A program made the position numbers and the translations under genes. Below the pieces are notes generated by a model, which was not told where the DNA came from, searched no databases, and worked only from the letters and a program-made list of their open reading frames with translations. This document shows, one piece after another, positions 1 to 64,000 of a stretch of 64,000 nt of DNA; positions within the stretch are counted from its first letter, which is position 1, and every line of letters starts with the position of its first letter. Source of the stretch: Sideroxydans sp. (GTDB lineage Bacteria; Pseudomonadota; Gammaproteobacteria; Burkholderiales; Gallionellaceae); assembly GCA_027310665.1 (NCBI GenBank), contig DAIDAJ010000005.1:1-64000 (forward strand), in the 5' to 3' direction.

Positions 1-1
1 T

Positions 2-163
2 TCCACCGGCTCGCAAAGCAGCGGGGTGTTGATGTCCATGGCCAGGGCGGACGGCTTGATGGTGATCCCGTCAGACAGCACCGGGCTGGCAGAGGGCGAG
101 CAGGTCACTGTGCAATTGCTGGACGGCACAGTCTTTCAGGAAGAGATCGGGTACAGGGAGTAA
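2..163 (+). CDS. moeA: Molybdopterin molybdenumtransferase MoeA, C-terminal end (partial)
   Basis: The window opens inside this gene; 53 residues and the TAA stop are visible. The visible part has the TGSQSSGVLMSMARADGL signature of the MoeA C-terminal domain, followed by the small beta-barrel domain IV (GEQVTVQLLDG). MoeA inserts molybdate into adenylated molybdopterin in the cytoplasm, the step after MogA. The next gene, mogA, starts 2 bp downstream, so the two very likely share an mRNA. The 5' part lies outside the window. Confidence 0.85.
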   Translation, partial: STGSQSSGVLMSMARADGLMVIPSDSTGLAEGEQVTVQLLDGTVFQEEIGYRE

Positions 164-165
164 GT

Positions 166-711
166 ATGAGCATCGCACGCATCGGTATTGTGACCATCTC
201 GGACCGCGCCAGTCGCGGCGAGTACGAAGACAAGGGAGGGCCGGCGATGCGGGCGTGGTTCACGCGCGTGTTGACCTGTCCGTGGGAAGCTGTGGCGAGG
301 GTGATACCCGATGAACAGGCGCTGATCGAGGCGACCCTCATCGAATTGAGCGATGTCGCTGGCTGCAGCCTCATCGTCACCACAGGCGGTACCGGCCCGG
401 CTTTGCGCGATGTGACGCCGGAAGCAACCGAGGCGGTGTGCGAGAAGATGCTGCCAGGTTTCGGTGAGCAGATGCGCGCGGCATCGCTGAAATTCGTGCT
501 GACTGCCATCTTGTCGCGGCAGACGGCTGGGGTGCGCGGCAAGTGCCTGATCCTCAACCTGCCGGGAAAGCCTTCCTCGATAGACGATTGCCTGAATGCG
601 GTGTTTCCGGCTGTCCCCTATTGCATCGACCTGATCGAGGGGGCGTACCTGGAATCCGATCCCGAACAGTGCAAGGTATTCCGTCCGGCGCACGCCGTGC
701 GTCAAAAGTAA
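166..711 (+). CDS. mog: Molybdopterin adenylyltransferase MogA
   Basis: 181 residues, the usual MogA length. It activates molybdopterin by adenylation before MoeA inserts molybdenum. Family marks are the N-terminal IGIVTISDRAS strand, the TTGGTGPALRDVTPEAT loop (residues about 69-85), which forms the nucleotide/pterin site, and NLPGKPSSI near residue 128. The ATG follows the moeA stop by two bases, with GGGAG just upstream as ribosome binding site. Translational coupling with moeA is likely. Nothing unusual was seen. Confidence 0.93.
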   Translation: MSIARIGIVTISDRASRGEYEDKGGPAMRAWFTRVLTCPWEAVARVIPDEQALIEATLIELSDVAGCSLIVTTGGTGPALRDVTPEATEAVCEKMLPGFGEQMRAASLKFVLTAILSRQTAGVRGKCLILNLPGKPSSIDDCLNAVFPAVPYCIDLIEGAYLESDPEQCKVFRPAHAVRQK

Positions 712-778
712 GAGGCGCCAGGGATATCAAGAACCGATGGCCGGGAGCCGTGATTTGGCGAAATGCCCGGCGGCGTCC

Positions 779-1231
779 TTATTTTTTGTTCAAGTGGACT
801 TTGAAGAAAGTTTGAATCGAATCAAACTTTTCAGGAGTAGGGAACTGGCCCTTGTGAAACACGAACTGCTGTTGCTTGCCCGCGCCATCCAGACCCGAAA
901 TGCCGAAAGTCTTTCCCGAATAGTCGGGGAAGTAGCGCAAGTTCTTCACCAGATTAACCTGGGTGCCGTTACGCTGGACCAGGCCAAGGTTCTCGTCCGT
1001 TACCTTGAGTGATATCGGCGCAGAGGGTAGAAGCATCAGCCTGGTTTTGAATACGCGGTTAAACCCGGCGATAAAAAAGAAGCAGGTCAGGAAGAAGAAC
1101 AGATAGCCCATGTTGTGGTCTTCGTCGTACCAGAAGCCGGCAGCAATCGAGGCCAGCGCGACCACAGTTGGAATGTACAGCAACAGATCCCAAACCATTC
1201 CTTTGCGATCGGGCACCAAATCGAAATTCAT
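779..1231 (-). CDS. Small membrane protein of unknown function, last gene of the left cytochrome operon
   Basis: About 150 residues. Two hydrophobic helices lie near the N-terminus (LLLYIPTVVALASIAAGFW and a second ending FFFLTCFFFIAGF), followed by a soluble beta-rich tail of about 90 residues that looks PH-like (inference). No cofactor motif is visible. I placed the start at MNFDLVPDRKG because AAGGAG lies just before it, with a short 3-base gap; an ATG 12 bases upstream and longer starts back to about 1324 are possible. It is the last gene of the minus-strand set with the thioredoxin-like lipoprotein and the CcoN-like fragment, so a role in the same respiratory system is plausible but unproven. 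Confidence 0.6.
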   Translation of the reverse strand: MNFDLVPDRKGMVWDLLLYIPTVVALASIAAGFWYDEDHNMGYLFFFLTCFFFIAGFNRVFKTRLMLLPSAPISLKVTDENLGLVQRNGTQVNLVKNLRYFPDYSGKTFGISGLDGAGKQQQFVFHKGQFPTPEKFDSIQTFFKVHLNKK

Positions 1232-1320
1232 CGTCTCCTTCATGAGCTGTCTACCGTATTCTGTTCGTATTGTATTTGCAGCAGCAACCGGACTTGGCCG
1301 ATTGCCTCGCATGACAATTT

Positions 1321-1818
1321 TCAATTGATCGTTTTCAACGCACTGTCCATTTCACCGAGCAGCATCCTGCCGGCTTGTTCAAACTGAACGACGCCATGCT
1401 TGTCGATGATGAAGGTCCAGGGGTCGCCCATGACTCTATAGGCTTTGTACGCTTGGGGATTGGCATATTGGTCTATGTGGATAAATATGATTTTGTCCTG
1501 ATACTGATCCATGACGCCCTTCAGCATTTGAAGCTGCTGGTCGCAATTGGTACAGTGTCCCGGCGTGGCAAATTCCAATACGATAGGCTTGCCCGTCAGC
1601 AACGCCTTATCAACCGAATATTGATACATGCGAGGATCCGGCTGGCGATAAGTCGTGACTTTACTGAAGTTTCCGTCGGCGTCTGCCAGGGTTTTGGTGG
1701 GCAAACTCGGCGCATGCATCCCCACGGCGAAGCCGGCAGACAAGTTCTGTTCGCAGCCACTGACCAGGCCCACGAGAGCCAGTCCAAAGCTTGCCGACAG
1801 GAACTTCAGTTTCTTCAT
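1321..1818 (-). CDS. Thioredoxin-fold lipoprotein, cytochrome-operon associated
   Basis: 165 residues with a lipoprotein signal (lipobox LVSGC, about residues 18-22). A thioredoxin-like domain follows, with a CTNC active-site motif and downstream FIIDKHGVVQFEQAG, the strand pair that carries the usual thioredoxin substrate-binding region. It probably reduces or oxidises thiols in the periplasm, for example apocytochrome CXXCH motifs or a copper-site chaperone; the substrate is inferred from context only. Its ATG overlaps the stop of the CcoN-like gene upstream (ATGA), so the two are translationally coupled. Confidence 0.75.
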   Translation of the reverse strand: MKKLKFLSASFGLALVGLVSGCEQNLSAGFAVGMHAPSLPTKTLADADGNFSKVTTYRQPDPRMYQYSVDKALLTGKPIVLEFATPGHCTNCDQQLQMLKGVMDQYQDKIIFIHIDQYANPQAYKAYRVMGDPWTFIIDKHGVVQFEQAGRMLLGEMDSALKTIN

Positions 1819-2333
1819 GATGGTTTTTTCCAACCGACCTTGGTTGTTTTATACAAGTTGTAGCCCCAGATGATGTTTGCAGTCAGCACCAGCATTCCAA
1901 ACATCCCGACAAAGGCCAGCAGATGACTCACTACTTTTTCGGTGTTTTCGCCTGTACTCAGGCCGCCGATCAGTCCTGCTGAAAGGAAGAAAACCACCAT
2001 GCCGATCAATCCGAAGTTATGCATCCAGAAGTGTATCTTCACCAGACGCACGCTGTATATCTGACGGCGGGAAACCGTAGGGACGACATAGTATAAAGCG
2101 GCGAATATCGCCATTTCAACCCATCCCAACAGGTTGATGTGGCCGTGCGCCAGCGTGATCAGGCGTCCGTGCGCGCTATAGTCCACAAAGTAGCGGAAGG
2201 CCGGGACGCCGCCCATGACCGCTCCCCACGTGAAGCCGATAATGCTGTAAATAATGCACGCGTAGACGAACCATAAAAGGTATTTGTTAAACTCTTCAAG
2301 TTGTGCGGGGCTGTGCTCAATGCTTTGCTTCAT
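1815..2333 (-). CDS. Half-size CcoN/NorB-like heme-copper oxidase subunit I protein
   Basis: 172 residues with four or five transmembrane helices. It matches only part of a cbb3/NorB subunit I: the segment AHGHINLLGWVEMAIFAALY corresponds to helix X, where an HxH pair normally binds both hemes, and IYSVRLVKIHFWMHNFG to the following helices. The Cu(B) histidines and the catalytic tyrosine are absent, so it cannot be an oxidase alone. It might bind a b-type heme or pack against the main CcoN. A paralogue lies at 16591-17112. Its start overlaps the end of the cytochrome gene upstream by 17 bases. Confidence 0.7.
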   Translation of the reverse strand: MKQSIEHSPAQLEEFNKYLLWFVYACIIYSIIGFTWGAVMGGVPAFRYFVDYSAHGRLITLAHGHINLLGWVEMAIFAALYYVVPTVSRRQIYSVRLVKIHFWMHNFGLIGMVVFFLSAGLIGGLSTGENTEKVVSHLLAFVGMFGMLVLTANIIWGYNLYKTTKVGWKKPS

Positions 2334-2898
2334 GTTGCTCCTCTTGTGGTTTTGTTTTCATCCAATCGCGAATATCCTTGTACTGGGCTCGCCAACCGTC
2401 CGGCGCCCACATGTCCAGCATGGCATCGATAAAACTTGAATCGCCCTTGGGCGGTACAAAAGATGAAGAAGAACCTTGGTCGGATTTCAGTTCAGACAGG
2501 AAGACGGCCATGGTGCGCAATTCCGCGTCCGGAAGCTCGGATACATAAGCCGCGTCCTTGGGAGGCGCTCCGTGATCCATGGTTTTGGAACCGTAAACCT
2601 GCTCCGGTTTTTTGAGGAAAGCATAGAAGTAATCGACATCGTGCTTTGAACCCAGGCCGTCGAGGCTGACGCCCATGCTCGTGCCGCTGCCAACTGCCCT
2701 ATGGCAGGTATAGCAGTCTCTTTGCTGGTATATCTGGTAACCGCGCAAACCCTCATCTGAAAAAACAAAGTGAGTCAGAATCGGGAATAATGGTTTGTCA
2801 GAGTTGCGCCTGATGGACTCCAGGACAGTAAAATTTATCACCGTAACAACGACGAGTAGCGCAACTATCCCAAAAAGGATCTTTTCTCCTTTTTTCAT
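2317..2898 (-). CDS. Membrane-anchored monoheme cytochrome c
   Basis: 193 residues: an N-terminal uncleaved anchor after MKKGEK, then a periplasmic cytochrome c domain with one CYTCH heme site at about residue 62 and a possible methionine ligand further on. The acidic/charged C-terminus ends in a histidine-rich tail. It resembles the anchored cytochrome c subunits of cbb3 and NorC enzymes and probably passes electrons to the oxidase encoded divergently. The start MK[KR]GEK is shared with the cytochrome at 8963-9445, so the two are likely paralogues. A CATAAT box about 20 bases before the ATG may be its -10 element. Confidence 0.8.
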   Translation of the reverse strand: MKKGEKILFGIVALLVVVTVINFTVLESIRRNSDKPLFPILTHFVFSDEGLRGYQIYQQRDCYTCHRAVGSGTSMGVSLDGLGSKHDVDYFYAFLKKPEQVYGSKTMDHGAPPKDAAYVSELPDAELRTMAVFLSELKSDQGSSSSFVPPKGDSSFIDAMLDMWAPDGWRAQYKDIRDWMKTKPQEEQHEAKH

Positions 2899-2956
2899 GT
2901 TTCTCCAATCTTGCCACCATTATGAATTCATGCAGTGCGTACTTGCCAGGCAGAAA

Positions 2957-3000
2957 CTCAAAAAACAAAAAGATACTGACCAGTATATTAGATCAGTATC
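2957..3000 (-). terminator. Rho-independent terminator after the diheme cytochrome gene
   Basis: An 8 bp perfect stem (GATACTGA / TCAGTATC) with a 13-base loop lies just beyond the stop at 3059. On the minus strand it is followed by a T-rich run (TTTTTGTTTTTTG). It separates the 4061-3059 transcript from the 2898-779 operon. Further small palindromes (CGCCGGaaaCCGGCG and CTAACG/CGTTAG) sit between it and the stop codon. Confidence 0.75.
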
Positions 3001-3058
3001 CGTTTCACTTCCAGCGCCGGAAACCGGCGCCGGAAGAAGAAATGCCTAACGTCGGGCG

Positions 3059-3847
3059 TTAGCGAACTACTTTAAGCTTTTCCAGAACCGTCTGATTGCC
3101 GATTTCCGTTCCGTCTCCGACCGTGCTGTCAGGAGCTTGTGACAGGAAGGTGGCTACATCATTGATGTCGTCATCGGACAGGTTGTGGGCGACTTTCCGC
3201 ATTTGGCCCATCGGGTCATTGGTGCGTGTCGCGTCACGCCAGTCGGTCAACTGAGCCACCAGATACGTGTACTTCTGCTGGCCGATCTTCGGATACACAG
3301 GATCGGCACCGCGGCCGTTGTAGCCATGGCATGAAACGCACGCAGATATCTTGTCCTTTTCCGCCACGCCAGGACCATTGCGTCCGTAGCGAACAAGGAT
3401 CGAACCTTTGTAAGCCACGCCAATTTTTGTTCCGTCGGCTTGAAGCTGCTTCAGGTCGGAGAGTTCGGAATCTCTTGGGAAACTGTTTTCATAAGCAGCC
3501 AGATCGCGCCTGTCTTGCTCGCTAAGCGCTTTTGCAATGCCATTCATCTGTTGCATGATGTTGTCTGTGCGCTTGTCTTCAGCGAAATTCGTCAGTTGTT
3601 TGACAATATAGACATATCCGATGTTCGCAAGCCTGGGCGCTTTCATCGCATCTTGCCCCATCGCTTTATCGCCATGACAGGTCGCGCAAGCTGGCACGCT
3701 CCCATCGGCCTTGCCATTTTCGAAAATGTTTTTGCCGTTGGTCAAATTCACCGATACGGCGTTTCCTTCAGCCAGGCTAGCGCCTGAAAAAACCAGCATG
3801 GCGGCCGTCCCCAAACACGCCATCGCCAAATTCGATAATTTACGCAT
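3059..3847 (-). CDS. Periplasmic diheme cytochrome c (c4-like)
   Basis: 262 residues with a cleavable signal peptide (ends near GASLAEG). There are two cytochrome c domains with CATCH at about residue 54 and CVSCH near residue 168; each is followed by a candidate methionine ligand region (NIMQQMNGIA and DPMGQMRKVA). The repeat layout is that of cytochrome c4, a soluble electron carrier to terminal oxidases. The ATG at 3847 was chosen because GGGGGAGG precedes it. It is co-transcribed with the 34-residue micro-protein upstream and ends at its own terminator. Confidence 0.87.
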   Translation of the reverse strand: MRKLSNLAMACLGTAAMLVFSGASLAEGNAVSVNLTNGKNIFENGKADGSVPACATCHGDKAMGQDAMKAPRLANIGYVYIVKQLTNFAEDKRTDNIMQQMNGIAKALSEQDRRDLAAYENSFPRDSELSDLKQLQADGTKIGVAYKGSILVRYGRNGPGVAEKDKISACVSCHGYNGRGADPVYPKIGQQKYTYLVAQLTDWRDATRTNDPMGQMRKVAHNLSDDDINDVATFLSQAPDSTVGDGTEIGNQTVLEKLKVVR

Positions 3848-3956
3848 GTGCCTCCCCCTCAAATTATTAATTACCTGCAGCTTACGCAGGACAATGCCAT
3901 TTCATTCCTTATATACATATACGCGCCAAACAGCCGGATTCGGGCTCGGCCGATCT

Positions 3957-4061
3957 TTAAGAATGCTTTTTCATCAGAATAAAAGCCAAGCCGAACAAGA
4001 ACACGAAAATACCTGTGTACATAATAAGAACTTCGCTGGTAGTTACATCTGGCTCAAGCAT
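3957..4061 (-). CDS. 34-residue single-helix membrane micro-protein
   Basis: The ORF encodes 34 residues: an acidic N-terminus (MLEPDVTTSEV), one hydrophobic helix (LIMYTGIFVFLFGLAFILM) and a basic tail (KKHS). A strong ribosome binding site (AAGGAG, 7 bases before the ATG) supports translation. It is the first gene of the minus-strand transcript that includes the c4-like cytochrome. Small one-helix subunits such as CcoQ and CcoM stabilise cbb3 oxidases; this protein is of that general kind, but no sequence identity to either is claimed. Confidence 0.72.
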   Translation of the reverse strand: MLEPDVTTSEVLIMYTGIFVFLFGLAFILMKKHS

Positions 4062-4181
4062 GTGTATCTCCTTGATCAATCATGGTTATAAAAATATTCA
4101 CACTAAAAAATATACCCTTTCAGACGGCACGATATTAGCACCAAGAAATCCACGAAGCAATAGTGTTATTGGCCTCTTCTT

Positions 4182-4232
4182 ACGTTAAATATACGTTAAA
4201 TTAACGTTAAATTACAGTAAATCACGCTAAAT
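4182..4232 (+). repeat. Five helically phased ACGTTAAAT direct repeats (putative operator)
   Basis: ACGTTAAAT occurs exactly at 4182-4190, 4193-4201 and 4204-4212; ACAGTAAAT follows at 4214-4222 and ACGCTAAAT at 4224-4232. The steps are 11, 11, 10 and 10 bases, one DNA turn each, so all five sites face the same side of the helix. They end 23 bases before the -35 candidate at 4256. This is the pattern of a multi-copy activator or repressor site; the binding protein is unknown. Confidence 0.65.
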
Positions 4233-4255
4233 ACGTCGGATCGCAGATAATTCCC

Positions 4256-4285
4256 TTGACAAGTTGAGGGGATGGTAATTAACAT
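4256..4285 (+). promoter_or_regulatory. Candidate sigma70 promoter of the oxidase operon
   Basis: A perfect TTGACA (4256-4261) is followed 18 bases later by TAACAT (4280-4285, four of six consensus bases). The -10 is weak, which fits dependence on an activator bound at the phased repeats just upstream. The first gene starts at 4452. Confidence 0.4.
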
Positions 4286-4451
4286 CTGGAAAACAAAGTT
4301 CGCATTAAAAAATCATTGTTGGCGGAAACATCACAACTGTTTGATTTTTAAGTTTAAATGTAATACAGGTAAGGTTTGTCTGTATCTCGGAATCGTGGAG
4401 TGCCCGGTTTTTTTGGTAAGTTTTGATTTTTGATAATTTAAGGGGGGGGTC

Positions 4452-4727
4452 ATGAGTACAAAGAAAAAATCTCTATCCATTTGGCTGATTCTTGTGAGCG
4501 GGATGCTGACAGGGATGGGTAATGGCAGCGTTTTCGGCGCGACTTTAATGTGCTTGATGGGGCGCGGGGGGTTTAGTAACTGGGGCGGATTTGCGTGGAC
4601 GGCATATGACCCATCGACCTTCACCGGGTTTATCGATCAGGCGATGATCGTTTTCGGCATTGCATTTTGCGGAATTCTGTATGTTGGCTTGAATCGCCAC
4701 TACAAGTTGGAGAGCGGCGCTGCCTAG
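4452..4727 (+). CDS. Two-helix membrane protein of unknown function, first gene of the oxidase operon
   Basis: 91 residues with two predicted helices (IWLILVSGMLTGMGNGSVFG and MIVFGIAFCGILYVGLN) joined by a glycine/tryptophan-rich loop (GRGGFSNWGGFAW). A G-rich ribosome binding site directly precedes the ATG. It is not recognised. It lies first in the transcript, followed by the micro-protein gene and ccoN, so it is probably a small subunit or assembly factor of the oxidase. Confidence 0.7.
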   Translation: MSTKKKSLSIWLILVSGMLTGMGNGSVFGATLMCLMGRGGFSNWGGFAWTAYDPSTFTGFIDQAMIVFGIAFCGILYVGLNRHYKLESGAA

Positions 4728-4784
4728 TTTGAGGCGCGGTCTCTGTAATATCTGTTGAATTGTTAATTATTTGAGGGGTGTGCT

Positions 4785-4892
4785 ATGGCTTTAATTGCGG
4801 GTTCATTGGGCGTGCTATTAGCGTTTTCGAGCATGTTGCTCTCGTGGTACATACTTGTTCCACATGATGACGACAGTGGCGATAATCACTAA
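4785..4892 (+). CDS. 35-residue single-helix membrane micro-protein
   Basis: 35 residues: one hydrophobic helix from the N-terminus (ALIAGSLGVLLAFSSMLLSW) and an acidic, histidine-ending tail (HDDDSGDNH). The ribosome binding site GAGGGG stands 7 bases before the ATG. It lies 57 bases after the two-helix protein and 24 bases before ccoN. Size and position fit a CcoQ-type small subunit, but it lacks a recognisable CcoQ sequence. The acidic tail could bind metal (speculation). Confidence 0.68.
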   Translation: MALIAGSLGVLLAFSSMLLSWYILVPHDDDSGDNH

Positions 4893-4916
4893 TTTTTCGA
4901 GTTGAGGGGGAGTAAC

Positions 4917-6323
4917 ATGCTTAAGTATCTATTTGCAAAAAACGAAGACATACCGGCCGGTTCGGCTGCTGTGTTCTTCGGATTTTCGGCGATTATCTGG
5001 TTCGTGATCGGTACCGGGTTGGGTTCATTCAATGCGGCGAAACTTGCATTCCCGGACTTTGTGACCGGGAATATCTATTTCGCCTTTGGCCATATGCGCC
5101 AAGTGCACGTGATGGCCGTTATTTTTGGCTGGATCTCGATGGCGTTTGCCATGGCCATGATGTACATCACGCCGGCCTTGGGTAACACCAAGTTGTGGTC
5201 AGAAAAGCTGGGTTTGTGGAACTGCTTGCTGTGGAACGTGGGCTTGACGCTCGGTCTGACGGTTTTGTGGGCAGGCATCACTTCCGGTCGTGAATACTCC
5301 GACTTCCCCTGGCCAGTGGATTTGTACCTGGCTTTCTTTGTTTTTATTCCGCTGGCAGTCAATGTCTGGATGACGATTCTGAATCGTCGCACTCAAGGTA
5401 TTTACACCACGAACTGGTTCTTCGCCGCGGCCGTATTTATGGTCATCATCGTGTTCCTGGTCGGTAACTCTCCCGAGTTCTTCCACCTGACCGGTCTGAC
5501 CGAGGCTTATCTGACCTGGTGGTTCGCGCACAACGTGCTGGGGCTCTGGATCACTCCGGTGGCTGCCGCGATCGCGTATTACACCATTCCTAAAGTGACG
5601 GGAAATCCGCTGTACTCGCACCGTATCGGCCACTTGCACTTCTGGTCTGTTGTGGTGTTCTACTCCACCCCCGCTGCGCACCACCTGATGTCGGCGCCTT
5701 TGCCGGAGTGGCTGAAGTCCTTCGCTTCGGTCGAGGGTGTGCTGATCCTGGTGCCCGCGATTGCGTTCGTATCGAACATCATGCTGACCATGAAGGGCAA
5801 GTGGCATATGTTCGTCGAGAATATCGAGGTTCGTTTCACCATCACCGGCTGTCTGATGGCTATTCCGCTGAACATGCAAGGCGGTTTCCAGCAAACTCGC
5901 GCGATCAACTGGTATATCCACGGAACAGGCTGGATCGTTGCTCACGCGCACCTGGCGTTGCTCGGATTCTCAACCTTCCTGGAAGCTGCTGCCGTTTATC
6001 TTGGCTTGCAGACCATCATGAAGCGCAAATTGTATTCCCTGACGCTGGCCAATATGCACTTCTGGCTCTTGCTGATCGGTTTCTCAATTTACTGGGTTTC
6101 CATGACGATCGCCGGCCTGATTCAGGGCGCGGGCAAGATCTACGAGGTTCCGTATATCGACGTGGTTATTGCTGAGCACCCATACATGATCGCCCGTTGG
6201 ATTGGCGGTACCCTGGTCTTCACTGGCAACGTTCTGTGGCTGTACAACATGTGGATGACGGCACGCAAAGGAACCGAAGTACCGGAAGGCCGTATGCCGC
6301 ATGAACTGGGATACGAGCGTTAA
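4917..6323 (+). CDS. ccoN: cbb3-type cytochrome c oxidase subunit I-like protein (atypical CcoN)
   Basis: 468 residues, 12 or so helices. It is the catalytic subunit of a C-type heme-copper oxidase, reducing O2 at a heme b3/Cu(B) site. Visible ligands are H59 or H64 (HMRQVH) for low-spin heme, H205 (WWFAHN) and H255/H256 (AAHH) for Cu(B), and H343/H345 (HAHL) for the hemes. Tyr249 lies six residues before the HH pair, where cbb3 enzymes carry the cross-linked catalytic tyrosine. The glutamate-rich motifs of NorB are missing. The start was set at MLKYLF because GGGGGAG precedes it. Sequence outside the motifs diverges from standard CcoN, hence atypical. Confidence 0.85.
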   Translation: MLKYLFAKNEDIPAGSAAVFFGFSAIIWFVIGTGLGSFNAAKLAFPDFVTGNIYFAFGHMRQVHVMAVIFGWISMAFAMAMMYITPALGNTKLWSEKLGLWNCLLWNVGLTLGLTVLWAGITSGREYSDFPWPVDLYLAFFVFIPLAVNVWMTILNRRTQGIYTTNWFFAAAVFMVIIVFLVGNSPEFFHLTGLTEAYLTWWFAHNVLGLWITPVAAAIAYYTIPKVTGNPLYSHRIGHLHFWSVVVFYSTPAAHHLMSAPLPEWLKSFASVEGVLILVPAIAFVSNIMLTMKGKWHMFVENIEVRFTITGCLMAIPLNMQGGFQQTRAINWYIHGTGWIVAHAHLALLGFSTFLEAAAVYLGLQTIMKRKLYSLTLANMHFWLLLIGFSIYWVSMTIAGLIQGAGKIYEVPYIDVVIAEHPYMIARWIGGTLVFTGNVLWLYNMWMTARKGTEVPEGRMPHELGYER

Positions 6324-6356
6324 TATTGGCCAGTGTAAAATTTAGGGAGAGTAAGC

Positions 6357-7313
6357 ATGGCTGGATTTAGAGAATATAAGGTTGGATCGAGGCTATTCGC
6401 GTTAGCGTTTGGTGGCTCGATGACCATTACGTTGTTTTTTCCGAGCATCAATATCGCCTCGGTGTCTTCAACTGATGTGGCACTTTCAAAGCAACTGGCA
6501 GTGGGCCATGAAACTGGCTTCAACCTGGAGGATCCGTTTCTGCAGGGCAAAAACAAGCCTGTTGTTGTTGCACTGAAGGCTGACCCGAAAACCGGTCAGC
6601 CGCTCGCGGATGCGATCTCGGTTTTCGTGTACCAGCCGGGAACGACGTTCCCTGCCGGTATATTGCATCCCCGCATCTTGGGTCAGGGCATCGAGCAGTT
6701 GAGCGTAGAGCAGGGTCACATCACTGACGCGCAAAAAGCCTATGGTGCGGTCTTTACCGTAAGCAAGGGGACGTATCAGGGTAAAGAGTTCAGCTTCATC
6801 GACAATCTGACCGCAACCAAGGGCTGGATGCCGGCCGACGTGATGCACGCGGCCAAGGATGAGGACATTTCTCATGCGGGCGCTGGCAAGACGTATTTTG
6901 TGCGCGAAGGTTGCTGGTGGTGCCACACGCTGCTTCCAGAGCAGACGCAGGACTGGCAGGTATTCGGTGCGCCCCCGATGCTGGGTGACTTCAACGGTGA
7001 GTCGCCAACCGCATTCGGCTCAGACCGGAAGGCTCCCGACCTGATGCACGTCGGTTCCCGTAACTCGTCCAAAGAGTGGCTGATGATGCACTTCTTTAAT
7101 CCGCGCTTGGTGCAACCGCATTCAATCATGCCGCGCTTCGACTATCTGTGGGGAGAAAAGGACGCATCCGGCAACAAGATCGATTACGACAAATGGCGTG
7201 CCGAATACGACGATTATCGTGAGGGCAAGCGTGTATCTCCTCCGGAGGTTCCGGCTTATGCCAGCGATTCCGAAATCCGCAGTCTGATTGACTTCATGCT
7301 GAGTCTGAAGTAA
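6357..7313 (+). CDS. ccoO: CcoO-like membrane-anchored monoheme cytochrome c
   Basis: 318 residues: an N-terminal anchor (FALAFGGSMTITLFFPSI), a periplasmic insert of about 130 residues, then a CcoO-type heme domain with CWWCH at about residue 186, a GSDRKAPDL region and the SIMPRFDYLW methionine-ligand segment near residue 257. The order EGCWWCH, then PDL.HVG.R, then PRLVQPHSIMP is the CcoO pattern. It receives electrons from soluble cytochrome c and passes them to CcoN. The insert before the heme site is not part of standard CcoO. It lies 33 bases after ccoN. Confidence 0.83.
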   Translation: MAGFREYKVGSRLFALAFGGSMTITLFFPSINIASVSSTDVALSKQLAVGHETGFNLEDPFLQGKNKPVVVALKADPKTGQPLADAISVFVYQPGTTFPAGILHPRILGQGIEQLSVEQGHITDAQKAYGAVFTVSKGTYQGKEFSFIDNLTATKGWMPADVMHAAKDEDISHAGAGKTYFVREGCWWCHTLLPEQTQDWQVFGAPPMLGDFNGESPTAFGSDRKAPDLMHVGSRNSSKEWLMMHFFNPRLVQPHSIMPRFDYLWGEKDASGNKIDYDKWRAEYDDYREGKRVSPPEVPAYASDSEIRSLIDFMLSLK

Positions 7314-7329
7314 CGAGGAGGATATAAAA

Positions 7330-7947
7330 ATGTCTTGGAATTTTAATAAGCCGCTGGTCACGATGTGCGATGCGGCAACAAATGAAGCCGACAAAGCGCT
7401 TTGGGAAAAGGAAAATCTTGGTGGAATAACGGAAGATAACCACCGCATGCCCATGCCCGTGGTGCTGCTGGTTGTCCTGACTGTTCTCACTGCTTTTGCG
7501 GTTACCTTCCCGCTGTGGGGGCAGCGCCCAAATGCAGCCATCTACGAGGGCTACGTGAAAGCGATGAATACTCCTGAAGTGCAGGCGATTCAGGATGATG
7601 AAGCTGCGATGAAAAAGATCGTTCAGATGAATCTGGGGGGCAAATATGACGAGTTGTTGGAGCGTCATCCCCTGGGCATGAATGATCTGCGCATCATCAA
7701 GCCGCAAATCGAAGCATTGATGGCCAAAGGTGTCGATCTGCAGGAATACAACGTGGTCGGTGATCGTGTGGTTCTGGCAAACTTCGAGGGTAACGTCAAG
7801 GCAGACGGAACGCCGGAAAGAAAGCAGCCTTGGTGGGACAAGGGCTATACCATCGACATTTTTTACGTGATGTATTTCTTTACGATGGTGATTGTTCTGA
7901 TCAAGAGATTGCCGCCGTCAACCTGGCAGCCTAAGCACACGCATTGA
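7330..7947 (+). CDS. Heme-free two-helix protein with FixP/CcoP N-terminal-like segment
   Basis: 205 residues. A charged N-terminus (EKENLGGITEDNHRMPMP) leads into a helix ending FPLWGQRPN, followed by a soluble domain of about 100 residues and a second helix near the C-terminus (IFYVMYFFTMVIVLI). No CXXCH is present. The layout of acidic loop, proline, helix resembles the start of CcoP/FixP (inference). The motif FP[LF]WGxRP is shared with the 142-residue protein at 15742-16170. It is in the oxidase operon, 16 bases after ccoO, where ccoQ or ccoP would normally stand. Confidence 0.72.
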   Translation: MSWNFNKPLVTMCDAATNEADKALWEKENLGGITEDNHRMPMPVVLLVVLTVLTAFAVTFPLWGQRPNAAIYEGYVKAMNTPEVQAIQDDEAAMKKIVQMNLGGKYDELLERHPLGMNDLRIIKPQIEALMAKGVDLQEYNVVGDRVVLANFEGNVKADGTPERKQPWWDKGYTIDIFYVMYFFTMVIVLIKRLPPSTWQPKHTH

Positions 7948-7950
7948 TTG

Positions 7951-7989
7951 ACCGGATAGGATGGGCATGAAACTTCAGGCCCATCCGGT
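7951..7989 (+). other. Intercistronic RNA hairpin
   Basis: ACCGG...ATGGGC pairs with GCCCAT...CCGGT across a 12-base loop, with a 5-base bulge on one side. It has no U-tract, so it is more likely an mRNA-stabilising or processing stem between the 205-residue protein and the next micro-protein gene than a terminator. Confidence 0.45.
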
Positions 7990-8018
7990 TAGTCGCAATA
8001 CATAGAGGAGTAGTCAAT

Positions 8019-8123
8019 ATGATAGAAGTCGATTTTGGTCCTGGGGTGCTTGGCGGGATAATACTGATAGTGCTTATCGCGCCAACGATTTACTCGTTTT
8101 TTATTGATCGTATAAATAAGTAG
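8019..8123 (+). CDS. 34-residue single-helix membrane micro-protein
   Basis: 34 residues: short acidic start (MIEVDFGPG), one helix (VLGGIILIVLIAPTIYSF) and a C-terminus FIDRINK. GAGGAG stands 8 bases before the ATG. The C-terminal IDRI is shared with the micro-protein at 17267-17374, which suggests a small family. It follows the catalytic genes directly and is probably an oxidase-associated small subunit. Confidence 0.7.
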   Translation: MIEVDFGPGVLGGIILIVLIAPTIYSFFIDRINK

Positions 8124-8300
8124 GCAAACCGCTTGAACCTGATTCAAATTTTGCAACAAAGCTGAGGCAATTTTGATAGGATATAGATGGTTAGGTGAAT
8201 GGGCGCAACCAGGCTGATTTTGGTGCGCCCGTGAAAAAAGCATTGGTATTAACCGCGCGTTTGAGGCGGCATTGAAATCCCCGTTTAAATGTTAAACGGA
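8124..8300 (+). other. Non-coding stretch between two oxidase sub-operons
   Basis: No gene is supported. It contains a TTGAA-N5-TTCAA inverted repeat (about 8132-8146), a GATATAG that could serve as a -10 box, and a perfect 7 bp hairpin CCGTTTA/TAAACGG at about 8281-8299. A second promoter for the downstream accessory genes could lie here. Confidence 0.35.
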
Positions 8301-8304
8301 ATGG

Positions 8305-8327
8305 AACCCCGGCCCTGCCGGGGTTTC
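8305..8327 (+). terminator. Strong GC hairpin, terminator or attenuator
   Basis: AACCCCGG / CCGGGGTT with a 5-base loop, followed by TCTAATC rather than a full T-run. It stands 20-35 bases before the next gene. It may end part of the transcripts from the oxidase genes or attenuate a promoter in 8124-8300. Confidence 0.55.
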
Positions 8328-8362
8328 TAATCAGTAGTTATCCAAAAGTGCAGGAGTCAACG

Positions 8363-8665
8363 ATTCAAATCTCCGATCCAAATTCTGCTATCCCCGCTAT
8401 CTCGCAAATAAGCCCAGAAATTTCCCCAAAACTTGACCTCAGTATCGAAGGGATGCGCAGTCAGCAGTTTAGCGAGTGGATATTCGTATTCTTGCTGATA
8501 AGTATCGTTATTTTTTCCGGAATCGTCATTGCATTTATGTTCAGCAAGAACCGGCCGAAAGAGATGAAGTTGGGCGAGAGATTCATGTTTGCTGCAATAA
8601 TTATAGGTATAGTTGTTGCCGTGATCGTAGGCGCAGTGCAAATGCTGGGTGGCTACCTTTTCTGA
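8363..8665 (+). CDS. Two-helix membrane protein of unknown function, possibly with an ATT start
   Basis: About 100 residues with two helices (IFVFLLISIVIFSGIVIAFM and FAAIIIGIVVAVIVGAVQML) separated by a basic loop. The only well-placed ribosome binding site (AGGAG at 8352-8356) stands 6 bases before an in-frame ATT at 8363. An in-frame GTG at 8348 lies before that site and has none of its own; the first ATG is at 8453, too close to the first helix to be convincing. I give the ATT start as most likely but uncertain. It is the first gene of the accessory sub-operon with the CcoS-like protein. Confidence 0.6.
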   Translation: MQISDPNSAIPAISQISPEISPKLDLSIEGMRSQQFSEWIFVFLLISIVIFSGIVIAFMFSKNRPKEMKLGERFMFAAIIIGIVVAVIVGAVQMLGGYLF

Positions 8666-8687
8666 ATATTTTTGGTGGAGAAACATA

Positions 8688-8966
8688 ATGGCTAATTTCA
8701 TTGAAACGCTTCCCGATGGCTGGACCATTTATCTATGGTTGATCATCGGTGCGGTAATTATCCTCGCCGTGGTTTACTGGATACGCTGGGGTATTAAAAA
8801 CGAGCAGTTTGATGAAGACATCAAATATGTGCTGTTTGATGAGAAGGACAGGGCCAAGATGGCACCTGAGGAATTTGCAAAAAGCCAGTCGGTAATCAAA
8901 TCCCAGATTGCAAGCCGGGATCAATTCCTGGCAGCGGATGCCGAGAAGCGCAAGTCCGGGGCATGA
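8688..8966 (+). CDS. CcoS-like cbb3 oxidase assembly protein
   Basis: 92 residues: one N-terminal helix (LWLIIGAVIILAVVYWI) followed by RWGIKNEQFDEDIKYVLFDE, which lines up with the CcoS pattern of a helix, then WAV..GQFDD, then ILFDD. CcoS is needed for heme/copper insertion into CcoN in the inner membrane. This copy carries an extra C-terminal tail of about 35 charged residues not seen in typical CcoS of about 50-60 residues. The start at MANFIE follows GGTGGAG. The stop overlaps the next start (ATGA). Confidence 0.6.
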   Translation: MANFIETLPDGWTIYLWLIIGAVIILAVVYWIRWGIKNEQFDEDIKYVLFDEKDRAKMAPEEFAKSQSVIKSQIASRDQFLAADAEKRKSGA

Positions 8967-9445
8967 AGCGCGGGGAAAAAGGCATACTGGCCATTATCGG
9001 GATAGTGTTGGCTGCCGGTTTGCTAAAGTCCCTGTTGCAAGTCCAAGGGCAACATGATCGAGATATCCCGTTCTACAGCACCGCAAGCGCCGATGTGGCC
9101 AGGAAAGCAACGGATATATACCGCAGCAATAATTGCAAGGATTGCCATTCGCTCTGGACGTTGAAAGACGCATTGCAGTCGGTCCCGGCGCCCATGTTGG
9201 ACGGAATCGGCTCGATACGCACGGAATCCTGGATTTATAATTACCTGTCATCTGCAGATCCTCAGTCGGTATTGCCTTCAAGGCTGAAAAAGGAATATCG
9301 GATGCCTTCCTACTCAAAAATGGCGGATGAAGACCGTCGGGTGTTATCGGAGTATCTGGCGAGCCTAAAAGTTAAAGACTGGTATCTGGAGCAGACCAAG
9401 AAATCCGAATACGAGAAATTGACCGGAATGGAGCCCCCAAAATGA
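8963..9445 (+). CDS. Membrane-anchored monoheme cytochrome c
   Basis: 160 residues beginning MKRGEKG, an uncleaved N-terminal helix, then a small cytochrome c domain with CKDCH at about residue 58 and candidate methionine ligands (EYRMPSYSKM). It is a paralogue by layout of the cytochrome at 2317-2898 (same MK[KR]GEK start). ATGA overlaps join it to the CcoS-like gene before and the membrane gene after. It probably supplies one of the heme c centres that CcoP would carry in a standard enzyme (inference). Confidence 0.78.
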   Translation: MKRGEKGILAIIGIVLAAGLLKSLLQVQGQHDRDIPFYSTASADVARKATDIYRSNNCKDCHSLWTLKDALQSVPAPMLDGIGSIRTESWIYNYLSSADPQSVLPSRLKKEYRMPSYSKMADEDRRVLSEYLASLKVKDWYLEQTKKSEYEKLTGMEPPK

Positions 9446-9888
9446 AGCATAGATATTTAACGGGACTGGTGGCGCTCATGGCAGGCGTGGCGCTGAATCA
9501 CTTGGGCGACAGATTGCTGGGCGTAAAAGTTGAGCTGTTTTCCGGGTTGTCGACATTCAGCTTTGCTTGGGGGGTGGATTTGTTCGTCTTGCCCTTTTTT
9601 GTCGGCTTGGTCGTGTCATGGATATTCGGGATGGGGGGGAAGTGGTTGTGCTATTTCCCGCCGTTGATCGTTCGCAGTATGAGTTATGCTGAAATCTTGT
9701 ATGTCACGGGCGTGCCTCACGGGAGCATCTTGCACCCGATGGGCTGGTGGGGATTCTATGTGATCCTTGCGATGGAGGCGGCGGGCATAGGCGGAATAGT
9801 CGGGGAAGTCATGATCAAGAAAGTCTATGGGCGGTCAAAAGTGAGCGGCACCGCAAATAGGGAAACGATCGTGGAAAGGAATTCCTGA
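9442..9888 (+). CDS. Integral membrane protein of unknown function
   Basis: 148 residues with three or four helices and a conserved-looking loop GMGGKWLCYFPPLIVR; one histidine pair (GVPHGSILHPMGWW) lies between helices. It is not recognised. The start overlaps the cytochrome stop (ATGA) and its own stop overlaps the next start by one base, so it is tightly coupled to both. The histidines could be heme or metal ligands, but this is a guess. Confidence 0.68.
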   Translation: MKHRYLTGLVALMAGVALNHLGDRLLGVKVELFSGLSTFSFAWGVDLFVLPFFVGLVVSWIFGMGGKWLCYFPPLIVRSMSYAEILYVTGVPHGSILHPMGWWGFYVILAMEAAGIGGIVGEVMIKKVYGRSKVSGTANRETIVERNS

Positions 9889-10946
9889 TGTCCAAAATGG
9901 CCAAAAAAATCGTATTGAGTCCGGACGAACAGCTTCGAAGAAAGCGATTTTTTTCCGCCACGATAATCACATGCATCGCGCTGGTGGTGATCGGAGGAAG
10001 TTTGCACGTCGTTAAGTTGGGCTCGATACGCATGGGAGAGATGCGGGCTTTGGCAACTTATAACCTTAAAGAAGAATCCACAAGGATACGCGCTGCCGGC
10101 GAAGACATCGCGCTTCACGAGGAAAATGAAAACCGAAAGAACCAGGCGACAGGCTATACGGTGGCTGAAGCGGAGGCGCTGCTGACAAAAGAGCAGTGGA
10201 AGGAATTGGATAGCATGGTAACAATTCCTGCCGGGAAGTTCCTGATGGGCACCAACCTGAAAAACGCCGATGCCGCATCTCACCCTCAACACGCAGTCAA
10301 TCTGGATGCGTTCCAGATCGACAAATACCTGGTGACCAATGCGCAATATGCCAGGTTCGTCGCGGCGACCGGGCATCGCCCGCCATCCGATTGGAAGAAC
10401 GGAAAAATTCAGGAAGGTACCCAGCAGTATCCGGTCACTCTGGTCAATTGGTACGATGCAGTGGCCTATGCCAAATGGGCTGGAAAGCGCCTGCCAACGG
10501 AAGCTGAATGGGAAAAAGCGGCTCGGGGCACGGACGGCAGGCGTTGGCCGTGGGGCAATGAAATGGATCCGGCCCGCTTGAATACTTACTACAATGTGGG
10601 ATCGGCGACCAATGTGACGACATATGCCAATGGTGTAAGCCCATACGGCGTGTATGACATGGCCGGAAACGTCAACGAGTGGGTACAGGACGATTTCCTG
10701 CCTTACAAAGGAACGGATGCAGAGGCGGAAGTATTCAAGGGAAAAATCGCAAAAGTCCAGAGCGAGCAAGATCAGGCAATGAAAGTTGCGGATCTGGTAC
10801 CGGTCAACAAGTATTACAAGGTCTTGCGTGGCGGGTCATGGAAGGGAGATCCATTTTCGACTGCGACCTACCATAGGGATTACTCCTGGCCCAACTATGC
10901 CTCCGACTTTTATGGATTTCGCTGCGCATCGAGTCTGAAGAACTGA
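9888..10946 (+). CDS. Membrane-anchored SUMF1/FGE-fold protein (NirV-like)
   Basis: 352 residues: a basic N-terminus, one helix (TIITCIALVVIGGSLHVV), a linker, then a SUMF1 domain from about residue 112 to the end. Marks are IPAGKFLMGT, DKYLVTNAQYARFV, PVTLVNWYDAVAYAKWAGKR, RLPTEAEWEKAARG, GNVNEW and VLRGGSW. Cysteines of true formylglycine-generating enzymes after RGGSW are missing, so it is not a sulfatase activator. SUMF1-fold proteins such as NirV occur beside respiratory genes. An insertion of about 35 residues rich in K/E/Q follows GNVNEW. The function is unknown; a periplasmic assembly role is inferred. Confidence 0.78.
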   Translation: MSKMAKKIVLSPDEQLRRKRFFSATIITCIALVVIGGSLHVVKLGSIRMGEMRALATYNLKEESTRIRAAGEDIALHEENENRKNQATGYTVAEAEALLTKEQWKELDSMVTIPAGKFLMGTNLKNADAASHPQHAVNLDAFQIDKYLVTNAQYARFVAATGHRPPSDWKNGKIQEGTQQYPVTLVNWYDAVAYAKWAGKRLPTEAEWEKAARGTDGRRWPWGNEMDPARLNTYYNVGSATNVTTYANGVSPYGVYDMAGNVNEWVQDDFLPYKGTDAEAEVFKGKIAKVQSEQDQAMKVADLVPVNKYYKVLRGGSWKGDPFSTATYHRDYSWPNYASDFYGFRCASSLKN

Positions 10947-10966
10947 TTATGTATTGGAGGAATATC

Positions 10967-11215
10967 ATGAATTCCATATGGATGAGAACGGTCCTGATCC
11001 TCATGGGTCTGGTTGTAGCACCGATGGCGCGGGCGGCGGTCGATAGTTACCGGTTCGCACACGTCACCATCTCGACCCCTTGGTACATTTTCATCTTCCT
11101 GTTGATGGGGATTTTTGCGCCGTTCGTTTTGATGGCTGTACTTGCGTGGCGCAATGCAATGAGAAAAGCAACTCCTGACAATGCAGAAGAAGGCCGGAAG
11201 CCTTCGCATCAATAA
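10967..11215 (+). CDS. Small secreted/one-helix membrane protein
   Basis: 82 residues: a signal-like N-terminal helix ending near MARAA, a short periplasmic stretch (VDSYRFAHVTISTPWY), a second helix (IFIFLLMGIFAPFVLMAVLA) and a basic/acidic cytoplasmic tail. GGAGGA precedes the ATG. Not recognised; it sits in the accessory operon between the SUMF1 protein and another small membrane protein. Confidence 0.65.
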   Translation: MNSIWMRTVLILMGLVVAPMARAAVDSYRFAHVTISTPWYIFIFLLMGIFAPFVLMAVLAWRNAMRKATPDNAEEGRKPSHQ

Positions 11216-11236
11216 AACATTTCCGCTGAAAATCAT

Positions 11237-11614
11237 ATGACACATTTCGGACTATCGATTTCTCGAATCCTCCCGGTCTTGCTTGCATTCCTGTTGCCGG
11301 TTCTGTGCGCTCTGCCTGCGCATGCAGAAGACGCGCCCCATGAAGGTGAAAGTGCCCAGATCTTGCAGGCATTCAATAAACAGCACCGGGAAACAGAGCA
11401 TGCAAAGTCAATCACCGATAAGGACAAGCAACGAGTCATGTTCCTGTTGGGGGTTTCGCTTTTAACCCTCGTTCTGATCACGGGCGGATTGGGAATCGCC
11501 ATGGGGCTGTTCGGAAAGTCGGTATTCGTGGCACATATGATATTTGCCGGGCTCAGCATGACATTGGCGGTGGTTCACGCGGTTGTCGCTCTCGTATGGT
11601 TCTATCCATTTTAG
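11237..11614 (+). CDS. Small membrane protein with signal peptide, unknown function
   Basis: 125 residues: cleavable signal (ends about LPAHAED), a charged amphipathic periplasmic segment (QILQAFNKQHRETEHAK), and two helices (MFLLGVSLLTLVLITGGLG and MIFAGLSMTLAVVHAVVALV). No clear ribosome binding site was found, so it may depend on coupling with the preceding gene. It is the last gene before an intergenic hairpin. Not recognised. Confidence 0.62.
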   Translation: MTHFGLSISRILPVLLAFLLPVLCALPAHAEDAPHEGESAQILQAFNKQHRETEHAKSITDKDKQRVMFLLGVSLLTLVLITGGLGIAMGLFGKSVFVAHMIFAGLSMTLAVVHAVVALVWFYPF

Positions 11615-11620
11615 GGTTCA

Positions 11621-11645
11621 AAGCAACAGGATCCGTTTGTTGCTT
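11621..11645 (+). terminator. Intergenic hairpin, possible weak terminator
   Basis: A perfect 8 bp stem AAGCAACA / TGTTGCTT with a 9-base loop, 7 bases after the stop at 11614. No T-run follows, so termination may be partial. Confidence 0.4.
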
Positions 11646-11738
11646 CCCTCGATAGCGTGCATTTACATGTCCACAGTCCTCAAGGCATTTCGCCTTTGCC
11701 ACCCCCACCTAAGCCGACGTCATTTCGAGTAGTTTCCT

Positions 11739-14378
11739 ATGCCGCTCAACCAACCTGCAAACGTCAATTCCGGGAATAAGCACAAGATATGGTGGCTGGT
11801 GGCAATCCTGTATTGCTTTTCGGGCACGACAAGCCTTGCCTATGAAGTGCTGTGGTCGCGCATGCTGTCCATGCAGTTCGGGGTCAGCATTTTCGGCGTG
11901 GTCATCACCGTTGCTGCCTTCATGTTTGGTCTTGGCGCAGGCAGCATAGCGGGAATCAAATGGGCCAGACAAAGCAAGGAGCCGATCGCGGTATTTGCGG
12001 CACTTGAGATAGGAATCGCGATCTATGCGCTCCTCCTTCCGACACTACTTCAGTACTCAAACGGCTGGATGGAAGGAGTTTCGACTCAACTGACTTTGCT
12101 GCAGTGGTATCTGTTGCAAGGTGCGGGAGCATTCTGCTTGCTGCTTGTTCCAGCATTCGGCATGGGAGTAGGTTTTGCGCTGGTTATCAAGGTAATCGAG
12201 CAAACGCCAATCTCTCTCGGAAAGATCTACGGTCTGAATACGCTGGGCGGGGTTGCGGGCGCGCTATTCCCGTTATGGAGTCTGCCTGCGATCGGATGGG
12301 CTGCGTCAGTGAGATTCATCGCGGTACTAGGTTTGGCGGTCGGAATCGCAGCATTGGTTGTCTCGCGCGCAATAAATCAAGCCAGAACGTTGCAAGGTGA
12401 AAGCAAGAAACACAACGAACGCCCCCCGATGTCGGCGCTGTTGATATACGCTGGCATCGGGGCTGGAAGCATCATGCTGGAGATCGGATGGGTGCGGCTA
12501 TACGGCATGATCATGCTGAGAACGGAATATGTGCTGGGCCTGATTCTGGCCGTATTTCTCCTGGGGATCGCGCTCGGAAGCATGTTCCTGCCGCAACTGA
12601 AGAAATATGGTTTGTCGACCTGGATGCCGTTTGTCGTCGGCGGAGGCGTGTTGTTGGGCTTGTTCCTATTGCCTGCAACTTCTGCATGGATAGAGCAAAG
12701 CGACTTCAAATCATTTTTTTGGGCGACAACCTACCAGGCATTGATTCTGGGAATATTTACGCTCCCGATCACATTGGCCTTGGGCGCCTGGCTACCGCTG
12801 TTGGCAAGCCGTTACGATCACACCGAGTCCGGCGGAGTCTGGTTGTACGGGGCTAACTGCCTGGGTGGCAGCGCAGGCGCGGTAGTAGCCTGTTTGATAT
12901 GTATTCCTTTGCTGGGCAGCGCAGGGATGGTTGCCTTATGCGCTGTTGCGATCACGGCATTTGGCCTGATCTGGGTCAATACACGCTGGGCCTGGCTGGG
13001 GTTGGCCGCGGTACTTGCGGCAGCATGGCCATTGCGCATCATGCCGCCAGTAGATGCATTGCTGCCCAAGATCGAAGCGGATAGCCGCAATCTTTACCTG
13101 TATGAAGATGCGATCTCGCTGACCCATGTCATCCGCCAGCCGGACGGACAGCGCGTATTGCTGAGCGATTTGCAGCGTATGGATGCATCTACCGACCCGA
13201 GTGCAGTAGAGATACAGAAAGATCAGGCCCGACTTGCATTGCTGCTGCATCCGGCACCGAAAAGCGTATTGTTCCTTGGGTTGGGAACCGGGATATCAGT
13301 GGCGGGATCAAAACCGTTCCCAAGTCTGATTCGAAGTGCAGTGGAATTATCACAGGGCTCGATCAACTCGGCCAAGTATCTCTTCTCGCCGGTAAATGAC
13401 AACATCCTGGATCAGGTGCAGATTCAACGCGACGATGCAAGGCACTTCCTGAGCAGCACGCAACGCCACTACGATGTCATCATCGGTGACTTGTTTCACC
13501 CGGACATAGCAGGAATGGGATCGTTGCTGTCAGTCCAGCAGTTCGAACGAGCAAAAGACCGTCTGAACAAAGATGGGGTCTTTGTCCAATGGCTGGCGCT
13601 CAACCAGTTCGAGGTTGAATCGCTCAGGGTGGTCCTGCGGAGTTTTCAGCGCGTGTATCCCAACGCCCAGTTATTCATGGACGGCATGCATCTGGCATTG
13701 GTTGGTCCAAGAAACGAATTTTCTGGCGCAAATTCGATTTTGCAGAATCTGGGCCGTATGGACACTGCAGGACAAAGCCAGGCAACAGGCGGCGAAGGCG
13801 CGTGGACCTGGATAGGGCGCTATTGGGGGCCGATCGCAGAAACGAACGGAACAGTCCAGGACGAGTGGGAGCCGTATATCGAATATAAATTGCCGCGGGC
13901 TCGGTATGACGGCAACGTGAATCTGGCAAATCTGATGTCGTGGCTGTTGCGACGCCATCCGGAGCCTGAGGCCGCCATGAAAATATTGGCAATCGGTGCC
14001 AATGACAGAAGCAAATTCGGGCGCGATTATGTGGCGACCGAGCTTACCGCGCGTGCGTGGGTATCATCTATTCAGGGAGATGCGGAAAAAGCGGGAAATT
14101 TGATTTGGCTGGCCTATCAGGCGAACCCTCAGGATCGCTGGATAGCCAATTCGCTGGCTGATAGCATGTGGCAGTCCCTTGCACAGGCAAAGGAGCGCGG
14201 TCTGAGCGAACGTGAGGCCCTGCAGCGCATCATTAAGGTGTATCCAGGCCATGTTGGCGCCTTGCGCGCCCTGTGGCATCTGGAATCAACTGAGGGTAAA
14301 ACACAAGTGGCCGAGCAATACCGTTCACGCTTGCTTGCCAGTTCACCTCTGGACAGTGAAGCGAAACTAATTCAATGA
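11739..14378 (+). CDS. Fused MFS-like transporter / spermidine synthase-like protein
   Basis: 879 residues. Residues 1 to about 430 form roughly 12 membrane helices of the type found in fused MFS/spermidine synthase proteins (LAYEVLWSRML, GLGAGSIAG, YGLNTLGGVAGAL). A soluble aminopropyl- or methyltransferase-like domain follows with the SAM-type loop FLGLGTGISV near residue 512, then an IIGDLFHPD strand and VFVQWLALNQF. The last 200 residues look helical and TPR-like. The substrate is unknown. It stands alone by intergenic space on both sides but inside the oxidase island. Association with respiratory loci is unexpected. Confidence 0.8.
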   Translation: MPLNQPANVNSGNKHKIWWLVAILYCFSGTTSLAYEVLWSRMLSMQFGVSIFGVVITVAAFMFGLGAGSIAGIKWARQSKEPIAVFAALEIGIAIYALLLPTLLQYSNGWMEGVSTQLTLLQWYLLQGAGAFCLLLVPAFGMGVGFALVIKVIEQTPISLGKIYGLNTLGGVAGALFPLWSLPAIGWAASVRFIAVLGLAVGIAALVVSRAINQARTLQGESKKHNERPPMSALLIYAGIGAGSIMLEIGWVRLYGMIMLRTEYVLGLILAVFLLGIALGSMFLPQLKKYGLSTWMPFVVGGGVLLGLFLLPATSAWIEQSDFKSFFWATTYQALILGIFTLPITLALGAWLPLLASRYDHTESGGVWLYGANCLGGSAGAVVACLICIPLLGSAGMVALCAVAITAFGLIWVNTRWAWLGLAAVLAAAWPLRIMPPVDALLPKIEADSRNLYLYEDAISLTHVIRQPDGQRVLLSDLQRMDASTDPSAVEIQKDQARLALLLHPAPKSVLFLGLGTGISVAGSKPFPSLIRSAVELSQGSINSAKYLFSPVNDNILDQVQIQRDDARHFLSSTQRHYDVIIGDLFHPDIAGMGSLLSVQQFERAKDRLNKDGVFVQWLALNQFEVESLRVVLRSFQRVYPNAQLFMDGMHLALVGPRNEFSGANSILQNLGRMDTAGQSQATGGEGAWTWIGRYWGPIAETNGTVQDEWEPYIEYKLPRARYDGNVNLANLMSWLLRRHPEPEAAMKILAIGANDRSKFGRDYVATELTARAWVSSIQGDAEKAGNLIWLAYQANPQDRWIANSLADSMWQSLAQAKERGLSEREALQRIIKVYPGHVGALRALWHLESTEGKTQVAEQYRSRLLASSPLDSEAKLIQ

Positions 14379-14412
14379 GTTTGTATATTCAGTGGTTAAT
14401 TGAGAGGTATAC

Positions 14413-15729
14413 ATGTCCTCCAGTATGAACAAAACGCTTTCCAGCATTCCAGTCAAAGTGATCGGCACCGGCCTGAAAAAAGGAGCGGGCAATTACCGAT
14501 GGAAGCGGCGTGCAATTCAGATAATCATTCTGGCCTTGCTGGTGATCATTCCCGTATCCGGACTATTCCGGATTGACCCCGAAAATGGCGCGCTGGTTGT
14601 GCTGGGTTGGCAAATCTGGTTCGCCGACTTTTTCCTGATATCGGGATTATGGATAATGATAGCCAGCGCTTTAGTCGCGCTGTATTCGATTGCTGGAACC
14701 GTGTTTTGTGGATGGGCCTGCCCGCAAAATACCGTTGCAGAATGGGCAAACCACATGACGCATAAGCTGCTCGGCAAGCGTGCAGAAGTCAGCTTGACCG
14801 GTGAAGCACCGAAAGTGGCGGCGGCAAAAAACAAGGCGCTGAACTGGACACTGCTTGCGCTCTCGTTTATAGGCGCAGCGATGTTTTTTGCATTGTTGCC
14901 GTTGCTGTATTTTTACCCGCCGGATGTCGTCTGGTCCTTTATGACGTTCAGAACAGACACAAGATTGGCGGGCTCCCTGTATTGGATATATACGGTATGG
15001 GTGATGATGATCCTTCTCGACATCGCGGTTCTCAGGCATTTCTGGTGTCGTTTCGCCTGCGTCTACAAGGTCTGGCAACATTCGTTCAAGACCAAGGAGA
15101 CATTGCATGTGCTCTATGATGCGAGCCGGGCTGACGAGTGCGAAAAGTGCAATTACTGCGTAACGACCTGTTTCATCGAACTGGATCCGCGCAAGACGGA
15201 AATTTATGACAGTTGCATCAACTGCGGGGATTGCATAGACGCCTGCAATAATCTGCATGCAAAGAAGGGCGGTATTGGCCTGCTACGGTTCGAATTCGGG
15301 CAGCGAACGGCGGGCAAGGTTCAGAAGCTACGAGACAACACGATGTTGTTGCTATCGAGGTTCCGTTGGACTACACCCTTCGCAGTTCTTGGTATTGTAT
15401 TGTTCAGCTGGGGCGTATGGTCATACCAGCCATATCACATTGCCGTAGGATATTTGCAGACAGCGCATAATCAATCTGCACGCGATTACCGTATCGAGAT
15501 ATCCAGCAAGCGTTACCGTCCGTCTGAACTTAGCGTTTCCGTCGAGGGCTTGCCGGAAAATGCTTTTACCCTGAGCCGGCCAACAGTAAGCATGGAAACA
15601 GTCGGTAGAACTTCAATCTTTCTTGCCGTGTCACCGAAATTGGAGCGAGGCCTTCATCCCTTCTCGGTGGTGGTTCACTCCAGCGACGGCTGGACTGGAC
15701 GTTTTAATCTTCAGCATTTTGTTGAATAG
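14413..15729 (+). CDS. ccoG: CcoG/FixG-type cytochrome c oxidase accessory protein
   Basis: 438 residues with about five helices. It has the FCGWACPQNTVAEW motif near residue 97, a two-[4Fe-4S] ferredoxin domain with CEKCNYCVTTC (about 243) and CINCGDCIDAC (about 268), a last helix at about residue 325, and a C-terminal periplasmic Ig-like domain. CcoG is a cupric reductase that supplies Cu(I) to Cu(B) of cbb3 oxidases. The first cluster has an unusual spacing to its fourth cysteine (CVTTC). Downstream, FixP_N-like and FixH-like genes follow at 12 and 28 bases. Confidence 0.88.
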   Translation: MSSSMNKTLSSIPVKVIGTGLKKGAGNYRWKRRAIQIIILALLVIIPVSGLFRIDPENGALVVLGWQIWFADFFLISGLWIMIASALVALYSIAGTVFCGWACPQNTVAEWANHMTHKLLGKRAEVSLTGEAPKVAAAKNKALNWTLLALSFIGAAMFFALLPLLYFYPPDVVWSFMTFRTDTRLAGSLYWIYTVWVMMILLDIAVLRHFWCRFACVYKVWQHSFKTKETLHVLYDASRADECEKCNYCVTTCFIELDPRKTEIYDSCINCGDCIDACNNLHAKKGGIGLLRFEFGQRTAGKVQKLRDNTMLLLSRFRWTTPFAVLGIVLFSWGVWSYQPYHIAVGYLQTAHNQSARDYRIEISSKRYRPSELSVSVEGLPENAFTLSRPTVSMETVGRTSIFLAVSPKLERGLHPFSVVVHSSDGWTGRFNLQHFVE

Positions 15730-15741
15730 GAGTATCGAGTC

Positions 15742-16170
15742 ATGGAAAAAGCGGATAAGAAACTGGAATTTTCTGATGAAGAAACCAAGTGGGGAGAGCC
15801 ACGCAAGGATAATTTTGGCTATACATCTGATCAAGAGCGCTTGGAAAAGCGCGGCCTGGAAGATTGGGAATTGGTGGAAAAAATTCCGGATTCCCAGCAA
15901 AAAGTGCCCTATTGGTTCATGGCAGTAGTAGTGATTGTATTGCTCGTCGGGGTTGGACTCAGCTTTCCGTTCTGGGGGCTGCGGCCAGGCGTGGTGGTCA
16001 ATTGGGTTGATTGGGTAAAAGATCCGGGATTTCTGGGTTCGCTTGTATATATCGCTGTGGCTGCTGCGTTTGTTCATTACATGGTGAATATGTATGGTTC
16101 AAAAGTTGGGGGAAGGCTTGATTCCGATATTGAAAAACGGCGCGAAGAAAAGGATGAAAAGGAGAAATAA
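15742..16170 (+). CDS. Heme-free protein with CcoP N-terminal-like segment
   Basis: 142 residues: a highly charged N-terminus of about 50 residues (DWELVEKIPD), PYWFMAVVVIVLLVGVG leading to FPFWGLRPG, a second helix near residue 100, and a charged tail (KRREEKDEKEK). The segment of acidic residues, proline, WF and helix resembles the FixP_N part of CcoP, but no heme site follows. It shares FP[LF]WGxRP with the protein at 7330-7947. It lies between ccoG and the FixH-like gene, where ccoP-ccoG-ccoH order is usual. Confidence 0.7.
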   Translation: MEKADKKLEFSDEETKWGEPRKDNFGYTSDQERLEKRGLEDWELVEKIPDSQQKVPYWFMAVVVIVLLVGVGLSFPFWGLRPGVVVNWVDWVKDPGFLGSLVYIAVAAAFVHYMVNMYGSKVGGRLDSDIEKRREEKDEKEK

Positions 16171-16198
16171 GTTCCTATAGCCAAAATCCAAATAGACA

Positions 16199-16588
16199 AT
16201 GAAAAAATTCCTGTCCATCCTGCTATGTTTTCTAACGGCGAGCCTTGTTGCGTGCAGCGACAATAGCAGACACCTGTCGATTCCTCCGCAGCACTGGAAA
16301 GAGGCAGATATTCAAATAGAAACACATCCAGATCCCCCGCTGGCGGGAATGTCTGAAATAGTGGTTATTGTGACTGGACCGCACGGAAGACCGGTCCAGG
16401 ACATGACGGTTTCTCTGCGGGGGAACGACTCCGTGCAATGGGTACAGGCGATACAGGATGGAAATATTGGAGTGTATCGTCGTGCTATAGATATTGGAGA
16501 GGGGGAGTCAGTAGCGCTTCAGGTTCAGTTGCAACAACGAGGGGATAAAAAGGTACTCCTGTTCCCGCTCCGGCTGGCAAAGAGCTAA
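16199..16588 (+). CDS. FixH/YtkA-like lipoprotein
   Basis: 129 residues: a lipoprotein signal (lipobox LVACS at residues 16-20) and one beta-sandwich domain resembling FixH/YtkA (PPLAGMSEIVVIVTGP, then DMTVSLRG). FixH (CcoH) helps to assemble cbb3 oxidase, but that protein is anchored by a helix, whereas this one would be lipid-anchored in the periplasm. No ribosome binding site is evident. The stop is 2 bases from the stop of the convergent half-CcoN gene. Confidence 0.6.
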   Translation: MKKFLSILLCFLTASLVACSDNSRHLSIPPQHWKEADIQIETHPDPPLAGMSEIVVIVTGPHGRPVQDMTVSLRGNDSVQWVQAIQDGNIGVYRRAIDIGEGESVALQVQLQQRGDKKVLLFPLRLAKS

Positions 16589-16590
16589 CT

Positions 16591-17112
16591 CTAAGAAGAT
16601 GTAGCGTCGCCTTTGGATTGGGACGTAATTGTCAATATCACGTTCGCCAAGTAGGTACAAAAACCGACAGCCATTGTTGTCCCGGAAAGAGCCATGACAG
16701 GTCCATAAAAGCGGTGTACAGCAGCCATGTCGCTCGGCGAGCTTATTAGGAGTCCCTCCCAGATACCAAATACCATCTGTATAACGTAAAAACTATAGAC
16801 GCCTATGCTTACCCACCAGAAGGTATGCTGTACCAGTTTTATTGAATATATATTTTTTCCGGTAAAAACAGGCAGCAAATAATACGTTACGCACATGGCA
16901 AGCAGGACTACGCCGCCAACAAGATTCATATGCGCATGAGCCAAGGGGTCAATCATATGGCCTGGGCCGCCGTAAGGGCTGCCGATCGAATCCAGCCATG
17001 CTCGAACAGGCGGCATGACCTGAAACATTCCGTGAATAGTACCAATGAAAAACGACAGGGCAGAAAGCAGGAGGAATTTTAAAAGTTGCCGATGCAGAAT
17101 GTTTGTGGTCAT
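16591..17112 (-). CDS. Half-size CcoN/NorB-like heme-copper oxidase subunit I protein
   Basis: 173 residues, four or five helices. The motif AHAHMNLVGGVVLLAMCVTY matches the HxH helix of subunit I, and NIYSIKLVQHTFWWVSIG the following helix. The Cu(B) ligands are absent. It is clearly the same kind of protein as 1815-2333 (shared HxHxNL, then IYS.[KR]LV..[HI].FW), one at each end of the island. Possible roles are heme b binding, electron entry or assembly. It is transcribed toward ccoG from its own upstream region (17113-17185). Confidence 0.7.
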   Translation of the reverse strand: MTTNILHRQLLKFLLLSALSFFIGTIHGMFQVMPPVRAWLDSIGSPYGGPGHMIDPLAHAHMNLVGGVVLLAMCVTYYLLPVFTGKNIYSIKLVQHTFWWVSIGVYSFYVIQMVFGIWEGLLISSPSDMAAVHRFYGPVMALSGTTMAVGFCTYLANVILTITSQSKGDATSS

Positions 17113-17185
17113 CTCAGGATGTAATGTACATATGCGAGTCCTCGGACGACTTTGATCTGGGCGAATAGGTGTCTGGACGTGGGTG

Positions 17186-17237
17186 AAATAAACAAAACAT
17201 CAGAAAATATCTGGTAACTCCCCAGAATTTTCTGATG
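17186..17237 (-). terminator. Rho-independent terminator of the 35-residue protein gene
   Basis: A long stem (CATCAGAAAAT / ATTTTCTGATG, 11 bp perfect, then TCTGG / CCAGA with one bulge) is followed on the minus strand by TTTTGTTTATTT. It lies 30 bases after the stop at 17267 and insulates the half-CcoN gene, which therefore needs its own promoter in 17113-17185. Confidence 0.85.
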
Positions 17238-17266
17238 CAGTATTGGCCAATTTTGCTAAATATTCT

Positions 17267-17374
17267 TTACTTCTTTTTTTCAACGATGCGATCAATTCCC
17301 ATGCCGCTAAGATGAATAGCAACAACAACACCCAAGGCAAAAATTGCAACTGGAACTAGAAGTTCAACTGGCAT
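17267..17374 (-). CDS. 35-residue single-helix membrane micro-protein
   Basis: 35 residues: one helix (LLVPVAIFALGVVVAIHL) and a basic C-terminus (GIDRIVEKKK). A strong ribosome binding site (GGGGGAG, 6 bases before the ATG) and its own terminator make it a convincing monocistronic gene. The IDRI near the C-terminus matches the micro-protein at 8019-8123. Probably a small oxidase-associated subunit; function inferred only from location and size. Confidence 0.7.
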   Translation of the reverse strand: MPVELLVPVAIFALGVVVAIHLSGMGIDRIVEKKK

Positions 17375-17603
17375 AGCACACTCCCCCTTAAATATGTATA
17401 AACGTTTCTAAAGTAGGCAGCCAAGCCGCCTAGCTTCGGAACAAGTCTAGCGGAATCTACAGACTCCTGCAACATCATTACAGTACGCCTACATAAGCGT
17501 AGCAATATAATAATTTTAACCAATTTTAAACAATGCAATTGTGAAAGCAGTAATGCTTACCGATAGTCGCAAGCCCTTGTAACGGGTTTGACAATGGAGG
17601 CTG

Positions 17604-17804
17604 CTATCGGCGGCCTGCCCGTTTTTCAATGACATCCCAAGCCATATAGAGGATGGCACAAGCAACCAACAAGCAAACGACACCAATAAGCTGATATTCG
17701 GTTTCTGTGCTGACCAAGCCGCCAATAAACATATGCACCGCGAAGCCGGTAATGCATAGCCCGCAAATCGCTGCAATCAAGAAAATCAATAATTCGCCAA
17801 TCAT
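17604..17804 (-). CDS. Two-helix membrane protein of unknown function
   Basis: 66 residues with two hydrophobic helices (LLIFLIAAICGLCITGFAVH and LIGVVCLLVACAILYMAW) and a basic C-terminus (EKRAGRR). The ATG overlaps the stop of the GT-C-like gene (ATGA), so its translation is coupled to that gene. Not recognised. Confidence 0.65.
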   Translation of the reverse strand: MIGELLIFLIAAICGLCITGFAVHMFIGGLVSTETEYQLIGVVCLLVACAILYMAWDVIEKRAGRR

Positions 17805-19255
17805 GATTTTTTGTCGGGAGCTGAATTGGTAGAAGGATGCTTAATTTGAATGATCACCCCACCCAGTTGCAAGGCGACGGTTTCAACTTTGCCCGCATCC
17901 ATCATGGCAATATTATGAGAGAGAGCGCTGTTTCTCGGATTGCGCGGGTCGAAAATTAAATAATCGATACCCCGCAGCATTGCTAATAGCGTTTCACTGT
18001 TCTGTACGTCTGGTGGCAGTGGGAGTGCATCGCATCTGCAGGCCAGCATGGTTAGACTTGGCCATTGACTTGCTACTCGTATCGGACTTTTTGCCGCAGG
18101 GCTTTGATTGGAGTCGCCATTTGAAAAGAAACCACTATCCTCCGCCAAGGCCTTGATCAAAGTGTCTCGCGGCGACAGATAGTCCATTGGCAATAAATGA
18201 TAATTTTCCTTGTCTATCACCATATATGTTGTAGAAATAGCGACAGAAAGTAATAACACTATCCCCCTTTGTGCCCAAAAGCCGCCAGTGGGATTTGTAG
18301 GCTTTTGCAGCAGGAGCGGAAAGCCCCAATACAGGCAAATTACCAAAGCTATGACCCCAAATATTTCATCCCCTGTCAGTAAGCCGATGATGAGCGCAAG
18401 TATAAGAATACGGCCAAGAAAATCTGTCCATAAATTATCGGCTTGCTTCAAAATTACTGCGATTAAAACGAACAAAATGCCAATACCGAAAATCCAGTGA
18501 AATGCGCCAAACGCATCTCCGTCGGATGGGCCCAGCAGAAGGCTCGATAAGCTCCTGATTGGATTGGCAAACAATTCGATGTGATTCCAGCCTGAGGTAA
18601 GCGCAAGTGCCGAAACAACTGCAAATGCAATGCCTCCATAAAAGTAACTTCGATGCTTTTGATCAAGCGGATTCTTATACCAGGACCATAGCAGCGCCAA
18701 GGGATAGGCTAAACCTACCGGATGAAGCGTGACGCTGACCAAACACAATAATATCTGAGCAAAATACATTCCCCCGAATGCTCGCTTTGATTCACGGTAG
18801 AGATGATCCGACCATGCGCCTATGGCAAACGCAAAAAGAAGGTATGGCGCGACAGATATGGTGTCAATTTGAGCGATTGTCAGAGGGGAAATCAACAACA
18901 GACCTGTAGCCAACAACGCGCTTTCAGCATGTCCGCTACGAATGCGCCAAGTATGAAAAGCCCATGCGGCAATCGCCATGACCAGTATCGTGGCGATCTT
19001 TGCGGCAAGTATATTGCCTGTCCATAAAATGCCGACAGGTGCGAGAAACAGCGTACGAAAATCTGGCAAACCCAGCGTCACGATCGGACTGACAACGTTG
19101 TCTGATACCGACCATACTAGCAATAGGGCATGGGCCGCGCCTTCATCAATTCCATAAGATGTCTTATGCAACAACATGAAACTGAGTGCCGCCCAAATTG
19201 AAAGCGCAAAATATGCTAAATACGTGTTCGGGATTCGAGATTGCCAATTATTCAT
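17801..19255 (-). CDS. Polytopic membrane protein, GT-C glycosyltransferase-like
   Basis: 484 residues with about 10-11 helices and a soluble C-terminal part of about 120 residues. An acidic loop after the first helix (KTSYGIDEGAAHALL) is in the position of the catalytic Asp/Glu of GT-C glycosyltransferases of the ArnT/PMT type, and the overall layout fits, but no family motif is certain. It forms a two-gene unit with the 66-residue protein. Relation to the oxidase island is unclear; this may be its right edge. Confidence 0.65.
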   Translation of the reverse strand: MNNWQSRIPNTYLAYFALSIWAALSFMLLHKTSYGIDEGAAHALLLVWSVSDNVVSPIVTLGLPDFRTLFLAPVGILWTGNILAAKIATILVMAIAAWAFHTWRIRSGHAESALLATGLLLISPLTIAQIDTISVAPYLLFAFAIGAWSDHLYRESKRAFGGMYFAQILLCLVSVTLHPVGLAYPLALLWSWYKNPLDQKHRSYFYGGIAFAVVSALALTSGWNHIELFANPIRSLSSLLLGPSDGDAFGAFHWIFGIGILFVLIAVILKQADNLWTDFLGRILILALIIGLLTGDEIFGVIALVICLYWGFPLLLQKPTNPTGGFWAQRGIVLLLSVAISTTYMVIDKENYHLLPMDYLSPRDTLIKALAEDSGFFSNGDSNQSPAAKSPIRVASQWPSLTMLACRCDALPLPPDVQNSETLLAMLRGIDYLIFDPRNPRNSALSHNIAMMDAGKVETVALQLGGVIIQIKHPSTNSAPDKKS

Positions 19256-19415
19256 CTTGGAATTTAAACCTTAAAGGATTGTTTACATAGATGGCGTAGC
19301 CAGAACTCTGGCGGTCCCAACTATACATTGGAGCGGCGTATCAATAGCAGATTTTCTCATGAGCGAGCGGTGTGCATTACTGGCATTTTATAACTTAAAG
19401 GCAGCCACTTTAAAA

Positions 19416-19444
19416 TTGACAACTTCTAACTTGAAGAATAGTAT
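19416..19444 (+). promoter_or_regulatory. Candidate sigma70 promoter
   Basis: TTGACA (19416-19421) and TAGTAT (19439-19444, four of six) are separated by 17 bases, 86 bases before the start of the coiled-coil protein gene. The divergent gap from 19256 to 19529 holds nothing else that I can support. Confidence 0.45.
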
Positions 19445-19529
19445 AAAAAGCGTATCTCAGAAATAAATTCGGCTGATAGTAAGAGTGCAATTTTCCTTTA
19501 TAAAATAAATCACTACGAGGTGCTATCTT

Positions 19530-19760
19530 ATGGAAACCAAAACCGATGCCAACGCATTAAAAGCAAATCAGCAAGCAAAGTTGAAAGAATTGCAAATGCA
19601 ACAGGCAAAACTCAAGGAGTTGCAGGTCGAATTGGAAAGAATCAACGCAAAAATCAAGAACCATGAGAAGCTTTCAACTGAAGATACCAAATTTATCGGT
19701 GATCTTGGTTGGCTCACTGCATTATCGGTGACAATAGCTAGTATAGCTGCCAGCCTTTGA
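19530..19760 (+). CDS. Small coiled-coil protein with C-terminal membrane helix
   Basis: 76 residues. Residues 8-52 are a continuous amphipathic coiled coil with an internal repeat (KLKELQMQQ / KLKELQVELE); the last 16 residues (WLTALSVTIASIAASL) form a short hydrophobic tail anchor. GAGGTG lies 8 bases before the ATG. Not recognised; it has its own promoter candidate and is followed by a terminator. Confidence 0.65.
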   Translation: METKTDANALKANQQAKLKELQMQQAKLKELQVELERINAKIKNHEKLSTEDTKFIGDLGWLTALSVTIASIAASL

Positions 19761-19842
19761 TGGAAAGCCGAAGAGCGTATGTATGGTGTAGGAATTAATA
19801 TCAACTGACCGGAGAATTCGCTCCTTTGAGAATTACTTGCGA

Positions 19843-19872
19843 GGCCAGCATTTATGCTGGCCTTTCTGTTCC
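19843..19872 (+). terminator. Rho-independent terminator
   Basis: GGCCAGCA / TGCTGGCC stem with a TTTA loop, followed by TTTCTGTTCC. It lies 83 bases after the stop of the coiled-coil gene and upstream of the PP0621-type gene. Confidence 0.75.
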
Positions 19873-19976
19873 TGTAAATCATTACAGTGATTGGTTTGTT
19901 CCATGTGCACATTACATTTACAATGCGCAGAGTTCGAATTTGCCGCAAGCATGCGGCTATCTGTGGAGCGTGGCGC

Positions 19977-20195
19977 ATGAGTCGCTTATTGTTTTTGTTG
20001 GCTATCTTCATCGTCGTCTATCTTTTGCTGCGATCATATCGCAGACAATCACCTCGACAGACTCCCCTGGATTCCTCTGAGGAAATGGTGCGTTGCGCAA
20101 AGTGCGGCGTTCATTTACCCAAAAGCGAAAGTATTCTGGCGGGCGGCAATTTTTATTGCAGCGATGCGCACCGCCGCGAACATACCTCAAAATAG
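19977..20195 (+). CDS. PP0621 family protein
   Basis: 72 residues: one N-terminal helix (LLFLLAIFIVVYLLLRSY), a linker, and a small zinc-ribbon-like end (EEMVRCAKCGVHLPKSES, then YCSDAHRREH). The C-x2-C plus C/H set is the family hallmark, probably a metal site. The family often stands before pilSR-type two-component genes in Betaproteobacteria, as here (pilS starts 5 bases downstream). Function unknown. ATG at 19977 chosen because it directly precedes the helix. Confidence 0.8.
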   Translation: MSRLLFLLAIFIVVYLLLRSYRRQSPRQTPLDSSEEMVRCAKCGVHLPKSESILAGGNFYCSDAHRREHTSK

Positions 20196-20200
20196 CACTA

Positions 20201-21826
20201 ATGCGGGATAGCCTATCCCTCACCGGCTTGTTCCCTTCCTTGCAAACGGCGGCACCGTTATCGCAAGAAAGCTTGTGGCGTTCTATCAGCTTTTTCAATC
20301 TCTACCGTATGGTTCTCGGTGGGATGCTGTTGCTGGTGCCTACGTTGTTCGGCGAAATGTTCTCGCTGAATATTCATGACCGAACCTTGTTCTTCTGGGT
20401 TGCCGTTGCGTATACCGTAATGGTGTTGATTTCGGTTTTGGCCGTAGGCCTTCGCAAGCCGCGGACTACCCTGCAATTGGCTTTTCAGATATGTACGGAC
20501 ATCGCTGCAGTTGCATTGTTGACGTATTTTAGTGGGGGTGTGCAGAGCAATTTGGGTATGCTGTTGTTGGTGTCGCTGGCACTGGCCGGAATGATCGGGC
20601 GTGGCCGCATCACCTTGCTGTTTTCCGCGCTTGCCAGTATCGCGATGCTATTGGAGCATGGGTATGCGGTATTGACTCGAGATGCGGCCGGAGCGCAGTT
20701 CCTTCAGGTGGGAATCCTGAGTACATCCTATTTTGCGGTGGCTTGGCTGGCTCATACCTTGTCAAAGTATGCGGTAGCCAGTGAAAAGCTGGCACTCCGT
20801 CGCGGTGTGGATCTTTCCAATATGGCGGAAGCAAATCGCCTGATGATTCAGGATATGCCGGACGGCGTGTTGGTCGTTGATGAGCGCGGAGTAGTGCGTC
20901 AGTCGAATCCTGGTGCGGAAAGACTTTTGGGTTGTGTTTTTCCGGCAGGTGTAAAAATCCAATTGGCCGAGTGTTCGCCTTTGCTTGATGCAATGTTCGC
21001 CGCATGGCGCCAAAACAAAGCGCTTGGACATGAGGTGCTCCGTCTGCCTGGGACTAATCATCCCGTACGTGTACGGTTTTTGCCTGTGCAGCGCGAAGGC
21101 TTCTGGGGGGTGGTGGTGGTGCTGGAAGATATGCAGCGGGTTCAAGAGCAAGCTCAGCAGGTCAAGCTTGCGGCGCTGGGAAGGTTGACAGCAAACATCG
21201 CCCATGAAGTGCGCAATCCATTGTCATCCATCAGCTATGCGACGGAGTTGTTGCAGGAACAGGAGCATGACTCGAGACAAGCAAGGTTGCTCCAGATCAT
21301 ATTGGATAATACGATGCGGTTGAATCGCATCGTGCAGGATGTGATGCAGGTCAACCGGCGCGACCGGCTGCGCTCGGAGAATCTGAATTTGGCAATGCGC
21401 ATAGAGGAAGTCGTCGAAAACCTGTGCCGGGTCTCGGAGGTATCGTGCTCGGTATTTGAGTTGCATGTCGATCCGGAATGCACGGCGCGCTTTGACAGTG
21501 GACATTTCGAGCAGGTGCTTTGGAATCTGTGTCGCAATGCTTTGCGATTTAGCCAGAAATTGCCGGGTAGTGTTCGTCTGCAAGCGTTCACCACGGATGA
21601 CGGGAGAGTGACGCTTGAAGTGTCAGATGACGGAGCAGGCGTCCCGGGCGATGCGGTGCAGAAACTGTTCGAGCCATTTTTTACGACGGACGCAAGCGGG
21701 ACGGGGTTGGGGCTGTATATTGCGCGTGAACTTTGCGAAGCAAACGGAGCGACGATTGAATACAAGCGAGCCATTGATGGCGGGGCATGCTTCCGCATCA
21801 TTTTCAGGAGCAACGATGAGTCTTAA
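20201..21826 (+). CDS. pilS: Sensor histidine kinase PilS
   Basis: 541 residues: about six helices in the N-terminal 190 residues, a PAS domain (MIQDMPDGVLVVDERGVVRQ, near 220), a dimerisation/phosphoacceptor domain with IAHEVRNPLSS (His at about 335), and an ATPase domain with N, G1 (DDGAGVPGD) and G2 (GTGLGLYIARELC) boxes. PilS controls sigma54-dependent pilin transcription through PilR. Its stop overlaps the pilR start by 11 bases. No pilA is visible nearby. Confidence 0.9.
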   Translation: MRDSLSLTGLFPSLQTAAPLSQESLWRSISFFNLYRMVLGGMLLLVPTLFGEMFSLNIHDRTLFFWVAVAYTVMVLISVLAVGLRKPRTTLQLAFQICTDIAAVALLTYFSGGVQSNLGMLLLVSLALAGMIGRGRITLLFSALASIAMLLEHGYAVLTRDAAGAQFLQVGILSTSYFAVAWLAHTLSKYAVASEKLALRRGVDLSNMAEANRLMIQDMPDGVLVVDERGVVRQSNPGAERLLGCVFPAGVKIQLAECSPLLDAMFAAWRQNKALGHEVLRLPGTNHPVRVRFLPVQREGFWGVVVVLEDMQRVQEQAQQVKLAALGRLTANIAHEVRNPLSSISYATELLQEQEHDSRQARLLQIILDNTMRLNRIVQDVMQVNRRDRLRSENLNLAMRIEEVVENLCRVSEVSCSVFELHVDPECTARFDSGHFEQVLWNLCRNALRFSQKLPGSVRLQAFTTDDGRVTLEVSDDGAGVPGDAVQKLFEPFFTTDASGTGLGLYIARELCEANGATIEYKRAIDGGACFRIIFRSNDES

Positions 21827-23177
21827 GGCAAAAGCGATCCCGCGCGTGCTGATTGTGGACGATGAGGCAGACATCCTGGAGTTGTTGGAACTCACGCTGG
21901 TGCGCATGGGGTTGGAGGTCGTCCGCGCAAACGGGGTGAAACAGGCCAAGGAATGCCTGGACTCGGAAGGTTTCGATTTATGCCTGACCGACATGCGCAT
22001 GCCGGACGGTGAGGGGCTTGAGGTGGTGCGACATATTGCCGAACGCGGTCTGGACGTGCCGGTGGCCGTGATTACCGCCCATGGCAATCTGGAGAATGCG
22101 GTGGCGGTTCTCAAGGCCGGGGCGTTCGATTATTTGTCCAAACCGGTGGCTCTGGATCAATTGCGTACGCTGGTCACCTCGGCGCTCAGATTGCCCGGGC
22201 CAAGCGAGTTTGAAAGGGTCGGAGCGAGCGTATTGCTGGGAAGTTCGCCTGCCATGGCTCAGGTTCGCGAATTGATCAATCGTGTGGCGCGCAGCCAGGC
22301 TCCGGTGCATATCAGCGGTGAGTCAGGCAGTGGCAAGGAGCTGGCTGCCAAGCTGATCGTGGAAAAAAGTTCACGATGCGGACAGCCTTTCATTGCGGTA
22401 AATTGCGGCGCAATTCCCGAGAATCTGATGGAGAGCGAGTTTTTCGGTTACCGCAAGGGAGCGTTCACGGGCGCGGAAAAGGATAGGGAGGGATTTTTTC
22501 AAGCAGCTAATCAGGGAACCTTGCTGCTGGACGAGGTGGCTGACCTGCCGATGACTATGCAGGTCAAGCTGCTGCGGGCTATTCAGGAAAGGAGGGTTCG
22601 CCGTGTCGGCTCGACGCAGGAAGAGCCGGTAGATGTGCGTATTCTCAGCGCTACTCATCATGATTTGGCTGCCTGTGTGCAACAAGGCAGGTTTCGGCAA
22701 GATCTCTATTACCGTCTGAACGTCATTTCGTTGCATATGCCGTCACTGCGAGAGATGCGAGAAGATATACCGCAAATGGCCAGCCAGATTTTGGAACGCC
22801 TGCGGGGAGGTTCAACAGCCAAGTTCTCTGCAGAGGCGTTGCACGAACTGGAAAGGTATGCCTTTCCCGGCAATGTGAGGGAGCTGGAAAACATCATTGA
22901 GCGGGCTTTGGCGTTGTGTCGGGATAACGTCATTGCGCCTCTTGACTTGCAGTTGATGCCATTGGCGTCTGCACAGGGTGAGGCCAGGATTGGAGGCGCC
23001 GGCAAGTATCCGCTGGCGGATTATCTGGACAGAATCGAGCGTGATGCCATTCTGGAGGCGCTTCATCAAACCCATTTCAACCGTACTGCCGCGGCCAAGA
23101 TACTCGGCGTGACGTTTCGTGCCCTGCGTTATCGCATGGAGCGCCTATCGATTACAGATAAGGACAACATCGATTGA
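21816..23177 (+). CDS. pilR: Sigma54-dependent response regulator PilR
   Basis: 453 residues: receiver domain (acidic pocket DDE near residue 16, phosphoacceptor Asp in LTDMRMPDGEG near 58), AAA+ domain with Walker A GESGSGKE (about 168), sigma54-contact loop GAFTGA (about 215), Walker B LLLDEVADLP, and a Fis-type helix-turn-helix at the end. The start at MSLKAKAIPRV has CAGGAG before it and lies inside the pilS end. It activates RNA polymerase-sigma54 at pilin promoters. Confidence 0.92.
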   Translation: MSLKAKAIPRVLIVDDEADILELLELTLVRMGLEVVRANGVKQAKECLDSEGFDLCLTDMRMPDGEGLEVVRHIAERGLDVPVAVITAHGNLENAVAVLKAGAFDYLSKPVALDQLRTLVTSALRLPGPSEFERVGASVLLGSSPAMAQVRELINRVARSQAPVHISGESGSGKELAAKLIVEKSSRCGQPFIAVNCGAIPENLMESEFFGYRKGAFTGAEKDREGFFQAANQGTLLLDEVADLPMTMQVKLLRAIQERRVRRVGSTQEEPVDVRILSATHHDLAACVQQGRFRQDLYYRLNVISLHMPSLREMREDIPQMASQILERLRGGSTAKFSAEALHELERYAFPGNVRELENIIERALALCRDNVIAPLDLQLMPLASAQGEARIGGAGKYPLADYLDRIERDAILEALHQTHFNRTAAAKILGVTFRALRYRMERLSITDKDNID

Positions 23178-23710
23178 AGCCGGACTCGCAGGGTTGGCTG
23201 AGCGGTGTGAGGCGGGTAGCATCGCCAAATCATGATGGTCGCCCCCCGCATACCCATATCGATCTGCTGGTCATCCACAACATCAGTTTGCCGCCCAATG
23301 AATATGGCGGGGATGCGATCAAAAGATTTTTCACGAATACATTAGACCATTCAGAGCATCCCTATTATGAGCAACTCAAAGGTGTCAGGGTATCTTCCCA
23401 TTTTTTGATTCGGCGTGACGGACAGATTCTGCAGTTCGTTCCCTGTAACAAACGCGCATGGCATGCCGGCGTCTCGATTTGGCGCGGGCGTTCGCGTTGC
23501 AACGACTTTTCCATCGGCATTGAGCTGGAGGGAAGCGACTTTGAGCCATATACCGAGCGACAATACCACGCATTGGTGCGTATGGTTCGGCGCCTCCGGC
23601 GCATGTATCCCATAGTCGATATCGTCGGCCATTCAGACATCGCCCCGGGTCGGAAGACTGATCCGGGGCCTTTCTTCAATTGGGATTGCTTCTCGGAAAG
23701 ACAAAAATAA
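23174..23710 (+). CDS. ampD: 1,6-anhydro-N-acetylmuramyl-L-alanine amidase AmpD
   Basis: 178 residues, the normal AmpD size. It cleaves anhydro-muropeptides in the cytoplasm during cell-wall recycling. Zinc ligands are visible: His in VIHNISLPP (about 35), His in VGHSDIAPGRKTDPG (about 155) and Asp in the same motif; HAGVS is the other family block. The start codon is TTG and overlaps the pilR stop (TTGA), so the gene is coupled to pilR. Confidence 0.92.
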   Translation: MKPDSQGWLSGVRRVASPNHDGRPPHTHIDLLVIHNISLPPNEYGGDAIKRFFTNTLDHSEHPYYEQLKGVRVSSHFLIRRDGQILQFVPCNKRAWHAGVSIWRGRSRCNDFSIGIELEGSDFEPYTERQYHALVRMVRRLRRMYPIVDIVGHSDIAPGRKTDPGPFFNWDCFSERQK

Positions 23711-23811
23711 CCGGCATCTCACATATACTTTTCTAAAGAAGAAAATAAAAAAACGCGGGCTGTGAAAAATAAAGATATAGACCAAAATTCTTCTTGCATA
23801 AATTTAATGAT

Positions 23812-23859
23812 GCACTAGAATTAGTACAAATTCATAGGCTGTACCACTAGATATAGTGG
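23812..23859 (+). promoter_or_regulatory. Pair of NrdR boxes in front of nrdA
   Basis: Two 16-bp palindromes, GCACTAGAATTAGTAC (23812-23827) and CCACTAGATATAGTGG (23844-23859), resemble the NrdR consensus acaCwAtATaTwGtgt. Their centres are 32 bp apart, three helical turns, as is typical of nrd operators. The second overlaps a TATAGT -10 candidate (23852-23857). They should bind the repressor NrdR when dATP is abundant. The rest of the 216 bp gap is AT-rich without a gene. Confidence 0.8.
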
Positions 23860-23926
23860 TTTTTTGTTTTCTGGCGGGATTCGGCTTCTTTAACTGGTTC
23901 CGGCTCAAGCACACAAGGGGAGTTGT

Positions 23927-26806
23927 ATGCTGATTGCTTCAAATAATGTTTCCACATCTGTTCCATCCATGCTTGCACATCAAGATTCAGCGTCAGTTGC
24001 TTCCTCCGGTAGTTTGCCCTTGGACCAATACAAAGTTATCCGTCGTAATGGCTCGGTAGTTGCGTTTGAGCCAGGCAAGATATCCATCGCTGTGACCAAG
24101 GCGTTTTTGGCCGTAAACGGCGGACAGGGGGCCGCGTCGGCACGTGTTCGTGAACTGGTGGAGCAATTGACCGCGAATGTAGTGAGTGCGCTGATCCGTC
24201 GCCAGCCGCACGGCGGAACCTTGCATATTGAGGATATTCAGGATCAGGTCGAATTGTCACTGATGCGTTCCGGCGAGCATGATGTGGCGCGCTCCTATGT
24301 GTTGTACCGTGAGCAACGCACGCAGGAGCGTTCCAAAAGCAAGAAAGACGCTGAGCCTACGCACGTTCTGAATGTGAGGGACGGGGATACGATCCGCCCG
24401 CTGGATGTGGACGGATTGGTCGAGAAAATCAAGTCGGCCTGTGTGGGGCTGGGTTCTGCTGTCGATGTTGAAAAAATACTGAAGCTCACCTTGAAAGACC
24501 TGTATGACGGCGTAGCTATCGAGGAGGTGCGCAAATGCGCCATTCTTTCAGCACGCACGCTGATCGAGCAAGATCCGGCATACAGTTTCGTCACCGCCCG
24601 TTTGCTGCTCAATAACATCTTTTGCGAGATTCTTGGCGAGGAAGTGGTTCAGGCCGACATGGCGGCGCGCTATGCTGAATACTTCCCGAAGTTCATCAAG
24701 CGCGGAGTCGAGGCTGAGTTGCTGAACGAGGAATTGGCGCGCTTTGATCTCGAGCGGCTGGGCAAGGCGCTGGATGCAAGTCGCGACCTCCAATTCAATT
24801 ATCTTGGCCTGCAGACGCTCTATGATCGTTACTTCCTGCATGTGGACAGCCAGCGTATCGAGTTGCCTCAAGCATTCTTCATGCGGGTTGCGATGGGACT
24901 GAGCCTGAATGAGGTCAATCGCGAAGAGCGTGCCATCGAGTTTTATCGCCTGTTGTCCAGTTTTGATTTCATGAGTTCCACTCCGACGCTGTTCAATTCG
25001 GGTACACGCCGTTCCCAGCTGTCTTCCTGCTATCTGACCACGGTCGCGGACGATCTGGATGGCATCTACGAAGCGCTGAAAGAAAATGCATTGCTGTCCA
25101 AGTTTGCGGGTGGACTGGGCAACGACTGGACCAATGTGCGCGCACTGGGCAGCCATATCAAGGGTACCAACGGCAAGTCGCAGGGTGTCGTGCCTTTCCT
25201 CAAAGTGGTAAATGACACAGCGGTGGCGGTGAACCAGGGTGGCAAACGCAAGGGCGCGGTGTGTGCCTATCTGGAGACTTGGCATCTCGACATCGAAGAG
25301 TTCCTTGAATTGCGCAAAAATACCGGTGATGACCGCCGTCGCACGCACGATATGAACACGTCGAACTGGATTCCCGATCTGTTCATGAAGCGGGTCATGG
25401 AAGGTGCGGAATGGACACTGTTTTCGCCCTCGACTTGCCCGGATCTGCACGACAAATTCGGCAAAGAATTCGAGAAGGCCTATCTGGGTTATGAAGCCAG
25501 GGTTGCAAGCGGCGAATTGAAACTGTTCAAGAAAGTGCCAGCCCAGTCGCTCTGGCGCAAAATGCTGACCATGCTGTTTGAGACCGGCCATCCTTGGGTA
25601 ACCTTCAAAGACCCATGCAATATCCGCAGCCCGCAACAACATGTTGGAGTGGTACATAGCTCCAACCTGTGTACCGAGATCACGTTGAACACATCCGATA
25701 GCGAGATCGCGGTGTGCAATCTTGGCTCGGTTAATCTGGCTGCGCATCTGTTCCCCAAGGGGCATGCCAAGGCCGGTCAGATCGATCATGACAAGCTGAA
25801 GAGCACGGTGAACACGGCCATGCGCATGCTGGATAACGTGATAGACATCAACTACTACGCAGTGGGCAAGGCCCGCAATTCCAACCTCAAGCACCGTCCG
25901 GTCGGGTTGGGCATCATGGGCTTCCAGGATTGTCTGCACGATCTGCGTATTCCCTACTCGTCCAATGCCGCGGTTGAATTTGCCGACCGGTCGATGGAGG
26001 CGGTTTGCTATTACGCCTACTGGGCATCCACTGATCTGGCAGAAGAGCGCGGGCGCTATGCCAGCTACCGTGGCAGCTTGTGGGATAAAGGGATATTGCC
26101 GCAAGACAGCCTGGACATGTTGCGCGAACAGCGCGGCGGATATGTCGAAGTGGACATGTCCTCCAGTCTGGACTGGGAGGCCTTGCGTGCGCGCATCCGG
26201 CAGTACGGCATGCGCAACTCAAATTGTGTGGCCATCGCCCCGACGGCGACGATTTCCAACATCATTGGGGTGTCGGCTTGTATCGAGCCTACCTACCAGA
26301 ACATCTTTGTGAAATCGAACCTGTCCGGAGAATTCACGGTCATCAACGAGCATCTGGTGAGCGACCTGAAGGCGCTCGGATTGTGGGATGAGGTCATGAT
26401 TGCCGATCTCAAGTATTTCGACGGCAGTCTTGCCAAGATCGACCGCATACCGGCTGATTTGCGCGAGCTGTACGCCACCGCATTCGAAGTAGAGCCGACA
26501 TGGCTGATCGAAGCGGCGTCGCGTCGCCAGAAATGGATAGATCAGGCGCAATCGCTCAACATCTATATGTCCGGAGTGTCGGGTCGTAAACTGGATGAAA
26601 CATACAAGCTGGCATGGGTGCGCGGTTTGAAAACCACTTACTACTTGCGGGCTTTGGGTGCAACTTCTGCAGAAAAATCCACCTCGCGCGCAGGTTCGTT
26701 GAATGCGGTATCGAGCGGTGGTGCGGGAGAGACCTCCGCGGCGCCGGTGGTTGAGGAAGCGAAGTTTTGCTCGATCGACAATCCGGAATGCGAAGCTTGT
26801 CAGTAG
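23927..26806 (+). CDS. nrdA: Ribonucleoside-diphosphate reductase class Ia, alpha subunit
   Basis: 959 residues. It reduces ribonucleotides to deoxyribonucleotides. Two consecutive ATP-cone domains form the N-terminus (about 35-140 and 147-245), then the catalytic barrel with Cys in SSCYLTT (about 367), NLCTEI with its downstream partner region, SNCVAIAPTATIS, and the C-terminal redox pair CEACQ. The double cone is found in some bacterial class I enzymes and implies allosteric control by dATP. The start ATG follows AAGGGGAG. nrdB follows after 54 bases. Confidence 0.95.
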   Translation: MLIASNNVSTSVPSMLAHQDSASVASSGSLPLDQYKVIRRNGSVVAFEPGKISIAVTKAFLAVNGGQGAASARVRELVEQLTANVVSALIRRQPHGGTLHIEDIQDQVELSLMRSGEHDVARSYVLYREQRTQERSKSKKDAEPTHVLNVRDGDTIRPLDVDGLVEKIKSACVGLGSAVDVEKILKLTLKDLYDGVAIEEVRKCAILSARTLIEQDPAYSFVTARLLLNNIFCEILGEEVVQADMAARYAEYFPKFIKRGVEAELLNEELARFDLERLGKALDASRDLQFNYLGLQTLYDRYFLHVDSQRIELPQAFFMRVAMGLSLNEVNREERAIEFYRLLSSFDFMSSTPTLFNSGTRRSQLSSCYLTTVADDLDGIYEALKENALLSKFAGGLGNDWTNVRALGSHIKGTNGKSQGVVPFLKVVNDTAVAVNQGGKRKGAVCAYLETWHLDIEEFLELRKNTGDDRRRTHDMNTSNWIPDLFMKRVMEGAEWTLFSPSTCPDLHDKFGKEFEKAYLGYEARVASGELKLFKKVPAQSLWRKMLTMLFETGHPWVTFKDPCNIRSPQQHVGVVHSSNLCTEITLNTSDSEIAVCNLGSVNLAAHLFPKGHAKAGQIDHDKLKSTVNTAMRMLDNVIDINYYAVGKARNSNLKHRPVGLGIMGFQDCLHDLRIPYSSNAAVEFADRSMEAVCYYAYWASTDLAEERGRYASYRGSLWDKGILPQDSLDMLREQRGGYVEVDMSSSLDWEALRARIRQYGMRNSNCVAIAPTATISNIIGVSACIEPTYQNIFVKSNLSGEFTVINEHLVSDLKALGLWDEVMIADLKYFDGSLAKIDRIPADLRELYATAFEVEPTWLIEAASRRQKWIDQAQSLNIYMSGVSGRKLDETYKLAWVRGLKTTYYLRALGATSAEKSTSRAGSLNAVSSGGAGETSAAPVVEEAKFCSIDNPECEACQ

Positions 26807-26860
26807 AAAATAACCTGTTTGCCGCACAAGCGGCGGATGCTTAGTGGCAAAGGAATGAAA

Positions 26861-28003
26861 ATGCTAAATTTTGAAGACGACATGACTCCAGCAATTACAC
26901 TGGCCGGCCTGCGTATGGCATCGGCGGGAATCGATGCTTCATTGGATACAAAAGAACAGACTTACACCATCGCTTCGACATCCACAGGCCGTATTCGTGT
27001 GGAAGACAAGCGCATCATCAATAGCAACGCCGATGTGAACCAGTTGGTGCCGTTCAAGTACAAGTGGGCGTGGGAGAAATACCTGGCAGGTTGTGCCAAC
27101 CATTGGATGCCGCAAGAAGTGAATATGTCTGCCGACATTGCCTTGTGGAAAACCCCGAATGGGTTGACTGATGACGAACGTCGGTTGGTAATGCGGAATC
27201 TGGGGTTCTTCAGCACGGCCGATAGTCTGGCCGCGAACAATATTGCGCTGGGTACGTATCGCCACATCACCAATCCGGAATGCCGCCAGTATTTGCTTCG
27301 CCAGGCTTTCGAAGAGGCGATTCATACCCACGCCTACCAGTACATCGTAGAAAGCCTGGGGCTGGATGAGGGCGAAGTATTCAATATGTACCACGAGGTG
27401 GGGAGTATTCGCGACAAGGACGAGTTCCTGTTGCCGTTTATCGACGTGCTGACCAACCCGGATTTCAAGACGGGTACTCCGGAAAACGACCAGAAGTTGC
27501 TTCGCAGCCTGATCGTGTTCGCCTGCATCATGGAAGGACTGTTCTTCTATGTCGGTTTTGTGCAAATCCTGGCACTGGGGCGTCAGAACAAAATGACCGG
27601 TGCAGCAGAGCAATACCAGTACATCCTGCGAGACGAATCCATGCATTTGAACTTCGGTGTGGATGTCATTAACCAAATCAAGCTGGAAAACCCCCATCTC
27701 TGGACCCCGGCTTTCCGTGAAGAGGTGCGAGGGTTGATTCAAAAAGGCGTGGAATTGGAATACCGCTATGCTGAAGACACCATGCCGCGCGGTGTGTTAG
27801 GCCTGAATGCGGGCATGTTCAAGGAATACCTGCGCTTTATCGCGAATCGCCGTTGTCAGCAGATTGGTATTGATGTGCTATACCAAGGAGCAATGAATCC
27901 ATTCCCATGGATGGCGGAAATGATCGACCTCAAGAAGGAGAAGAATTTCTTCGAAACCCGTGTTACCGAATACCAGACGGGCGGAGCGTTGTCGTGGGAT
28001 TAG
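26861..28003 (+). CDS. nrdB: Ribonucleoside-diphosphate reductase class Ia, beta subunit
   Basis: 380 residues. It carries the diiron-tyrosyl radical used by NrdA. Ligand motifs are visible: [14 protein letters not shown] holds the Glu, His and radical Tyr in the spacing of E. coli Glu115/His118/Tyr122, and RDESMHLNF holds the second Glu/His set. AAAGGA precedes the chosen ATG by 6 bases; an ATG two codons earlier overlaps the binding site and is less likely. A strong terminator follows. Confidence 0.95.
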
Positions 28004-28095
28004 CGGCATAACCCGTTCGAGGGCGCTTATGAATGTGCCACGAAGGATGGAATGAGCATCGTTCCATTTTGGTGAAGGGCTACTGCAAACGAATG

Positions 28096-28132
28096 GCGGC
28101 TTGGCTTTAGATAGCCAAGCCGCTTTCATTTT
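28096..28132 (+). terminator. Rho-independent terminator after nrdB
   Basis: Perfect 11 bp stem GCGGCTTGGCT / AGCCAAGCCGC with a 6-base loop, followed by TTTCATTTT. Confidence 0.9.
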
Positions 28133-28349
28133 GACGTTGGGATTTTAAAATTGCGCAAAATTTTTGGCAAAAATTGCCGCCATGGCTTATCAGTTGGAAG
28201 GCCGTATCCGATTCAGATCGCATCATTTCCTGGCAATCAAATTGATTTTGTGAATAGGTGAGCAGGTGAAAAGATTTAGGTTGGGGTGGGTTTGAAAGAA
28301 GGTATGTGAAATTTTCATCAGCGATTTATTTTGGAAATTTGTAGAGGAA
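28133..28349 (+). other. AT-rich intergenic stretch
   Basis: Nothing recognisable: no ORF above 40 codons with a ribosome binding site, and only short palindromes such as GGCAAAAATTGCC (about 28164-28176). Base composition is clearly lower in GC than the nrd genes. Confidence 0.4.
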
Positions 28350-28505
28350 ATGATAAAAAAGTACAAAAAAATACAGTTAGATGTTGACATGGAGCACAAA
28401 TCAGATAAAGTTGCAACCGCAAGATGTAGTGAAAAAATACATAACTGGCTACTAGGTATAGGGCCTATGTCGCAGTTAAAGGGGATATGGATTGAGCATA
28501 TTTGA
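28350..28505 (+). CDS. Hypothetical 51-residue ORF
   Basis: A short AT-rich ORF, lysine-rich at the N-terminus (MIKKYKKIQLDVDMEHK) and with no recognisable domain. GAGGAA stands only one or two bases before the ATG, which is a poor ribosome binding site. It could be a remnant of a transferred gene or chance. Low confidence. Confidence 0.25.
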   Translation: MIKKYKKIQLDVDMEHKSDKVATARCSEKIHNWLLGIGPMSQLKGIWIEHI

Positions 28506-28529
28506 TATTCAACAAGGAACAAACAACTA

Positions 28530-28861
28530 ATGTTTCTTCTTGTGCTTATGGCGCAATTGAATAGCGAGAAGCGTTCTCAGGGGTTTCCCTCCCTCCAAAA
28601 TTTCAGATCGTGGGTTCAGGTACGCAAAGCCTTGCCTGAGCAATTACTTCCGCTGAACCTTATTGAAAACTATCTGCCATGACGGATACCGGCTTGCTAT
28701 TTGCGAGGAGTGGTACGGCTCAGACCAATTTCCTGGCTGTTTGTACGTACCTGTCCCAACAAGCTTCGGAAGCGGGTTTGTATATCCCCCAGGTTAAATT
28801 GATCGGTGAAGGGTTTGCGCATAAGGTTGTTTCCAACAGCCCTGCGAGGCAGCATATGTGA
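28530..28861 (+). pseudogene. Probable frameshifted DUF721/DciA-like gene
   Basis: Two overlapping ORFs in different frames read as one protein: 28530-28682 (50 residues, ending LPEQLLPLNLIENYLP) and 28679-28861 (60 residues, starting MTDTGLLFARSGTAQTNF), joined by an ATGA overlap. Together they give the pattern of small DUF721 proteins: an LP..L segment, then a strand with L.F.ARSGTAQ, then a helix with L..L......G, then a short basic strand. The frame change falls inside the domain, which suggests decay, programmed shifting or a sequencing error. The family call is by pattern only. Confidence 0.4.
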
Positions 28862-28872
28862 TTGAGAATGTA

Positions 28873-28900
28873 AACAAAGGCTGCTTCGGCGGCCTTTGTT
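28873..28900 (+). terminator. Hairpin after the DUF721-like gene, probable terminator
   Basis: AACAAAGGC / GCCTTTGTT, 9 bp perfect, loop of 10 bases that can itself pair. It stands 12 bases after the stop at 28861. The T-rich part is inside the stem end (TTTGTT). Confidence 0.5.
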
Positions 28901-28999
28901 GCAAGGGCTTCAGTCATTCCGCGTTGCGGCGTGCTGGAGGTGTAGTAGTCGAGTTGTAGTGTTGTTTTTTGTTAACGTTCATCACTCAAGGAGGTTGAA

Positions 29000-29302
29000 A
29001 TGGCAACAGCAAAGAAAGCTAAACCCGCGGCAAAAAAGGCGGCTGCCAAGAAGCCGGCAGCCAAAAAAGTAGCAGCAAAGAAACCCGCTGCTAAAAAGGC
29101 TGTAGCGAAGAAGCCGGCAGCAAAGAAGGTCGCCGCCAAGAAGCCGGCTGCCAAAAAGGCTGCAGCGAAGAAGCCAGCCGCAGTTGTAGCCAAACCAGTT
29201 GCAGCTCCGGCCGCGACATCTCTGGCTCCATCTGCGCCGGCTCCTGTCCGTCCGGCTGCGACTTGGCCTTTCCCTACACCCGGCATCAGCAAGCCGAACT
29301 AA
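29000..29302 (+). CDS. Histone H1-like lysine/alanine-repeat DNA-binding protein
   Basis: 100 residues. Residues 5-62 consist of repeats of the AAKKPAAKK/AAKKVAAKK type, as in eukaryotic H1 tails, AlgP and bacterial histone H1-like proteins; the last 35 residues are proline/alanine-rich and end WPFPTPGISKPN. It very probably binds DNA non-specifically and affects nucleoid structure. AAGGAGG stands 7 bases before the ATG. The number of repeats may vary among strains because the DNA is itself repetitive. Confidence 0.85.
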   Translation: MATAKKAKPAAKKAAAKKPAAKKVAAKKPAAKKAVAKKPAAKKVAAKKPAAKKAAAKKPAAVVAKPVAAPAATSLAPSAPAPVRPAATWPFPTPGISKPN

Positions 29303-29525
29303 TGTGGTGGGAGGCTGTGAAGGCAGCCCCGATCAGGCTATAGGACGGGGCTGATTCACGGTTGTCGGATTGCGAGCCGGACAGGCTGGGTGGTTTTTTG
29401 CGCACTTGAAAAAGTGCGGGAGGCTTTGTCCCGCTAGGAAACGTTCATCATTTTGCTTGGCGTATCGTAGTGGTCTGCGCAATGCAATGGCTCGCACCGC
29501 TATCTGACGACGAGTTCGAGAATAG
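29303..29525 (+). other. Intergenic region with several hairpins
   Basis: No gene is supported. It contains AGCCCCG...CGGGGCT (about 29325-29352), a perfect CGCACTT-GAAA-AAGTGCG hairpin (29401-29418) and an adjacent GCGGGA...TCCCGC stem (about 29416-29434). The first may end transcription of the histone-like gene. The cluster of stems could mark a small RNA, but there is no promoter evidence. Confidence 0.35.
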
Positions 29526-29675
29526 TTGCCACGAATAGATGGAGGCGCAGGTGTCTTCCGGAAAGTTCGGTGGTGGATACTTATCACTCTTTTATTTGCA
29601 GGAGTGGTTGTCTTTTTGCTACGACAACTGCCTGCCACCATTCACCAAGCCTTAGCCGAAGAACACCGATATTAA
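29526..29675 (+). CDS. Possible 49-residue one-helix membrane protein
   Basis: From a TTG start this frame encodes 49 residues with a basic stretch directly before a good helix (RKVRWWILITLLFAGVVVFL) and a soluble tail (QLPATIHQALAEEHRY). The helix quality suggests real coding, but there is no clear ribosome binding site. A start at the in-frame GTC or elsewhere cannot be excluded. Low confidence. Confidence 0.3.
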   Translation: MPRIDGGAGVFRKVRWWILITLLFAGVVVFLLRQLPATIHQALAEEHRY

Positions 29676-29730
29676 CTGTTCAAGTGCCAGTCCATCTGTT
29701 GGACAAGTTCTGATATTCCGGATGTGCAGA

Positions 29731-30441
29731 TCATGTCGCCTTTGCAACGAGCATAATGTTGCAGAACGGGGTGCCCTTGTGCATCGGAAGTTGCTTCACT
29801 GTGAACCCGTTGCGCGATATTACTCCAAGCCAGTCCTGCAATGTGCGGCAGTAGATGCGGTTCAAGCGATGTCCCCGCAGGAAGAACACAGTCCGATCTA
29901 CCCAGTTGCTGCAATGGAATGGCAGGCCACCTGCTGCGTTACCTATGCGGGTGATGAAAGTGCCCCCTGCCGGCAAAGACGTACGTATGCGGCGTAGTAC
30001 ATCTTCCTGTGCCTCATAGCTGATGTAATGCAATACGTCGAGGATGACCACCACGTCGGAGGTGCAAAAATCGGTGCTGCAGATATCTCCTAGCGCGAAT
30101 TCCGCCCGGGCACCGAGTGCGGCACGGGCTCTTTCCACGTCCTTGGGCATCAATTCCAGGCCCCAGATACTCTCTATCTTGGGTGCAGCAGGCCATTGAG
30201 CTGGCCAGTTGCCGGATTCATACAGTGTACGGGCTTCAAGCAGCCATGAAGCGAGCAGACCTTGGCCGCAGCCGAGATCTATCAGCCGCTTGGCATCGGG
30301 TATCAATCCATGTTCCAGCAGTCCAAAGAATGCGGGGTCGCCCTTAAGTTTGCCTTTGGCGAAATTCCATGCGAATAAGCCCGACGCGCGGTAAGGCTGC
30401 GAGGCTCTGGCGAGCAAGGTGAGACGAAAGTGTTCTGTCAT
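29731..30441 (-). CDS. Class I SAM-dependent methyltransferase
   Basis: 236 residues. The Rossmann SAM site is clear: RLIDLGCGQGLLASWLL (motif I, about 52-68), IWGLELMPKDVERAR (motif II) and VVVILDVLHYISY (motif IV/post). The substrate is unknown. The start overlaps the stop of the deacetylase gene (ATGA), so the two work together, perhaps in lipid or polyketide-like tailoring or in cell-envelope polysaccharide modification (inference). Confidence 0.8.
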   Translation of the reverse strand: MTEHFRLTLLARASQPYRASGLFAWNFAKGKLKGDPAFFGLLEHGLIPDAKRLIDLGCGQGLLASWLLEARTLYESGNWPAQWPAAPKIESIWGLELMPKDVERARAALGARAEFALGDICSTDFCTSDVVVILDVLHYISYEAQEDVLRRIRTSLPAGGTFITRIGNAAGGLPFHCSNWVDRTVFFLRGHRLNRIYCRTLQDWLGVISRNGFTVKQLPMHKGTPFCNIMLVAKAT

Positions 30442-31247
30442 TTGATGGCCGAGCGTACTGAAACGGAATGAAGGTTCAGTTCTGCCAGCCTCATCAGCAG
30501 GCGTGGCAAGACGTCAAGGATGACGGGCCTTCCTTCAGCGGTTGTGGCGGAATTCCCATCGTGCAACAGCAAGATATCGCCACGATTGAGGTCACGTACC
30601 AGACTATTGAAAACCAAATCAGGGTCGCTGATCTTAGTGTCGAACCCGCGCCTGGTCCAACTGCATAGACGGAGGCCCAAATGTGCTAGCACGGGATCGA
30701 GCTTATAATTTCGCAAGCCTGCCGTTGCGCGAAAAAAAAGCGGCTGCTGCCCGGTGATATCACCCAGCAGTATCTGTGCACCACGAATTTCACGAAAGAT
30801 GCTCCAGGGGCCAAGCAGCGAAAAATACCACTTGTGGGACAGGCTGTGATTCTCAATGGAGTGGCCGCGCCGAATGATCTCGCGGCACAATTCGGGATAT
30901 TGAGCGGCAAGCTTTCCGATGCAAAAAAAAGTGGCTTTTGCCCCATAACGATCAAGAATATTTAACACTTGCGGAGTAACTTCAGGATCAGGTCCATCGT
31001 CAATGGTAATGGCTACCTCGCCGCGTTGCTCGGCATCTGGCGGCAAGCGACTGATATTCGGCCCCAGCAACGTACTGCGCGGCAGCAATCCGGCAATAGT
31101 AAGGATCAAGTGATTGATGAAAACGATTCCCAACATCCATGGCCAAAGCCGGACTTTCCACAGGGTAACAATCGCGCAACTGGCAAGAACCAGTATTGAA
31201 AGCCTGATTGCGAACGCCGGTTTCCAGTTGTGGCAGGGAAGAAACAT
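30438..31247 (-). CDS. Polysaccharide deacetylase family protein (NodB domain)
   Basis: 269 residues: two N-terminal helices (about residues 12-55), then a NodB domain with TIDDGPDPEVT (catalytic Asp and metal Asp), HSIENHSLSH (metal HxxxH type), RATAGLRN and LLLHDGN. It removes N- or O-acetyl groups from a carbohydrate or lipid-linked sugar, with the active domain probably in the periplasm or facing the membrane. It is the first gene of a two-gene unit with the methyltransferase. Confidence 0.85.
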   Translation of the reverse strand: MFLPCHNWKPAFAIRLSILVLASCAIVTLWKVRLWPWMLGIVFINHLILTIAGLLPRSTLLGPNISRLPPDAEQRGEVAITIDDGPDPEVTPQVLNILDRYGAKATFFCIGKLAAQYPELCREIIRRGHSIENHSLSHKWYFSLLGPWSIFREIRGAQILLGDITGQQPLFFRATAGLRNYKLDPVLAHLGLRLCSWTRRGFDTKISDPDLVFNSLVRDLNRGDILLLHDGNSATTAEGRPVILDVLPRLLMRLAELNLHSVSVRSAIK

Positions 31248-31320
31248 CGTTACGTTACATATTGGATTTTCGCAACATTATACAATGCACTATTAAGTGT
31301 ATCGACAACAAGGAGTGAGA

Positions 31321-33093
31321 GTGCAAGCTGGCAGGATATTTTGCGCAATTTTCATTATCGCCCTTAGTGCGTGCAGCACCCCCCCACAAAAGCCGGGTTC
31401 CCCCGTACGCGGCGATTACTCCTACACCAAGAAGTACATCACCTGGATGATCGAGCGAGAGATGGAAGATGCCGATGTAACCGGTCTTAGCATAGCGCTG
31501 GTAGATGACCAGCAAGTTGTGTGGGAGCAGGGATTCGGGTATGCCGACAAGCAGGCGGGCATCAAGGCAACGCCGGACACGCTGTATCACTTGGGCTCCA
31601 TCGCCAAAGTATTCACGGCGACGGCAGCGATGCAACTCGCCGAACAGGGCAAGCTGGATATCGACCAGCCGCTGCGGACATATTTGCCTGAATTTTCGAT
31701 CAGGAGCCGAGTAGGCGGCATCGACAAGATCACGCCGCGCAATATCATGACGCACCATTCCGGATTGCCGTGCAACTGGGTGCACGGAATGAGCCAAAGA
31801 AACCCGGGGCCGTTCACCGAGGTAGTCACAGCGGTGAAAGACGAATACATGGCCTATCCTCCAGACTATGTGTTTGCCTACTCGAATCTTGGCGTGACGC
31901 TGCTTGGTGCAAGCATCGAAAGGCAGAGCGGCGAATGTTTCGCGTGTTACATGAGCGGACATCTGTTGCTGCCGCTAGGCATGACACATTCGGAGTTCGC
32001 GCCGAGGATTCCGGGTAAAAGCTATGACCGGGGAAGGGAGATCGAAGCCTTGCCGTTGCGCGATCTGCCTTCCGGCGGGCTGATCTCGAGCGTCGGCGAT
32101 ATCGCTCACTTCATGCAAATGATATTTGCGAATGGCAAATATGGGGGGCGGCAAATACTGGCGCCGGAATCGTTGCGGGAGATGTTCAGGGTGCAGAATG
32201 CGAATGTGCCGCTGGACTTCGATTTCAAGATGGGGCTGGGCTGGATGCTGAGCGGAATAGATGTGCCGCGTGCCGGCACCGTGGCAAGCCATGGCGGCAC
32301 CACGCTTAACTACCATAGCCTGATGGTGGTATTGCCCGAACAGAAACTGGGTGTGGTGGTGTTGTCCAATTCTGTTACGGCAGAGGCAATGATCGGCAAA
32401 ATCGCAACCGAGACGCTCAAACAGGCGCTGGAAGCAAAGCGCGGCATCACTCCGCCCGTCAAAGAGACCAGGGAGGCAAAGGAAGTTCTCCTCACCGACG
32501 CAGACGTGCGAGCCTACAACGGGTATTTTGACACGCTGATCGGGCTTGTTAAGGTAAGCGCCAAATCCGGCGATCTCGTGGCTGAGATCATGGGGCAAGA
32601 GCTGGAACTGATACCGCGCGAAGAAAATCAGTTCGGAGCGCGCTTTAAATTGTTCGGCTTCATTCCCGTCAAGATTGGTGCACTGGAAGAATTGAACATT
32701 TCTTTGCACAAGATCGACGGGCATGATGTACTGGCCTTGAAGAGCAACAATCAATCCATGCTGATTGGCGAGAAAATTGAGCCGGTCCCCATTCCACCGC
32801 GCGTGCTGGATTACGTCGGTGAATACGAAATCATCAATAAATATGACGGCCCCTTGCCGCAATCGGTGCGCATCCTGTATGAAGACGGGCTGATCATTGG
32901 AGCATTCACATTCGCTGAGAAGCCGGGCTTCGTCTTTCGCGTCGCGCTCAAACCGGTTGCTGCTGACGAGCTTGTGACGGAAGGCCTGGGGCCGGGCAAG
33001 GGGGAAACGCTGCACCTGAAAAAGCGGGGAACAGAACCTCACATCTATTACTCCGGCTTCGATTTGCGAAAAAAACCAGCCGGCCACAGCTGA
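31321..33093 (+). CDS. Beta-lactamase-fold serine hydrolase lipoprotein
   Basis: 590 residues from a GTG start that follows AAGGAG by 5 bases. Lipobox ALSAC (about 15-19). The class C beta-lactamase/esterase domain has LGSIAKVFTATAAMQL (SxxK nucleophile), YSNLGV (YxN, about 195) and SHGGTT (the KTG-like box, HGG). A C-terminal domain of about 200 residues follows, with DUF3471-like beta structure. It probably hydrolyses a peptide, ester or cell-wall substrate in the periplasm; true beta-lactamase activity is unlikely. Forms a unit with the alpha/beta hydrolase 1 base downstream. Confidence 0.82.
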   Translation: MQAGRIFCAIFIIALSACSTPPQKPGSPVRGDYSYTKKYITWMIEREMEDADVTGLSIALVDDQQVVWEQGFGYADKQAGIKATPDTLYHLGSIAKVFTATAAMQLAEQGKLDIDQPLRTYLPEFSIRSRVGGIDKITPRNIMTHHSGLPCNWVHGMSQRNPGPFTEVVTAVKDEYMAYPPDYVFAYSNLGVTLLGASIERQSGECFACYMSGHLLLPLGMTHSEFAPRIPGKSYDRGREIEALPLRDLPSGGLISSVGDIAHFMQMIFANGKYGGRQILAPESLREMFRVQNANVPLDFDFKMGLGWMLSGIDVPRAGTVASHGGTTLNYHSLMVVLPEQKLGVVVLSNSVTAEAMIGKIATETLKQALEAKRGITPPVKETREAKEVLLTDADVRAYNGYFDTLIGLVKVSAKSGDLVAEIMGQELELIPREENQFGARFKLFGFIPVKIGALEELNISLHKIDGHDVLALKSNNQSMLIGEKIEPVPIPPRVLDYVGEYEIINKYDGPLPQSVRILYEDGLIIGAFTFAEKPGFVFRVALKPVAADELVTEGLGPGKGETLHLKKRGTEPHIYYSGFDLRKKPAGHS

Positions 33094-33094
33094 C

Positions 33095-33790
33095 ATGCGT
33101 CTGTCGGCAAACGCGATTTACGAAATGGCGCCAATCGCATCGGGCGACAATATTCTGTTGATTATGTTGCCAGGCGCTAGACATACCCCCCAAAACCTTC
33201 GGGAAAATGGATTTATTCAAGCGCTGAGGGAAAGGAACTTGCCGGTAGATGTACTTGCCCTGGATGCACATGCCGATTTGTATCTTGATCGCGCCGATAT
33301 CGAGCAACTGCTGCACCAAACCCTGGATGCGGCATGCTTGCATGGCTACCGCCGAATCTGGTTGTTCGGGATATCGCTGGGAGGTTCGGGCGCGATGATT
33401 TGCGCTACACAGCGTACGGCGGAAATCGAGGGCCTGTTCCTGCTTGCACCCTTCCTTGGTACGCGCGGGATTGTCGCAGAGGTGGAGGCGGCGGGTGGTC
33501 TGGCCGACTGGAGGCCGGGAGAGATTGGGAACCGCGACCACGAACGTGCGCTGCTGGAACAGATCCGGTGCAGTCCGATCGGTAGCGATGAGTTTCCCGC
33601 CGTTTATCTGGGTTTCGGACGGGAGGACCGTTACCGCGGAGCCAGCATGTTGTTGCTAAAGCGTATCTCGCCACAGTACGTGGTAACCAGGACGGGGGGC
33701 CATGATTGGGAGACCTGGAAGGGGCTTTGGAACATGATGCTGGATAAAAAGCCATTTGTCGTATCGTCCAAAGCGGGCAAGTGGAAATAA
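33095..33790 (+). CDS. Alpha/beta hydrolase family protein
   Basis: 231 residues. The nucleophile elbow GISLGGSG stands near residue 92, with an acid in GFGREDRYRG and a terminal catalytic histidine in TGGHDWETW. No signal peptide, so it is cytoplasmic. It begins 1 base after the stop of the serine hydrolase gene and probably works on a related substrate; the substrate is unknown. Confidence 0.75.
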   Translation: MRLSANAIYEMAPIASGDNILLIMLPGARHTPQNLRENGFIQALRERNLPVDVLALDAHADLYLDRADIEQLLHQTLDAACLHGYRRIWLFGISLGGSGAMICATQRTAEIEGLFLLAPFLGTRGIVAEVEAAGGLADWRPGEIGNRDHERALLEQIRCSPIGSDEFPAVYLGFGREDRYRGASMLLLKRISPQYVVTRTGGHDWETWKGLWNMMLDKKPFVVSSKAGKWK

Positions 33791-33855
33791 ACTTTCAAAC
33801 TTAATGGCTTGGGAGTACCCTTGATAAATCAAGGTTTATTTTGTGGAGTCCGGGC

Positions 33856-34946
33856 ATGACGCGATATTCCGTTCAACGCTTCAGGGCCGCAGTGCTGCGC
33901 ACGCATCTGCGCATCGCGGCGATCATCGCCCTGCCAGCATCGCTGTTGAATCATCTGTTCATCGAAACCCCCGACAGAGGGGCAGTGTTGCTTGGGTTCG
34001 CATTGCTTGCCCTATGGTTGCAGTGGCGCATACGGCATCATGGCGATGACTCACTGCGCTATGCCGGTTGGTTTGTGATGGCGACCCTGTGCGTAATGCT
34101 ATACGGCGTAAACATCAGCAGCCAGCAAATGCAACTGGAAGTGTGGATGATGATATTTCCCATTACTTTCGCACCCATCGTTGCAGCGAGAGAACGCATC
34201 ATATGGTTCATCGTGGGTGCCGCAAGCCTTGCGTCGTTCATGATGCTGCGACACGACTCTCCCAATGCAGTTTCACTCTTTATGCCAGTTGCCGCTTATC
34301 TGACGCTCGGGTTCGTAACACTGATGCTGGTGCGGCACAACGAACTGAACATCGAACGGCTGGCGCATCTTTCGACCGTTGACCCGCTTACCCAGGCATA
34401 CAACCGCAGCCACCTGAAAGATGTGATGACGAGCGAAATCAAACGCTGCAGGCGCAACGGACTGCCGCTGACCATCGTCATGCTGGACATCGACTATTTC
34501 AAGATGTTCAACGACAACTATGGACACCTGTTTGGAGATAGTGTGCTGGAGCAAGTTGCGGAGGCGCTGAAGCGCGCGGCATTGAGAGCGGGAGATTATG
34601 TGTTTCGTTACGGAGGGGAAGAATTCTGCATCATCACTGCCGGGCTCGACCGGGACGAGTCCAGACAGTTCGCAGAGAAATTGCGACAAGGCATTTTTCG
34701 CTGAACATCGAGAACCTGAAATCCCCGCACCAGCGTCTGACGGCATCAGCCGGATTCTGGTGTGTCACGGATTTGCGAGAGATCGTGCCGAGCGCGCTGC
34801 TGCTGAATGCGGACAATGCACTATACCGGGCAAAGGATGCGGGGCGGAACACGGTGGTAGACTTTGACGCAATACAGGATTTCGGAATCGAAGCACATCA
34901 TCCGCAAAGTGCTCCAGCCCGAATGGAGAGGCCGGTGAGACAGTAA
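33856..34946 (+). pseudogene. Diguanylate cyclase (GGDEF) with a one-base frameshift
   Basis: About six helices (residues 15-165) are followed by a GGDEF domain: DPLTQAYNRSHLKDVM, DIDYFKMFNDNYGH and active-site RYGGEEF. The frame stops at 34704, but the missing C-terminal part (LNADNALYRAKDAGRN) continues in the -1 frame to 34946. Adding one T to the run of five at 34694-34698 restores a single 363-residue protein. It would make c-di-GMP in the inner membrane. Either the gene is broken or the base was lost in sequencing. GGAG before the ATG at 33856 sets the start. Confidence 0.75.
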
Positions 34947-34950
34947 TTTA

Positions 34951-35355
34951 TTACTTGAATTCGCGCAGTTCCTTCGGTGTGTCGTCGTGATTGCCATGTG
35001 GATGGAGCTCGTAGGCTTTGACGAATATCTCTTGCGAGTTGTTCTTGGTGCGAGGCTCCGGAGTCTTCAGGTTGTGGTACTGCACATCCTCGCAGTAATG
35101 GATCAGTTGATTCTTGATTTTGTCCAGCAGGCTGTAATCCAGACAAAAGCCTTCACGAATGAGCGCCTTTTCCAGCGCCTCGAGAGAATAATGTTGAACG
35201 CTGTAACGGATCAACAAACTGTTCGGCTGCGGACCGATTTCGACGTGGAAATTATCCAGCCCGATCAGCAGCAGATATGCCTGAAAAAGCTGGTTGGGCG
35301 GGTCGCCGCTGAAGATCAGCAGGCGTTCCTTTTGCAGTTCGAACGGATTGATCAC
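34951..35355 (-). CDS. Conserved-looking hypothetical protein
   Basis: 134 residues, soluble, no signal. A globular part (residues 1-90) with alternating strands (LLIFSGDPPNQLFQAYLLL) ends in a basic and histidine-containing tail. Not recognised. It lies 1 base from ctpA on the same strand, downstream of it, and is convergent with the cyclase gene with only 4 bases between stops. Confidence 0.6.
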   Translation of the reverse strand: MINPFELQKERLLIFSGDPPNQLFQAYLLLIGLDNFHVEIGPQPNSLLIRYSVQHYSLEALEKALIREGFCLDYSLLDKIKNQLIHYCEDVQYHNLKTPEPRTKNNSQEIFVKAYELHPHGNHDDTPKELREFK

Positions 35356-35356
35356 C

Positions 35357-36751
35357 TTACTTCCCGCGCAGTATGTTCAAACCCTTGAGCAGATTCAGGG
35401 CCTGATTCAACTGGTAATCGTTCTTCGCGCCAAATTCGGCAACCTCGACCTTGCCGCTATCGCCTTCCTTGGCCTTGGTATCGCTCTTGCCTGCTTTGGG
35501 CGTCGATTCGCTTTTGTCTTCACCCTGGCTATTGCTCAAATGCTTGTCCAAATCCACCTCGCGGAGGCGGAACGCGTTATCAAAACTGGCGGTCGCCGGG
35601 TCTTCGACCACGATGTCGGGAACGATGCCTTTGGCCTGGATCGAGCGCCCGTTGGGAGTGAAATAGCGAGCGGTCGTGAGCTTGATTGCTGTATTGTTAC
35701 CCAGTGGCAGTATGGTCTGCACCGAGCCCTTACCGAACGACTGCGTACCCATGATGACGGCGCGTTTCTGATCCTGAAGTGCACCGGCGACGATCTCCGA
35801 GGCCGAAGCCGAGCCGCCGTTGACCAGTACGACCATCGGCACTTTCTTGAAAGAATCAGGCAGATCCTTCAGATAATCGCTCTTGCTGCTGCCGCGCAGG
35901 TAATTGTCGGGGTTGGCAGTGAGGCGCATCTTGGCATCTTCGGTGCGTCCTTCGGTATAGACGACCAACGCGTCCTTCTGCAGGAACGCGGCGGAAACCC
36001 CGACTGCGCTCGTCAACAGGCCGCCCGGATCGTTACGCAGGTCGAGAACCAGCCCCTGCAGTGCGCCGTTGTTCTGCTTCTGCAGATTAGCCAACGCCGT
36101 AGCCAAGTTCTCGCCGGTATGTTCCTGGAACTGGGTGATGCGCACGAACCCGTATCCCGGCTCCTCCAGTTTTGATTTTACGCTCTGCACCTTGATGATG
36201 GCGCGTGTCACGCTGATCTGCAAAGGCTTGGGTTCATTCTTGCGCAGGATGGTGAGCACAATGACGCTGCCGGGCTTGCCGCGCATACGTTTCACCGCGT
36301 CATTCAGGGTCAGGCCTTTCACCAGCGCATCGTCGGGCTTGATGATGAGGTCGCCGCTCTTGACCCCGGCTGTAAAAGCGGGTGTGTCCTCGATCGGCGA
36401 GATCACCTTGACCAAGCCGTCTTCCATGCCGACCTCGATGCCCAGTCCACCAAACTCGCCTTGCGTCCCGACTTGCAGTTCCTTGAAAGCATCGGCATCC
36501 AGATAGGCGGAGTGCGGGTCGAGTCCGCTCAACATGCCGTTGATGGCTGAGGTGATGAGAGTCTTGTCGCTCACCGGCTCGACATAATCGCTCTTGATGC
36601 GGCCAAACACTTCGGAGAAGGCGCGTAACTCTTCGACCGGCAGCGGCAATTCGGTATCTTTATCTGCAACGGCAGAAAAATTCAGGCTGACCAAGATGCC
36701 CGCCACCAGACCGATGACCACAAGACCATATTCCTTGAAGCGACGACTCAT
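35357..36751 (-). CDS. ctpA: Carboxy-terminal processing protease (S41 family)
   Basis: 464 residues: an N-terminal anchor or signal (YGLVVIGLVAGILVSL), a PDZ domain (GLGIEVGMEDGLVKVISPIE, about 85-170) and an S41 catalytic domain with Ser in GGSASASEIVAGAL and Lys in GTQSFGKGSVQT, the Ser/Lys dyad. It trims C-termini of periplasmic proteins, often cell-wall hydrolases. The ATG at 36751 follows AAGGAAAA. It follows envC by 13 bases, a neighbour pair common in proteobacteria. Confidence 0.92.
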   Translation of the reverse strand: MSRRFKEYGLVVIGLVAGILVSLNFSAVADKDTELPLPVEELRAFSEVFGRIKSDYVEPVSDKTLITSAINGMLSGLDPHSAYLDADAFKELQVGTQGEFGGLGIEVGMEDGLVKVISPIEDTPAFTAGVKSGDLIIKPDDALVKGLTLNDAVKRMRGKPGSVIVLTILRKNEPKPLQISVTRAIIKVQSVKSKLEEPGYGFVRITQFQEHTGENLATALANLQKQNNGALQGLVLDLRNDPGGLLTSAVGVSAAFLQKDALVVYTEGRTEDAKMRLTANPDNYLRGSSKSDYLKDLPDSFKKVPMVVLVNGGSASASEIVAGALQDQKRAVIMGTQSFGKGSVQTILPLGNNTAIKLTTARYFTPNGRSIQAKGIVPDIVVEDPATASFDNAFRLREVDLDKHLSNSQGEDKSESTPKAGKSDTKAKEGDSGKVEVAEFGAKNDYQLNQALNLLKGLNILRGK

Positions 36752-36764
36752 TTGATTTTCCTTG

Positions 36765-37889
36765 TCAATGCCTGACCCATTTGCCTGGGTCGAAGGGTTT
36801 GCCTTCAAAACGCAGCTCGAAGTATAAACCGGAATCTGCGTTGCCGCCGCTGCTACCCACGGTGGCGATAAGGTCACCGGCGCGCAGACCGTCACCCACC
36901 TGCTTGTAGAGCGTTTCGTTGTTTCCATACAGGCTCATGTAGCCTTGTCCGTGATCGATGATGAGGAGATTGCCGAAGCCGCGCAACCAGTCGGCATATA
37001 CCACACGACCGGCGGCCACTGCCTTGACCGGCTGGCTGGGAGTAGTGCGCAGGAACCAGCCGGTCCATGGCATCGTGCTCTCCGGGCGACGTGCTCCGAA
37101 CTTGTTGGTCACCCTGCCTTTGACCGGCAATGCCAGTTTGCCCTTGAGCGACTTGAATGCCACGCTGTCTGCCTGGGTGTCGGGCAAAACATGCGCGAGC
37201 TTCTCGACCAATTGCGACAGGCGGCTTTCATTGCGTTGCAAGTGTCCGATCTCGCGGCGCTGTTGCTTCATCTGCTGCGATATCTTGTTCAGCATCAGCT
37301 GGTGTGCATGTTTATCCTGTTCCAGAAGCTTCCGTTGATCGCGCTCTTCCGCCTGTAGCGAAGCGATTTCGTCGCTCTTTTTGCGCGCCTGATCGGTGAC
37401 CGCCTGCAACCTCGCGCGGCCGTTGCGCAAGGACTGCAGGGTGGCAGCGCGGTTGCGCGCGATGTATTCGTAGTAGCGCAACTCGCGCGCGACCTGGTTC
37501 GGGTCGTCGTTATTGAGCAGCAGTTTGAGGTATTCCTGTTCGCCCCCGTCCATATATTGCTGGTACAACAGGCGCCCAAGCATGGCCTGCTGACCTTGCA
37601 GCTCCCGATCGATTGCCGAGGCGCGTTGCTGCAACTGCGAAAGTTCCCGGTTGGCGGATTGCTGCTGTTGCGCGAGCTCGTGCAGCCTGCGGTTGCTGTC
37701 GCTGATGGCGCGTTCCGACTCGCGCAGGTTATCCGCCGCTTCGGCCTTGGATTCGCTGGATTTGTCAAAATCTTGCTGCAAGGCGGAGATGCGCTTGCGC
37801 AATTTTTCCAGGTCATCCTGCTGCGTGGCTTGTGTCGCTCCCGCGAGGAGCAGCATCGCCAGCAAAGCGAAGCGCGGCAGTACAGTCAC
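36765..37889 (-). CDS. envC: Murein hydrolase activator EnvC
   Basis: 374 residues: a signal peptide (ends ATQATQQ), a long coiled coil (about 25-250) and a degenerate LytM/M23 domain. The zinc ligands of active LytM enzymes are missing (the HxH position reads LYFELRF), as expected for EnvC, which activates amidases at the septum rather than cutting murein itself. The start is a GTG that overlaps the gpmI stop (GTGA); this gives a proper signal peptide, unlike the longer in-frame ORF. Confidence 0.88.
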   Translation of the reverse strand: MTVLPRFALLAMLLLAGATQATQQDDLEKLRKRISALQQDFDKSSESKAEAADNLRESERAISDSNRRLHELAQQQQSANRELSQLQQRASAIDRELQGQQAMLGRLLYQQYMDGGEQEYLKLLLNNDDPNQVARELRYYEYIARNRAATLQSLRNGRARLQAVTDQARKKSDEIASLQAEERDQRKLLEQDKHAHQLMLNKISQQMKQQRREIGHLQRNESRLSQLVEKLAHVLPDTQADSVAFKSLKGKLALPVKGRVTNKFGARRPESTMPWTGWFLRTTPSQPVKAVAAGRVVYADWLRGFGNLLIIDHGQGYMSLYGNNETLYKQVGDGLRAGDLIATVGSSGGNADSGLYFELRFEGKPFDPGKWVRH

Positions 37890-39436
37890 AGAATATGAAT
37901 GAGCGACTTGCCGGTCATTTCCGGCGGTTGCGGCAGTCCCATCATCGCCAGCAGCGTCGGAGCGACATCCTGCAGCGCGCCGGCACCGGCTTCGGCGATG
38001 CTTGCCTTGCGCCCGATGTAGACGAACGGAACCAGATTGAGCGTATGAGCGGTGTGGGCTTGCTGTGTGGACAAATCCCGCATCTGTTCGGCATTGCCGT
38101 GATCGGCCGTGATGAGTACCTCGCCGCCGCATTCCAGCATCGCGTTCACTACGCGCCCTATGCAGATGTCCAGCGCTTCCACCGCCTTCACTGCCGCATC
38201 CAGGATGCCGCTGTGGCCGACCATATCGCCATTGGCATAGTTGCAGAGGATCGCCTGATATTGCCTGCTCCGGATCGCGGCTTCGAGTTTGTCGGTGACT
38301 TCGAACGCGCTCATTTCCGGTTTCATGTCATAAGTCGCCACTTTGGGTGAGGGTACGAGTACGCGGTCTTCACCGGGGTAGGGTTGTTCCCTGCCGCCGT
38401 TCATGAAGTAGGTGACATGCGCGTACTTTTCCGTTTCGGCGATACGCAGCTGTTTCAGGCCCAGATTGGAAAGATATTCACCGATGCCGTTATGGATAGA
38501 ATCCGCCGTGTAAGCACAGGGCAGATGAAAATCCTCTCCATAGCTGCTCAAAGTGGTGTAGTTCCCCAACCTGGGGAAGCGGGAACGCGCGAAGCCGTCG
38601 AATTTGTCGTCGGTCAGGGCGCGGGTGATCTCGCGCGCACGGTCGGCGCGGAAATTCATGAACACGACAGAATCCCCGTCCTGCATTGCAGCAGATTCGC
38701 CGATGACGGTCGCCTGCACGAATTCGTCGTTCTCGCCGCGCGCATAAGCCGCCTCCAGCGCGGCCTGGGGTGTGGCAAAACTGAACGGTGCCTTGCCCAG
38801 GGTGAGCATGTCGTAGGCGATCTGCACACGTTCCCAGCGATTGTCGCGGTCCATGGCGAAGAAGCGTCCCACGAGGGTGGCAATACGTCCCGAGCCGAGC
38901 TGTGCACATTTGTCTTGCAGCGATTGCAGAGACTGGGCGGCGCTGCGGGGAGGGGTGTCTCGTCCGTCGAGGAAGGCATGGATGAAGATGTTTTTCAGCC
39001 CGGCGCGAGTGGCAAGTTCCAGCATGGCGTGTATGTGCGCCTCATGGCTATGCACTCCGCCAGGAGACAGCAGGCCAAGTATGTGCAGCGCCGTTCCACG
39101 TTGCTTTGCGGACTCGACCGCTTGCACAAGTGCCGGATTCGTGTAGAAGCTTCCGTTCTCGATGGCCAGATCGACTTTGGTAAGGTCCTGATATACGACG
39201 CGTCCGGCGCCGATATTCAAATGGCCCACCTCGGAATTACCCATCTGGCCGGTAGGTAATCCGACGCGCAATTCAGAAGCGTTGATCAGTGTGTGCGGAT
39301 ACTCACTCCATAATTTGTCCCAATTCGGTTTGCGGGCACAGGCAACTGCATTGAAATCGGGATCCTCGCGATAGCCGAAACCATCGAGGATGAGGAGAAG
39401 AACGGGAGTGATTGGTTGAGTCGGCTGTACGGTCAT
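37886..39436 (-). CDS. gpmI: 2,3-bisphosphoglycerate-independent phosphoglycerate mutase
   Basis: 516 residues, full length. It converts 3- to 2-phosphoglycerate in glycolysis using two Mn ions. Marks are LLILDGFGYREDPD (metal Asp), MGNSEVGHLNIGAGR with the phosphorylated Ser, and the phosphatase-domain motif VLITADHGNAEQM. It starts the gpmI-envC-ctpA transcript. Confidence 0.96.
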   Translation of the reverse strand: MTVQPTQPITPVLLLILDGFGYREDPDFNAVACARKPNWDKLWSEYPHTLINASELRVGLPTGQMGNSEVGHLNIGAGRVVYQDLTKVDLAIENGSFYTNPALVQAVESAKQRGTALHILGLLSPGGVHSHEAHIHAMLELATRAGLKNIFIHAFLDGRDTPPRSAAQSLQSLQDKCAQLGSGRIATLVGRFFAMDRDNRWERVQIAYDMLTLGKAPFSFATPQAALEAAYARGENDEFVQATVIGESAAMQDGDSVVFMNFRADRAREITRALTDDKFDGFARSRFPRLGNYTTLSSYGEDFHLPCAYTADSIHNGIGEYLSNLGLKQLRIAETEKYAHVTYFMNGGREQPYPGEDRVLVPSPKVATYDMKPEMSAFEVTDKLEAAIRSRQYQAILCNYANGDMVGHSGILDAAVKAVEALDICIGRVVNAMLECGGEVLITADHGNAEQMRDLSTQQAHTAHTLNLVPFVYIGRKASIAEAGAGALQDVAPTLLAMMGLPQPPEMTGKSLIHIL

Positions 39437-39578
39437 GCTGGCTTTTTTGTCACCAAGATATCAAAATATAAGTAGTTGCTAATTTAGTGCGCTGCAAAGC
39501 AACGCTGTGTCAGCGCAGGATTTTAGCCGATTTCGGGGCGAGGCATGCCCCCACTTCCAAAGATGGCAGGCGAACTCA

Positions 39579-39881
39579 ATGACGAACAAACTGATCGATA
39601 AAGATGAACATATCATGGAAGCTTCGCTGGCGATCAAGGCGATTGCGCATCCGCTACGCTTGAAAATATTATGCGTGCTTGCTGGCGATGAGTTAAGCGT
39701 TCAGGAAATCGTGGACAGCGTGGGCACGACGCAAAGCAATATTTCGCAACATCTTGCAATCCTGCGTGACAAAGGCGTACTGGCCACGCGTAAGGATGCC
39801 AATCGGGTGTTCTATCGCATAGGCGATCCGCGCACCCTCAAACTGGTCGGGATGATGCGCGATGTGTTTTGTTCGACTTGA
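39579..39881 (+). CDS. ArsR-family regulator, SqrR/BigR-like two-cysteine type
   Basis: 100 residues: winged helix with SVQEIVDSVGTTQSNISQHLAI as the recognition helix region. Two cysteines stand at positions typical of persulfide sensors of the SqrR/BigR group, one in LKILCVLAG (about 32) and one near the end (VFCST, about 98). Metal-binding motifs of ArsR/SmtB are absent. The downstream DUF2892 protein supports a role in reactive sulfur response (inference). The start at MTNKLID is chosen; MEASLAI, 12 residues further, is possible. Confidence 0.78.
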   Translation: MTNKLIDKDEHIMEASLAIKAIAHPLRLKILCVLAGDELSVQEIVDSVGTTQSNISQHLAILRDKGVLATRKDANRVFYRIGDPRTLKLVGMMRDVFCST

Positions 39882-39981
39882 CCGGCTTTCGTGTTTCTTT
39901 GGTGGATGCCAGTCAGGTACTGTATTAAGTCATGCCGTATGGAAATTCCAGTAAAATTGCCGACCTTGAGGAGTTTTGAAA

Positions 39982-40191
39982 ATGAATGCTGAACGCATAG
40001 TCCGTATTGTTGCAGGCAGTTTCATCCTGTTGTCCCTGGCATTGGGGGTGGAAGTCAGTCCGCTGTTCGTCAGCAAATACTTTTTGCTATTCACCGCCTT
40101 CGTCGGATTGAATCTGTTTCAGAGCGGTTTCACGCAGATATGCCCCTTGAATAGCATTCTTGCCCGTTTCGGTATCAAAGGCAGTTGCTAA
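39982..40191 (+). CDS. DUF2892 inner-membrane protein
   Basis: 69 residues with two helices (VAGSFILLSLALGV and YFLLFTAFVGLNLFQS) and the family ending (TQICPLNSILARFGIK). This domain is the membrane half of YgaP-type rhodaneses and is often found next to sulfur genes. GAGGAG precedes the ATG. Together with the two-cysteine ArsR regulator it suggests a small sulfide/persulfide module. Confidence 0.82.
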   Translation: MNAERIVRIVAGSFILLSLALGVEVSPLFVSKYFLLFTAFVGLNLFQSGFTQICPLNSILARFGIKGSC

Positions 40192-41975
40192 AAAAATCTT
40201 CCGCCACTTCGTTTGGTCTAGCCCACATCAGTCTGGCCTTCGTCGGCCTGATGTGGGTTTTGCCTTTCCTGTACTACAACCACGCCTATCCCATCACGAC
40301 CTTTTATCAGGAATGGGGCACAGGCGTGCTGGGCTTGTGCGCGATGCCGTTGTTGCTCACTGCACGCTATTGGCGGGAACCCGAAGTGCCGCGCATCGTG
40401 TTGTTGCCCATTGGGTTGATGCTGTTGCTGATGGTGCAATACCTCGTGGGGCGCATCACTTACTTCGATCACTTGATGCTGCTGGCGCTGTACTTCATGT
40501 TTGCCGCGTTGCTGATCATGTTGGGACGGCGTCTGCGGGTAGAGCTGGGATTGCCGGCGCTGGCGACGGCGCTGGCCGTAGTTCTGCTGGTGGGAGCGGA
40601 GCTTAATACGCTGGCGGGTATCTTGCAGCATTACCGCTGGAATACGTTCCTGAACCCGTTCATTACTGCCAAGACATCTCACGCGGTGTATGGCAACCTG
40701 GCACAGCCCAATCATTATGCCAATTACATCGCTCTGGGCATGATCTCGCTTGGATTGCTGTATGCAAGGTTTTCCATGCGCATTTGGCACGTGGTGGTGC
40801 TGGCGGCTCCGATGCTGTTCGTCATGGTGCTGTCCGGGTCGCGCAGTTCCTGGCTGTATCTGTTGTCCGCTGCCGCTTTGGCGTATTTTTGGCAACGGCG
40901 TGATCGAGCCTTGCGGCCGTTGATGTACTTCACTTTGCTGCTGCTGCTGGCATTCGGGTTGATGCACTTCGTGGTGCAGATACCCTGGCTGGAAGGCGCT
41001 ACCGGAAGCGTGACCACAACGGAGCGTTTGTTCGGGGATAATGCCAGCGGCGCTATCCGCTTGCACTTGTGGCGCGAGGCGGCCCTGATTTTTGCCCAAT
41101 TCCCGCTACTGGGGGCGGGCTTCGGCCAGTTCGCATTCCAGCATTTTCAGCTCGCGGCGGAAATGCGCAATCCGGCTCTCACAGGCTTGTATAACAACGC
41201 GCATGATCTGGTGATGCAGACCGCAGCCGAAACAGGCCTGTCGGGGTTGCTGATCCTGCTGGGCACGCTGGGCATCTGGTTCCGGCAATCAGTGCGCGGG
41301 GCACAATTCACCATTTACCACTGGTGGGGACATGCGATCCTGGCTGTATTGGGCATCCATAGCCTGCTTGAATACCCGCTGTGGTACCTGTATTTCGTGG
41401 GGGTGGCCGCCATGATGCTGGGCATGTTCGATACGACGACCTATCGCCTGGAGCTGCGCAATGCAGGGCGCGTATCTGTAGCCATGATGCTGGTGCTGGG
41501 AGCGCTCTCTCTGACCCAGGTGCTTCTCGGATATAAGCGACTGGAGAATGCCCTGGTGATGCGAGGCAAGACAAGCACCGACCGGAGTTTCGTTCCGCGT
41601 GTTCAGGACGAATTAACCAAGGTGCACCAGTCCGCGCTGCTGAGCTCCTATGCCGAGTTGTTCATTGCCAGTACGATGGAACTCAGCGCCGACCATCTGG
41701 AACAAAAGCTCGAACTGAACGAACGCGTGCTGCGTTTCATTCCGATCGCACCCGTGGTTTATCATCAGGCATCGCTGCTTGCGTTATCCGGTCGTCAGAC
41801 GGAAGCCAGGGCGCAATTGGAACGCGCCATCTGGTCTTACCCCATGGATTACCCAACGGCGCGCACTGAATTGGAAGGGTTGGCGCGCAAGGACCCCGCG
41901 CACTTTTCCGCTCTGTTAGAATTCGCCACCCAAAAATACGAGGAGTACCAACGTGCTGCAATTCCTGCAAAATAA
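40185..41975 (+). CDS. PglL/Wzy-like O-oligosaccharyltransferase or O-antigen ligase
   Basis: 596 residues with about 12-13 helices and a C-terminal soluble region of about 150 residues (Wzy_C-like, helical). The periplasmic loop with AVYGNLAQPNHYANYIAL and the YNNAHDLVMQTAAETGL motif identify the WaaL/PglL superfamily, where the latter histidine is essential. PglL enzymes attach lipid-linked sugars to pilin in the periplasm; this type would fit the MSHA pilin encoded 8 kb downstream, but O-antigen ligation is possible. The TTG start overlaps the DUF2892 stop. Confidence 0.82.
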   Translation: MLKKSSATSFGLAHISLAFVGLMWVLPFLYYNHAYPITTFYQEWGTGVLGLCAMPLLLTARYWREPEVPRIVLLPIGLMLLLMVQYLVGRITYFDHLMLLALYFMFAALLIMLGRRLRVELGLPALATALAVVLLVGAELNTLAGILQHYRWNTFLNPFITAKTSHAVYGNLAQPNHYANYIALGMISLGLLYARFSMRIWHVVVLAAPMLFVMVLSGSRSSWLYLLSAAALAYFWQRRDRALRPLMYFTLLLLLAFGLMHFVVQIPWLEGATGSVTTTERLFGDNASGAIRLHLWREAALIFAQFPLLGAGFGQFAFQHFQLAAEMRNPALTGLYNNAHDLVMQTAAETGLSGLLILLGTLGIWFRQSVRGAQFTIYHWWGHAILAVLGIHSLLEYPLWYLYFVGVAAMMLGMFDTTTYRLELRNAGRVSVAMMLVLGALSLTQVLLGYKRLENALVMRGKTSTDRSFVPRVQDELTKVHQSALLSSYAELFIASTMELSADHLEQKLELNERVLRFIPIAPVVYHQASLLALSGRQTEARAQLERAIWSYPMDYPTARTELEGLARKDPAHFSALLEFATQKYEEYQRAAIPAK

Positions 41976-42366
41976 CAGCTGGACCGTCCTGATCGCTCTG
42001 ACCAGCGGGGCGATGCTGTTCTGGTCGTTCTTTGGCAACCGCTTGCGCGGCATTAAGGAGGTCGATCATATGGCTGCAATGCAGTTGATCAATCACAAGA
42101 ACGCATTGGTTTTGGATGTCCGCGAACAAAACGAATATGATGCCGGGCATATTCTGAACAGCAAACTCATTCCGGTGGGCAAGCTTCTGGAACGCATTGG
42201 AGAGCTGGAAAAGTATCGCGAGCGTCCGATCGTCGCCGTGTGCCGTAGCGGGCAGCGTTCGGCTTCTGCCTGTGCCGTTCTGGGTAAACAGGGATTTGCC
42301 CAGGTCCACAACTTGAATGGCGGCGTGATGGCCTGGCAAAAAGCCGGCCTGCCGTTGGAGAAATGA
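41953..42366 (+). CDS. Rhodanese domain protein, membrane-anchored
   Basis: 137 residues: an N-terminal helix (WTVLIALTSGAMLFWSFF) and a rhodanese domain with the active-site loop VCRSGQRSAS (Cys near residue 96) and DVREQNEYDAGHI. It handles sulfane sulfur in the cytoplasm-facing or periplasmic side of the membrane. GTG start; overlaps the previous gene by 23 bases and grxC by 4 bases. The rhodanese-grxC-secB order is common in Betaproteobacteria. Confidence 0.87.
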   Translation: MLQFLQNNSWTVLIALTSGAMLFWSFFGNRLRGIKEVDHMAAMQLINHKNALVLDVREQNEYDAGHILNSKLIPVGKLLERIGELEKYRERPIVAVCRSGQRSASACAVLGKQGFAQVHNLNGGVMAWQKAGLPLEK

Positions 42367-42629
42367 TGGCCAAAATCGTCATGTATTGCACGGAAGTCTG
42401 TCCGTATTGCGTGCGCGCCGAACATCTGCTGCAGCGCAAGGGAATAAAGGATATCGAGAAAATACGCGTCGATCTCCAGCCCGAGATGCTCGACGTCATG
42501 ATTCAGAAGTCCGGGCGCCGCACCGTGCCGCAGATCTATATCAACGGCGAACATGTCGGTGGATACGACGACATGGCGGCACTGGACCGGGCGGGTAAGC
42601 TGGATGCCATGTTGGCGAACAATCATTGA
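42363..42629 (+). CDS. grxC: Glutaredoxin 3
   Basis: 88 residues: redox motif CPYC at residues 13-16, TVPQIYINGEHVGGYDD with the cis-Pro loop and glutathione site. It reduces disulfides with glutathione in the cytoplasm. The ATG overlaps the rhodanese stop (ATGA). A second ATG follows directly. Confidence 0.93.
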   Translation: MMAKIVMYCTEVCPYCVRAEHLLQRKGIKDIEKIRVDLQPEMLDVMIQKSGRRTVPQIYINGEHVGGYDDMAALDRAGKLDAMLANNH

Positions 42630-42639
42630 GGAAAATGTC

Positions 42640-43122
42640 ATGACCGAAGCGGCACAAACAAACAAACAACCGATCTTCAATATCGAGAAACTGTATGTGA
42701 AAGATCTTTCCCTGGAGATACCCAACGCTCCCGCCATATTCCTGGAGCGCGAGAATCCCCAGATCGATCTGCAACTGCAAACCCAGGCGGCGCCTCTCGA
42801 AGAAGGCCTGTTCGACGTCACCGTGACGGTTACGGTCACGGCAAAGCTGCCGGGAAAAGACAAAGTGCTGTTCCTGATCGAGGCCAAACAGGCGGGTATA
42901 TTCCAGATACGCAATCTGCCGGCGGAAGATATGGAAACGGTGCTGGCGGTTGCCTGCCCCAATATCCTGTATCCCTATTTGCGCGAAGTGGTGTCGGATG
43001 TGGCGGTACGCGGCGGTTTTGCACCGGTCCTCCTCAATCCGATCAACTTCGAAGGGCTTTTCCAGCAACAAAAGCAGCAGTCACAAGCCGAAGGCCAGGC
43101 TGCCGAGGCAGTCAAGCACTAA
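42640..43122 (+). CDS. secB: Protein-export chaperone SecB
   Basis: 160 residues. SecB holds preproteins unfolded for SecA. Family blocks are IEKLYVKDLSLEIPNAP (N-terminal), VTVTVTAKL and the C-terminal PNILYPYLREVVSDVAVRGG. GAGGAAAA precedes the ATG. Located 10 bases after grxC. Confidence 0.95.
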   Translation: MTEAAQTNKQPIFNIEKLYVKDLSLEIPNAPAIFLERENPQIDLQLQTQAAPLEEGLFDVTVTVTVTAKLPGKDKVLFLIEAKQAGIFQIRNLPAEDMETVLAVACPNILYPYLREVVSDVAVRGGFAPVLLNPINFEGLFQQQKQQSQAEGQAAEAVKH

Positions 43123-43150
43123 CGGCAATGCGATAGAGTCATCTTCGATA

Positions 43151-43669
43151 ATGAAACTCGACATGCCCGATGTCCTCTCCCCAACCCCCTCCCGCAGGGC
43201 GAGGGGACGGGCGAATCGCTGCTCGGGCTCAGGGTTGGCGAGAGGGCTTGCGGCGGTGTTGCTGCTGGGCGTGAGCCAATGGGCTTGCGCTTTTGACTTT
43301 GTTTCGGTTGCCGAGCCTGCCATCCTGTACGACGCCAATTCGCTGAAGGCGAAGAAACTTTACGTCGCCACGCGTTACCTGCCCCTGGAGCAAGTGGTTG
43401 TGCTGGACAACTGGGTCAAGGTACGCGACAACTCGGGCAAATTGTTCTGGATAGAAAAGCGCCAGCTGAGCAGCAAACGCTACGTCATGGTGACGGTTCC
43501 AACTGCTACTGTGTATCGCAATCCTGACAATAATTCCGAAGTGGTATTCAAGGCCACCCAGCAACTCGGCATGGAATGGCAGGGCAGTACCGGGACGGGC
43601 TGGGTCAAGGTGCGTCATGCGGACGGCAGCACGGGCTATCTGAAATCCAGCGATGTGTGGGGTGACTGA
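43151..43669 (+). CDS. SH3-domain periplasmic protein
   Basis: 172 residues from the ATG. A palindromic repeat (43174-43245) codes for residues 8-32, then a signal-like helix (GLAAVLLLGVSQWACA), then two bacterial SH3-type repeats (VSVAEPAILYDANSLKAKKL and VTVPTATVYRNPDN). SH3b domains usually bind peptidoglycan or peptides. A later TTG at about 43236 could be an alternative start giving a normal signal peptide of 19 residues. It lies between secB and gpsA and its stop overlaps the gpsA ATG. Confidence 0.75.
   Translation: MKLDMPDVLSPTPSRRARGRANRCSGSGLARGLAAVLLLGVSQWACAFDFVSVAEPAILYDANSLKAKKLYVATRYLPLEQVVVLDNWVKVRDNSGKLFWIEKRQLSSKRYVMVTVPTATVYRNPDNNSEVVFKATQQLGMEWQGSTGTGWVKVRHADGSTGYLKSSDVWGD
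43174..43245 (+). repeat. Palindromic repeat in the 5' end of the SH3-protein gene
   Basis: Outer arms CCTCTCCCCAACCC (43174-43187) and GGGTTGGCGAGAGG (43232-43245) pair with one mismatch in 14; an inner hairpin CCCCTCCCGC...GCGAGGGG lies within. This is of the dispersed CCTCTCCC...GGGAGAGG type of repeat. It lies in frame and encodes the hydrophilic extension before the signal peptide. Confidence 0.7.
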
Positions 43670-44661
43670 TGAAAGTCGCAGTGCTGGGTTCGGGCGCATG
43701 GGGAACCGCGTTGGCGGTCAGTTTCGCCCCGCGTCACCAAGTCACCCTGTGGGCACGCGATGCGCAACGGGTCGAGGCGATGCGCGCCTCGCGCCAGAAT
43801 CAGCGCTATCTGCCTGACATCACTCTCCCTGCCGAACTGGGACTTTCCTCCGATCTGAATGAAGCGCTGGCTGGCGCAGAGTTGGTCATCGTCGCAGTTC
43901 CGGTTGCGGCGCTACGTGGCACGTTGCAGCAAATCGCCAAACTGCCCGTGCCTGTTCCCGTAATCTGGGTGTGCAAAGGATTCGAGAGCGGCACTTCCCA
44001 ACTTCCCCATCAGATCGTCACCGACACCTTGCCTGCATCCTTTCCGCGCGGGGTGCTGTCTGGTCCCAGTTTTGCCCAGGAAGTGGCGCGTAGCCTGCCG
44101 ACCGCGTTGACGCTGGCCTCCGGCGACAGCGAGTTCGCCCAAAACACGGCGAAGGCGCTGCACCATTCCCGTTTGAGGATCTATTCCAGCACCGATGTGG
44201 TCGGTGTCGAGATCGGCGGCGCCATCAAGAACGTGCTGGCCATCGCCGCAGGCATCTGCGACGGCATGAAGATGGGCCTGAACGCACGTGCAGCCTTGCT
44301 TACCCGCGGGCTGGCCGAGATGACGCGGCTGGGTATGCAGATGGGCGGTCACGCTGAAACATTGGGCGGGCTGTCCGGCGTGGGCGACTTGATCCTCACC
44401 TGTACCGGCGATCTTTCACGCAACCGCCAGGTTGGCATGCTGCTGGCACAAGGCAAATCGCTCGCGACTATTCTCGACGAACTGGGGCATGTGGCGGAAG
44501 GTGTGTACACGGCACGTGAAGTGCATCGAATCTCCCTGCAACGCGGGGTCGAGATGCCGATCTGCGAAGCGGTGTATCGCGTGTTGTATGAAAACCTGGC
44601 GGTGGACAAGGCAGTCGAGGCGCTGCTGAGCCGTCAACCCGGCAGCGAGTTCATGGGCTGA
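43669..44661 (+). CDS. gpsA: Glycerol-3-phosphate dehydrogenase [NAD(P)+]
   Basis: 330 residues, full length. It makes sn-glycerol-3-phosphate for phospholipids. Nucleotide site LGSGAWGTALAV at the N-terminus, catalytic Lys in EIGGAIKNVLAIAAGICDG (about 188), and GVGDLILTC. Its 3' end overlaps the convergent trmL gene by 28 bases. Confidence 0.95.
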   Translation: MKVAVLGSGAWGTALAVSFAPRHQVTLWARDAQRVEAMRASRQNQRYLPDITLPAELGLSSDLNEALAGAELVIVAVPVAALRGTLQQIAKLPVPVPVIWVCKGFESGTSQLPHQIVTDTLPASFPRGVLSGPSFAQEVARSLPTALTLASGDSEFAQNTAKALHHSRLRIYSSTDVVGVEIGGAIKNVLAIAAGICDGMKMGLNARAALLTRGLAEMTRLGMQMGGHAETLGGLSGVGDLILTCTGDLSRNRQVGMLLAQGKSLATILDELGHVAEGVYTAREVHRISLQRGVEMPICEAVYRVLYENLAVDKAVEALLSRQPGSEFMG

Positions 44662-45119
44662 CTGCCGGCGAAGTTGCACTGCCGCCAGGCTTCGAACACT
44701 GCCACTGCCACCGTATTCGACAGATTCAAACTGCGGTTGTCCGGCAGCATCGGCAAGCGCAAACGCCGCTCCGGCGCAATTGATTCCAATACTGCGGCAG
44801 GCAAGCCGCGACTCTCCGGCCCGAACAAAAAAGCATCCCCCGCCTGATATTGCACCTCGTGGTAGTGATGAACAGCCTTCGTGGTAAAGGCGAACAGGCG
44901 CGCCTGCGGCAATGTGCGCAGACAAGCGGCGAGGCTGTCGTGTACCTGCATCGTCGCGTATTCGTGATAATCCAGACCGGCACGGCGCAAATGCTTGTCG
45001 TCGAGCGCAAACCCCAGCGGGCGGATCAGGTGCAACCGGGCGCCGGTGTTAGCGCACAAACGGATGATGTTGCCGGTGTTGGGCGGAATTTCGGGCTCGT
45101 ACAAGATCACGTTAAACAT
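44634..45119 (-). CDS. trmL: tRNA (cytidine(34)-2'-O)-methyltransferase TrmL
   Basis: 161 residues. A SPOUT-fold enzyme that methylates the wobble position of two tRNA-Leu. Family blocks are PEIPPNTGNIIRLCANTGA, FLFGPESRGLP and LRLPMLPDNRSLNLSNTVAV (the knot). The gene is antiparallel to gpsA with overlapping ends. Confidence 0.93.
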   Translation of the reverse strand: MFNVILYEPEIPPNTGNIIRLCANTGARLHLIRPLGFALDDKHLRRAGLDYHEYATMQVHDSLAACLRTLPQARLFAFTTKAVHHYHEVQYQAGDAFLFGPESRGLPAAVLESIAPERRLRLPMLPDNRSLNLSNTVAVAVFEAWRQCNFAGSQPMNSLPG

Positions 45120-45211
45120 GAAGAAAATGGCCAGAAGGCTTGTCAGTACAGGGAAAAACGGCTAACTTCCGTCCCTGTCAACCAGGGTCTGCATAGTCAC
45201 AAGGGGGAATT

Positions 45212-46915
45212 ATGGCGCGTCCGGAGAAAATCCGCTTAGGTGATCTGCTGGTTCAGCAGAAACTCATTTCACTGGACCAGCTCCAGTTTGCGTTGGAGCA
45301 GCAAAAACACAGTGGCCGCAAGCTGGGGCGTGTGCTGGTCGATAATGCCTTTGTCAGCGAAGACCAGATCTCCGAAGCCATCGCCAAACAGCTGAATATT
45401 CCCTTCATCAACCTCAAATACTACAACGTCAATCTCGAGATCGTACGTCGTCTGCCGGAGAACCAGGCGCGGCGCTTCCGTGCCGTGGCCCTGGAAGAGC
45501 GCAACGGCGCGCTTCTGATCGGCATGGCAGATCCGACAGACCTGTTTGCGTTCGACGAGATCGCGCGCCTGCTGAAGCGCGATATCGATCTCGCGGTGGT
45601 GACAGAAGGCCAGTTGCTGGAAACCATCGATCGCGTCTATCGCCGCACTGAGGAGATCACCGGTCTCGCGCGCGAAGTCTCCGAAGACCTTGGCGACAGC
45701 TATATCGATTTCGGTGCCCTGGGCGATTCGGTCGGACTCGAAGAAGCGCCGGTCGTAAAACTGCTGCAGACCATGTTCGACGATGCGACTCAGGTTCGCG
45801 CTTCGGACATCCACATCGAGCCGCAGGAATCCCGTTTGCAGATACGCTTCCGTATCGACGGGGCGCTGCACCTGCAAACGGAGACGGACAGCAAGATCGC
45901 CAATGCGCTTGCGCTGCGTCTGAAGCTGATGTCCGGCCTGGACATTTCAGAGAAGCGGCTGCCGCAGGACGGCCGTTTCAACATGCGCGTGCGCGACCAG
46001 GCCATCGATGTGCGTATCTCGACCATGCCGACGCAATACGGGGAATCGGTGGTCATGCGCCTGCTCAACCAGAGTGGCAGCTTTCTCACCCTGGACAAGC
46101 TGGGCATGCCGCCGGATATGCTCAAGCGCTTCCGCGAGATCATACAGCGCAGCAACGGCATGGTGCTGGTCACCGGCCCTACAGGTAGCGGAAAGACCAC
46201 CACGCTGTACGCCGGTCTGGCGGAGATCAACACGATCGACCAGAAGATCATCACCGTGGAAGACCCGGTGGAATACCGGCTGCCCGGCATCAATCAGGTT
46301 CAAGTGAACGAAAAGATCGAACTGACTTTCTCGCGCGTACTGCGTTCCGCCTTGCGCCAGGACCCGGACATCATCCTCGTCGGCGAAATGCGCGATGCCG
46401 AAACGGCACAGATCGGCATGCGTGCCGCGATGACCGGCCACCTGGTTTTCTCCACGCTGCACACGCGCGATACCGCCGGCACGCTGTTCCGTCTGGTCGA
46501 TATGGGTGCGCCGAAATACATGGTGGCCTCGTCTGTGCAGGCTGTGCTGGCGCAACGCTTGTTGCGCCGCGTCTGCGAAAGCTGCAGTGAGACGCATCTG
46601 CCGACGCCGCAGGAGGCAGAATGGCTGGAAGCGGAAGGCGTTGCCCGCAGCGACTGGGGTACGCTGCTGCACGGCCGGGGCTGCTCGCATTGCAACGGTA
46701 CCGGTTATCACGGCCGCATGGGCGTATACGAAATGCTGGAAATGGGGCAGGCACTGGTCGAGGCGGCCGCACATGACGACAATACCCACTTCATGCAGGT
46801 TGCACGCGACCACCTGAAAGGCAAAACCCTGCTCGACGCTGCCCTGCGCGAGATGAAGCTGGGCCGCACCAGCGTCTCGGAAGTCATGCGCATCAGCAAC
46901 CAAGTGGAAGACTGA
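45212..46915 (+). CDS. mshE: MSHA pilus assembly ATPase MshE (GspE/PilB type)
   Basis: 567 residues: N-terminal MshEN domain (RLGDLLVQQKLISLDQLQFA; these domains bind c-di-GMP in MshE), then a secretion ATPase with Walker A GPTGSGKTTTLYAG (about 321), Asp box EDPVEYRLPG, Walker B (PDIILVGEMRD) and His box (HLVFSTLHT). A tetracysteine zinc motif (CESC...CSHC) lies near residue 455-495. It powers pilus polymerisation at the inner membrane. First gene of the operon; AAGGGGGA precedes the ATG. Confidence 0.92.
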   Translation: MARPEKIRLGDLLVQQKLISLDQLQFALEQQKHSGRKLGRVLVDNAFVSEDQISEAIAKQLNIPFINLKYYNVNLEIVRRLPENQARRFRAVALEERNGALLIGMADPTDLFAFDEIARLLKRDIDLAVVTEGQLLETIDRVYRRTEEITGLAREVSEDLGDSYIDFGALGDSVGLEEAPVVKLLQTMFDDATQVRASDIHIEPQESRLQIRFRIDGALHLQTETDSKIANALALRLKLMSGLDISEKRLPQDGRFNMRVRDQAIDVRISTMPTQYGESVVMRLLNQSGSFLTLDKLGMPPDMLKRFREIIQRSNGMVLVTGPTGSGKTTTLYAGLAEINTIDQKIITVEDPVEYRLPGINQVQVNEKIELTFSRVLRSALRQDPDIILVGEMRDAETAQIGMRAAMTGHLVFSTLHTRDTAGTLFRLVDMGAPKYMVASSVQAVLAQRLLRRVCESCSETHLPTPQEAEWLEAEGVARSDWGTLLHGRGCSHCNGTGYHGRMGVYEMLEMGQALVEAAAHDDNTHFMQVARDHLKGKTLLDAALREMKLGRTSVSEVMRISNQVED

Positions 46916-48156
46916 TGCCGGTATTCGCCTACAAGGGAAGGAGCAATCGCGGCGACCTTGTGCAAGGTTCGCTGGAAGGGACGGATAGCGGAGTCATTGC
47001 GGACCAGTTGCTGAAGACCGGCATCACGCCGACCGAAATCAAACCCACCTCGCAATCCGTCCGGAGCACAGACAATACCGAAATCAGTCTGTGGCAACGG
47101 CTTACGTCCGAGAAGAAGGTCGATACGCTGGAACTGATGCTGTTCAGCCGCCAGATGTACACCCTCCTCAAGGCCGGCGTTCCCATCATGCGCGCGCTGG
47201 CCGGGCTGCAGGAGTCCACGCATAACCCGGCTTTTGCCGGCATGCTGCAAGACCTGCGCGAAAGCCTGGACAGCGGGCGTGAGCTTTCCACCGCCTTGCG
47301 CCGCCACCCCAAGGTGTTCTCCCCGTTTTACCTGAGCATGGTCCAGGTAGGCGAAATGACCGGCATGCTGGATGTCACTTTCCTGCGGCTGTACGAACAC
47401 CTTGAGTTTGAGAAAGACATGAAGGACCGCATCAAGGCGGCTTTGCGCTACCCGACGTTCGTGGTGATTGCGATGGGGATCGCGATTGTCATCGTCAATA
47501 TCTTCGTCATTCCCGCCTTTGCCAAAGTGTTTGAAGGGTTCCATGCCGAGCTGCCGCTGATGACCAGAATCCTGATGGGTTTCTCCGGCTTCATGGTGCA
47601 ATCCTGGCCGATCCTGCTGGCGTTGCTGGTCGGTGCGGTAGTCGCGTTCCGTTCGTGGGTCAATACCGTGGACGGGCGCTACAAGTGGGATCGCTACAAG
47701 CTCCACATCCCGATCGCCGGCAGGATCATCATGAAGGCGACACTGGCGCGTTTTGCCCGCAGCCTGGCGCTCTCGTTCAAAAGCGGCATCCCCATCGTGC
47801 AGGGCTTGAACTCGGTCGGGCTGGTGGTGGATAACGAATTCATGCGCAGCCGCGTCGAGCAGATGCGCGACGGCGTCGAACGCGGAGAGAGCATCCTGCG
47901 CACCGCCGCAGCGACCGGCGTATTCAACCCTACCGTGTTGCAGATGATCGCCGTGGGCGAGGAGACGGGCGACATGGACGGTCTGATGTTCGAGATTGCG
48001 GGCATGTACGAGCGCGAAGTGGAATACGAGATCAAGAGCCTGAGTGCCAATATCGAACCCATCATGATCGTCTTGCTCGGCGGCATGGTGCTGGTACTTG
48101 CGCTGGGCATTTTCCTGCCGATGTGGGATTTGGGCAAAGTCGCGTTGCACAGATGA
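46915..48156 (+). CDS. mshG: MSHA inner-membrane platform protein MshG (GspF/PilC type)
   Basis: 413 residues with two GspF domains, each with KAG.P.[MV].AL type repeats (LLKAGVPIMRALAGLQES and SFKSGIPIVQGLN), and three helices. It anchors MshE in the membrane. The ATG overlaps the last base of the mshE stop. Confidence 0.93.
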   Translation: MPVFAYKGRSNRGDLVQGSLEGTDSGVIADQLLKTGITPTEIKPTSQSVRSTDNTEISLWQRLTSEKKVDTLELMLFSRQMYTLLKAGVPIMRALAGLQESTHNPAFAGMLQDLRESLDSGRELSTALRRHPKVFSPFYLSMVQVGEMTGMLDVTFLRLYEHLEFEKDMKDRIKAALRYPTFVVIAMGIAIVIVNIFVIPAFAKVFEGFHAELPLMTRILMGFSGFMVQSWPILLALLVGAVVAFRSWVNTVDGRYKWDRYKLHIPIAGRIIMKATLARFARSLALSFKSGIPIVQGLNSVGLVVDNEFMRSRVEQMRDGVERGESILRTAAATGVFNPTVLQMIAVGEETGDMDGLMFEIAGMYEREVEYEIKSLSANIEPIMIVLLGGMVLVLALGIFLPMWDLGKVALHR

Positions 48157-48752
48157 CTGGTCAGGATACGGGATACGGGATACAGGATTCGGGGGAGGAG
48201 GGGCTTCGGCCCGTATCCCGTATCCCGTATCCCGTATCCTCAAAAGGTTTCACCCTCCTCGAACTCATCGTTGTCGTCAGCATCGTCGCGCTACTGGCCG
48301 GTTCGTTGTTGTCGCGCATCCCCTATTACCAGGAACAGGCTGAAAAGACCGTCGTGGAGCAGATGACGGGGGCGATGCAAAGTGCCTTGATCATGCGCTA
48401 TGGTTCGCTGATGGCGCACGGAGCGGGAGCGGAGAAAGGGTTGAGCGCCCTCGCCGTCGACAATCCCATGGACTGGTTACAGCAAAAGCCGAAGAACTAC
48501 GCGGGCGAGTTCTTCGACCCGATGCCGAAGACGGTATCGCCCGGGCACTGGATGTTCGACCTGAAATCGCGAGAGTTGATCTATGTGCTGGATCGCAGCG
48601 ACCATTTCACCCCGGGTAAGGACGGGCAGAAATGGATACGCTTCCACGTCAGGCTTGAGTATGAATCCCCTGCGGACGGTGTGGCAGGAAGCAAGAAAGA
48701 ACTGGCCTCGACCTTGTTCGAGCCGACCGAACCTTACCGCTGGTTTGATTGA
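48153..48752 (+). CDS. MSHA minor prepilin with repeat-extended leader (MshB/F-like position)
   Basis: 199 residues. Type IV prepilin site KG|FTLLELIVVVSIVALLAG is cut by the prepilin peptidase after Gly32; Glu at position +5 is present. The leader is about 32 residues instead of 5-10 because a hairpin-forming heptamer repeat (48163-48240) is translated in frame. No other in-frame ATG, GTG or TTG lies between that ATG and the cleavage site, so the long leader seems real. The ATG overlaps the mshG stop (ATGA). The position suggests MshB or MshF; identity uncertain. Confidence 0.78.
   Translation: MTGQDTGYGIQDSGEEGLRPVSRIPYPVSSKGFTLLELIVVVSIVALLAGSLLSRIPYYQEQAEKTVVEQMTGAMQSALIMRYGSLMAHGAGAEKGLSALAVDNPMDWLQQKPKNYAGEFFDPMPKTVSPGHWMFDLKSRELIYVLDRSDHFTPGKDGQKWIRFHVRLEYESPADGVAGSKKELASTLFEPTEPYRWFD
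48163..48240 (+). repeat. Heptamer inverted repeat (GGATACG/CGTATCC) inside the prepilin leader
   Basis: Arms 48163-48193 and 48210-48240, each 31 bp and made of four 7-base units, pair with two mismatches over a 16-base GC-rich loop. The whole element is translated in frame as residues 4-30 of the prepilin leader. Seven-base units shift the frame when their number changes. Confidence 0.85.
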
Positions 48753-48759
48753 GGTGCTC

Positions 48760-49383
48760 GTGAACCCTATCGTCGAATCCCTGTTGTTGCGCTCCTTCGT
48801 CCTGTTCCTGATGCTGGGTAGCCTGGCCGGTCTCGTGGTCGGCGCACTGTTGCTGCATGGGCCGGACAGGCTGCGAACGGTCGGCAATATCCTTAACCGC
48901 TGGATATCCACCAGGCACATAAACCAGGCGCTGGACCGTACTTTCGAGGTGGAGCCCTGGTTTTACCGCCATCGCCGCATCAGCGGCTGGCTGATATTGC
49001 TGTCATCCGGCTACATACTTTACGCATTCACCTTCGGCCTGGATCGGAATATTGCTGTAATCGGCCTTTCCGGGCGCTTTGGATTGCCTTCCGGAGTCGT
49101 CGGGGGATTGCTCGATGCAATGGTGTTGAGCGCCTTGCTGGGGGCATTGCTCGCCGTGTTCGTCAGCCTCTTCCTGTTGCTGCGTCCCAGCATGCTGCGT
49201 GACTTCGAACAGGGCGCGAACCGTTGGGTATCTTTGCGTCGCGGACTGAAGCCGCTGGAGATGGAGCGCGAAGGTCTGGATGAATACGTCTATAAATATG
49301 CTCGCCAAGTCGGGATACTGCTGGTGCTGGGCAGTCTTTATACACTTGCATTGCTGGCCTTATGGATTGGTCATTACCGCTAA
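48760..49383 (+). CDS. Membrane protein inside the MSHA operon, unknown function
   Basis: 207 residues from a GTG start (GAGGTG 3 bases upstream; longer in-frame starts overlap the prepilin gene and are unlikely). Four helices, with a basic amphipathic stretch after the first (RLRTVGNILNRWISTRHINQ) and a repeat of the same type after the third (FEQGANRWVSLRRGLKPL). Not a recognised msh gene, though it stands where mshF or a similar variable gene lies in Vibrio. It may affect pilus assembly. Confidence 0.65.
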   Translation: MNPIVESLLLRSFVLFLMLGSLAGLVVGALLLHGPDRLRTVGNILNRWISTRHINQALDRTFEVEPWFYRHRRISGWLILLSSGYILYAFTFGLDRNIAVIGLSGRFGLPSGVVGGLLDAMVLSALLGALLAVFVSLFLLLRPSMLRDFEQGANRWVSLRRGLKPLEMEREGLDEYVYKYARQVGILLVLGSLYTLALLALWIGHYR

Positions 49384-49572
49384 CCATTCGTCGGTAATAC
49401 TTTAACCATTTGTCCTAAGTTATTGCTGAAAGGGAGATTTGGCTTGTTTTTGGGAGCGTTTTCCTCTAAATTTACAGAGCGCTTGTTCTAACGGGATGCT
49501 GCGGCATCGTGCACGACGGTCGGGAGAAGCAAAGACAAGGCTGCGGCCTTCAACCTCGAGGAGAGAGATATT

Positions 49573-50034
49573 ATGAGAAAGCAACAAGGTTTTACGTTGA
49601 TCGAATTGATCGTGGTGATCGTGATTCTGGGAATCTTGGCAGCGACTGCATTGCCGAAATTCGCGGACTTGTCCAAGGACGCACGTTACGCTTCCGCGCA
49701 AGGTGCATTGGGCGCGATCAATTCCGCGGCCAGCCTGGCTCACGCCCAGTGGCTGGTGGCGGGGTCTGCCACTTTGGCACAGATCACCATGGAAGGCGCT
49801 AATGTCACGCTGGTAAATGGCTACCCCGATGCAACGCCCACAGGGATTGATACTGCTGCCGGGTTGCTGAACAGCGGTTCTTACACGATCACGGGCGCAG
49901 GGCCCCGTACGTTCACGCCACTGGGTGTGACGACCGCGGCAAATTGCCAGGTTTCGTATACCCCGCCTGCATCGGCTGGCTTTGCTCCAACTATCGTGCT
50001 GAATGCCCCGCAACAGGCGGCTGGCTGTAACTAA
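49573..50034 (+). CDS. mshA: MSHA major pilin MshA
   Basis: 153 residues. Short leader MRKQQG, cleavage before FTLIELIVVIVILGILAATA, then the alpha1 helix and an MshA/type II-secretion-like globular domain with a Cys pair (NCQVSY ... AAGCN). A strong terminator follows (50090-50117), as expected for a highly expressed subunit. GGAGAGAG precedes the ATG. The 189 bp gap upstream (49384-49572) has room for a separate promoter. Confidence 0.9.
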   Translation: MRKQQGFTLIELIVVIVILGILAATALPKFADLSKDARYASAQGALGAINSAASLAHAQWLVAGSATLAQITMEGANVTLVNGYPDATPTGIDTAAGLLNSGSYTITGAGPRTFTPLGVTTAANCQVSYTPPASAGFAPTIVLNAPQQAAGCN

Positions 50035-50089
50035 TCAGTCTTTCGGCGCGCGATAACCGCGGTACTTGCGATGTATCCGCAATCGACTC

Positions 50090-50117
50090 AGGGAGGCTTC
50101 GGTCTCCCTTGTTTTTT
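50090..50117 (+). terminator. Terminator after mshA
   Basis: AGGGAGGC-TTCG-GTCTCCCT, an 8 bp stem (one G-U pair) closed by a UUCG tetraloop, followed by TGTTTTTT. It should stop much of the mshA mRNA, leaving readthrough into the minor pilin genes. Confidence 0.9.
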
Positions 50118-50275
50118 GTATGCCATCGGGTTTTGCTACACTGCAATCCCGCGTGGATTCCTGGTTTGAAGGGTCGTCTGGCATGTGTCCGTGTTTCGAA
50201 GGCGACGAAGCGGGCGTCCTTGGGGCCGAACGATCAACCGGTATTCGGGCCGAAATCCGGAAATCAGGTGTACTT

Positions 50276-50734
50276 GTGAAAATTCATCGCGGTTTTACTC
50301 TGGTGGAACTGGTTGCCGTCATTGCCATCTTGGGCGTTATCGCGATGGTGGCCGCGCCGCGTTTTTTTGATATCAATACCTACGACAACCGGGGTTTCCG
50401 CGACCAGGTGATTTCCACTTTGCGCCATGCTCAGAAAGCGGCAATCGCGCAACGCCGTTTCGTCTGCGTGGTGATTGCCGGCAATGCGCTCACGCTGACC
50501 TACGATGCGATCCCACCCGGTCCGTCGCATACGACAGCAAGTTGTCCCGGCAATCCTTTGACCAACCCGTCGAACGGGAGTACGCCATATGTCGTGTCGG
50601 CATCCGCGGGCATGATTGTCACTGCAGCCACCTTCAATTTCGATGCGCTGGGCAGGCCGAATGCGCCGCAAAGCATCACCGTCAGCGGCAACGCGCCCAT
50701 CAAGGTAGAGGCGGAGACTGGCTATGTCCACTAA
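50276..50734 (+). CDS. mshC: MSHA minor pilin MshC
   Basis: 152 residues from a GTG start directly before the prepilin signal (leader VKIHRG, then FTLVELVAVIAILGVIAMVA). Fold of the GspH/FimT type. A much longer in-frame ORF begins at 50066, but its N-terminus has no prepilin leader. The order after mshA and the overlap with mshD support the identity. Confidence 0.82.
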   Translation: MKIHRGFTLVELVAVIAILGVIAMVAAPRFFDINTYDNRGFRDQVISTLRHAQKAAIAQRRFVCVVIAGNALTLTYDAIPPGPSHTTASCPGNPLTNPSNGSTPYVVSASAGMIVTAATFNFDALGRPNAPQSITVSGNAPIKVEAETGYVH

Positions 50735-51215
50735 TCCGTCCTCCTTGACACAGCGCGGCATCAGCCTCATCGAACTCATCATGTTCATTGTCATCATCAG
50801 CGTGTCGCTGGCGGGGATATTGCTCGTGATGGATCTGGTCACAAGGCACAGCGCAGACTCCCTCATCCGCAAGCAGGCATTCGCGGTCGCCGAATCGATG
50901 CTGGAAGAAATTAGGCTGCAGGCTCTATCCGGTACGGCGTGCGCAGGCACATTGGGGCCGAATGCGGCGCGTGCCAATGTGAGTTCCGTCTGCGACTACA
51001 ACGGCTACAGCACCACGAATGGCATATTGGATTTTTCCACCAATGCGACCGTGCAGAATCTGAAGAGTTATAACATCGCCAATGTGTCGGTGACGCAAAT
51101 CCCCACATTGGGCGGAACGCCGATCACGGCAGGCAGCGGCGTCATGATCACGGTGACGGTCGCTGACCCGACGGGGGCGACGGTAGACGTGACGGGCTAC
51201 AGGGCGGGCAATTGA
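50724..51215 (+). CDS. mshD: MSHA minor pilin MshD
   Basis: 163 residues. The leader ends QRG, followed by ISLIELIMFIVIISVSLAGI; this replaces the usual Phe+1 by Ile, and the +5 Glu is present. Overlaps mshC by 11 bases and mshO by 4. A cysteine pair in the globular part may be oxidised. Confidence 0.82.
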   Translation: MSTNPSSLTQRGISLIELIMFIVIISVSLAGILLVMDLVTRHSADSLIRKQAFAVAESMLEEIRLQALSGTACAGTLGPNAARANVSSVCDYNGYSTTNGILDFSTNATVQNLKSYNIANVSVTQIPTLGGTPITAGSGVMITVTVADPTGATVDVTGYRAGN

Positions 51216-52099
51216 GGCGTATTTATCGAAAATCAGAAGGAGGATTTACCCTGGTCGAGATGATCGTGGTGATTGTGATCACCGGCATCATCGGCGGCAT
51301 GGTCGCGGTATTCATCCGCGCTCCGGTACAGGGTTACGCGGACAGCGCGCGTCGTGCCGAGATGACCGACATCGCGGATACCGCCTTGCGGCGGATCGGG
51401 CGCGACCTGCGTACAGCCGTGCCGAACAGCGTGCGCATACCCGTCGCCGCGGGCTCTACCTATATCGAATTCATCCCGACCAGGGATGGCGGGCGTTATC
51501 GCGTAAGCCCGACAGGCGGAGGCGGGGGCTGTGGGGCTGCGGGCGACGACCTGGACTTCACGGCACCGGATACATGTTTCGAGATCGTCGGTTCGCCGAT
51601 CGCCTTCGTGGCGGGAGACCAGATCGTGGTCGGCAGCACGCAGTCGGACGGGAGCCTGCCGTACAAGACGGCGGCGGCGGGTGGCGTGATGCGCCCGATC
51701 GCGGCGGCCGGAGTGGGCGGGGCGCAGCAGGTCGTGAAGTTGACCTCTGCCGTGGCATTTCCGGCATCGTCCGAACTGGACGGGCACCGCTTTGAAGTGG
51801 TGCCTGCGGATCAACAGGCCGTGACCTATGCCTGCACCGGAACACTGGGTCCGCTGGATGTTAACGGGGACGGGCAGGGTGCGCTTACGCGTTACTGGGC
51901 ATATGGTTTTATCTCTCCACAGCCCGTACCGCCACTTGGAGGCTCGAACGCCGTCCTTGCAGACAAAGTGAGTGCATGCAACTTCGTGTACAACACCAGC
52001 AATGTGCGCGACAGTCTCGTGGCGATATCGCTCACGATCACCCGGGGCGGTGAAAGCGTGAATCTGTACCACGAGATCCATGTGAACAACCTGCCGTGA
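51212..52099 (+). CDS. mshO: MSHA minor pilin MshO
   Basis: 295 residues. Prepilin signal EGG|FTLVEMIVVIVITGIIGGMV, GspJ-like type. TTG start overlapping the mshD stop. The globular domain is glycine-rich with two Cys pairs and repeated hydrophobic strands. Largest of the minor pilins here and probably near the tip complex, as for GspJ/MshO (family knowledge). Confidence 0.82.
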   Translation: MRRIYRKSEGGFTLVEMIVVIVITGIIGGMVAVFIRAPVQGYADSARRAEMTDIADTALRRIGRDLRTAVPNSVRIPVAAGSTYIEFIPTRDGGRYRVSPTGGGGGCGAAGDDLDFTAPDTCFEIVGSPIAFVAGDQIVVGSTQSDGSLPYKTAAAGGVMRPIAAAGVGGAQQVVKLTSAVAFPASSELDGHRFEVVPADQQAVTYACTGTLGPLDVNGDGQGALTRYWAYGFISPQPVPPLGGSNAVLADKVSACNFVYNTSNVRDSLVAISLTITRGGESVNLYHEIHVNNLP

Positions 52100-52109
52100 G
52101 GAATGATTG

Positions 52110-52544
52110 ATGTGGAATAAGACTCAGCACGGTTTCAGTCTCGTCTCTGCCATCTTCTTGCTGGTGGTGTTAGCCGTATTGGGCGCAGCGATGGTCACGT
52201 TTTCGACGACGCAAAACCAGACCCAGGCGATGGACGCGATGGGATCACGGGCATACGAGGCGGCCAATGCGGGCATCGAGTGGGCTGCATACAACATCGC
52301 GACGAATCCGGGTGTCGCCAAGGCGGCGGCTGCGGTGTTCGTGCCGGGCACCGCGACTGCGCTGGGCGGGAATCTGGCGCCTTTTACCGTGGACGTGGGA
52401 TACACCGCCGTTGCGCACAGCGATGCGGCAATCGCCGGTTCTTTGGTGGGAAACATGTGGACGTACGACATTGCCGCCAGCGCCGTGTACGGCGTGCCGG
52501 GCACAACGGACTATGTGGAGCGCGTCATTAACGCGAAGATGTAG
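52110..52544 (+). CDS. mshP: MSHA pilus protein MshP (PilX-like)
   Basis: 144 residues. Signal-like N-terminus HGFSLVSAIFLLVVLAVLGA, with Val/Ser replacing the usual +5 glutamate, as in MshP/PilX proteins. ATG at 52110 with GAGGAA before it; a TTG one codon earlier is possible. Alanine-rich throughout. Confidence 0.8.
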   Translation: MWNKTQHGFSLVSAIFLLVVLAVLGAAMVTFSTTQNQTQAMDAMGSRAYEAANAGIEWAAYNIATNPGVAKAAAAVFVPGTATALGGNLAPFTVDVGYTAVAHSDAAIAGSLVGNMWTYDIAASAVYGVPGTTDYVERVINAKM

Positions 52545-52605
52545 ATATGGATACAGTCTCAAAATACATGGCCAAGGCGCCGAATCGGGCGGACAGGGGA
52601 ACGGC

Positions 52606-55600
52606 GTGAGAGCCAGCGCGAAGATATTAGGCATATTGGTCGGCCTGCTGGCAGGCGCGGCCGGGGCCGTGACGGATACGTTCACGGCATCGGGAACCTG
52701 GACCGCACCTGCCGGGGTGACCTTTGTCGATGTAGAAGTGTGGGGCGGCGGCGGCGGCGGCGGCGGGCAGGACCAGAATTCAGACGGCGGCGGCGGCGGA
52801 GGTGGCGGCGCCTATTCCAGGGTCGCCGGCATCGCGGTGATATCCGGCACCACGTACACGGTAGCAGTCGGCGCCGGAGGCTTGGGCGGTACGGGCACTG
52901 CCGGCAACCCGGGAGGCGATTCCTATTTCATCAACGCGACCACTGTGATGGCCAAGGGTGGCGCGGGCGGGTTGCCTTCTGCCGGGACTCCCCCCGCCGG
53001 TGGCACGGGAGGTGCCGCTGCCGCAGGTGTGGGCACCACAAGATATTCCGGTGGAGACGGCGGACAGGGACGCAACAACAGCAGAGGTGAAGGCGGACCT
53101 GGCGGTTCTTCGGCGGGCTCGGCGTCCAACGGTATCAACGGCCCGGCGCCATGGTCCACGCTCACGGCTGCCGCCGCGCCAACTGGCGGAGGCATAGGCG
53201 GAGACGGCGGCACCACAGGGCAAAACGGCTTCGCGCCGACTTCGGGTAACGGCGGCGGCGGCGGCGGTTCGGGTGACGGGCGCTTAAAGACCGGGGGCGA
53301 CGGCGCGCCCGGCTTGGTTGCCATAAGCTATGTCCTGGCACCCACCGTCACGACGAGCGCCGCGACCTCGATCACGTTCACCGGGGCAACGCTGAACGGT
53401 GTAGTGAGCAGCAACGGTGCGAGCACTGCCGTTGCTTTCGATTATGGGACGACTGTCAGTTACGGCAGCACCATCACGGCCGGTTCTCTGGCAGCAGGAG
53501 CGACGAATACCGCCGTATCGGTCGCCGTGTCCGGCCTGATCTGCAATACGCTCTATCACTACCGGGTGAAAGGTACAAACAGCGCAGGTACGGCAAATGG
53601 CACAGACCTTACCTTTTCCACCTCCGCCTGCCCGCCCCCGGTCGTGATCCTGGGCAAGACAGCCAGCACCTCCGCCGCAGCAATCGGCAGTTACGTCACT
53701 TTCAACATCACGGCCACCAATCCCACAGCGTCTCCCTTGAACAACGTGGTGGTGACCGACGTCATTCCGACGGGCATGAATTACAGCAACTACGCGGCCA
53801 CCCTGGGCACGGCGACGGTGGCCGGTCAAACGCTCACCTGGAACATTCCCTCCATTCCGGCAGGGGCCAGCGCGGCATTGACCCTTGTAGTCCAGCTCGC
53901 AGCGAGCGGAACGTTTACCAATACCGTTTCGTCGCCGGGCGCCACGGATGCCAGCGCATCCATCCTGGTCCTGTCGAGCGCGATCACCCACTATCGCATG
54001 GATGAGGCGGTCGGCTCGTGGAACGGGACGCCCGGAGAAGTGATCGACAGCGGCGGCAATGCGCTCAATGGACATCGCCGGACAACCTCCACGCCGACGA
54101 CGACGAACACGGTGGTGCCCAGCCCGACCATTCCTTCCCAACATTCGTCGGTCGTGGGGGACTTCTGCAATGCGGGCAAATTCGATGGCACTGCCGTGGT
54201 GGAGTCGGCGAGCAGTTCATATTTCCAGTTCACCAACAGGCTCTCGGCATCTGCCTGGATCTATCCGACCGCCTATCCGGCCGGAGACCTCTATTCGATC
54301 CTGTCCAACGACGTCAACTACGAGTTTCACCTCAATCCCGCCGGCAAGCTTTACTGGTGGTGGAACGTCTCGACATTGACCTCAGCAGCGACGATTCCCC
54401 TGAACCAGTGGACGCATATCGCCATCACCATGGATGCGTCTCTGGGAGCAGGTTCAAGGGAGCGCATCTACATCAACGGGGTACAGGACGCCAATACGAA
54501 CAACTGGTCCGGTACTTTGCAGACCAATAACTGCCCTTTTTACATCGGCGGCGATATCAGCACCGGCAGCGGTTGCACGCTGCTGCCGGGACGGAACTTC
54601 CACGGCATGATCGACGAGGCCAAGATCTACAATTACGAGTTGTCCGCGGCCGAGGTTCAGGCCGACATGGACCTGGGGCGTCTGTGCGGCGCAACCACCT
54701 TCGACCACATCCAGATCGAGCATGACGGCACGGCGTCCACCTGCACGCCCAAAGTCGTGACGGTGAAAGCCTGCATGGATGCAACCTGCTCTTCGCTCTA
54801 TCCGGGGACTGTGACCGTGAAGCTCTCCCCCCCCGGCTGGATTCCCGGCGACATCCTGACGATCAACGGTGGCGTAGCTTCTGCGACGCTGAATAACACC
54901 AGTATCACCCCGCCCAGCATCACGCTGGGGACGCTCAGTGTGAGTCCTGCCGCCGCAGGCGTTACCCGCTGCTACAATGGCGCTACGGAAACCTGCACCC
55001 TGAGCGTCGCTTCAACGTCGTGCGCATTCGACGCGGCGGAGACCGGGGCCAATCCGCACACGCACCTGTATACCAAGCTCGCCGGCACCCCCTTCAATGT
55101 CGACGTGCTGGCACTGAGCAGCCCCACCACCGTCAATACAACCTATACAGGTACGGTGACCGTGGACCTGGTGGACGCCTCGTCCGTAGCATGCTCTGCG
55201 AGCAGCACGGTGTTGAGCACGGCACAGCCTACGATCACCTATGTCGCAGCCAACAAGGGGCGCTATCCGGTCTCATTGACTTGCCCGACCGCAGCGCCCA
55301 ATGTCCAGGTGCGCATCAAGACAGGGGCGTCCTCTTATGCCTGTTCGTATGACAAGTTCGCGGTACGTCCCTCGGCGGTGACGCTGACCACCAATGCGAG
55401 TGCGGCGGCTCCCGGTGCTTCTGCCTCACCTGCAATCCAGGCAGGGATGCCTTTCAATATCGGCGCCACGACGACACCAGCCGGTTACACCGGCGCGTTG
55501 CCGCTGGATGCCAGCAAGCTGACAGCGCAATTGCCGAGCGATGTATCGGCCCAGATAAGCGGTGGTGTCGTGGGTCTGCTTACGCTGAATTCTTCACTGC

Positions 55601-56706
55601 TGGCCAATACGCCACAAAGCGGCAACGCCACATACACCGAGGTGGGCTATTTTTATGCCAACGCGGGAGCGTTCCGCGACAATACTTTCACCAGCGTGGA
55701 TCAGAACAACCAGATTGCAGGCTGCACGACCACAAACCCGGAAAGTTGTGATTGCCTGCTGTCGGCGAACGCCACCAATCCGGGCGTGCCGGACAATCTT
55801 TCCGACGTGCTCATCAATGGCCGTTATGGCTGCTACGTAGGGAACAAGTCGACGGTCTCCTTTGGGCGCTTCATCCCGGAACATTTCGACACGGCGATCG
55901 GTGCGATGTCGGGCGTGCCCATGCCCTGCCCGACCAACTTGCCGGCCGGACTGGCATGTCCGATCCAGTTCAACGGCTTCGTCTATTCCGGACAGGCGTT
56001 CACTACCCAGGTGAGCGCAAAGAATCTGGCGGATATCACAACGCAAAACTATTATGGAAATTTCGCCAGGCCTGTCACGCTTTCCGCAGCGGCGGCTCCG
56101 GGTGGTGCGGCGGCCGCATCGGGATCGCTGACGAACAATACGATCGCGGCAAATACATTCATCGCGGGCGCCGCCACGACCAATATCCCGGTGTATACCT
56201 TTGCTTCGGCAGCGACTGCGCCGACCAATATCTATATGCGTGCGACCGACGCGGATGGGGTGACATCGTTACGCGCCACCAATCCGACCACGACCTCGAT
56301 CGAAGGCGGCGTCATGGTGGTGAGCGGGCGGGTCAAGGTCTCCAATGCCTACGGCTCGGAATTGTTGCCGCTCACGCTGATGGCGACAGCTCAGTATTAC
56401 ACTGCGACCGGATGGCTGAATAGCACGACGGACAGCGTGACCCAGCTGACTTTGAGTTACGGCGGGACGATTTCGACCAGCGCGACCTTGAGTCCGGCGA
56501 ACAGGATCCTGAGCCTTGGCAGTCTGTCGATCAAATTGGCTGCTCCCAATGCAAGCGGAGTCGTGACCGTGACTCCGGCAATCGATCCGGCTTCCCCGGG
56601 AAATCCGCCATTTTCGACAGGTTCGGGGACGGTCATTCCGGGTAAGGCGACCTTTGGCATATACAAAAACAACAATGGCTTCATTTATCGCCGGGAAAGC
56701 TACTGA
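52606..56706 (+). CDS. mshQ: MshQ-like giant secreted protein (DUF6701) with LamG and glycine-rich domains
   Basis: 1366 residues from a GTG (AGGGGA upstream). Signal peptide (ILVGLLAGAAGA), a glycine-rich region with GGGGGGG runs (about 45-230), an Fn3-like domain (about 245-345), a DUF11-like domain with GKTASTSAAAIGSYVTF (about 347-455), a LamG/concanavalin-type domain (YRMDEAVGSWN to DEAKIYNYEL, about 462-685), then the DUF6701 region to the end. The exposed glycine and lectin-like folds suggest an adhesin at the pilus tip. Secretion is presumably through the secretin MshL or the pilus itself. Confidence 0.8.
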   Translation: MRASAKILGILVGLLAGAAGAVTDTFTASGTWTAPAGVTFVDVEVWGGGGGGGGQDQNSDGGGGGGGGAYSRVAGIAVISGTTYTVAVGAGGLGGTGTAGNPGGDSYFINATTVMAKGGAGGLPSAGTPPAGGTGGAAAAGVGTTRYSGGDGGQGRNNSRGEGGPGGSSAGSASNGINGPAPWSTLTAAAAPTGGGIGGDGGTTGQNGFAPTSGNGGGGGGSGDGRLKTGGDGAPGLVAISYVLAPTVTTSAATSITFTGATLNGVVSSNGASTAVAFDYGTTVSYGSTITAGSLAAGATNTAVSVAVSGLICNTLYHYRVKGTNSAGTANGTDLTFSTSACPPPVVILGKTASTSAAAIGSYVTFNITATNPTASPLNNVVVTDVIPTGMNYSNYAATLGTATVAGQTLTWNIPSIPAGASAALTLVVQLAASGTFTNTVSSPGATDASASILVLSSAITHYRMDEAVGSWNGTPGEVIDSGGNALNGHRRTTSTPTTTNTVVPSPTIPSQHSSVVGDFCNAGKFDGTAVVESASSSYFQFTNRLSASAWIYPTAYPAGDLYSILSNDVNYEFHLNPAGKLYWWWNVSTLTSAATIPLNQWTHIAITMDASLGAGSRERIYINGVQDANTNNWSGTLQTNNCPFYIGGDISTGSGCTLLPGRNFHGMIDEAKIYNYELSAAEVQADMDLGRLCGATTFDHIQIEHDGTASTCTPKVVTVKACMDATCSSLYPGTVTVKLSPPGWIPGDILTINGGVASATLNNTSITPPSITLGTLSVSPAAAGVTRCYNGATETCTLSVASTSCAFDAAETGANPHTHLYTKLAGTPFNVDVLALSSPTTVNTTYTGTVTVDLVDASSVACSASSTVLSTAQPTITYVAANKGRYPVSLTCPTAAPNVQVRIKTGASSYACSYDKFAVRPSAVTLTTNASAAAPGASASPAIQAGMPFNIGATTTPAGYTGALPLDASKLTAQLPSDVSAQISGGVVGLLTLNSSLLANTPQSGNATYTEVGYFYANAGAFRDNTFTSVDQNNQIAGCTTTNPESCDCLLSANATNPGVPDNLSDVLINGRYGCYVGNKSTVSFGRFIPEHFDTAIGAMSGVPMPCPTNLPAGLACPIQFNGFVYSGQAFTTQVSAKNLADITTQNYYGNFARPVTLSAAAAPGGAAAASGSLTNNTIAANTFIAGAATTNIPVYTFASAATAPTNIYMRATDADGVTSLRATNPTTTSIEGGVMVVSGRVKVSNAYGSELLPLTLMATAQYYTATGWLNSTTDSVTQLTLSYGGTISTSATLSPANRILSLGSLSIKLAAPNASGVVTVTPAIDPASPGNPPFSTGSGTVIPGKATFGIYKNNNGFIYRRESY

Positions 56707-56860
56707 TTCGATTTTTGACAAATCATGCGCCTGCCGGAAGCCGGCAAGCGGCAGATTTGCCATATCCGGAAGTACCGGCACAGCCGATACAAAGGATAAG
56801 CGAATTTTGACAAAAAATCCCTTGACAGCAATAGGTTAGTGAATTAACTTCGCGTCAATT
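56707..56860 (+). promoter_or_regulatory. Intergenic region with candidate promoters before mshI
   Basis: Contains TGCCGG-AAG-CCGGCA hairpin (56732-56746) and three TTGACA-like -35 boxes (about 56715, 56807 and 56822). The last, with TAACTT 17 bases later (56845-56850), is the best candidate for an internal promoter of mshI. Both -10 elements are weak. This is the only large gap in the later half of the operon. Confidence 0.4.
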
Positions 56861-57817
56861 ATGGAAATACCACAAATACTGAAGGCGTTTCGGCGCAAAA
56901 GTCGCGATAGCGGCTGGACGGCTGTTGTTACCACCAAGCGGGGCATCTACATCGCACAGGCTATCTATGCAGGCACGCGCCCGCAAATCACCAAGTGTGC
57001 TTTTTACCCGCTCGCCGAGGTTTCGGCATCGACCCTGGAAAAGGTACGCAAGGATGCCCATCTCGACGATTCCAGGTTCACCACGCTGCTTTCCGCCAGC
57101 GAATATCAATTGATGATGGTGGATGCTCCTAATGTTCCGGTCGATGAGCTGAAGACCGCGATACGCTGGAAGATCAAGGACGCGCTCAGTTACCACGTCG
57201 ACGATGCAACCGTCGACGTGCTGCAGATACCGAGCAACAAATACGGCAGCGACCGTCCGCAATCCCTCTATGCCGTGGCGGCTTCCAACGAGACGATACG
57301 CAAGCGCATCGCGCTGTTCGAAAAAGCCGGGATCGAACTGAGCGTGATCGACATCCCGGAGACGGCCCAGCGCAACATCGCGGCATTATTCGAGATCGAG
57401 GGGCGCGGACTTGCGATGCTGACGTTCGGCGACGAGGGTGGTCTGTTCACCATCACTTGCGATGGCGAGCTGTTTTTGGCGCGCCGGATCGACATCACGC
57501 TGGGACAGTTGCAGGATGCGGACGAAAATCTGCGCCAGCAATATCTGGACCGGGTGGAACTGGAGGTGCAGCGTTCGCTGGATTACTTCGATCGCCAGTT
57601 CCAGCACATTCCGGTGAGCCGCATATTGCTCTCCGCGCCGCAATCGTCAGGACTGGACAAGCTGTTGACGAACAGCCTGGGCATGCCTGTCGAGATGCTG
57701 GATCTGGCACAGGGGATGGATATATTTGCGGTGCCTGAGCTGTCGGACGGGGAATTCGCGAGCTATGCGTTGCCCGTGCTGGGCGCTGCGTTGCGTCTGG
57801 AAAAGAAGGCGCTATGA
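56861..57817 (+). CDS. mshI: MSHA biogenesis protein MshI (PilM-like)
   Basis: 318 residues, an actin-like ATPase fold protein of the PilM group, located in the cytoplasm at the membrane. Blocks: WTAVVTTKRGIYIAQAIYAG, KTAIRWKIKDALSYHVDDA, the LDYF region and SALPVLGAALRLE-like end. It should bind the N-terminus of the PilN-like protein encoded next, which contains INLFNP. Overlaps it by 4 bases. Confidence 0.82.
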   Translation: MEIPQILKAFRRKSRDSGWTAVVTTKRGIYIAQAIYAGTRPQITKCAFYPLAEVSASTLEKVRKDAHLDDSRFTTLLSASEYQLMMVDAPNVPVDELKTAIRWKIKDALSYHVDDATVDVLQIPSNKYGSDRPQSLYAVAASNETIRKRIALFEKAGIELSVIDIPETAQRNIAALFEIEGRGLAMLTFGDEGGLFTITCDGELFLARRIDITLGQLQDADENLRQQYLDRVELEVQRSLDYFDRQFQHIPVSRILLSAPQSSGLDKLLTNSLGMPVEMLDLAQGMDIFAVPELSDGEFASYALPVLGAALRLEKKAL

Positions 57818-58443
57818 GCCAGCAGATCAACCTGTTCAACCCGATCTTCCTGAAACAGAAGAAATACTTTTCCGTCGTCACCATGTTGCAGGCGCTGGGG
57901 TTGATCGCGCTGGGATCGGCGGCGTTCTACGGCTATGCGGCCTATCAGGTCGCCCAGCTGTCCAGGCAGGCAGACGAAACGGCCAAACGTTATGCGGTTG
58001 AACAAGCGAGACTGGTCAATTATTCCAGCGAGTTTTCGCAGCAGCGCTCCGGCCAGATGCTGGAAGACGAGCTGAAACAGGTGGAGGCACAGGCCAGGGC
58101 GGAGGAGGCGGTGCTGGCCACGCTGAAGAGCGGCGTCATCGGCAATACCGAAGGTTATTCGGAATATATGCGGGCGTTTGCGCGGCAGTCCATCAACGGA
58201 CTCTGGCTCACCGCGTTCGACATCACCGGAGACGGGACGCAGATGAGCCTGAGCGGCGCGGTGGTGAATCCGCAGCTGGTGCCTTCGTATATCCAGCGCC
58301 TGGGCCGGGAAAAGGTGATTCGCGGCAAGACATTCTCGACGCTGCAGATTCAGCAGCCGAAGAAGGATGTCGACCGGCTTGTGCCCCGCTATGTCGAATT
58401 CAATCTGCATTCGACTGCACAATCCGAGGAAGTGAAGAAATGA
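57814..58443 (+). CDS. PilN-like MSHA assembly protein
   Basis: 209 residues: N-terminal INLFNPIFL motif, which docks into PilM/MshI, one helix (VTMLQALGLIALGSAAFYGY), then a coiled coil and a small ferredoxin-like periplasmic domain. In Vibrio this part is called MshI2. It links the cytoplasmic PilM-like protein to the alignment subcomplex. Confidence 0.8.
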   Translation: MSQQINLFNPIFLKQKKYFSVVTMLQALGLIALGSAAFYGYAAYQVAQLSRQADETAKRYAVEQARLVNYSSEFSQQRSGQMLEDELKQVEAQARAEEAVLATLKSGVIGNTEGYSEYMRAFARQSINGLWLTAFDITGDGTQMSLSGAVVNPQLVPSYIQRLGREKVIRGKTFSTLQIQQPKKDVDRLVPRYVEFNLHSTAQSEEVKK

Positions 58444-59117
58444 CCATGCGGGCACAGTTCGATAAGGTCGTTGCCAAAATCGACGGCATGTCCTTGCGGG
58501 AGCGTGCATTGATCTTTGCCGCCGCCGCATTCCTGCTCGTGTCGTTGATCGATTCCCTGTTCCTTGAGCCGCTGTTGGCCAAACAGAAGACGCTATCCGC
58601 CCAGCTTGTCCAGCAGCAGGAAAAGATGAAGGAGGTGCAATCCAGGATCGCTGCGCTGATACAAGCCAGGCAAGCGGACGCCAATTCACCGCTGCGCGAG
58701 CGCATTCGCACGTTGCGCCAGCAGATTGCAGAAGGGGATGCCTACCTGAAAGACCGGCGCGACAAGCTTGTGCCGCCGGAAAGAATGGCTCAATTGCTGG
58801 AACAGGTGCTGAACAAGAATGACCGCCTGAAGCTGGTTGCGCTCGTTACCCTGCCTGTGAGTCTGTTGATCGAGCCATCCCCCGATGCGCCCGCCGGCCA
58901 AACGGGAGAATTGGAAAGGCAGATATATAAGCACGGCGTGAAGATCACCGTGCGCGGGAGTTATGCCGACTTGCTGCAATATCTGACCGCGCTGGAAAAG
59001 TTGCCCGCCCAGATGTATTGGGGCGCGGCGAAAATGGACGTGGTGCAACACCCCACCGTGGAGCTTACCTTGACGCTGTACACTCTCAGTCTGGACAGGA
59101 CATGGCTAAAGGTCTGA
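58440..59117 (+). CDS. mshJ: MSHA biogenesis protein MshJ (PilO-like)
   Basis: 225 residues: one N-terminal helix (ALIFAAAAFLLVSLIDSLF), a long coiled coil (about 45-115), a periplasmic domain with a GSYADLLQYLTALEKLP strand-helix typical of PilO/MshJ. ATGA overlap with the PilN-like gene; overlaps mshK by 16 bases. Confidence 0.82.
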   Translation: MTMRAQFDKVVAKIDGMSLRERALIFAAAAFLLVSLIDSLFLEPLLAKQKTLSAQLVQQQEKMKEVQSRIAALIQARQADANSPLRERIRTLRQQIAEGDAYLKDRRDKLVPPERMAQLLEQVLNKNDRLKLVALVTLPVSLLIEPSPDAPAGQTGELERQIYKHGVKITVRGSYADLLQYLTALEKLPAQMYWGAAKMDVVQHPTVELTLTLYTLSLDRTWLKV

Positions 59118-59527
59118 GGCTAACGCTGTATGCAGCGCTGCTGTGCGCGTCGCTGAACGTTGCGGCGGAATCGTTGCCGGACCCGACCCGCCCGTCCATA
59201 GACCTGAATGCGGGCAGTGCATCCGAGGTTGTGCCGGCGGAGGATGTGGCGCACGGATTGCAGTCCATCATTATTTCCCCGCAATACCGTGCGGCGATCA
59301 TCAACGGCGAGACGGTGAGTCTCGGCGGCAAGTCGGGCGATTCCAGGCTGGTCGAAATCAGGGAGAGCAGTGTCGTGCTGCAGAATGCGCAGGGCAGGCG
59401 CGTGCTGGAACTGTTCCCCAAAGTGAACATCAGGAAGAATGAAGCGGGGCAGCAAGTGGGTCCAGCACAAGACAAAACATCAGAGCAGACGAGTCTGCCG
59501 GAAAAGAGCGCGGGAGGAGTCAAATGA
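59102..59527 (+). CDS. mshK: MSHA biogenesis protein MshK (PilP/GspC-like)
   Basis: 141 residues: signal peptide (ends SLNVAAES), then DPTRPSID, the standard start of MshK/PilP-like domains, and a single HR-type beta domain (LQSIIISPQYRAAIINGETV). It probably connects the inner-membrane complex to the secretin MshL. The ATG lies inside the mshJ gene end; its stop overlaps mshL (ATGA). Confidence 0.82.
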   Translation: MAKGLRLTLYAALLCASLNVAAESLPDPTRPSIDLNAGSASEVVPAEDVAHGLQSIIISPQYRAAIINGETVSLGGKSGDSRLVEIRESSVVLQNAQGRRVLELFPKVNIRKNEAGQQVGPAQDKTSEQTSLPEKSAGGVK

Positions 59528-61251
59528 AACGAGTGGCAGTATTGCTGGCGGTCTTGCTGTTGTCTGCCTGTGCAACGGGCGGCAACCCCAGGAACGAGGC
59601 GGCCGAAAAGATCAACAAGGAGATGGACGCCGCTGTCGCTCCGCGCGAGGCTGCAAAGCAGGAGGCGGTGGATCAGGCGTTGCTGCCCCCGTTGGCGTTG
59701 GCCCCCGTCCAGCCCGACAATAAGCCATTGGAGACCAAGTTCGATCTGGCCGTCAACAACACACCGGCGAAGCAGGTGTTCATGGCGATCGTCTCCGGCA
59801 CGCGTTACAGTGTGCTGGTGCATCCGGACGTGAGCGGCAACATTTCACTTTCGCTCAAGGATGTGACCGTGTTCGATGCGCTGGAATCGATACGCGAAAT
59901 GTACGGATACGAGTACAAGGTTGACGGCACCCGCATCTACATCCTGCCGTTGACATTGCAGACGCGGATTTTCCAGGTGAACTACCTCACCGGAAATCGA
60001 GCGGGAACATCCTCGGTTCGCGTGACGTCGAGCGCCTTGACCGACAGCTCTTCAACGTCCGCAACGGGCGGCGCGGGCGGGGGCACCATGCAGACCATGA
60101 ACCAGGGGACCACGATCGTCGGCGGCGGCGAGAACAAGAACCTCAAGTTCGAGCGGGGTACCGACAACAGCAGCAAGGTCACCACGACGACTTCATCCGA
60201 CTTCTGGAATGAACTGAGCCTCGCGCTCAAGACCATCGTGGGCGACGAGAAGGGCCGCAGCATCGTCATCAGCCCGATGTCGGGCGTGATCGTGATCCGC
60301 GCCATGCCGGACGAGTTGAAGAGCGTCGCCGCATACCTCAAGGCATCGCAGATATCCATCGAGCGCCAGGTGATTCTCGAGGCCAAGATCGTCGAAGTGC
60401 AACTGAACAGTACATACCAGTCCGGCGTCAACTGGGCAGTTTTCAGGAATGGCCCGAACAGCCACCTGAGCGCAGGGGTGGGCAGCCCCGGCGGCTCCCT
60501 GACTCCCCCCGGCACGGCATTGTCGAGCATCCCGCTCACCGCAACGGCGGGTGCATCGCTGCTGCCGACATCAACGACCAACCTGCCGACTGGCACAACC
60601 CCGGGGACGATGTTCGGACTCGCTTTCCAGAACAGCAACTTTGCTTCGCTGCTGAATTTCCTGGAAACGCAAGGCGACGTGCACGTGCTGTCCAGCCCGC
60701 GCATCGCGACGCTGAACAACCAGAAAGCGGTGCTGAAAGTCGGCACCGACGAGTTTTTCGTGACGGGAGTCACGGGCGGCATGGCGTCGACGCAGCTGGT
60801 GCCGGGCGTTCCCCCGACCGTGACGGTACAGCCTTTCTTTTCCGGCATCGCGCTGGACGTGACGCCGCGTATCGACGAAAACAACGAGATCATCCTGCAT
60901 GTGCATCCCTCGGTGAGCACGGTTTCGACCGTGAACAAGCTGGTGGATCTGGGTGCGTTGATGGGAACGATGAACTTGCCGATGGCCTCCAGTTCGGTGT
61001 CTGAAACGGACAGTATCGTGCGTGCGCGCGACGGACAGATCGTCGCCATTGGCGGCTTGATGCGTCAGGCAGAGACTAACGACAACTCAGGTATACCGGG
61101 ATTGCCCAAATCGATCTTCGGGCAAACCAACAGGACTACCGAGAAGCGCGAACTGGTGATCCTGATCAAGCCGACCGTGGTGGACAGCGACAAGGACTGG
61201 TCGGACGACATCGCGCGCAGCCGCGACCGCATAAACAGCATGTCCAGATAA
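59524..61251 (+). CDS. mshL: MSHA outer-membrane secretin MshL
   Basis: 575 residues: lipoprotein signal (LLLSAC, cleaved before Cys17), N0/N1-like domains (about 75-165), a low-complexity Ser/Gly linker, and the secretin pore domain (about 330-560) with the signature NNQKAVLKVGT, VTPRIDENNEIILHVHPS and GQIVAIGGLM. It forms the pore through which the pilus passes. No pilotin gene is seen near. Confidence 0.93.
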   Translation: MKRVAVLLAVLLLSACATGGNPRNEAAEKINKEMDAAVAPREAAKQEAVDQALLPPLALAPVQPDNKPLETKFDLAVNNTPAKQVFMAIVSGTRYSVLVHPDVSGNISLSLKDVTVFDALESIREMYGYEYKVDGTRIYILPLTLQTRIFQVNYLTGNRAGTSSVRVTSSALTDSSSTSATGGAGGGTMQTMNQGTTIVGGGENKNLKFERGTDNSSKVTTTTSSDFWNELSLALKTIVGDEKGRSIVISPMSGVIVIRAMPDELKSVAAYLKASQISIERQVILEAKIVEVQLNSTYQSGVNWAVFRNGPNSHLSAGVGSPGGSLTPPGTALSSIPLTATAGASLLPTSTTNLPTGTTPGTMFGLAFQNSNFASLLNFLETQGDVHVLSSPRIATLNNQKAVLKVGTDEFFVTGVTGGMASTQLVPGVPPTVTVQPFFSGIALDVTPRIDENNEIILHVHPSVSTVSTVNKLVDLGALMGTMNLPMASSSVSETDSIVRARDGQIVAIGGLMRQAETNDNSGIPGLPKSIFGQTNRTTEKRELVILIKPTVVDSDKDWSDDIARSRDRINSMSR

Positions 61252-61252
61252 C

Positions 61253-62209
61253 ATGTATCTTGCGCACTTCGGCCTGCGCGAATTGCCGTTCTCGCTGACG
61301 CCCGACACCAGCTTCTTCTTTGCCTGCACCAATTACCAGGAAGGCTTGAACACCCTGCTGGTGGCGGCGCGCACCGGCGAAGGTTTCATCAAGATCGTGG
61401 GCGAGGTGGGTAACGGCAAGACTCTGCTGTGCCGCAAGTTCATCGCCACGCTCAACAGCGACCGCGAAACGGCCACTGCCATCGGAACGCAGGACGGCGG
61501 CGTCAGCGGACGCCATGCGGCAAAATTCATCACCGCTTACATCCCCAATCCGTATCTGGAGCCGCGCAGCCTTTTGCTGGCGCTGGCGGAAGAGTTCCGC
61601 ATAGAGATCGATAGCTCCTACGACCAGCATCAATTGCTGAAGGAGCTGACGCGTACCCTGCTCAATTTTGCGCGTGAAGGAAAACGCGTGCTGGTGTGCC
61701 TGGACGAAGCGCAGGCGATGCCGCTGGAAAGCCTGGAGATGTTGCGCCTGCTCACCAACCTGGAGACCGAAAAGCGCAAACTGATGCAGGTGGTGCTGTT
61801 CGGGCAACCGGAACTGGACGAACGCCTCAAGCAGAACTCGGTACGCCAGCTGCGCCAGCGCATCAGCTTTCAGTATGAACTGCAAGGATTGCACCGGGAC
61901 GAAATGGATCGTTACCTGCGCCATCGCCTGGCCGTAGCCGGCTTCAAGGGAGAGACCCTGTTCGGTCCGAGGACGGTCAATCTGCTGCACCGGGTTACCC
62001 GCGGCACGCCCAGACTGGCCAATATCATCGCGCATAAGGCGCTGATGCTGACCTATGCGGAAGGGCGCCAGCAGGTGCAGGTGCGGCACGTGAAGAAAGC
62101 CGCAGCGGACACGCCGGAATCGCACAAAGACTGGATGATGTGGGTCTGGTGGAGCGCCGCCGCCGTGGCGGTATCTGCACTTGTTGCGTTGGGAGCGTGG
62201 CTGCGATGA
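61253..62209 (+). CDS. mshM: MSHA biogenesis protein MshM (ExeA-like ATPase)
   Basis: 318 residues: AAA ATPase with Walker A GEVGNGKTLLCRK (about 49), Walker B CLDEAQAM (about 148) and a C-terminal helix that anchors it to the membrane (WWSAAAVAVSALVALGAWL). Relative of ExeA/GspA, which helps to assemble secretins through the peptidoglycan. One base after the mshL stop. Confidence 0.9.
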   Translation: MYLAHFGLRELPFSLTPDTSFFFACTNYQEGLNTLLVAARTGEGFIKIVGEVGNGKTLLCRKFIATLNSDRETATAIGTQDGGVSGRHAAKFITAYIPNPYLEPRSLLLALAEEFRIEIDSSYDQHQLLKELTRTLLNFAREGKRVLVCLDEAQAMPLESLEMLRLLTNLETEKRKLMQVVLFGQPELDERLKQNSVRQLRQRISFQYELQGLHRDEMDRYLRHRLAVAGFKGETLFGPRTVNLLHRVTRGTPRLANIIAHKALMLTYAEGRQQVQVRHVKKAAADTPESHKDWMMWVWWSAAAVAVSALVALGAWLR

Positions 62210-63327
62210 GCCTCATCAACCAGGTATTGAACGAACTCGAAGGCCGCGGTGCAACCGTGCCCCTGGGCGAGGAAACGATACGCGCGGTTCCTCCGCGCAA
62301 GCAGTCGCATGCGATGCGCTATGTTTCTGCAGCGGCGGCGTTGTTGCTCTTGTTGGCGGCGGGAAAATGGTATCTGGGGCGCACGATGACCGTTGAGCGC
62401 GAACAGCCTGCCGTGGCGGCCATACCGAAGGTGGCGCCGCTTCCGCCGGCCGGTCCGGCTTCCGCGGCGGTTCCGGCACCTGTCGCAGCTTCCGTACCCA
62501 TTGCAGTTTCGGCGCCCGCGGAGACTGGCCTGACTGCCGCGTCCGGCATATCACCTTCCACGGGAGACTTGCATGGCAAGCCGATACTCGTGGTGAAGAA
62601 CGACGAGCAGTCTGCAGCCGCACCTGAAGTGGTAAAGACCGGACCGCACAAGTCGAAGCGGGCCGCGGACCGGGTCGCCGACGACGCGGAAGGAACGTCA
62701 GGGGAGGACTCGCCGGACCTGCGGATCAAGACGGTCACTCCGCAGCAACGGGCCGATATCGAATTTCGCAAAGCCAATCAGGCTATGCAGGAAGGGAGAA
62801 CGAATGACGCGCTGGCGGGTTATGAAAACGCACTGCTGATCGACTCGTCGTACAAGGACGCGCGCAAGGCCTGGGTCGCTTTGCTGATCAGCCTCAAACG
62901 TAACGACGATGCCGAGCGTGTGCTGCAAAGGGGGTTGAAGCGCGACCCGCGTGACGCTTCGTTTGCCATGTTGATGGCGCGCTTGCAGGTGGAGCGCGGT
63001 GCAGTGCCTTCGGCTTTGGAGACCCTGCAGAAGACTTTGCCTTATGCAGAGGGCCAGGCCGATTACCAGGCATTCGTGGCCGCCTTGTTGCAGCGGCAGA
63101 ACCGGCAGGACGAAGCCGTCGAGCATTACCAAGTCGCGCTGAAACTCGCGCCCGATAACGGAATCTGGTTGATGGGCCTGGGAATCTCGCTGCAGGCGCT
63201 AAAACGCAGTGACGACGCCCGTAACGCCTATCAGCGCGCGCTGGCCTCGCATGGCCTGAACGCGCAATTACAGGCATTCGTGCAGAGTAAACTCAAGGAA
63301 CTCCAAGATTCAGCGGTCGTGCGGTAA
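62206..63327 (+). CDS. mshN: MSHA biogenesis protein MshN (TPR)
   Basis: 373 residues: MSLINQVLNELEGRG, the conserved MshN start, one helix (AAALLLLLAAGKWYLG), a proline/alanine-rich periplasmic linker (about 60-170) and four TPR repeats to the end. Overlaps mshM by 4 bases. Last gene of the operon; its end overlaps comF by 18 bases on the other strand. Confidence 0.87.
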   Translation: MSLINQVLNELEGRGATVPLGEETIRAVPPRKQSHAMRYVSAAAALLLLLAAGKWYLGRTMTVEREQPAVAAIPKVAPLPPAGPASAAVPAPVAASVPIAVSAPAETGLTAASGISPSTGDLHGKPILVVKNDEQSAAAPEVVKTGPHKSKRAADRVADDAEGTSGEDSPDLRIKTVTPQQRADIEFRKANQAMQEGRTNDALAGYENALLIDSSYKDARKAWVALLISLKRNDDAERVLQRGLKRDPRDASFAMLMARLQVERGAVPSALETLQKTLPYAEGQADYQAFVAALLQRQNRQDEAVEHYQVALKLAPDNGIWLMGLGISLQALKRSDDARNAYQRALASHGLNAQLQAFVQSKLKELQDSAVVR

Positions 63328-63984
63328 TGTCCGTGCCACCACCCAGGCACTTACCTCGCGCGCTCCAGCCCGCTTCAGTGCCTGTGACAACTCTCCGATC
63401 GAAGCACCTGTTGTCATCACGTCGTCCACGATCGCCACATGTTTGCCGCGCACACCGGCTTCAGGGCTGCAGGTGAAGGCCTGGCGCATGTTCTTGTCGC
63501 GTTCCTTCCATGGCAACGAAGATTGCGGCGGCGTGTTTCGCACCCTTGCGCAGGCATGCGGAAGCAGGGGGAGGTCCAGCCGTTGCGAGATCCGGCGCGC
63601 GAGCAGCATCGACTGGTTGAACCCCCTTTCGCGCAACCTCGACTGATGCAACGGCAGGGCAACCAGGCAGTCAGGCACTGCCGTTACCCGCTTGACCACG
63701 GCGTCCGCCAGGTAATTGACGAGTATCAAACGTTCGCGAAACTTGAGCGACTGGATCAGCTTGTCGAGCGGGAAGCCATAGCTGAACGCCGCCACGGTAT
63801 GGTCGAAGGCCGGGGCGTGTTTCAGGCATTCCCCGCATACCTCGCCAGAAGGCGTGGGCAATGCGCAGATCGGGCAGTGCTCTCCGGTCAGGCGCGGCAA
63901 TTCTGCATCGCAGGCCTCGCAACACAGACCGGTCTTGCTTGACGCGCCGCAGAGCAGGCAGGGCTGTGCAGGCAGCAGGCGCAT
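63310..63984 (-). CDS. comF: ComF family protein (phosphoribosyltransferase-like)
   Basis: 224 residues visible, apparently complete from an ATG at 63984, but the window ends 16 bases beyond so the true start could be further out. Zinc-finger-like N-terminus with CLLCGA, CCEAC, CPIC and CGEC, then PLHQSRLRERGFNQSMLLA and the PRPP-binding loop VAIVDDVMTTGASI. ComF is needed for DNA uptake; here it may share function with the pilus genes. Confidence 0.9.
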   Translation of the reverse strand: MRLLPAQPCLLCGASSKTGLCCEACDAELPRLTGEHCPICALPTPSGEVCGECLKHAPAFDHTVAAFSYGFPLDKLIQSLKFRERLILVNYLADAVVKRVTAVPDCLVALPLHQSRLRERGFNQSMLLARRISQRLDLPLLPHACARVRNTPPQSSLPWKERDKNMRQAFTCSPEAGVRGKHVAIVDDVMTTGASIGELSQALKRAGAREVSAWVVARTLPHDR

Positions 63985-64000
63985 AAAATTTGCACTGATG

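Follow-up and report, generated by a model that had tools for sequence, protein, structure and literature searches.

Among the closest described relatives of this locus are the canonical cbb3 oxidases encoded by ccoNOQP-ccoGHIS (e.g. PDB 3mk7), with which it shares CcoN and CcoO homologs, the ligands, the active-site Tyr and a relative of CcoG. By contrast, the island described here lacks a dihaem CcoP, CcoI and FixH, its CcoO contains an extra stretch and ~20 extra genes are present. The CcoS-CcoN fusion clade (L142-L146) also has a C-family CcoN (31-35% identity), but it is separate in our tree and g1, g2, g7, g10-g18, g20 and g21 were not found around the fusion loci. NorB, the cytochrome c-dependent NO reductase, belongs to the same haem-copper superfamily, and 4xyd is a weak match to CcoN; however, the NOR-like COX1 protein encoded in the same genome has Thr where the clade CcoN retains the active-site Tyr.

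Two cbb3 clusters of differing subunit composition have been described in Sideroxydans ES-1, in accounts that distinguish "proximal" and "distal" forms and credit them to Ducluzeau et al. 2008; most Gallionellaceae are said to have one form or the other and Zetaproteobacteria both (PMC8788666, PMC7029218, PMC10734462). The accessible portions of these texts make no mention of half-COX1, FGE-like, spermidine-synthase-like or haem-less CcoP-like genes. By elimination from the ES-1 papers, the clade is probably one of the two published forms, and either label is possible. The lineage is already known; for its gene set we found no published description. Our literature search, which covered titles, abstract openings and passages of open-access papers, returned nothing on the half-COX1 pair or the island gene set and no biochemistry or structure of the clade. 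One genome in our set (G028), which we take to be Sideroxydans ES-1, encodes one canonical and one clade CcoN. Judging from the sequence comparisons below, we consider it probable (about 0.77) that the product of the island is a haem-copper cytochrome c oxidase of the C family that reduces O2, with the electron route, maturation and half-COX1 roles proposed here. Members of its clade occur in Proteobacteria that oxidize iron, nitrite and probably sulfur.

The CcoN clade and its gene island

The window, a 64-kb stretch of Sideroxydans sp. DNA, encodes a CcoN-like protein that matches COX1 (259.8 bits) and TIGR00780 (E 3.6e-68, far under the equivalog cut-off) and a CcoO-like protein that matches FixO (61.5 bits, residues 176-268), both as proposed in the preliminary description. 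The six His ligands of haem b, haem b3 and CuB are invariant in 49/49 clade CcoNs, as are the cross-link Tyr (Tyr249), which occupies the C-family position, and two K-path residues, Ser and His. CcoO homologs harbor one CXXCH in 46/46 cases and are 311-324 aa long in the 46/46 counted, with a 173-aa version in the divergent locus L128. The six His, the Tyr position and the monohaem CcoO place the enzyme in the C family (cbb3), and searches of solved structures with CcoN and the half-COX1 proteins returned cbb3 and other haem-copper chains only.

The clade CcoNs share ~32% identity with canonical CcoN. In a tree flagged by the program for some long branches, all 49 lie on one side of a branch (support 98/90) from 16 canonical and five CcoS-fused CcoNs, a position on which an ordinary CcoN was rejected. 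The earlier suggestion of a distinct C-type oxidase lineage is borne out by this separate clade together with its co-conserved neighbours.

Approximately 20 genes are co-conserved over 48 loci from two classes, partly as rearranged modules: gene order is kept over most loci, while modules C and D are shifted or inverted in some and still kept. Island homologs across the two classes are mostly 40-60% identical, and 80 named loci agree with the 48-locus pattern, ruling out a chance cluster. The small membrane proteins of unknown function that had been noticed beside the oxidase are mostly retained in tens of other loci, so the neighbours are common to the relatives of CcoN, a point on which the preliminary description had asked for a check. 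None of g1, g2, g7, g10-g18, g20 and g21 occurred in eight control loci around other COX1 genes. The island itself is real, but the 17 kb first assigned to it (779..17374) ended too early: the ORF at 17200-17349 is matched in 1/48 loci, conserved genes lie beyond it (17604-19255), and the island runs on to ~19.3 kb (779..19255; Table 1). Two further candidates, g23 and g24, were rejected as conserved genes on their homolog counts among the 48 loci. No Rfam family or tRNA was detected in the window.

Many carrier genomes are incomplete assemblies, and in some, module D or half-COX1 b is placed elsewhere. Many island genes are missing from L128, the most divergent of the clade (61%), whose genome also encodes a canonical cbb3 oxidase and CcoI. 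Among the outcomes named beforehand as counting against a distinct lineage, a complete canonical operon elsewhere in the genome was found (ccoN-O-Q-P-G-H-I-S, contig C81), whereas a CcoN within ordinary clades and a lack of co-conservation were not.

Table 1 Genes of the oxidase island, with positions in the window and the number of the 48 loci with a homolog.
Gene	Product	Position	Strand	Loci (of 48)	Evidence
g1	Membrane protein, two predicted helices	779..1243 (longest ORF starts 1324; conservation from ~1243)	−	37	No Pfam match
g2	Thioredoxin-like protein, N-terminal helix	1321..1833	−	38	AhpC-TSA and Thioredoxin over cut-off; conserved ATPGHCT.CD.QLQ
g3	Half-COX1 a, 172 aa, four predicted helices	1815..2333	−	37	COX1 58.7 bits, model 304-407; H-x-H
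g4	Membrane-anchored monohaem cytochrome c	2317..2898	−		Cytochrom_C 34.2 bits; one CXXCH in 36/36 homologs
g5	Dihaem cytochrome c, predicted N-terminal helix	3059..3847 (longest ORF starts 3862)	−		Cytochrom_C 65.3 bits
g6	40-aa single-helix protein	3957..4079	−	9	
g7	91-aa membrane protein, first oxidase-operon gene	4452..4727	+	46	Conserved TGMGNGSVF; 80/80 named loci
CcoN	CcoN-type catalytic subunit	4917..6323	+		COX1; six His and Tyr249 in 49/49; tree
CcoO	CcoO-type monohaem subunit, ~110 extra residues ahead of haem domain	6357..7313	+		FixO
g10	Haem-less FixP_N-like (CcoP-like) anchor after CcoO	7330..7947	+		No CXXCH in 47/47 homologs
g11	Two-helix membrane protein	8348..8665	+	43	
g12	Small single-helix protein, weak CcoS likeness	8688..8966 (longest ORF starts 8649)	+	44	
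g13	Membrane-anchored monohaem cytochrome c, g4 paralog	8963..9445	+		One CXXCH in 44/44 homologs
g14	Membrane protein	9442..9888	+	42	
g15	Membrane-anchored FGE-fold protein	9888..10946	+	45	FGE-sulfatase 191.8 bits; conserved C-terminus
g16	Two-helix membrane protein	10949..11215	+	43	
g17	Small membrane protein	11237..11614	+	45	
g18	Membrane protein with spermidine-synthase-like domain	11739..14378	+	43	NF037959 MFS_SpdSyn over cut-off
g19	CcoG-like ferredoxin membrane protein	14413..15729	+	38	TIGR02745
g20	Second haem-less protein, related to g10	15742..16170	+	37	
g21	Putative lipoprotein	16199..16588	+	37	
g22	Half-COX1 b, 173 aa	16591..17112	−	30	COX1 39.9 bits, model 308-411; HAH motif
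g25	66-aa two-helix protein, often adjoining g1	17604..17804	−	38	
g26	Polytopic membrane protein	17801..19255	−	20 (some end at flank)	No Pfam match over cut-off

Electron entry and maturation

The island ORFs scanned include no dihaem FixP_N CcoP and no P-type ATPase, in agreement with the preliminary description. The position after CcoO is instead occupied by g10. FixP_N was matched at this place, with low scores, in 26/49 genomes (E up to 0.01), over the cut-off in nine and under it in 17, with no match in 23; the window's own g10 has no Pfam match. Alignment by hhalign of g10, g20 and L128P to a single canonical CcoP gave no match, so the likeness to CcoP derives from the FixP_N matches. 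By the same method g20 is related to g10 (hhalign 95.4%, E 1.9e-8, 50 columns). A search of solved structures returned no match for g10 or g14.

Four cytochromes c had been counted, and all four are present: CcoO, a 160-aa and a 193-aa protein each carry a single CXXCH, and a 267-aa protein carries two. Two of these, g13 and g4, are paralogs (hhalign 99.4%, E 1.8e-21). The dihaem protein g5, which we take to be c4-like from its haem count, has two CXXCH motifs in 28/30 homologs. The anatomy thus fits the re-engineered electron entry proposed earlier, with haem-less FixP_N-like proteins and separate mono- and dihaem cytochromes in place of a dihaem CcoP and 36/49 carriers without canonical CcoP; the path itself we infer. 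Electrons would pass from periplasmic cytochromes, such as dihaem g5, to membrane-anchored monohaem g13 and g4, perhaps docked on g10 and g20, and from these to the CcoO haem, haem b and the b3-CuB site.

The three maturation assignments made from the sequence fared differently. A CcoG-like identity for g19 holds (TIGR02745, E 1.4e-34, under the equivalog cut-off). For g12 a CcoS likeness is weak, as its FixS score of 19.8 bits lies under the Pfam cut-off of 23.1 and profile comparison gave nothing, and g12 was not retained as a firm CcoS. The FixH assignment of g21 fell away: g21 has no FixH match, and among the 49 genomes over-cut-off FixH occurs only in 13 with a canonical operon. The same 13 contain the CcoI N-terminal domain and strong FixP_N, i.e. 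canonical dihaem CcoP. Consequently CcoI with its N-terminal domain, FixH and canonical CcoP are all absent from 36/49 carriers, in two of which FixH matches under the cut-off lie within 478-492-aa frames.

The CcoI N-domain model, PF12156, gave no match over cut-off in 14 control genomes, among them Caulobacter vibrioides, for which a CcoI is reported (PMC12617631), and would by itself be a weak test. Its result is backed by a search with the genome's own CcoI protein, which recovered the same 13 genomes: in these the match extends to the N-terminus with at least 766 bits (471 bits for G134, where the contig ends), and every other match listed begins no earlier than residue 81, with a score of at most 510. 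Other P1B-type ATPases are found in 34 of the 36 carriers without typical CcoI, and may do its work there. CuB would be loaded without typical CcoI, with CcoG-like g19 and thioredoxin-like g2 as candidate helpers and a CopA-type ATPase as a possible third. The FGE-fold protein g15 matches the FGE, EgtB and PvdO family far under the NCBIfam equivalog cut-offs listed. Unlike true FGE, it has no copper-binding Cys pair in its conserved C-terminus, and no Cys occurs in the RGGSWK.DPF region.

The half-COX1 pair

The phrase "split subunits" in the preliminary description proved true in a stronger sense than intended, as two short proteins, g3 and g22, match the COX1 model only over positions 304-407 and 308-411. 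They correspond to the C-terminal third of CcoN, including its H-x-H, which is found in 68/68 distinct g3 sequences and, as HAH, in 34/34 distinct g22 sequences (at least 45% identity in each case). In several genomes g22 sits on other contigs. At least one half-COX1 was found in 32/32 and 41/42 carrier genomes versus 4/337 and 8/356 non-carriers, a co-occurrence whose p-values ignore relatedness among genomes. Two were found in 31/32 and 36/42 carriers, among the matches listed and with fragments included.

We infer that the two proteins are structural or biogenesis partners of the oxidase that bear the H-x-H helix of CcoN. They could instead be non-subunit proteins that help to insert haem b or CuB during maturation, standing in for CcoI and FixH, a proposal to which we would give somewhat less than even odds. 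They share operons with thioredoxin-like g2 and CcoG-like g19, the 36 carriers without CcoI (with its N-domain) and FixH suit such a role, and in the reduced L128 cluster a half-COX1 lies directly upstream of a 72-aa protein and CcoN. However, the half-COX1 proteins are as widely kept as the oxidase, including in the 13 genomes that have CcoI and FixH. A more elaborate scheme appears unlikely, namely that the paralogs pair as a heterodimeric bis-haem b cytochrome within an oxidase complex of ~15-20 subunits, their H-x-H helix corresponding to the CcoN helix that ligates haem b and haem b3. If true, a third of a haem-copper oxidase would have been turned into a new membrane unit for electron transfer, one that would let lithotrophs branch electrons among c-cytochromes, O2 and the quinone pool.

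One further genome, G467, encodes a half-COX1, and no clade CcoN was found there in our searches.

Probable oxygen reduction in the carrier genomes

Among the matches listed, 32/49 carriers have no full-length COX1 other than the clade CcoN, a count that rests on PF00115 match totals of two or three. In 23/49, again among the matches listed, cytochrome bd is also absent. One of the 23 is the nitrite oxidizer Candidatus Nitrotoga fabula (G049), whose published account, in its accessible part, mentions one haem-copper oxidase, of "cbb3 type" (PMC6050957). Because 36/49 carriers are without CcoP, CcoI and FixH, 32 without another full-length COX1 and 23 also without bd (among the matches listed), the enzyme encoded by the island is very probably a functional cytochrome c oxidase that matures by a route of its own.

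Some haem-copper oxidase subfamilies have turned into NO reductases, and reduction of NO or another gas in place of O2 has to be weighed here. We consider it very unlikely, as the cross-link Tyr and the K-path Ser and His are invariant in 49/49 clade CcoNs and the 23 genomes just described, Ca. Nitrotoga fabula included, would be left with no other full-length COX1 (among the matches listed) or bd. A NorB-type NO reductase, which has no active-site Tyr, was rejected on the presence of this residue. Least probable is an ordinary cbb3 oxidase with unrelated passenger genes: the complete canonical operon in the genome and the displacement of module D or half-COX1 b in some genomes suit it, but order and content are kept across two classes at mostly 40-60% identity, CcoN forms a separate clade, and the genome-wide tracking of clade CcoN by half-COX1 largely refutes it.

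The island oxidase, read as an O2-reducing enzyme, appears to be the sole such enzyme of 23/49 carriers among the matches listed, including Ca. Nitrotoga fabula. This would mean that dihaem CcoP, typical CcoI and FixH, usually held to be standard parts, are dispensable for building a cbb3 oxidase, and that genome surveys keyed on ccoP or ccoI misjudge such organisms. The half-COX1 proteins offer a defined entry point for experiments on the assembly or wiring of the complex.

Gene content of the island and its conservation among carriers

The genome holding the window (G000:C53:1-64000) comprises 3.19 Mb in 127 contigs, and the genes between 779 and 19255 form four groups: a main operon, module C (g19, CcoG-like, followed by g20 and g21, with g22 on the opposite strand), the divergent module D (g5-g4-g3-g2-g1) and g25-g26. 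CcoN searches covering 100 relatives, 369 class genomes and 398 phylum genomes yielded 88 carriers in these samples, the own genome counted, with at least 61% identity to the window CcoN. Stretches of up to 20 kb were fetched around 48 of the 87 other carriers (L094-L141), hand-picked with long contigs somewhat favoured. Homologs were counted at identities of at least 30% (38% for g4, 45% for the half-COX1 proteins g3 and g22, which resemble the C-terminal third of CcoN) and coverage over half; some misses are loci truncated where a contig or the fetched stretch stops. In the L128 locus, by contrast with such truncated loci, the homolog search truly failed to find many island genes.

Features of the window and numbers of loci with homologs
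Feature	Coordinates	Group or description	Of 48 fetched loci	Of 80 named loci
g1		module D	37	
g2		module D	38	
g3	1815..2333	module D	37	50
g4		module D	36	
g5		module D	30	
g6			9	
g7	4452..4727	main operon	46	80
CcoN	4917..6323	main operon		
CcoO	6357..7313	main operon	46	79
g10		main operon	47	77
g11		main operon	43	
g12		main operon	44	
g13		main operon	44	74
g14		main operon	42	
g15		main operon	45	68
g16		main operon	43	
g17		main operon	45	
g18		main operon	43	60
g19		module C	38	57
g20		module C	37	
g21		module C	37	27
g22	16591..17112	module C, opposite strand	30	5
g23		24-aa scrap only	1	
g24			0	
g25		fourth group	38	
g26		fourth group	20	
Repeat protein	29000-29302	100 aa, lysine/alanine/proline-rich repeats (AAKKPAAKK); resembles histone H1-like proteins		
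Long cluster	45212-62209	type IV pilus or MSHA-like in appearance (ORFs read by eye)		
ORF	52267-56706	1479 aa, inside the pilus-like cluster		

Gene order was mostly preserved across the 48 loci, though modules shift position. Module D runs in the reverse direction in most; in L141 it sits downstream of CcoN, and in G035 (L260) and G095 (L261) it occupies a separate place in the genome. Module C is split in L098 and has the opposite orientation in L121, L122, L125 and L141. None of g1, g2, g7, g10-g18, g20 and g21 was found in eight control loci around other COX1 genes. A named scan found 220 relatives in all; the 80 best were retained and their flanks examined over at most 10 kb. These 80 include Sideroxydans, Gallionella, Ferrovum (one record titled Ferrovum myxofaciens), Candidatus Nitrotoga, Chromatiaceae and other Gammaproteobacteria; most are metagenome-assembled, and the closest to the window CcoN is Sideroxydans sp. 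isolate clean1836 (99%), which suggests that the window comes from a Gallionellaceae-type bacterium. The same-phylum group labelled f240/f260/f273 is probably Zetaproteobacteria, as we infer from PMC7029218.

The catalytic core and its accessory proteins

In a tree of 71 rows, in which the program flagged the joining of some long branches, 49 clade CcoNs fall on one side of a branch (support 98/90), 16 canonical CcoNs of the ccoNOQP-ccoGHIS type form a second group (100/100) and five CcoS-fused CcoNs a third. Identity between clade and canonical CcoNs is about 30-33%. The third C-family clade comprises L142-L146; in L142 the N-terminus of CcoN carries a fused CcoS-like stretch, and the L143-L146 CcoNs are of comparable length (517-556 aa). 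The canonical CcoN of G023 matches as two overlapping pieces (G023:C1:349408-350699). The six His ligands, cross-link Tyr249, Ser234 and His241 are unchanged in all 49 clade sequences, and with these residues invariant O2 reduction is chemically feasible. The third COX1 of the own genome (contig C32) has Thr where the clade CcoN has the Tyr, and looks like a NO reductase. CcoO contains an extra stretch ahead of its haem domain (residues about 35-170) in all 46 CcoOs counted, for which sequence searches found no convincing relative; it is missing from L128.

No diheme protein with FixP_N was found in the island. Directly behind CcoO lies g10, with CXXCH in none of 47 homologs. With E up to 0.01, FixP_N matched at this place in 26 genomes out of 49 (9 over the cut-off, 17 below), and in 23 there was no match. 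The corresponding L128 protein (114 aa, haem-less) scores 26.2 bits with FixP_N, over the cut-off, and profile comparison relates g20 to both it and g10 (95-96%). Since the same comparison gave no match between these three and one canonical CcoP, a relationship of g10 and g20 to CcoP is likely but not certain. The haems sit on separate proteins, the dihaem g5 and the monohaem g13 and g4, the latter two being paralogs by profile comparison. The reduced L128 cluster (G134:C157) encodes a CcoN 61% identical to that of the window, a half-COX1, a 72-aa protein, a short CcoO, the 114-aa FixP_N protein, monohaem cytochromes and a thioredoxin-like protein; more cytochrome-like ORFs adjoin it.

Half-COX1 proteins g3 and g22 are two distinct families that align to about residues 305-461 of solved CcoN chains. 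The H-x-H motif is retained in 68/68 distinct g3 and 34/34 distinct g22 sequences, selected at identities of at least 45%. Searching the class and phylum samples with 16 half-COX1 queries left a score gap between half-COX1 proteins (at least 105.7 bits, two genomes with fragments included) and the next matches (at most 85.1 bits), almost all of which lie in full-length COX1 frames, with a few in short frames near contig ends. With the own genome included in both, the class sample held 32 genomes with CcoN and half-COX1, 0 with CcoN only, 4 with half-COX1 only and 333 with neither, and the phylum sample 41, 1, 8 and 348 (Fisher p <1e-41, kinship ignored). The sole CcoN-only genome, G703, is 68% complete. 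Among the matches listed, two half-COX1 proteins occur in 31/32 class and 36/42 phylum carriers; G134, the genome of L128, has a single copy. Completeness of the 12 half-only genomes ranges from 57 to 98%, and stretches fetched from five of them contained module D in three (L256-L258) and g22 alone in L255. The fifth comes from G467 (98% complete), where the CcoN search found no clade CcoN: at L254:2269-6749 (G467:C100) a divergent half-COX1, which reads His-Ile-Phe in place of H-x-H, the second His being replaced by Phe, adjoins g26-like and g18-like genes. This locus may represent a separate, related system.

Maturation, other oxidases and probable use of the clade oxidase

Genome content was checked in 49 carriers out of 88, namely the own genome and the 48 whose loci were fetched. 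An identical set of 13 genomes has the CcoI N-domain, a strong FixP_N match and a FixH match over the cut-off. Because none of the 14 control genomes of the CcoI model, Caulobacter among them, gave a match over cut-off, the test was repeated with the CcoI protein of the own genome. Matches reaching the N-terminus occurred in the same 13, with at least 766 bits in 12 of them and 471 bits in G134, whose match is truncated at a contig end; no other listed match begins before residue 81 or exceeds 510 bits. These weaker matches, found in 34 of the other 36 genomes, are presumably CopA-type copper ATPases, which could serve in copper loading. FixH matches below cut-off occur in 2 of the 36 genomes without CcoI, and another HCO is present in four genomes that lack CcoI. 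The window genome also encodes a complete canonical ccoN-O-Q-P-G-H-I-S operon (L147, G000:C81), and this contig also carries cytochrome bd.

PMC7029218, PMC10734462, PMC3770913, PMC3179512, PMC4643136, PMC5513912 and PMC8250860 treat the oxidases as cbb3. PMC8788666 describes two ES-1 cbb3 clusters, in proximal and distal subtrees and both highly expressed, and a Cyc1 homolog located in a cbb3 cluster. Neither the half-COX1 pair nor the haem-less CcoP-like genes are mentioned in the portions of the literature on these oxidases that were covered, nor does the gene set as a whole appear there. The oxidase lineage itself is already known and little described; its gene set is unusual and tightly co-inherited.

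By match totals, 32 of the 49 genomes have no full-length COX1 besides the clade CcoN, and cytochrome bd was not found in 23 of these, including Ca. Nitrotoga fabula (G049), for which PMC6050957 names a cbb3-type haem-copper oxidase. Oxidase function is well supported from genome logic, and the wiring is what we infer. The strongest argument for function, indirect and from gene content, is that Ca. Nitrotoga fabula, an aerobic nitrite oxidizer in which no other oxidase was found, must be using the clade oxidase.
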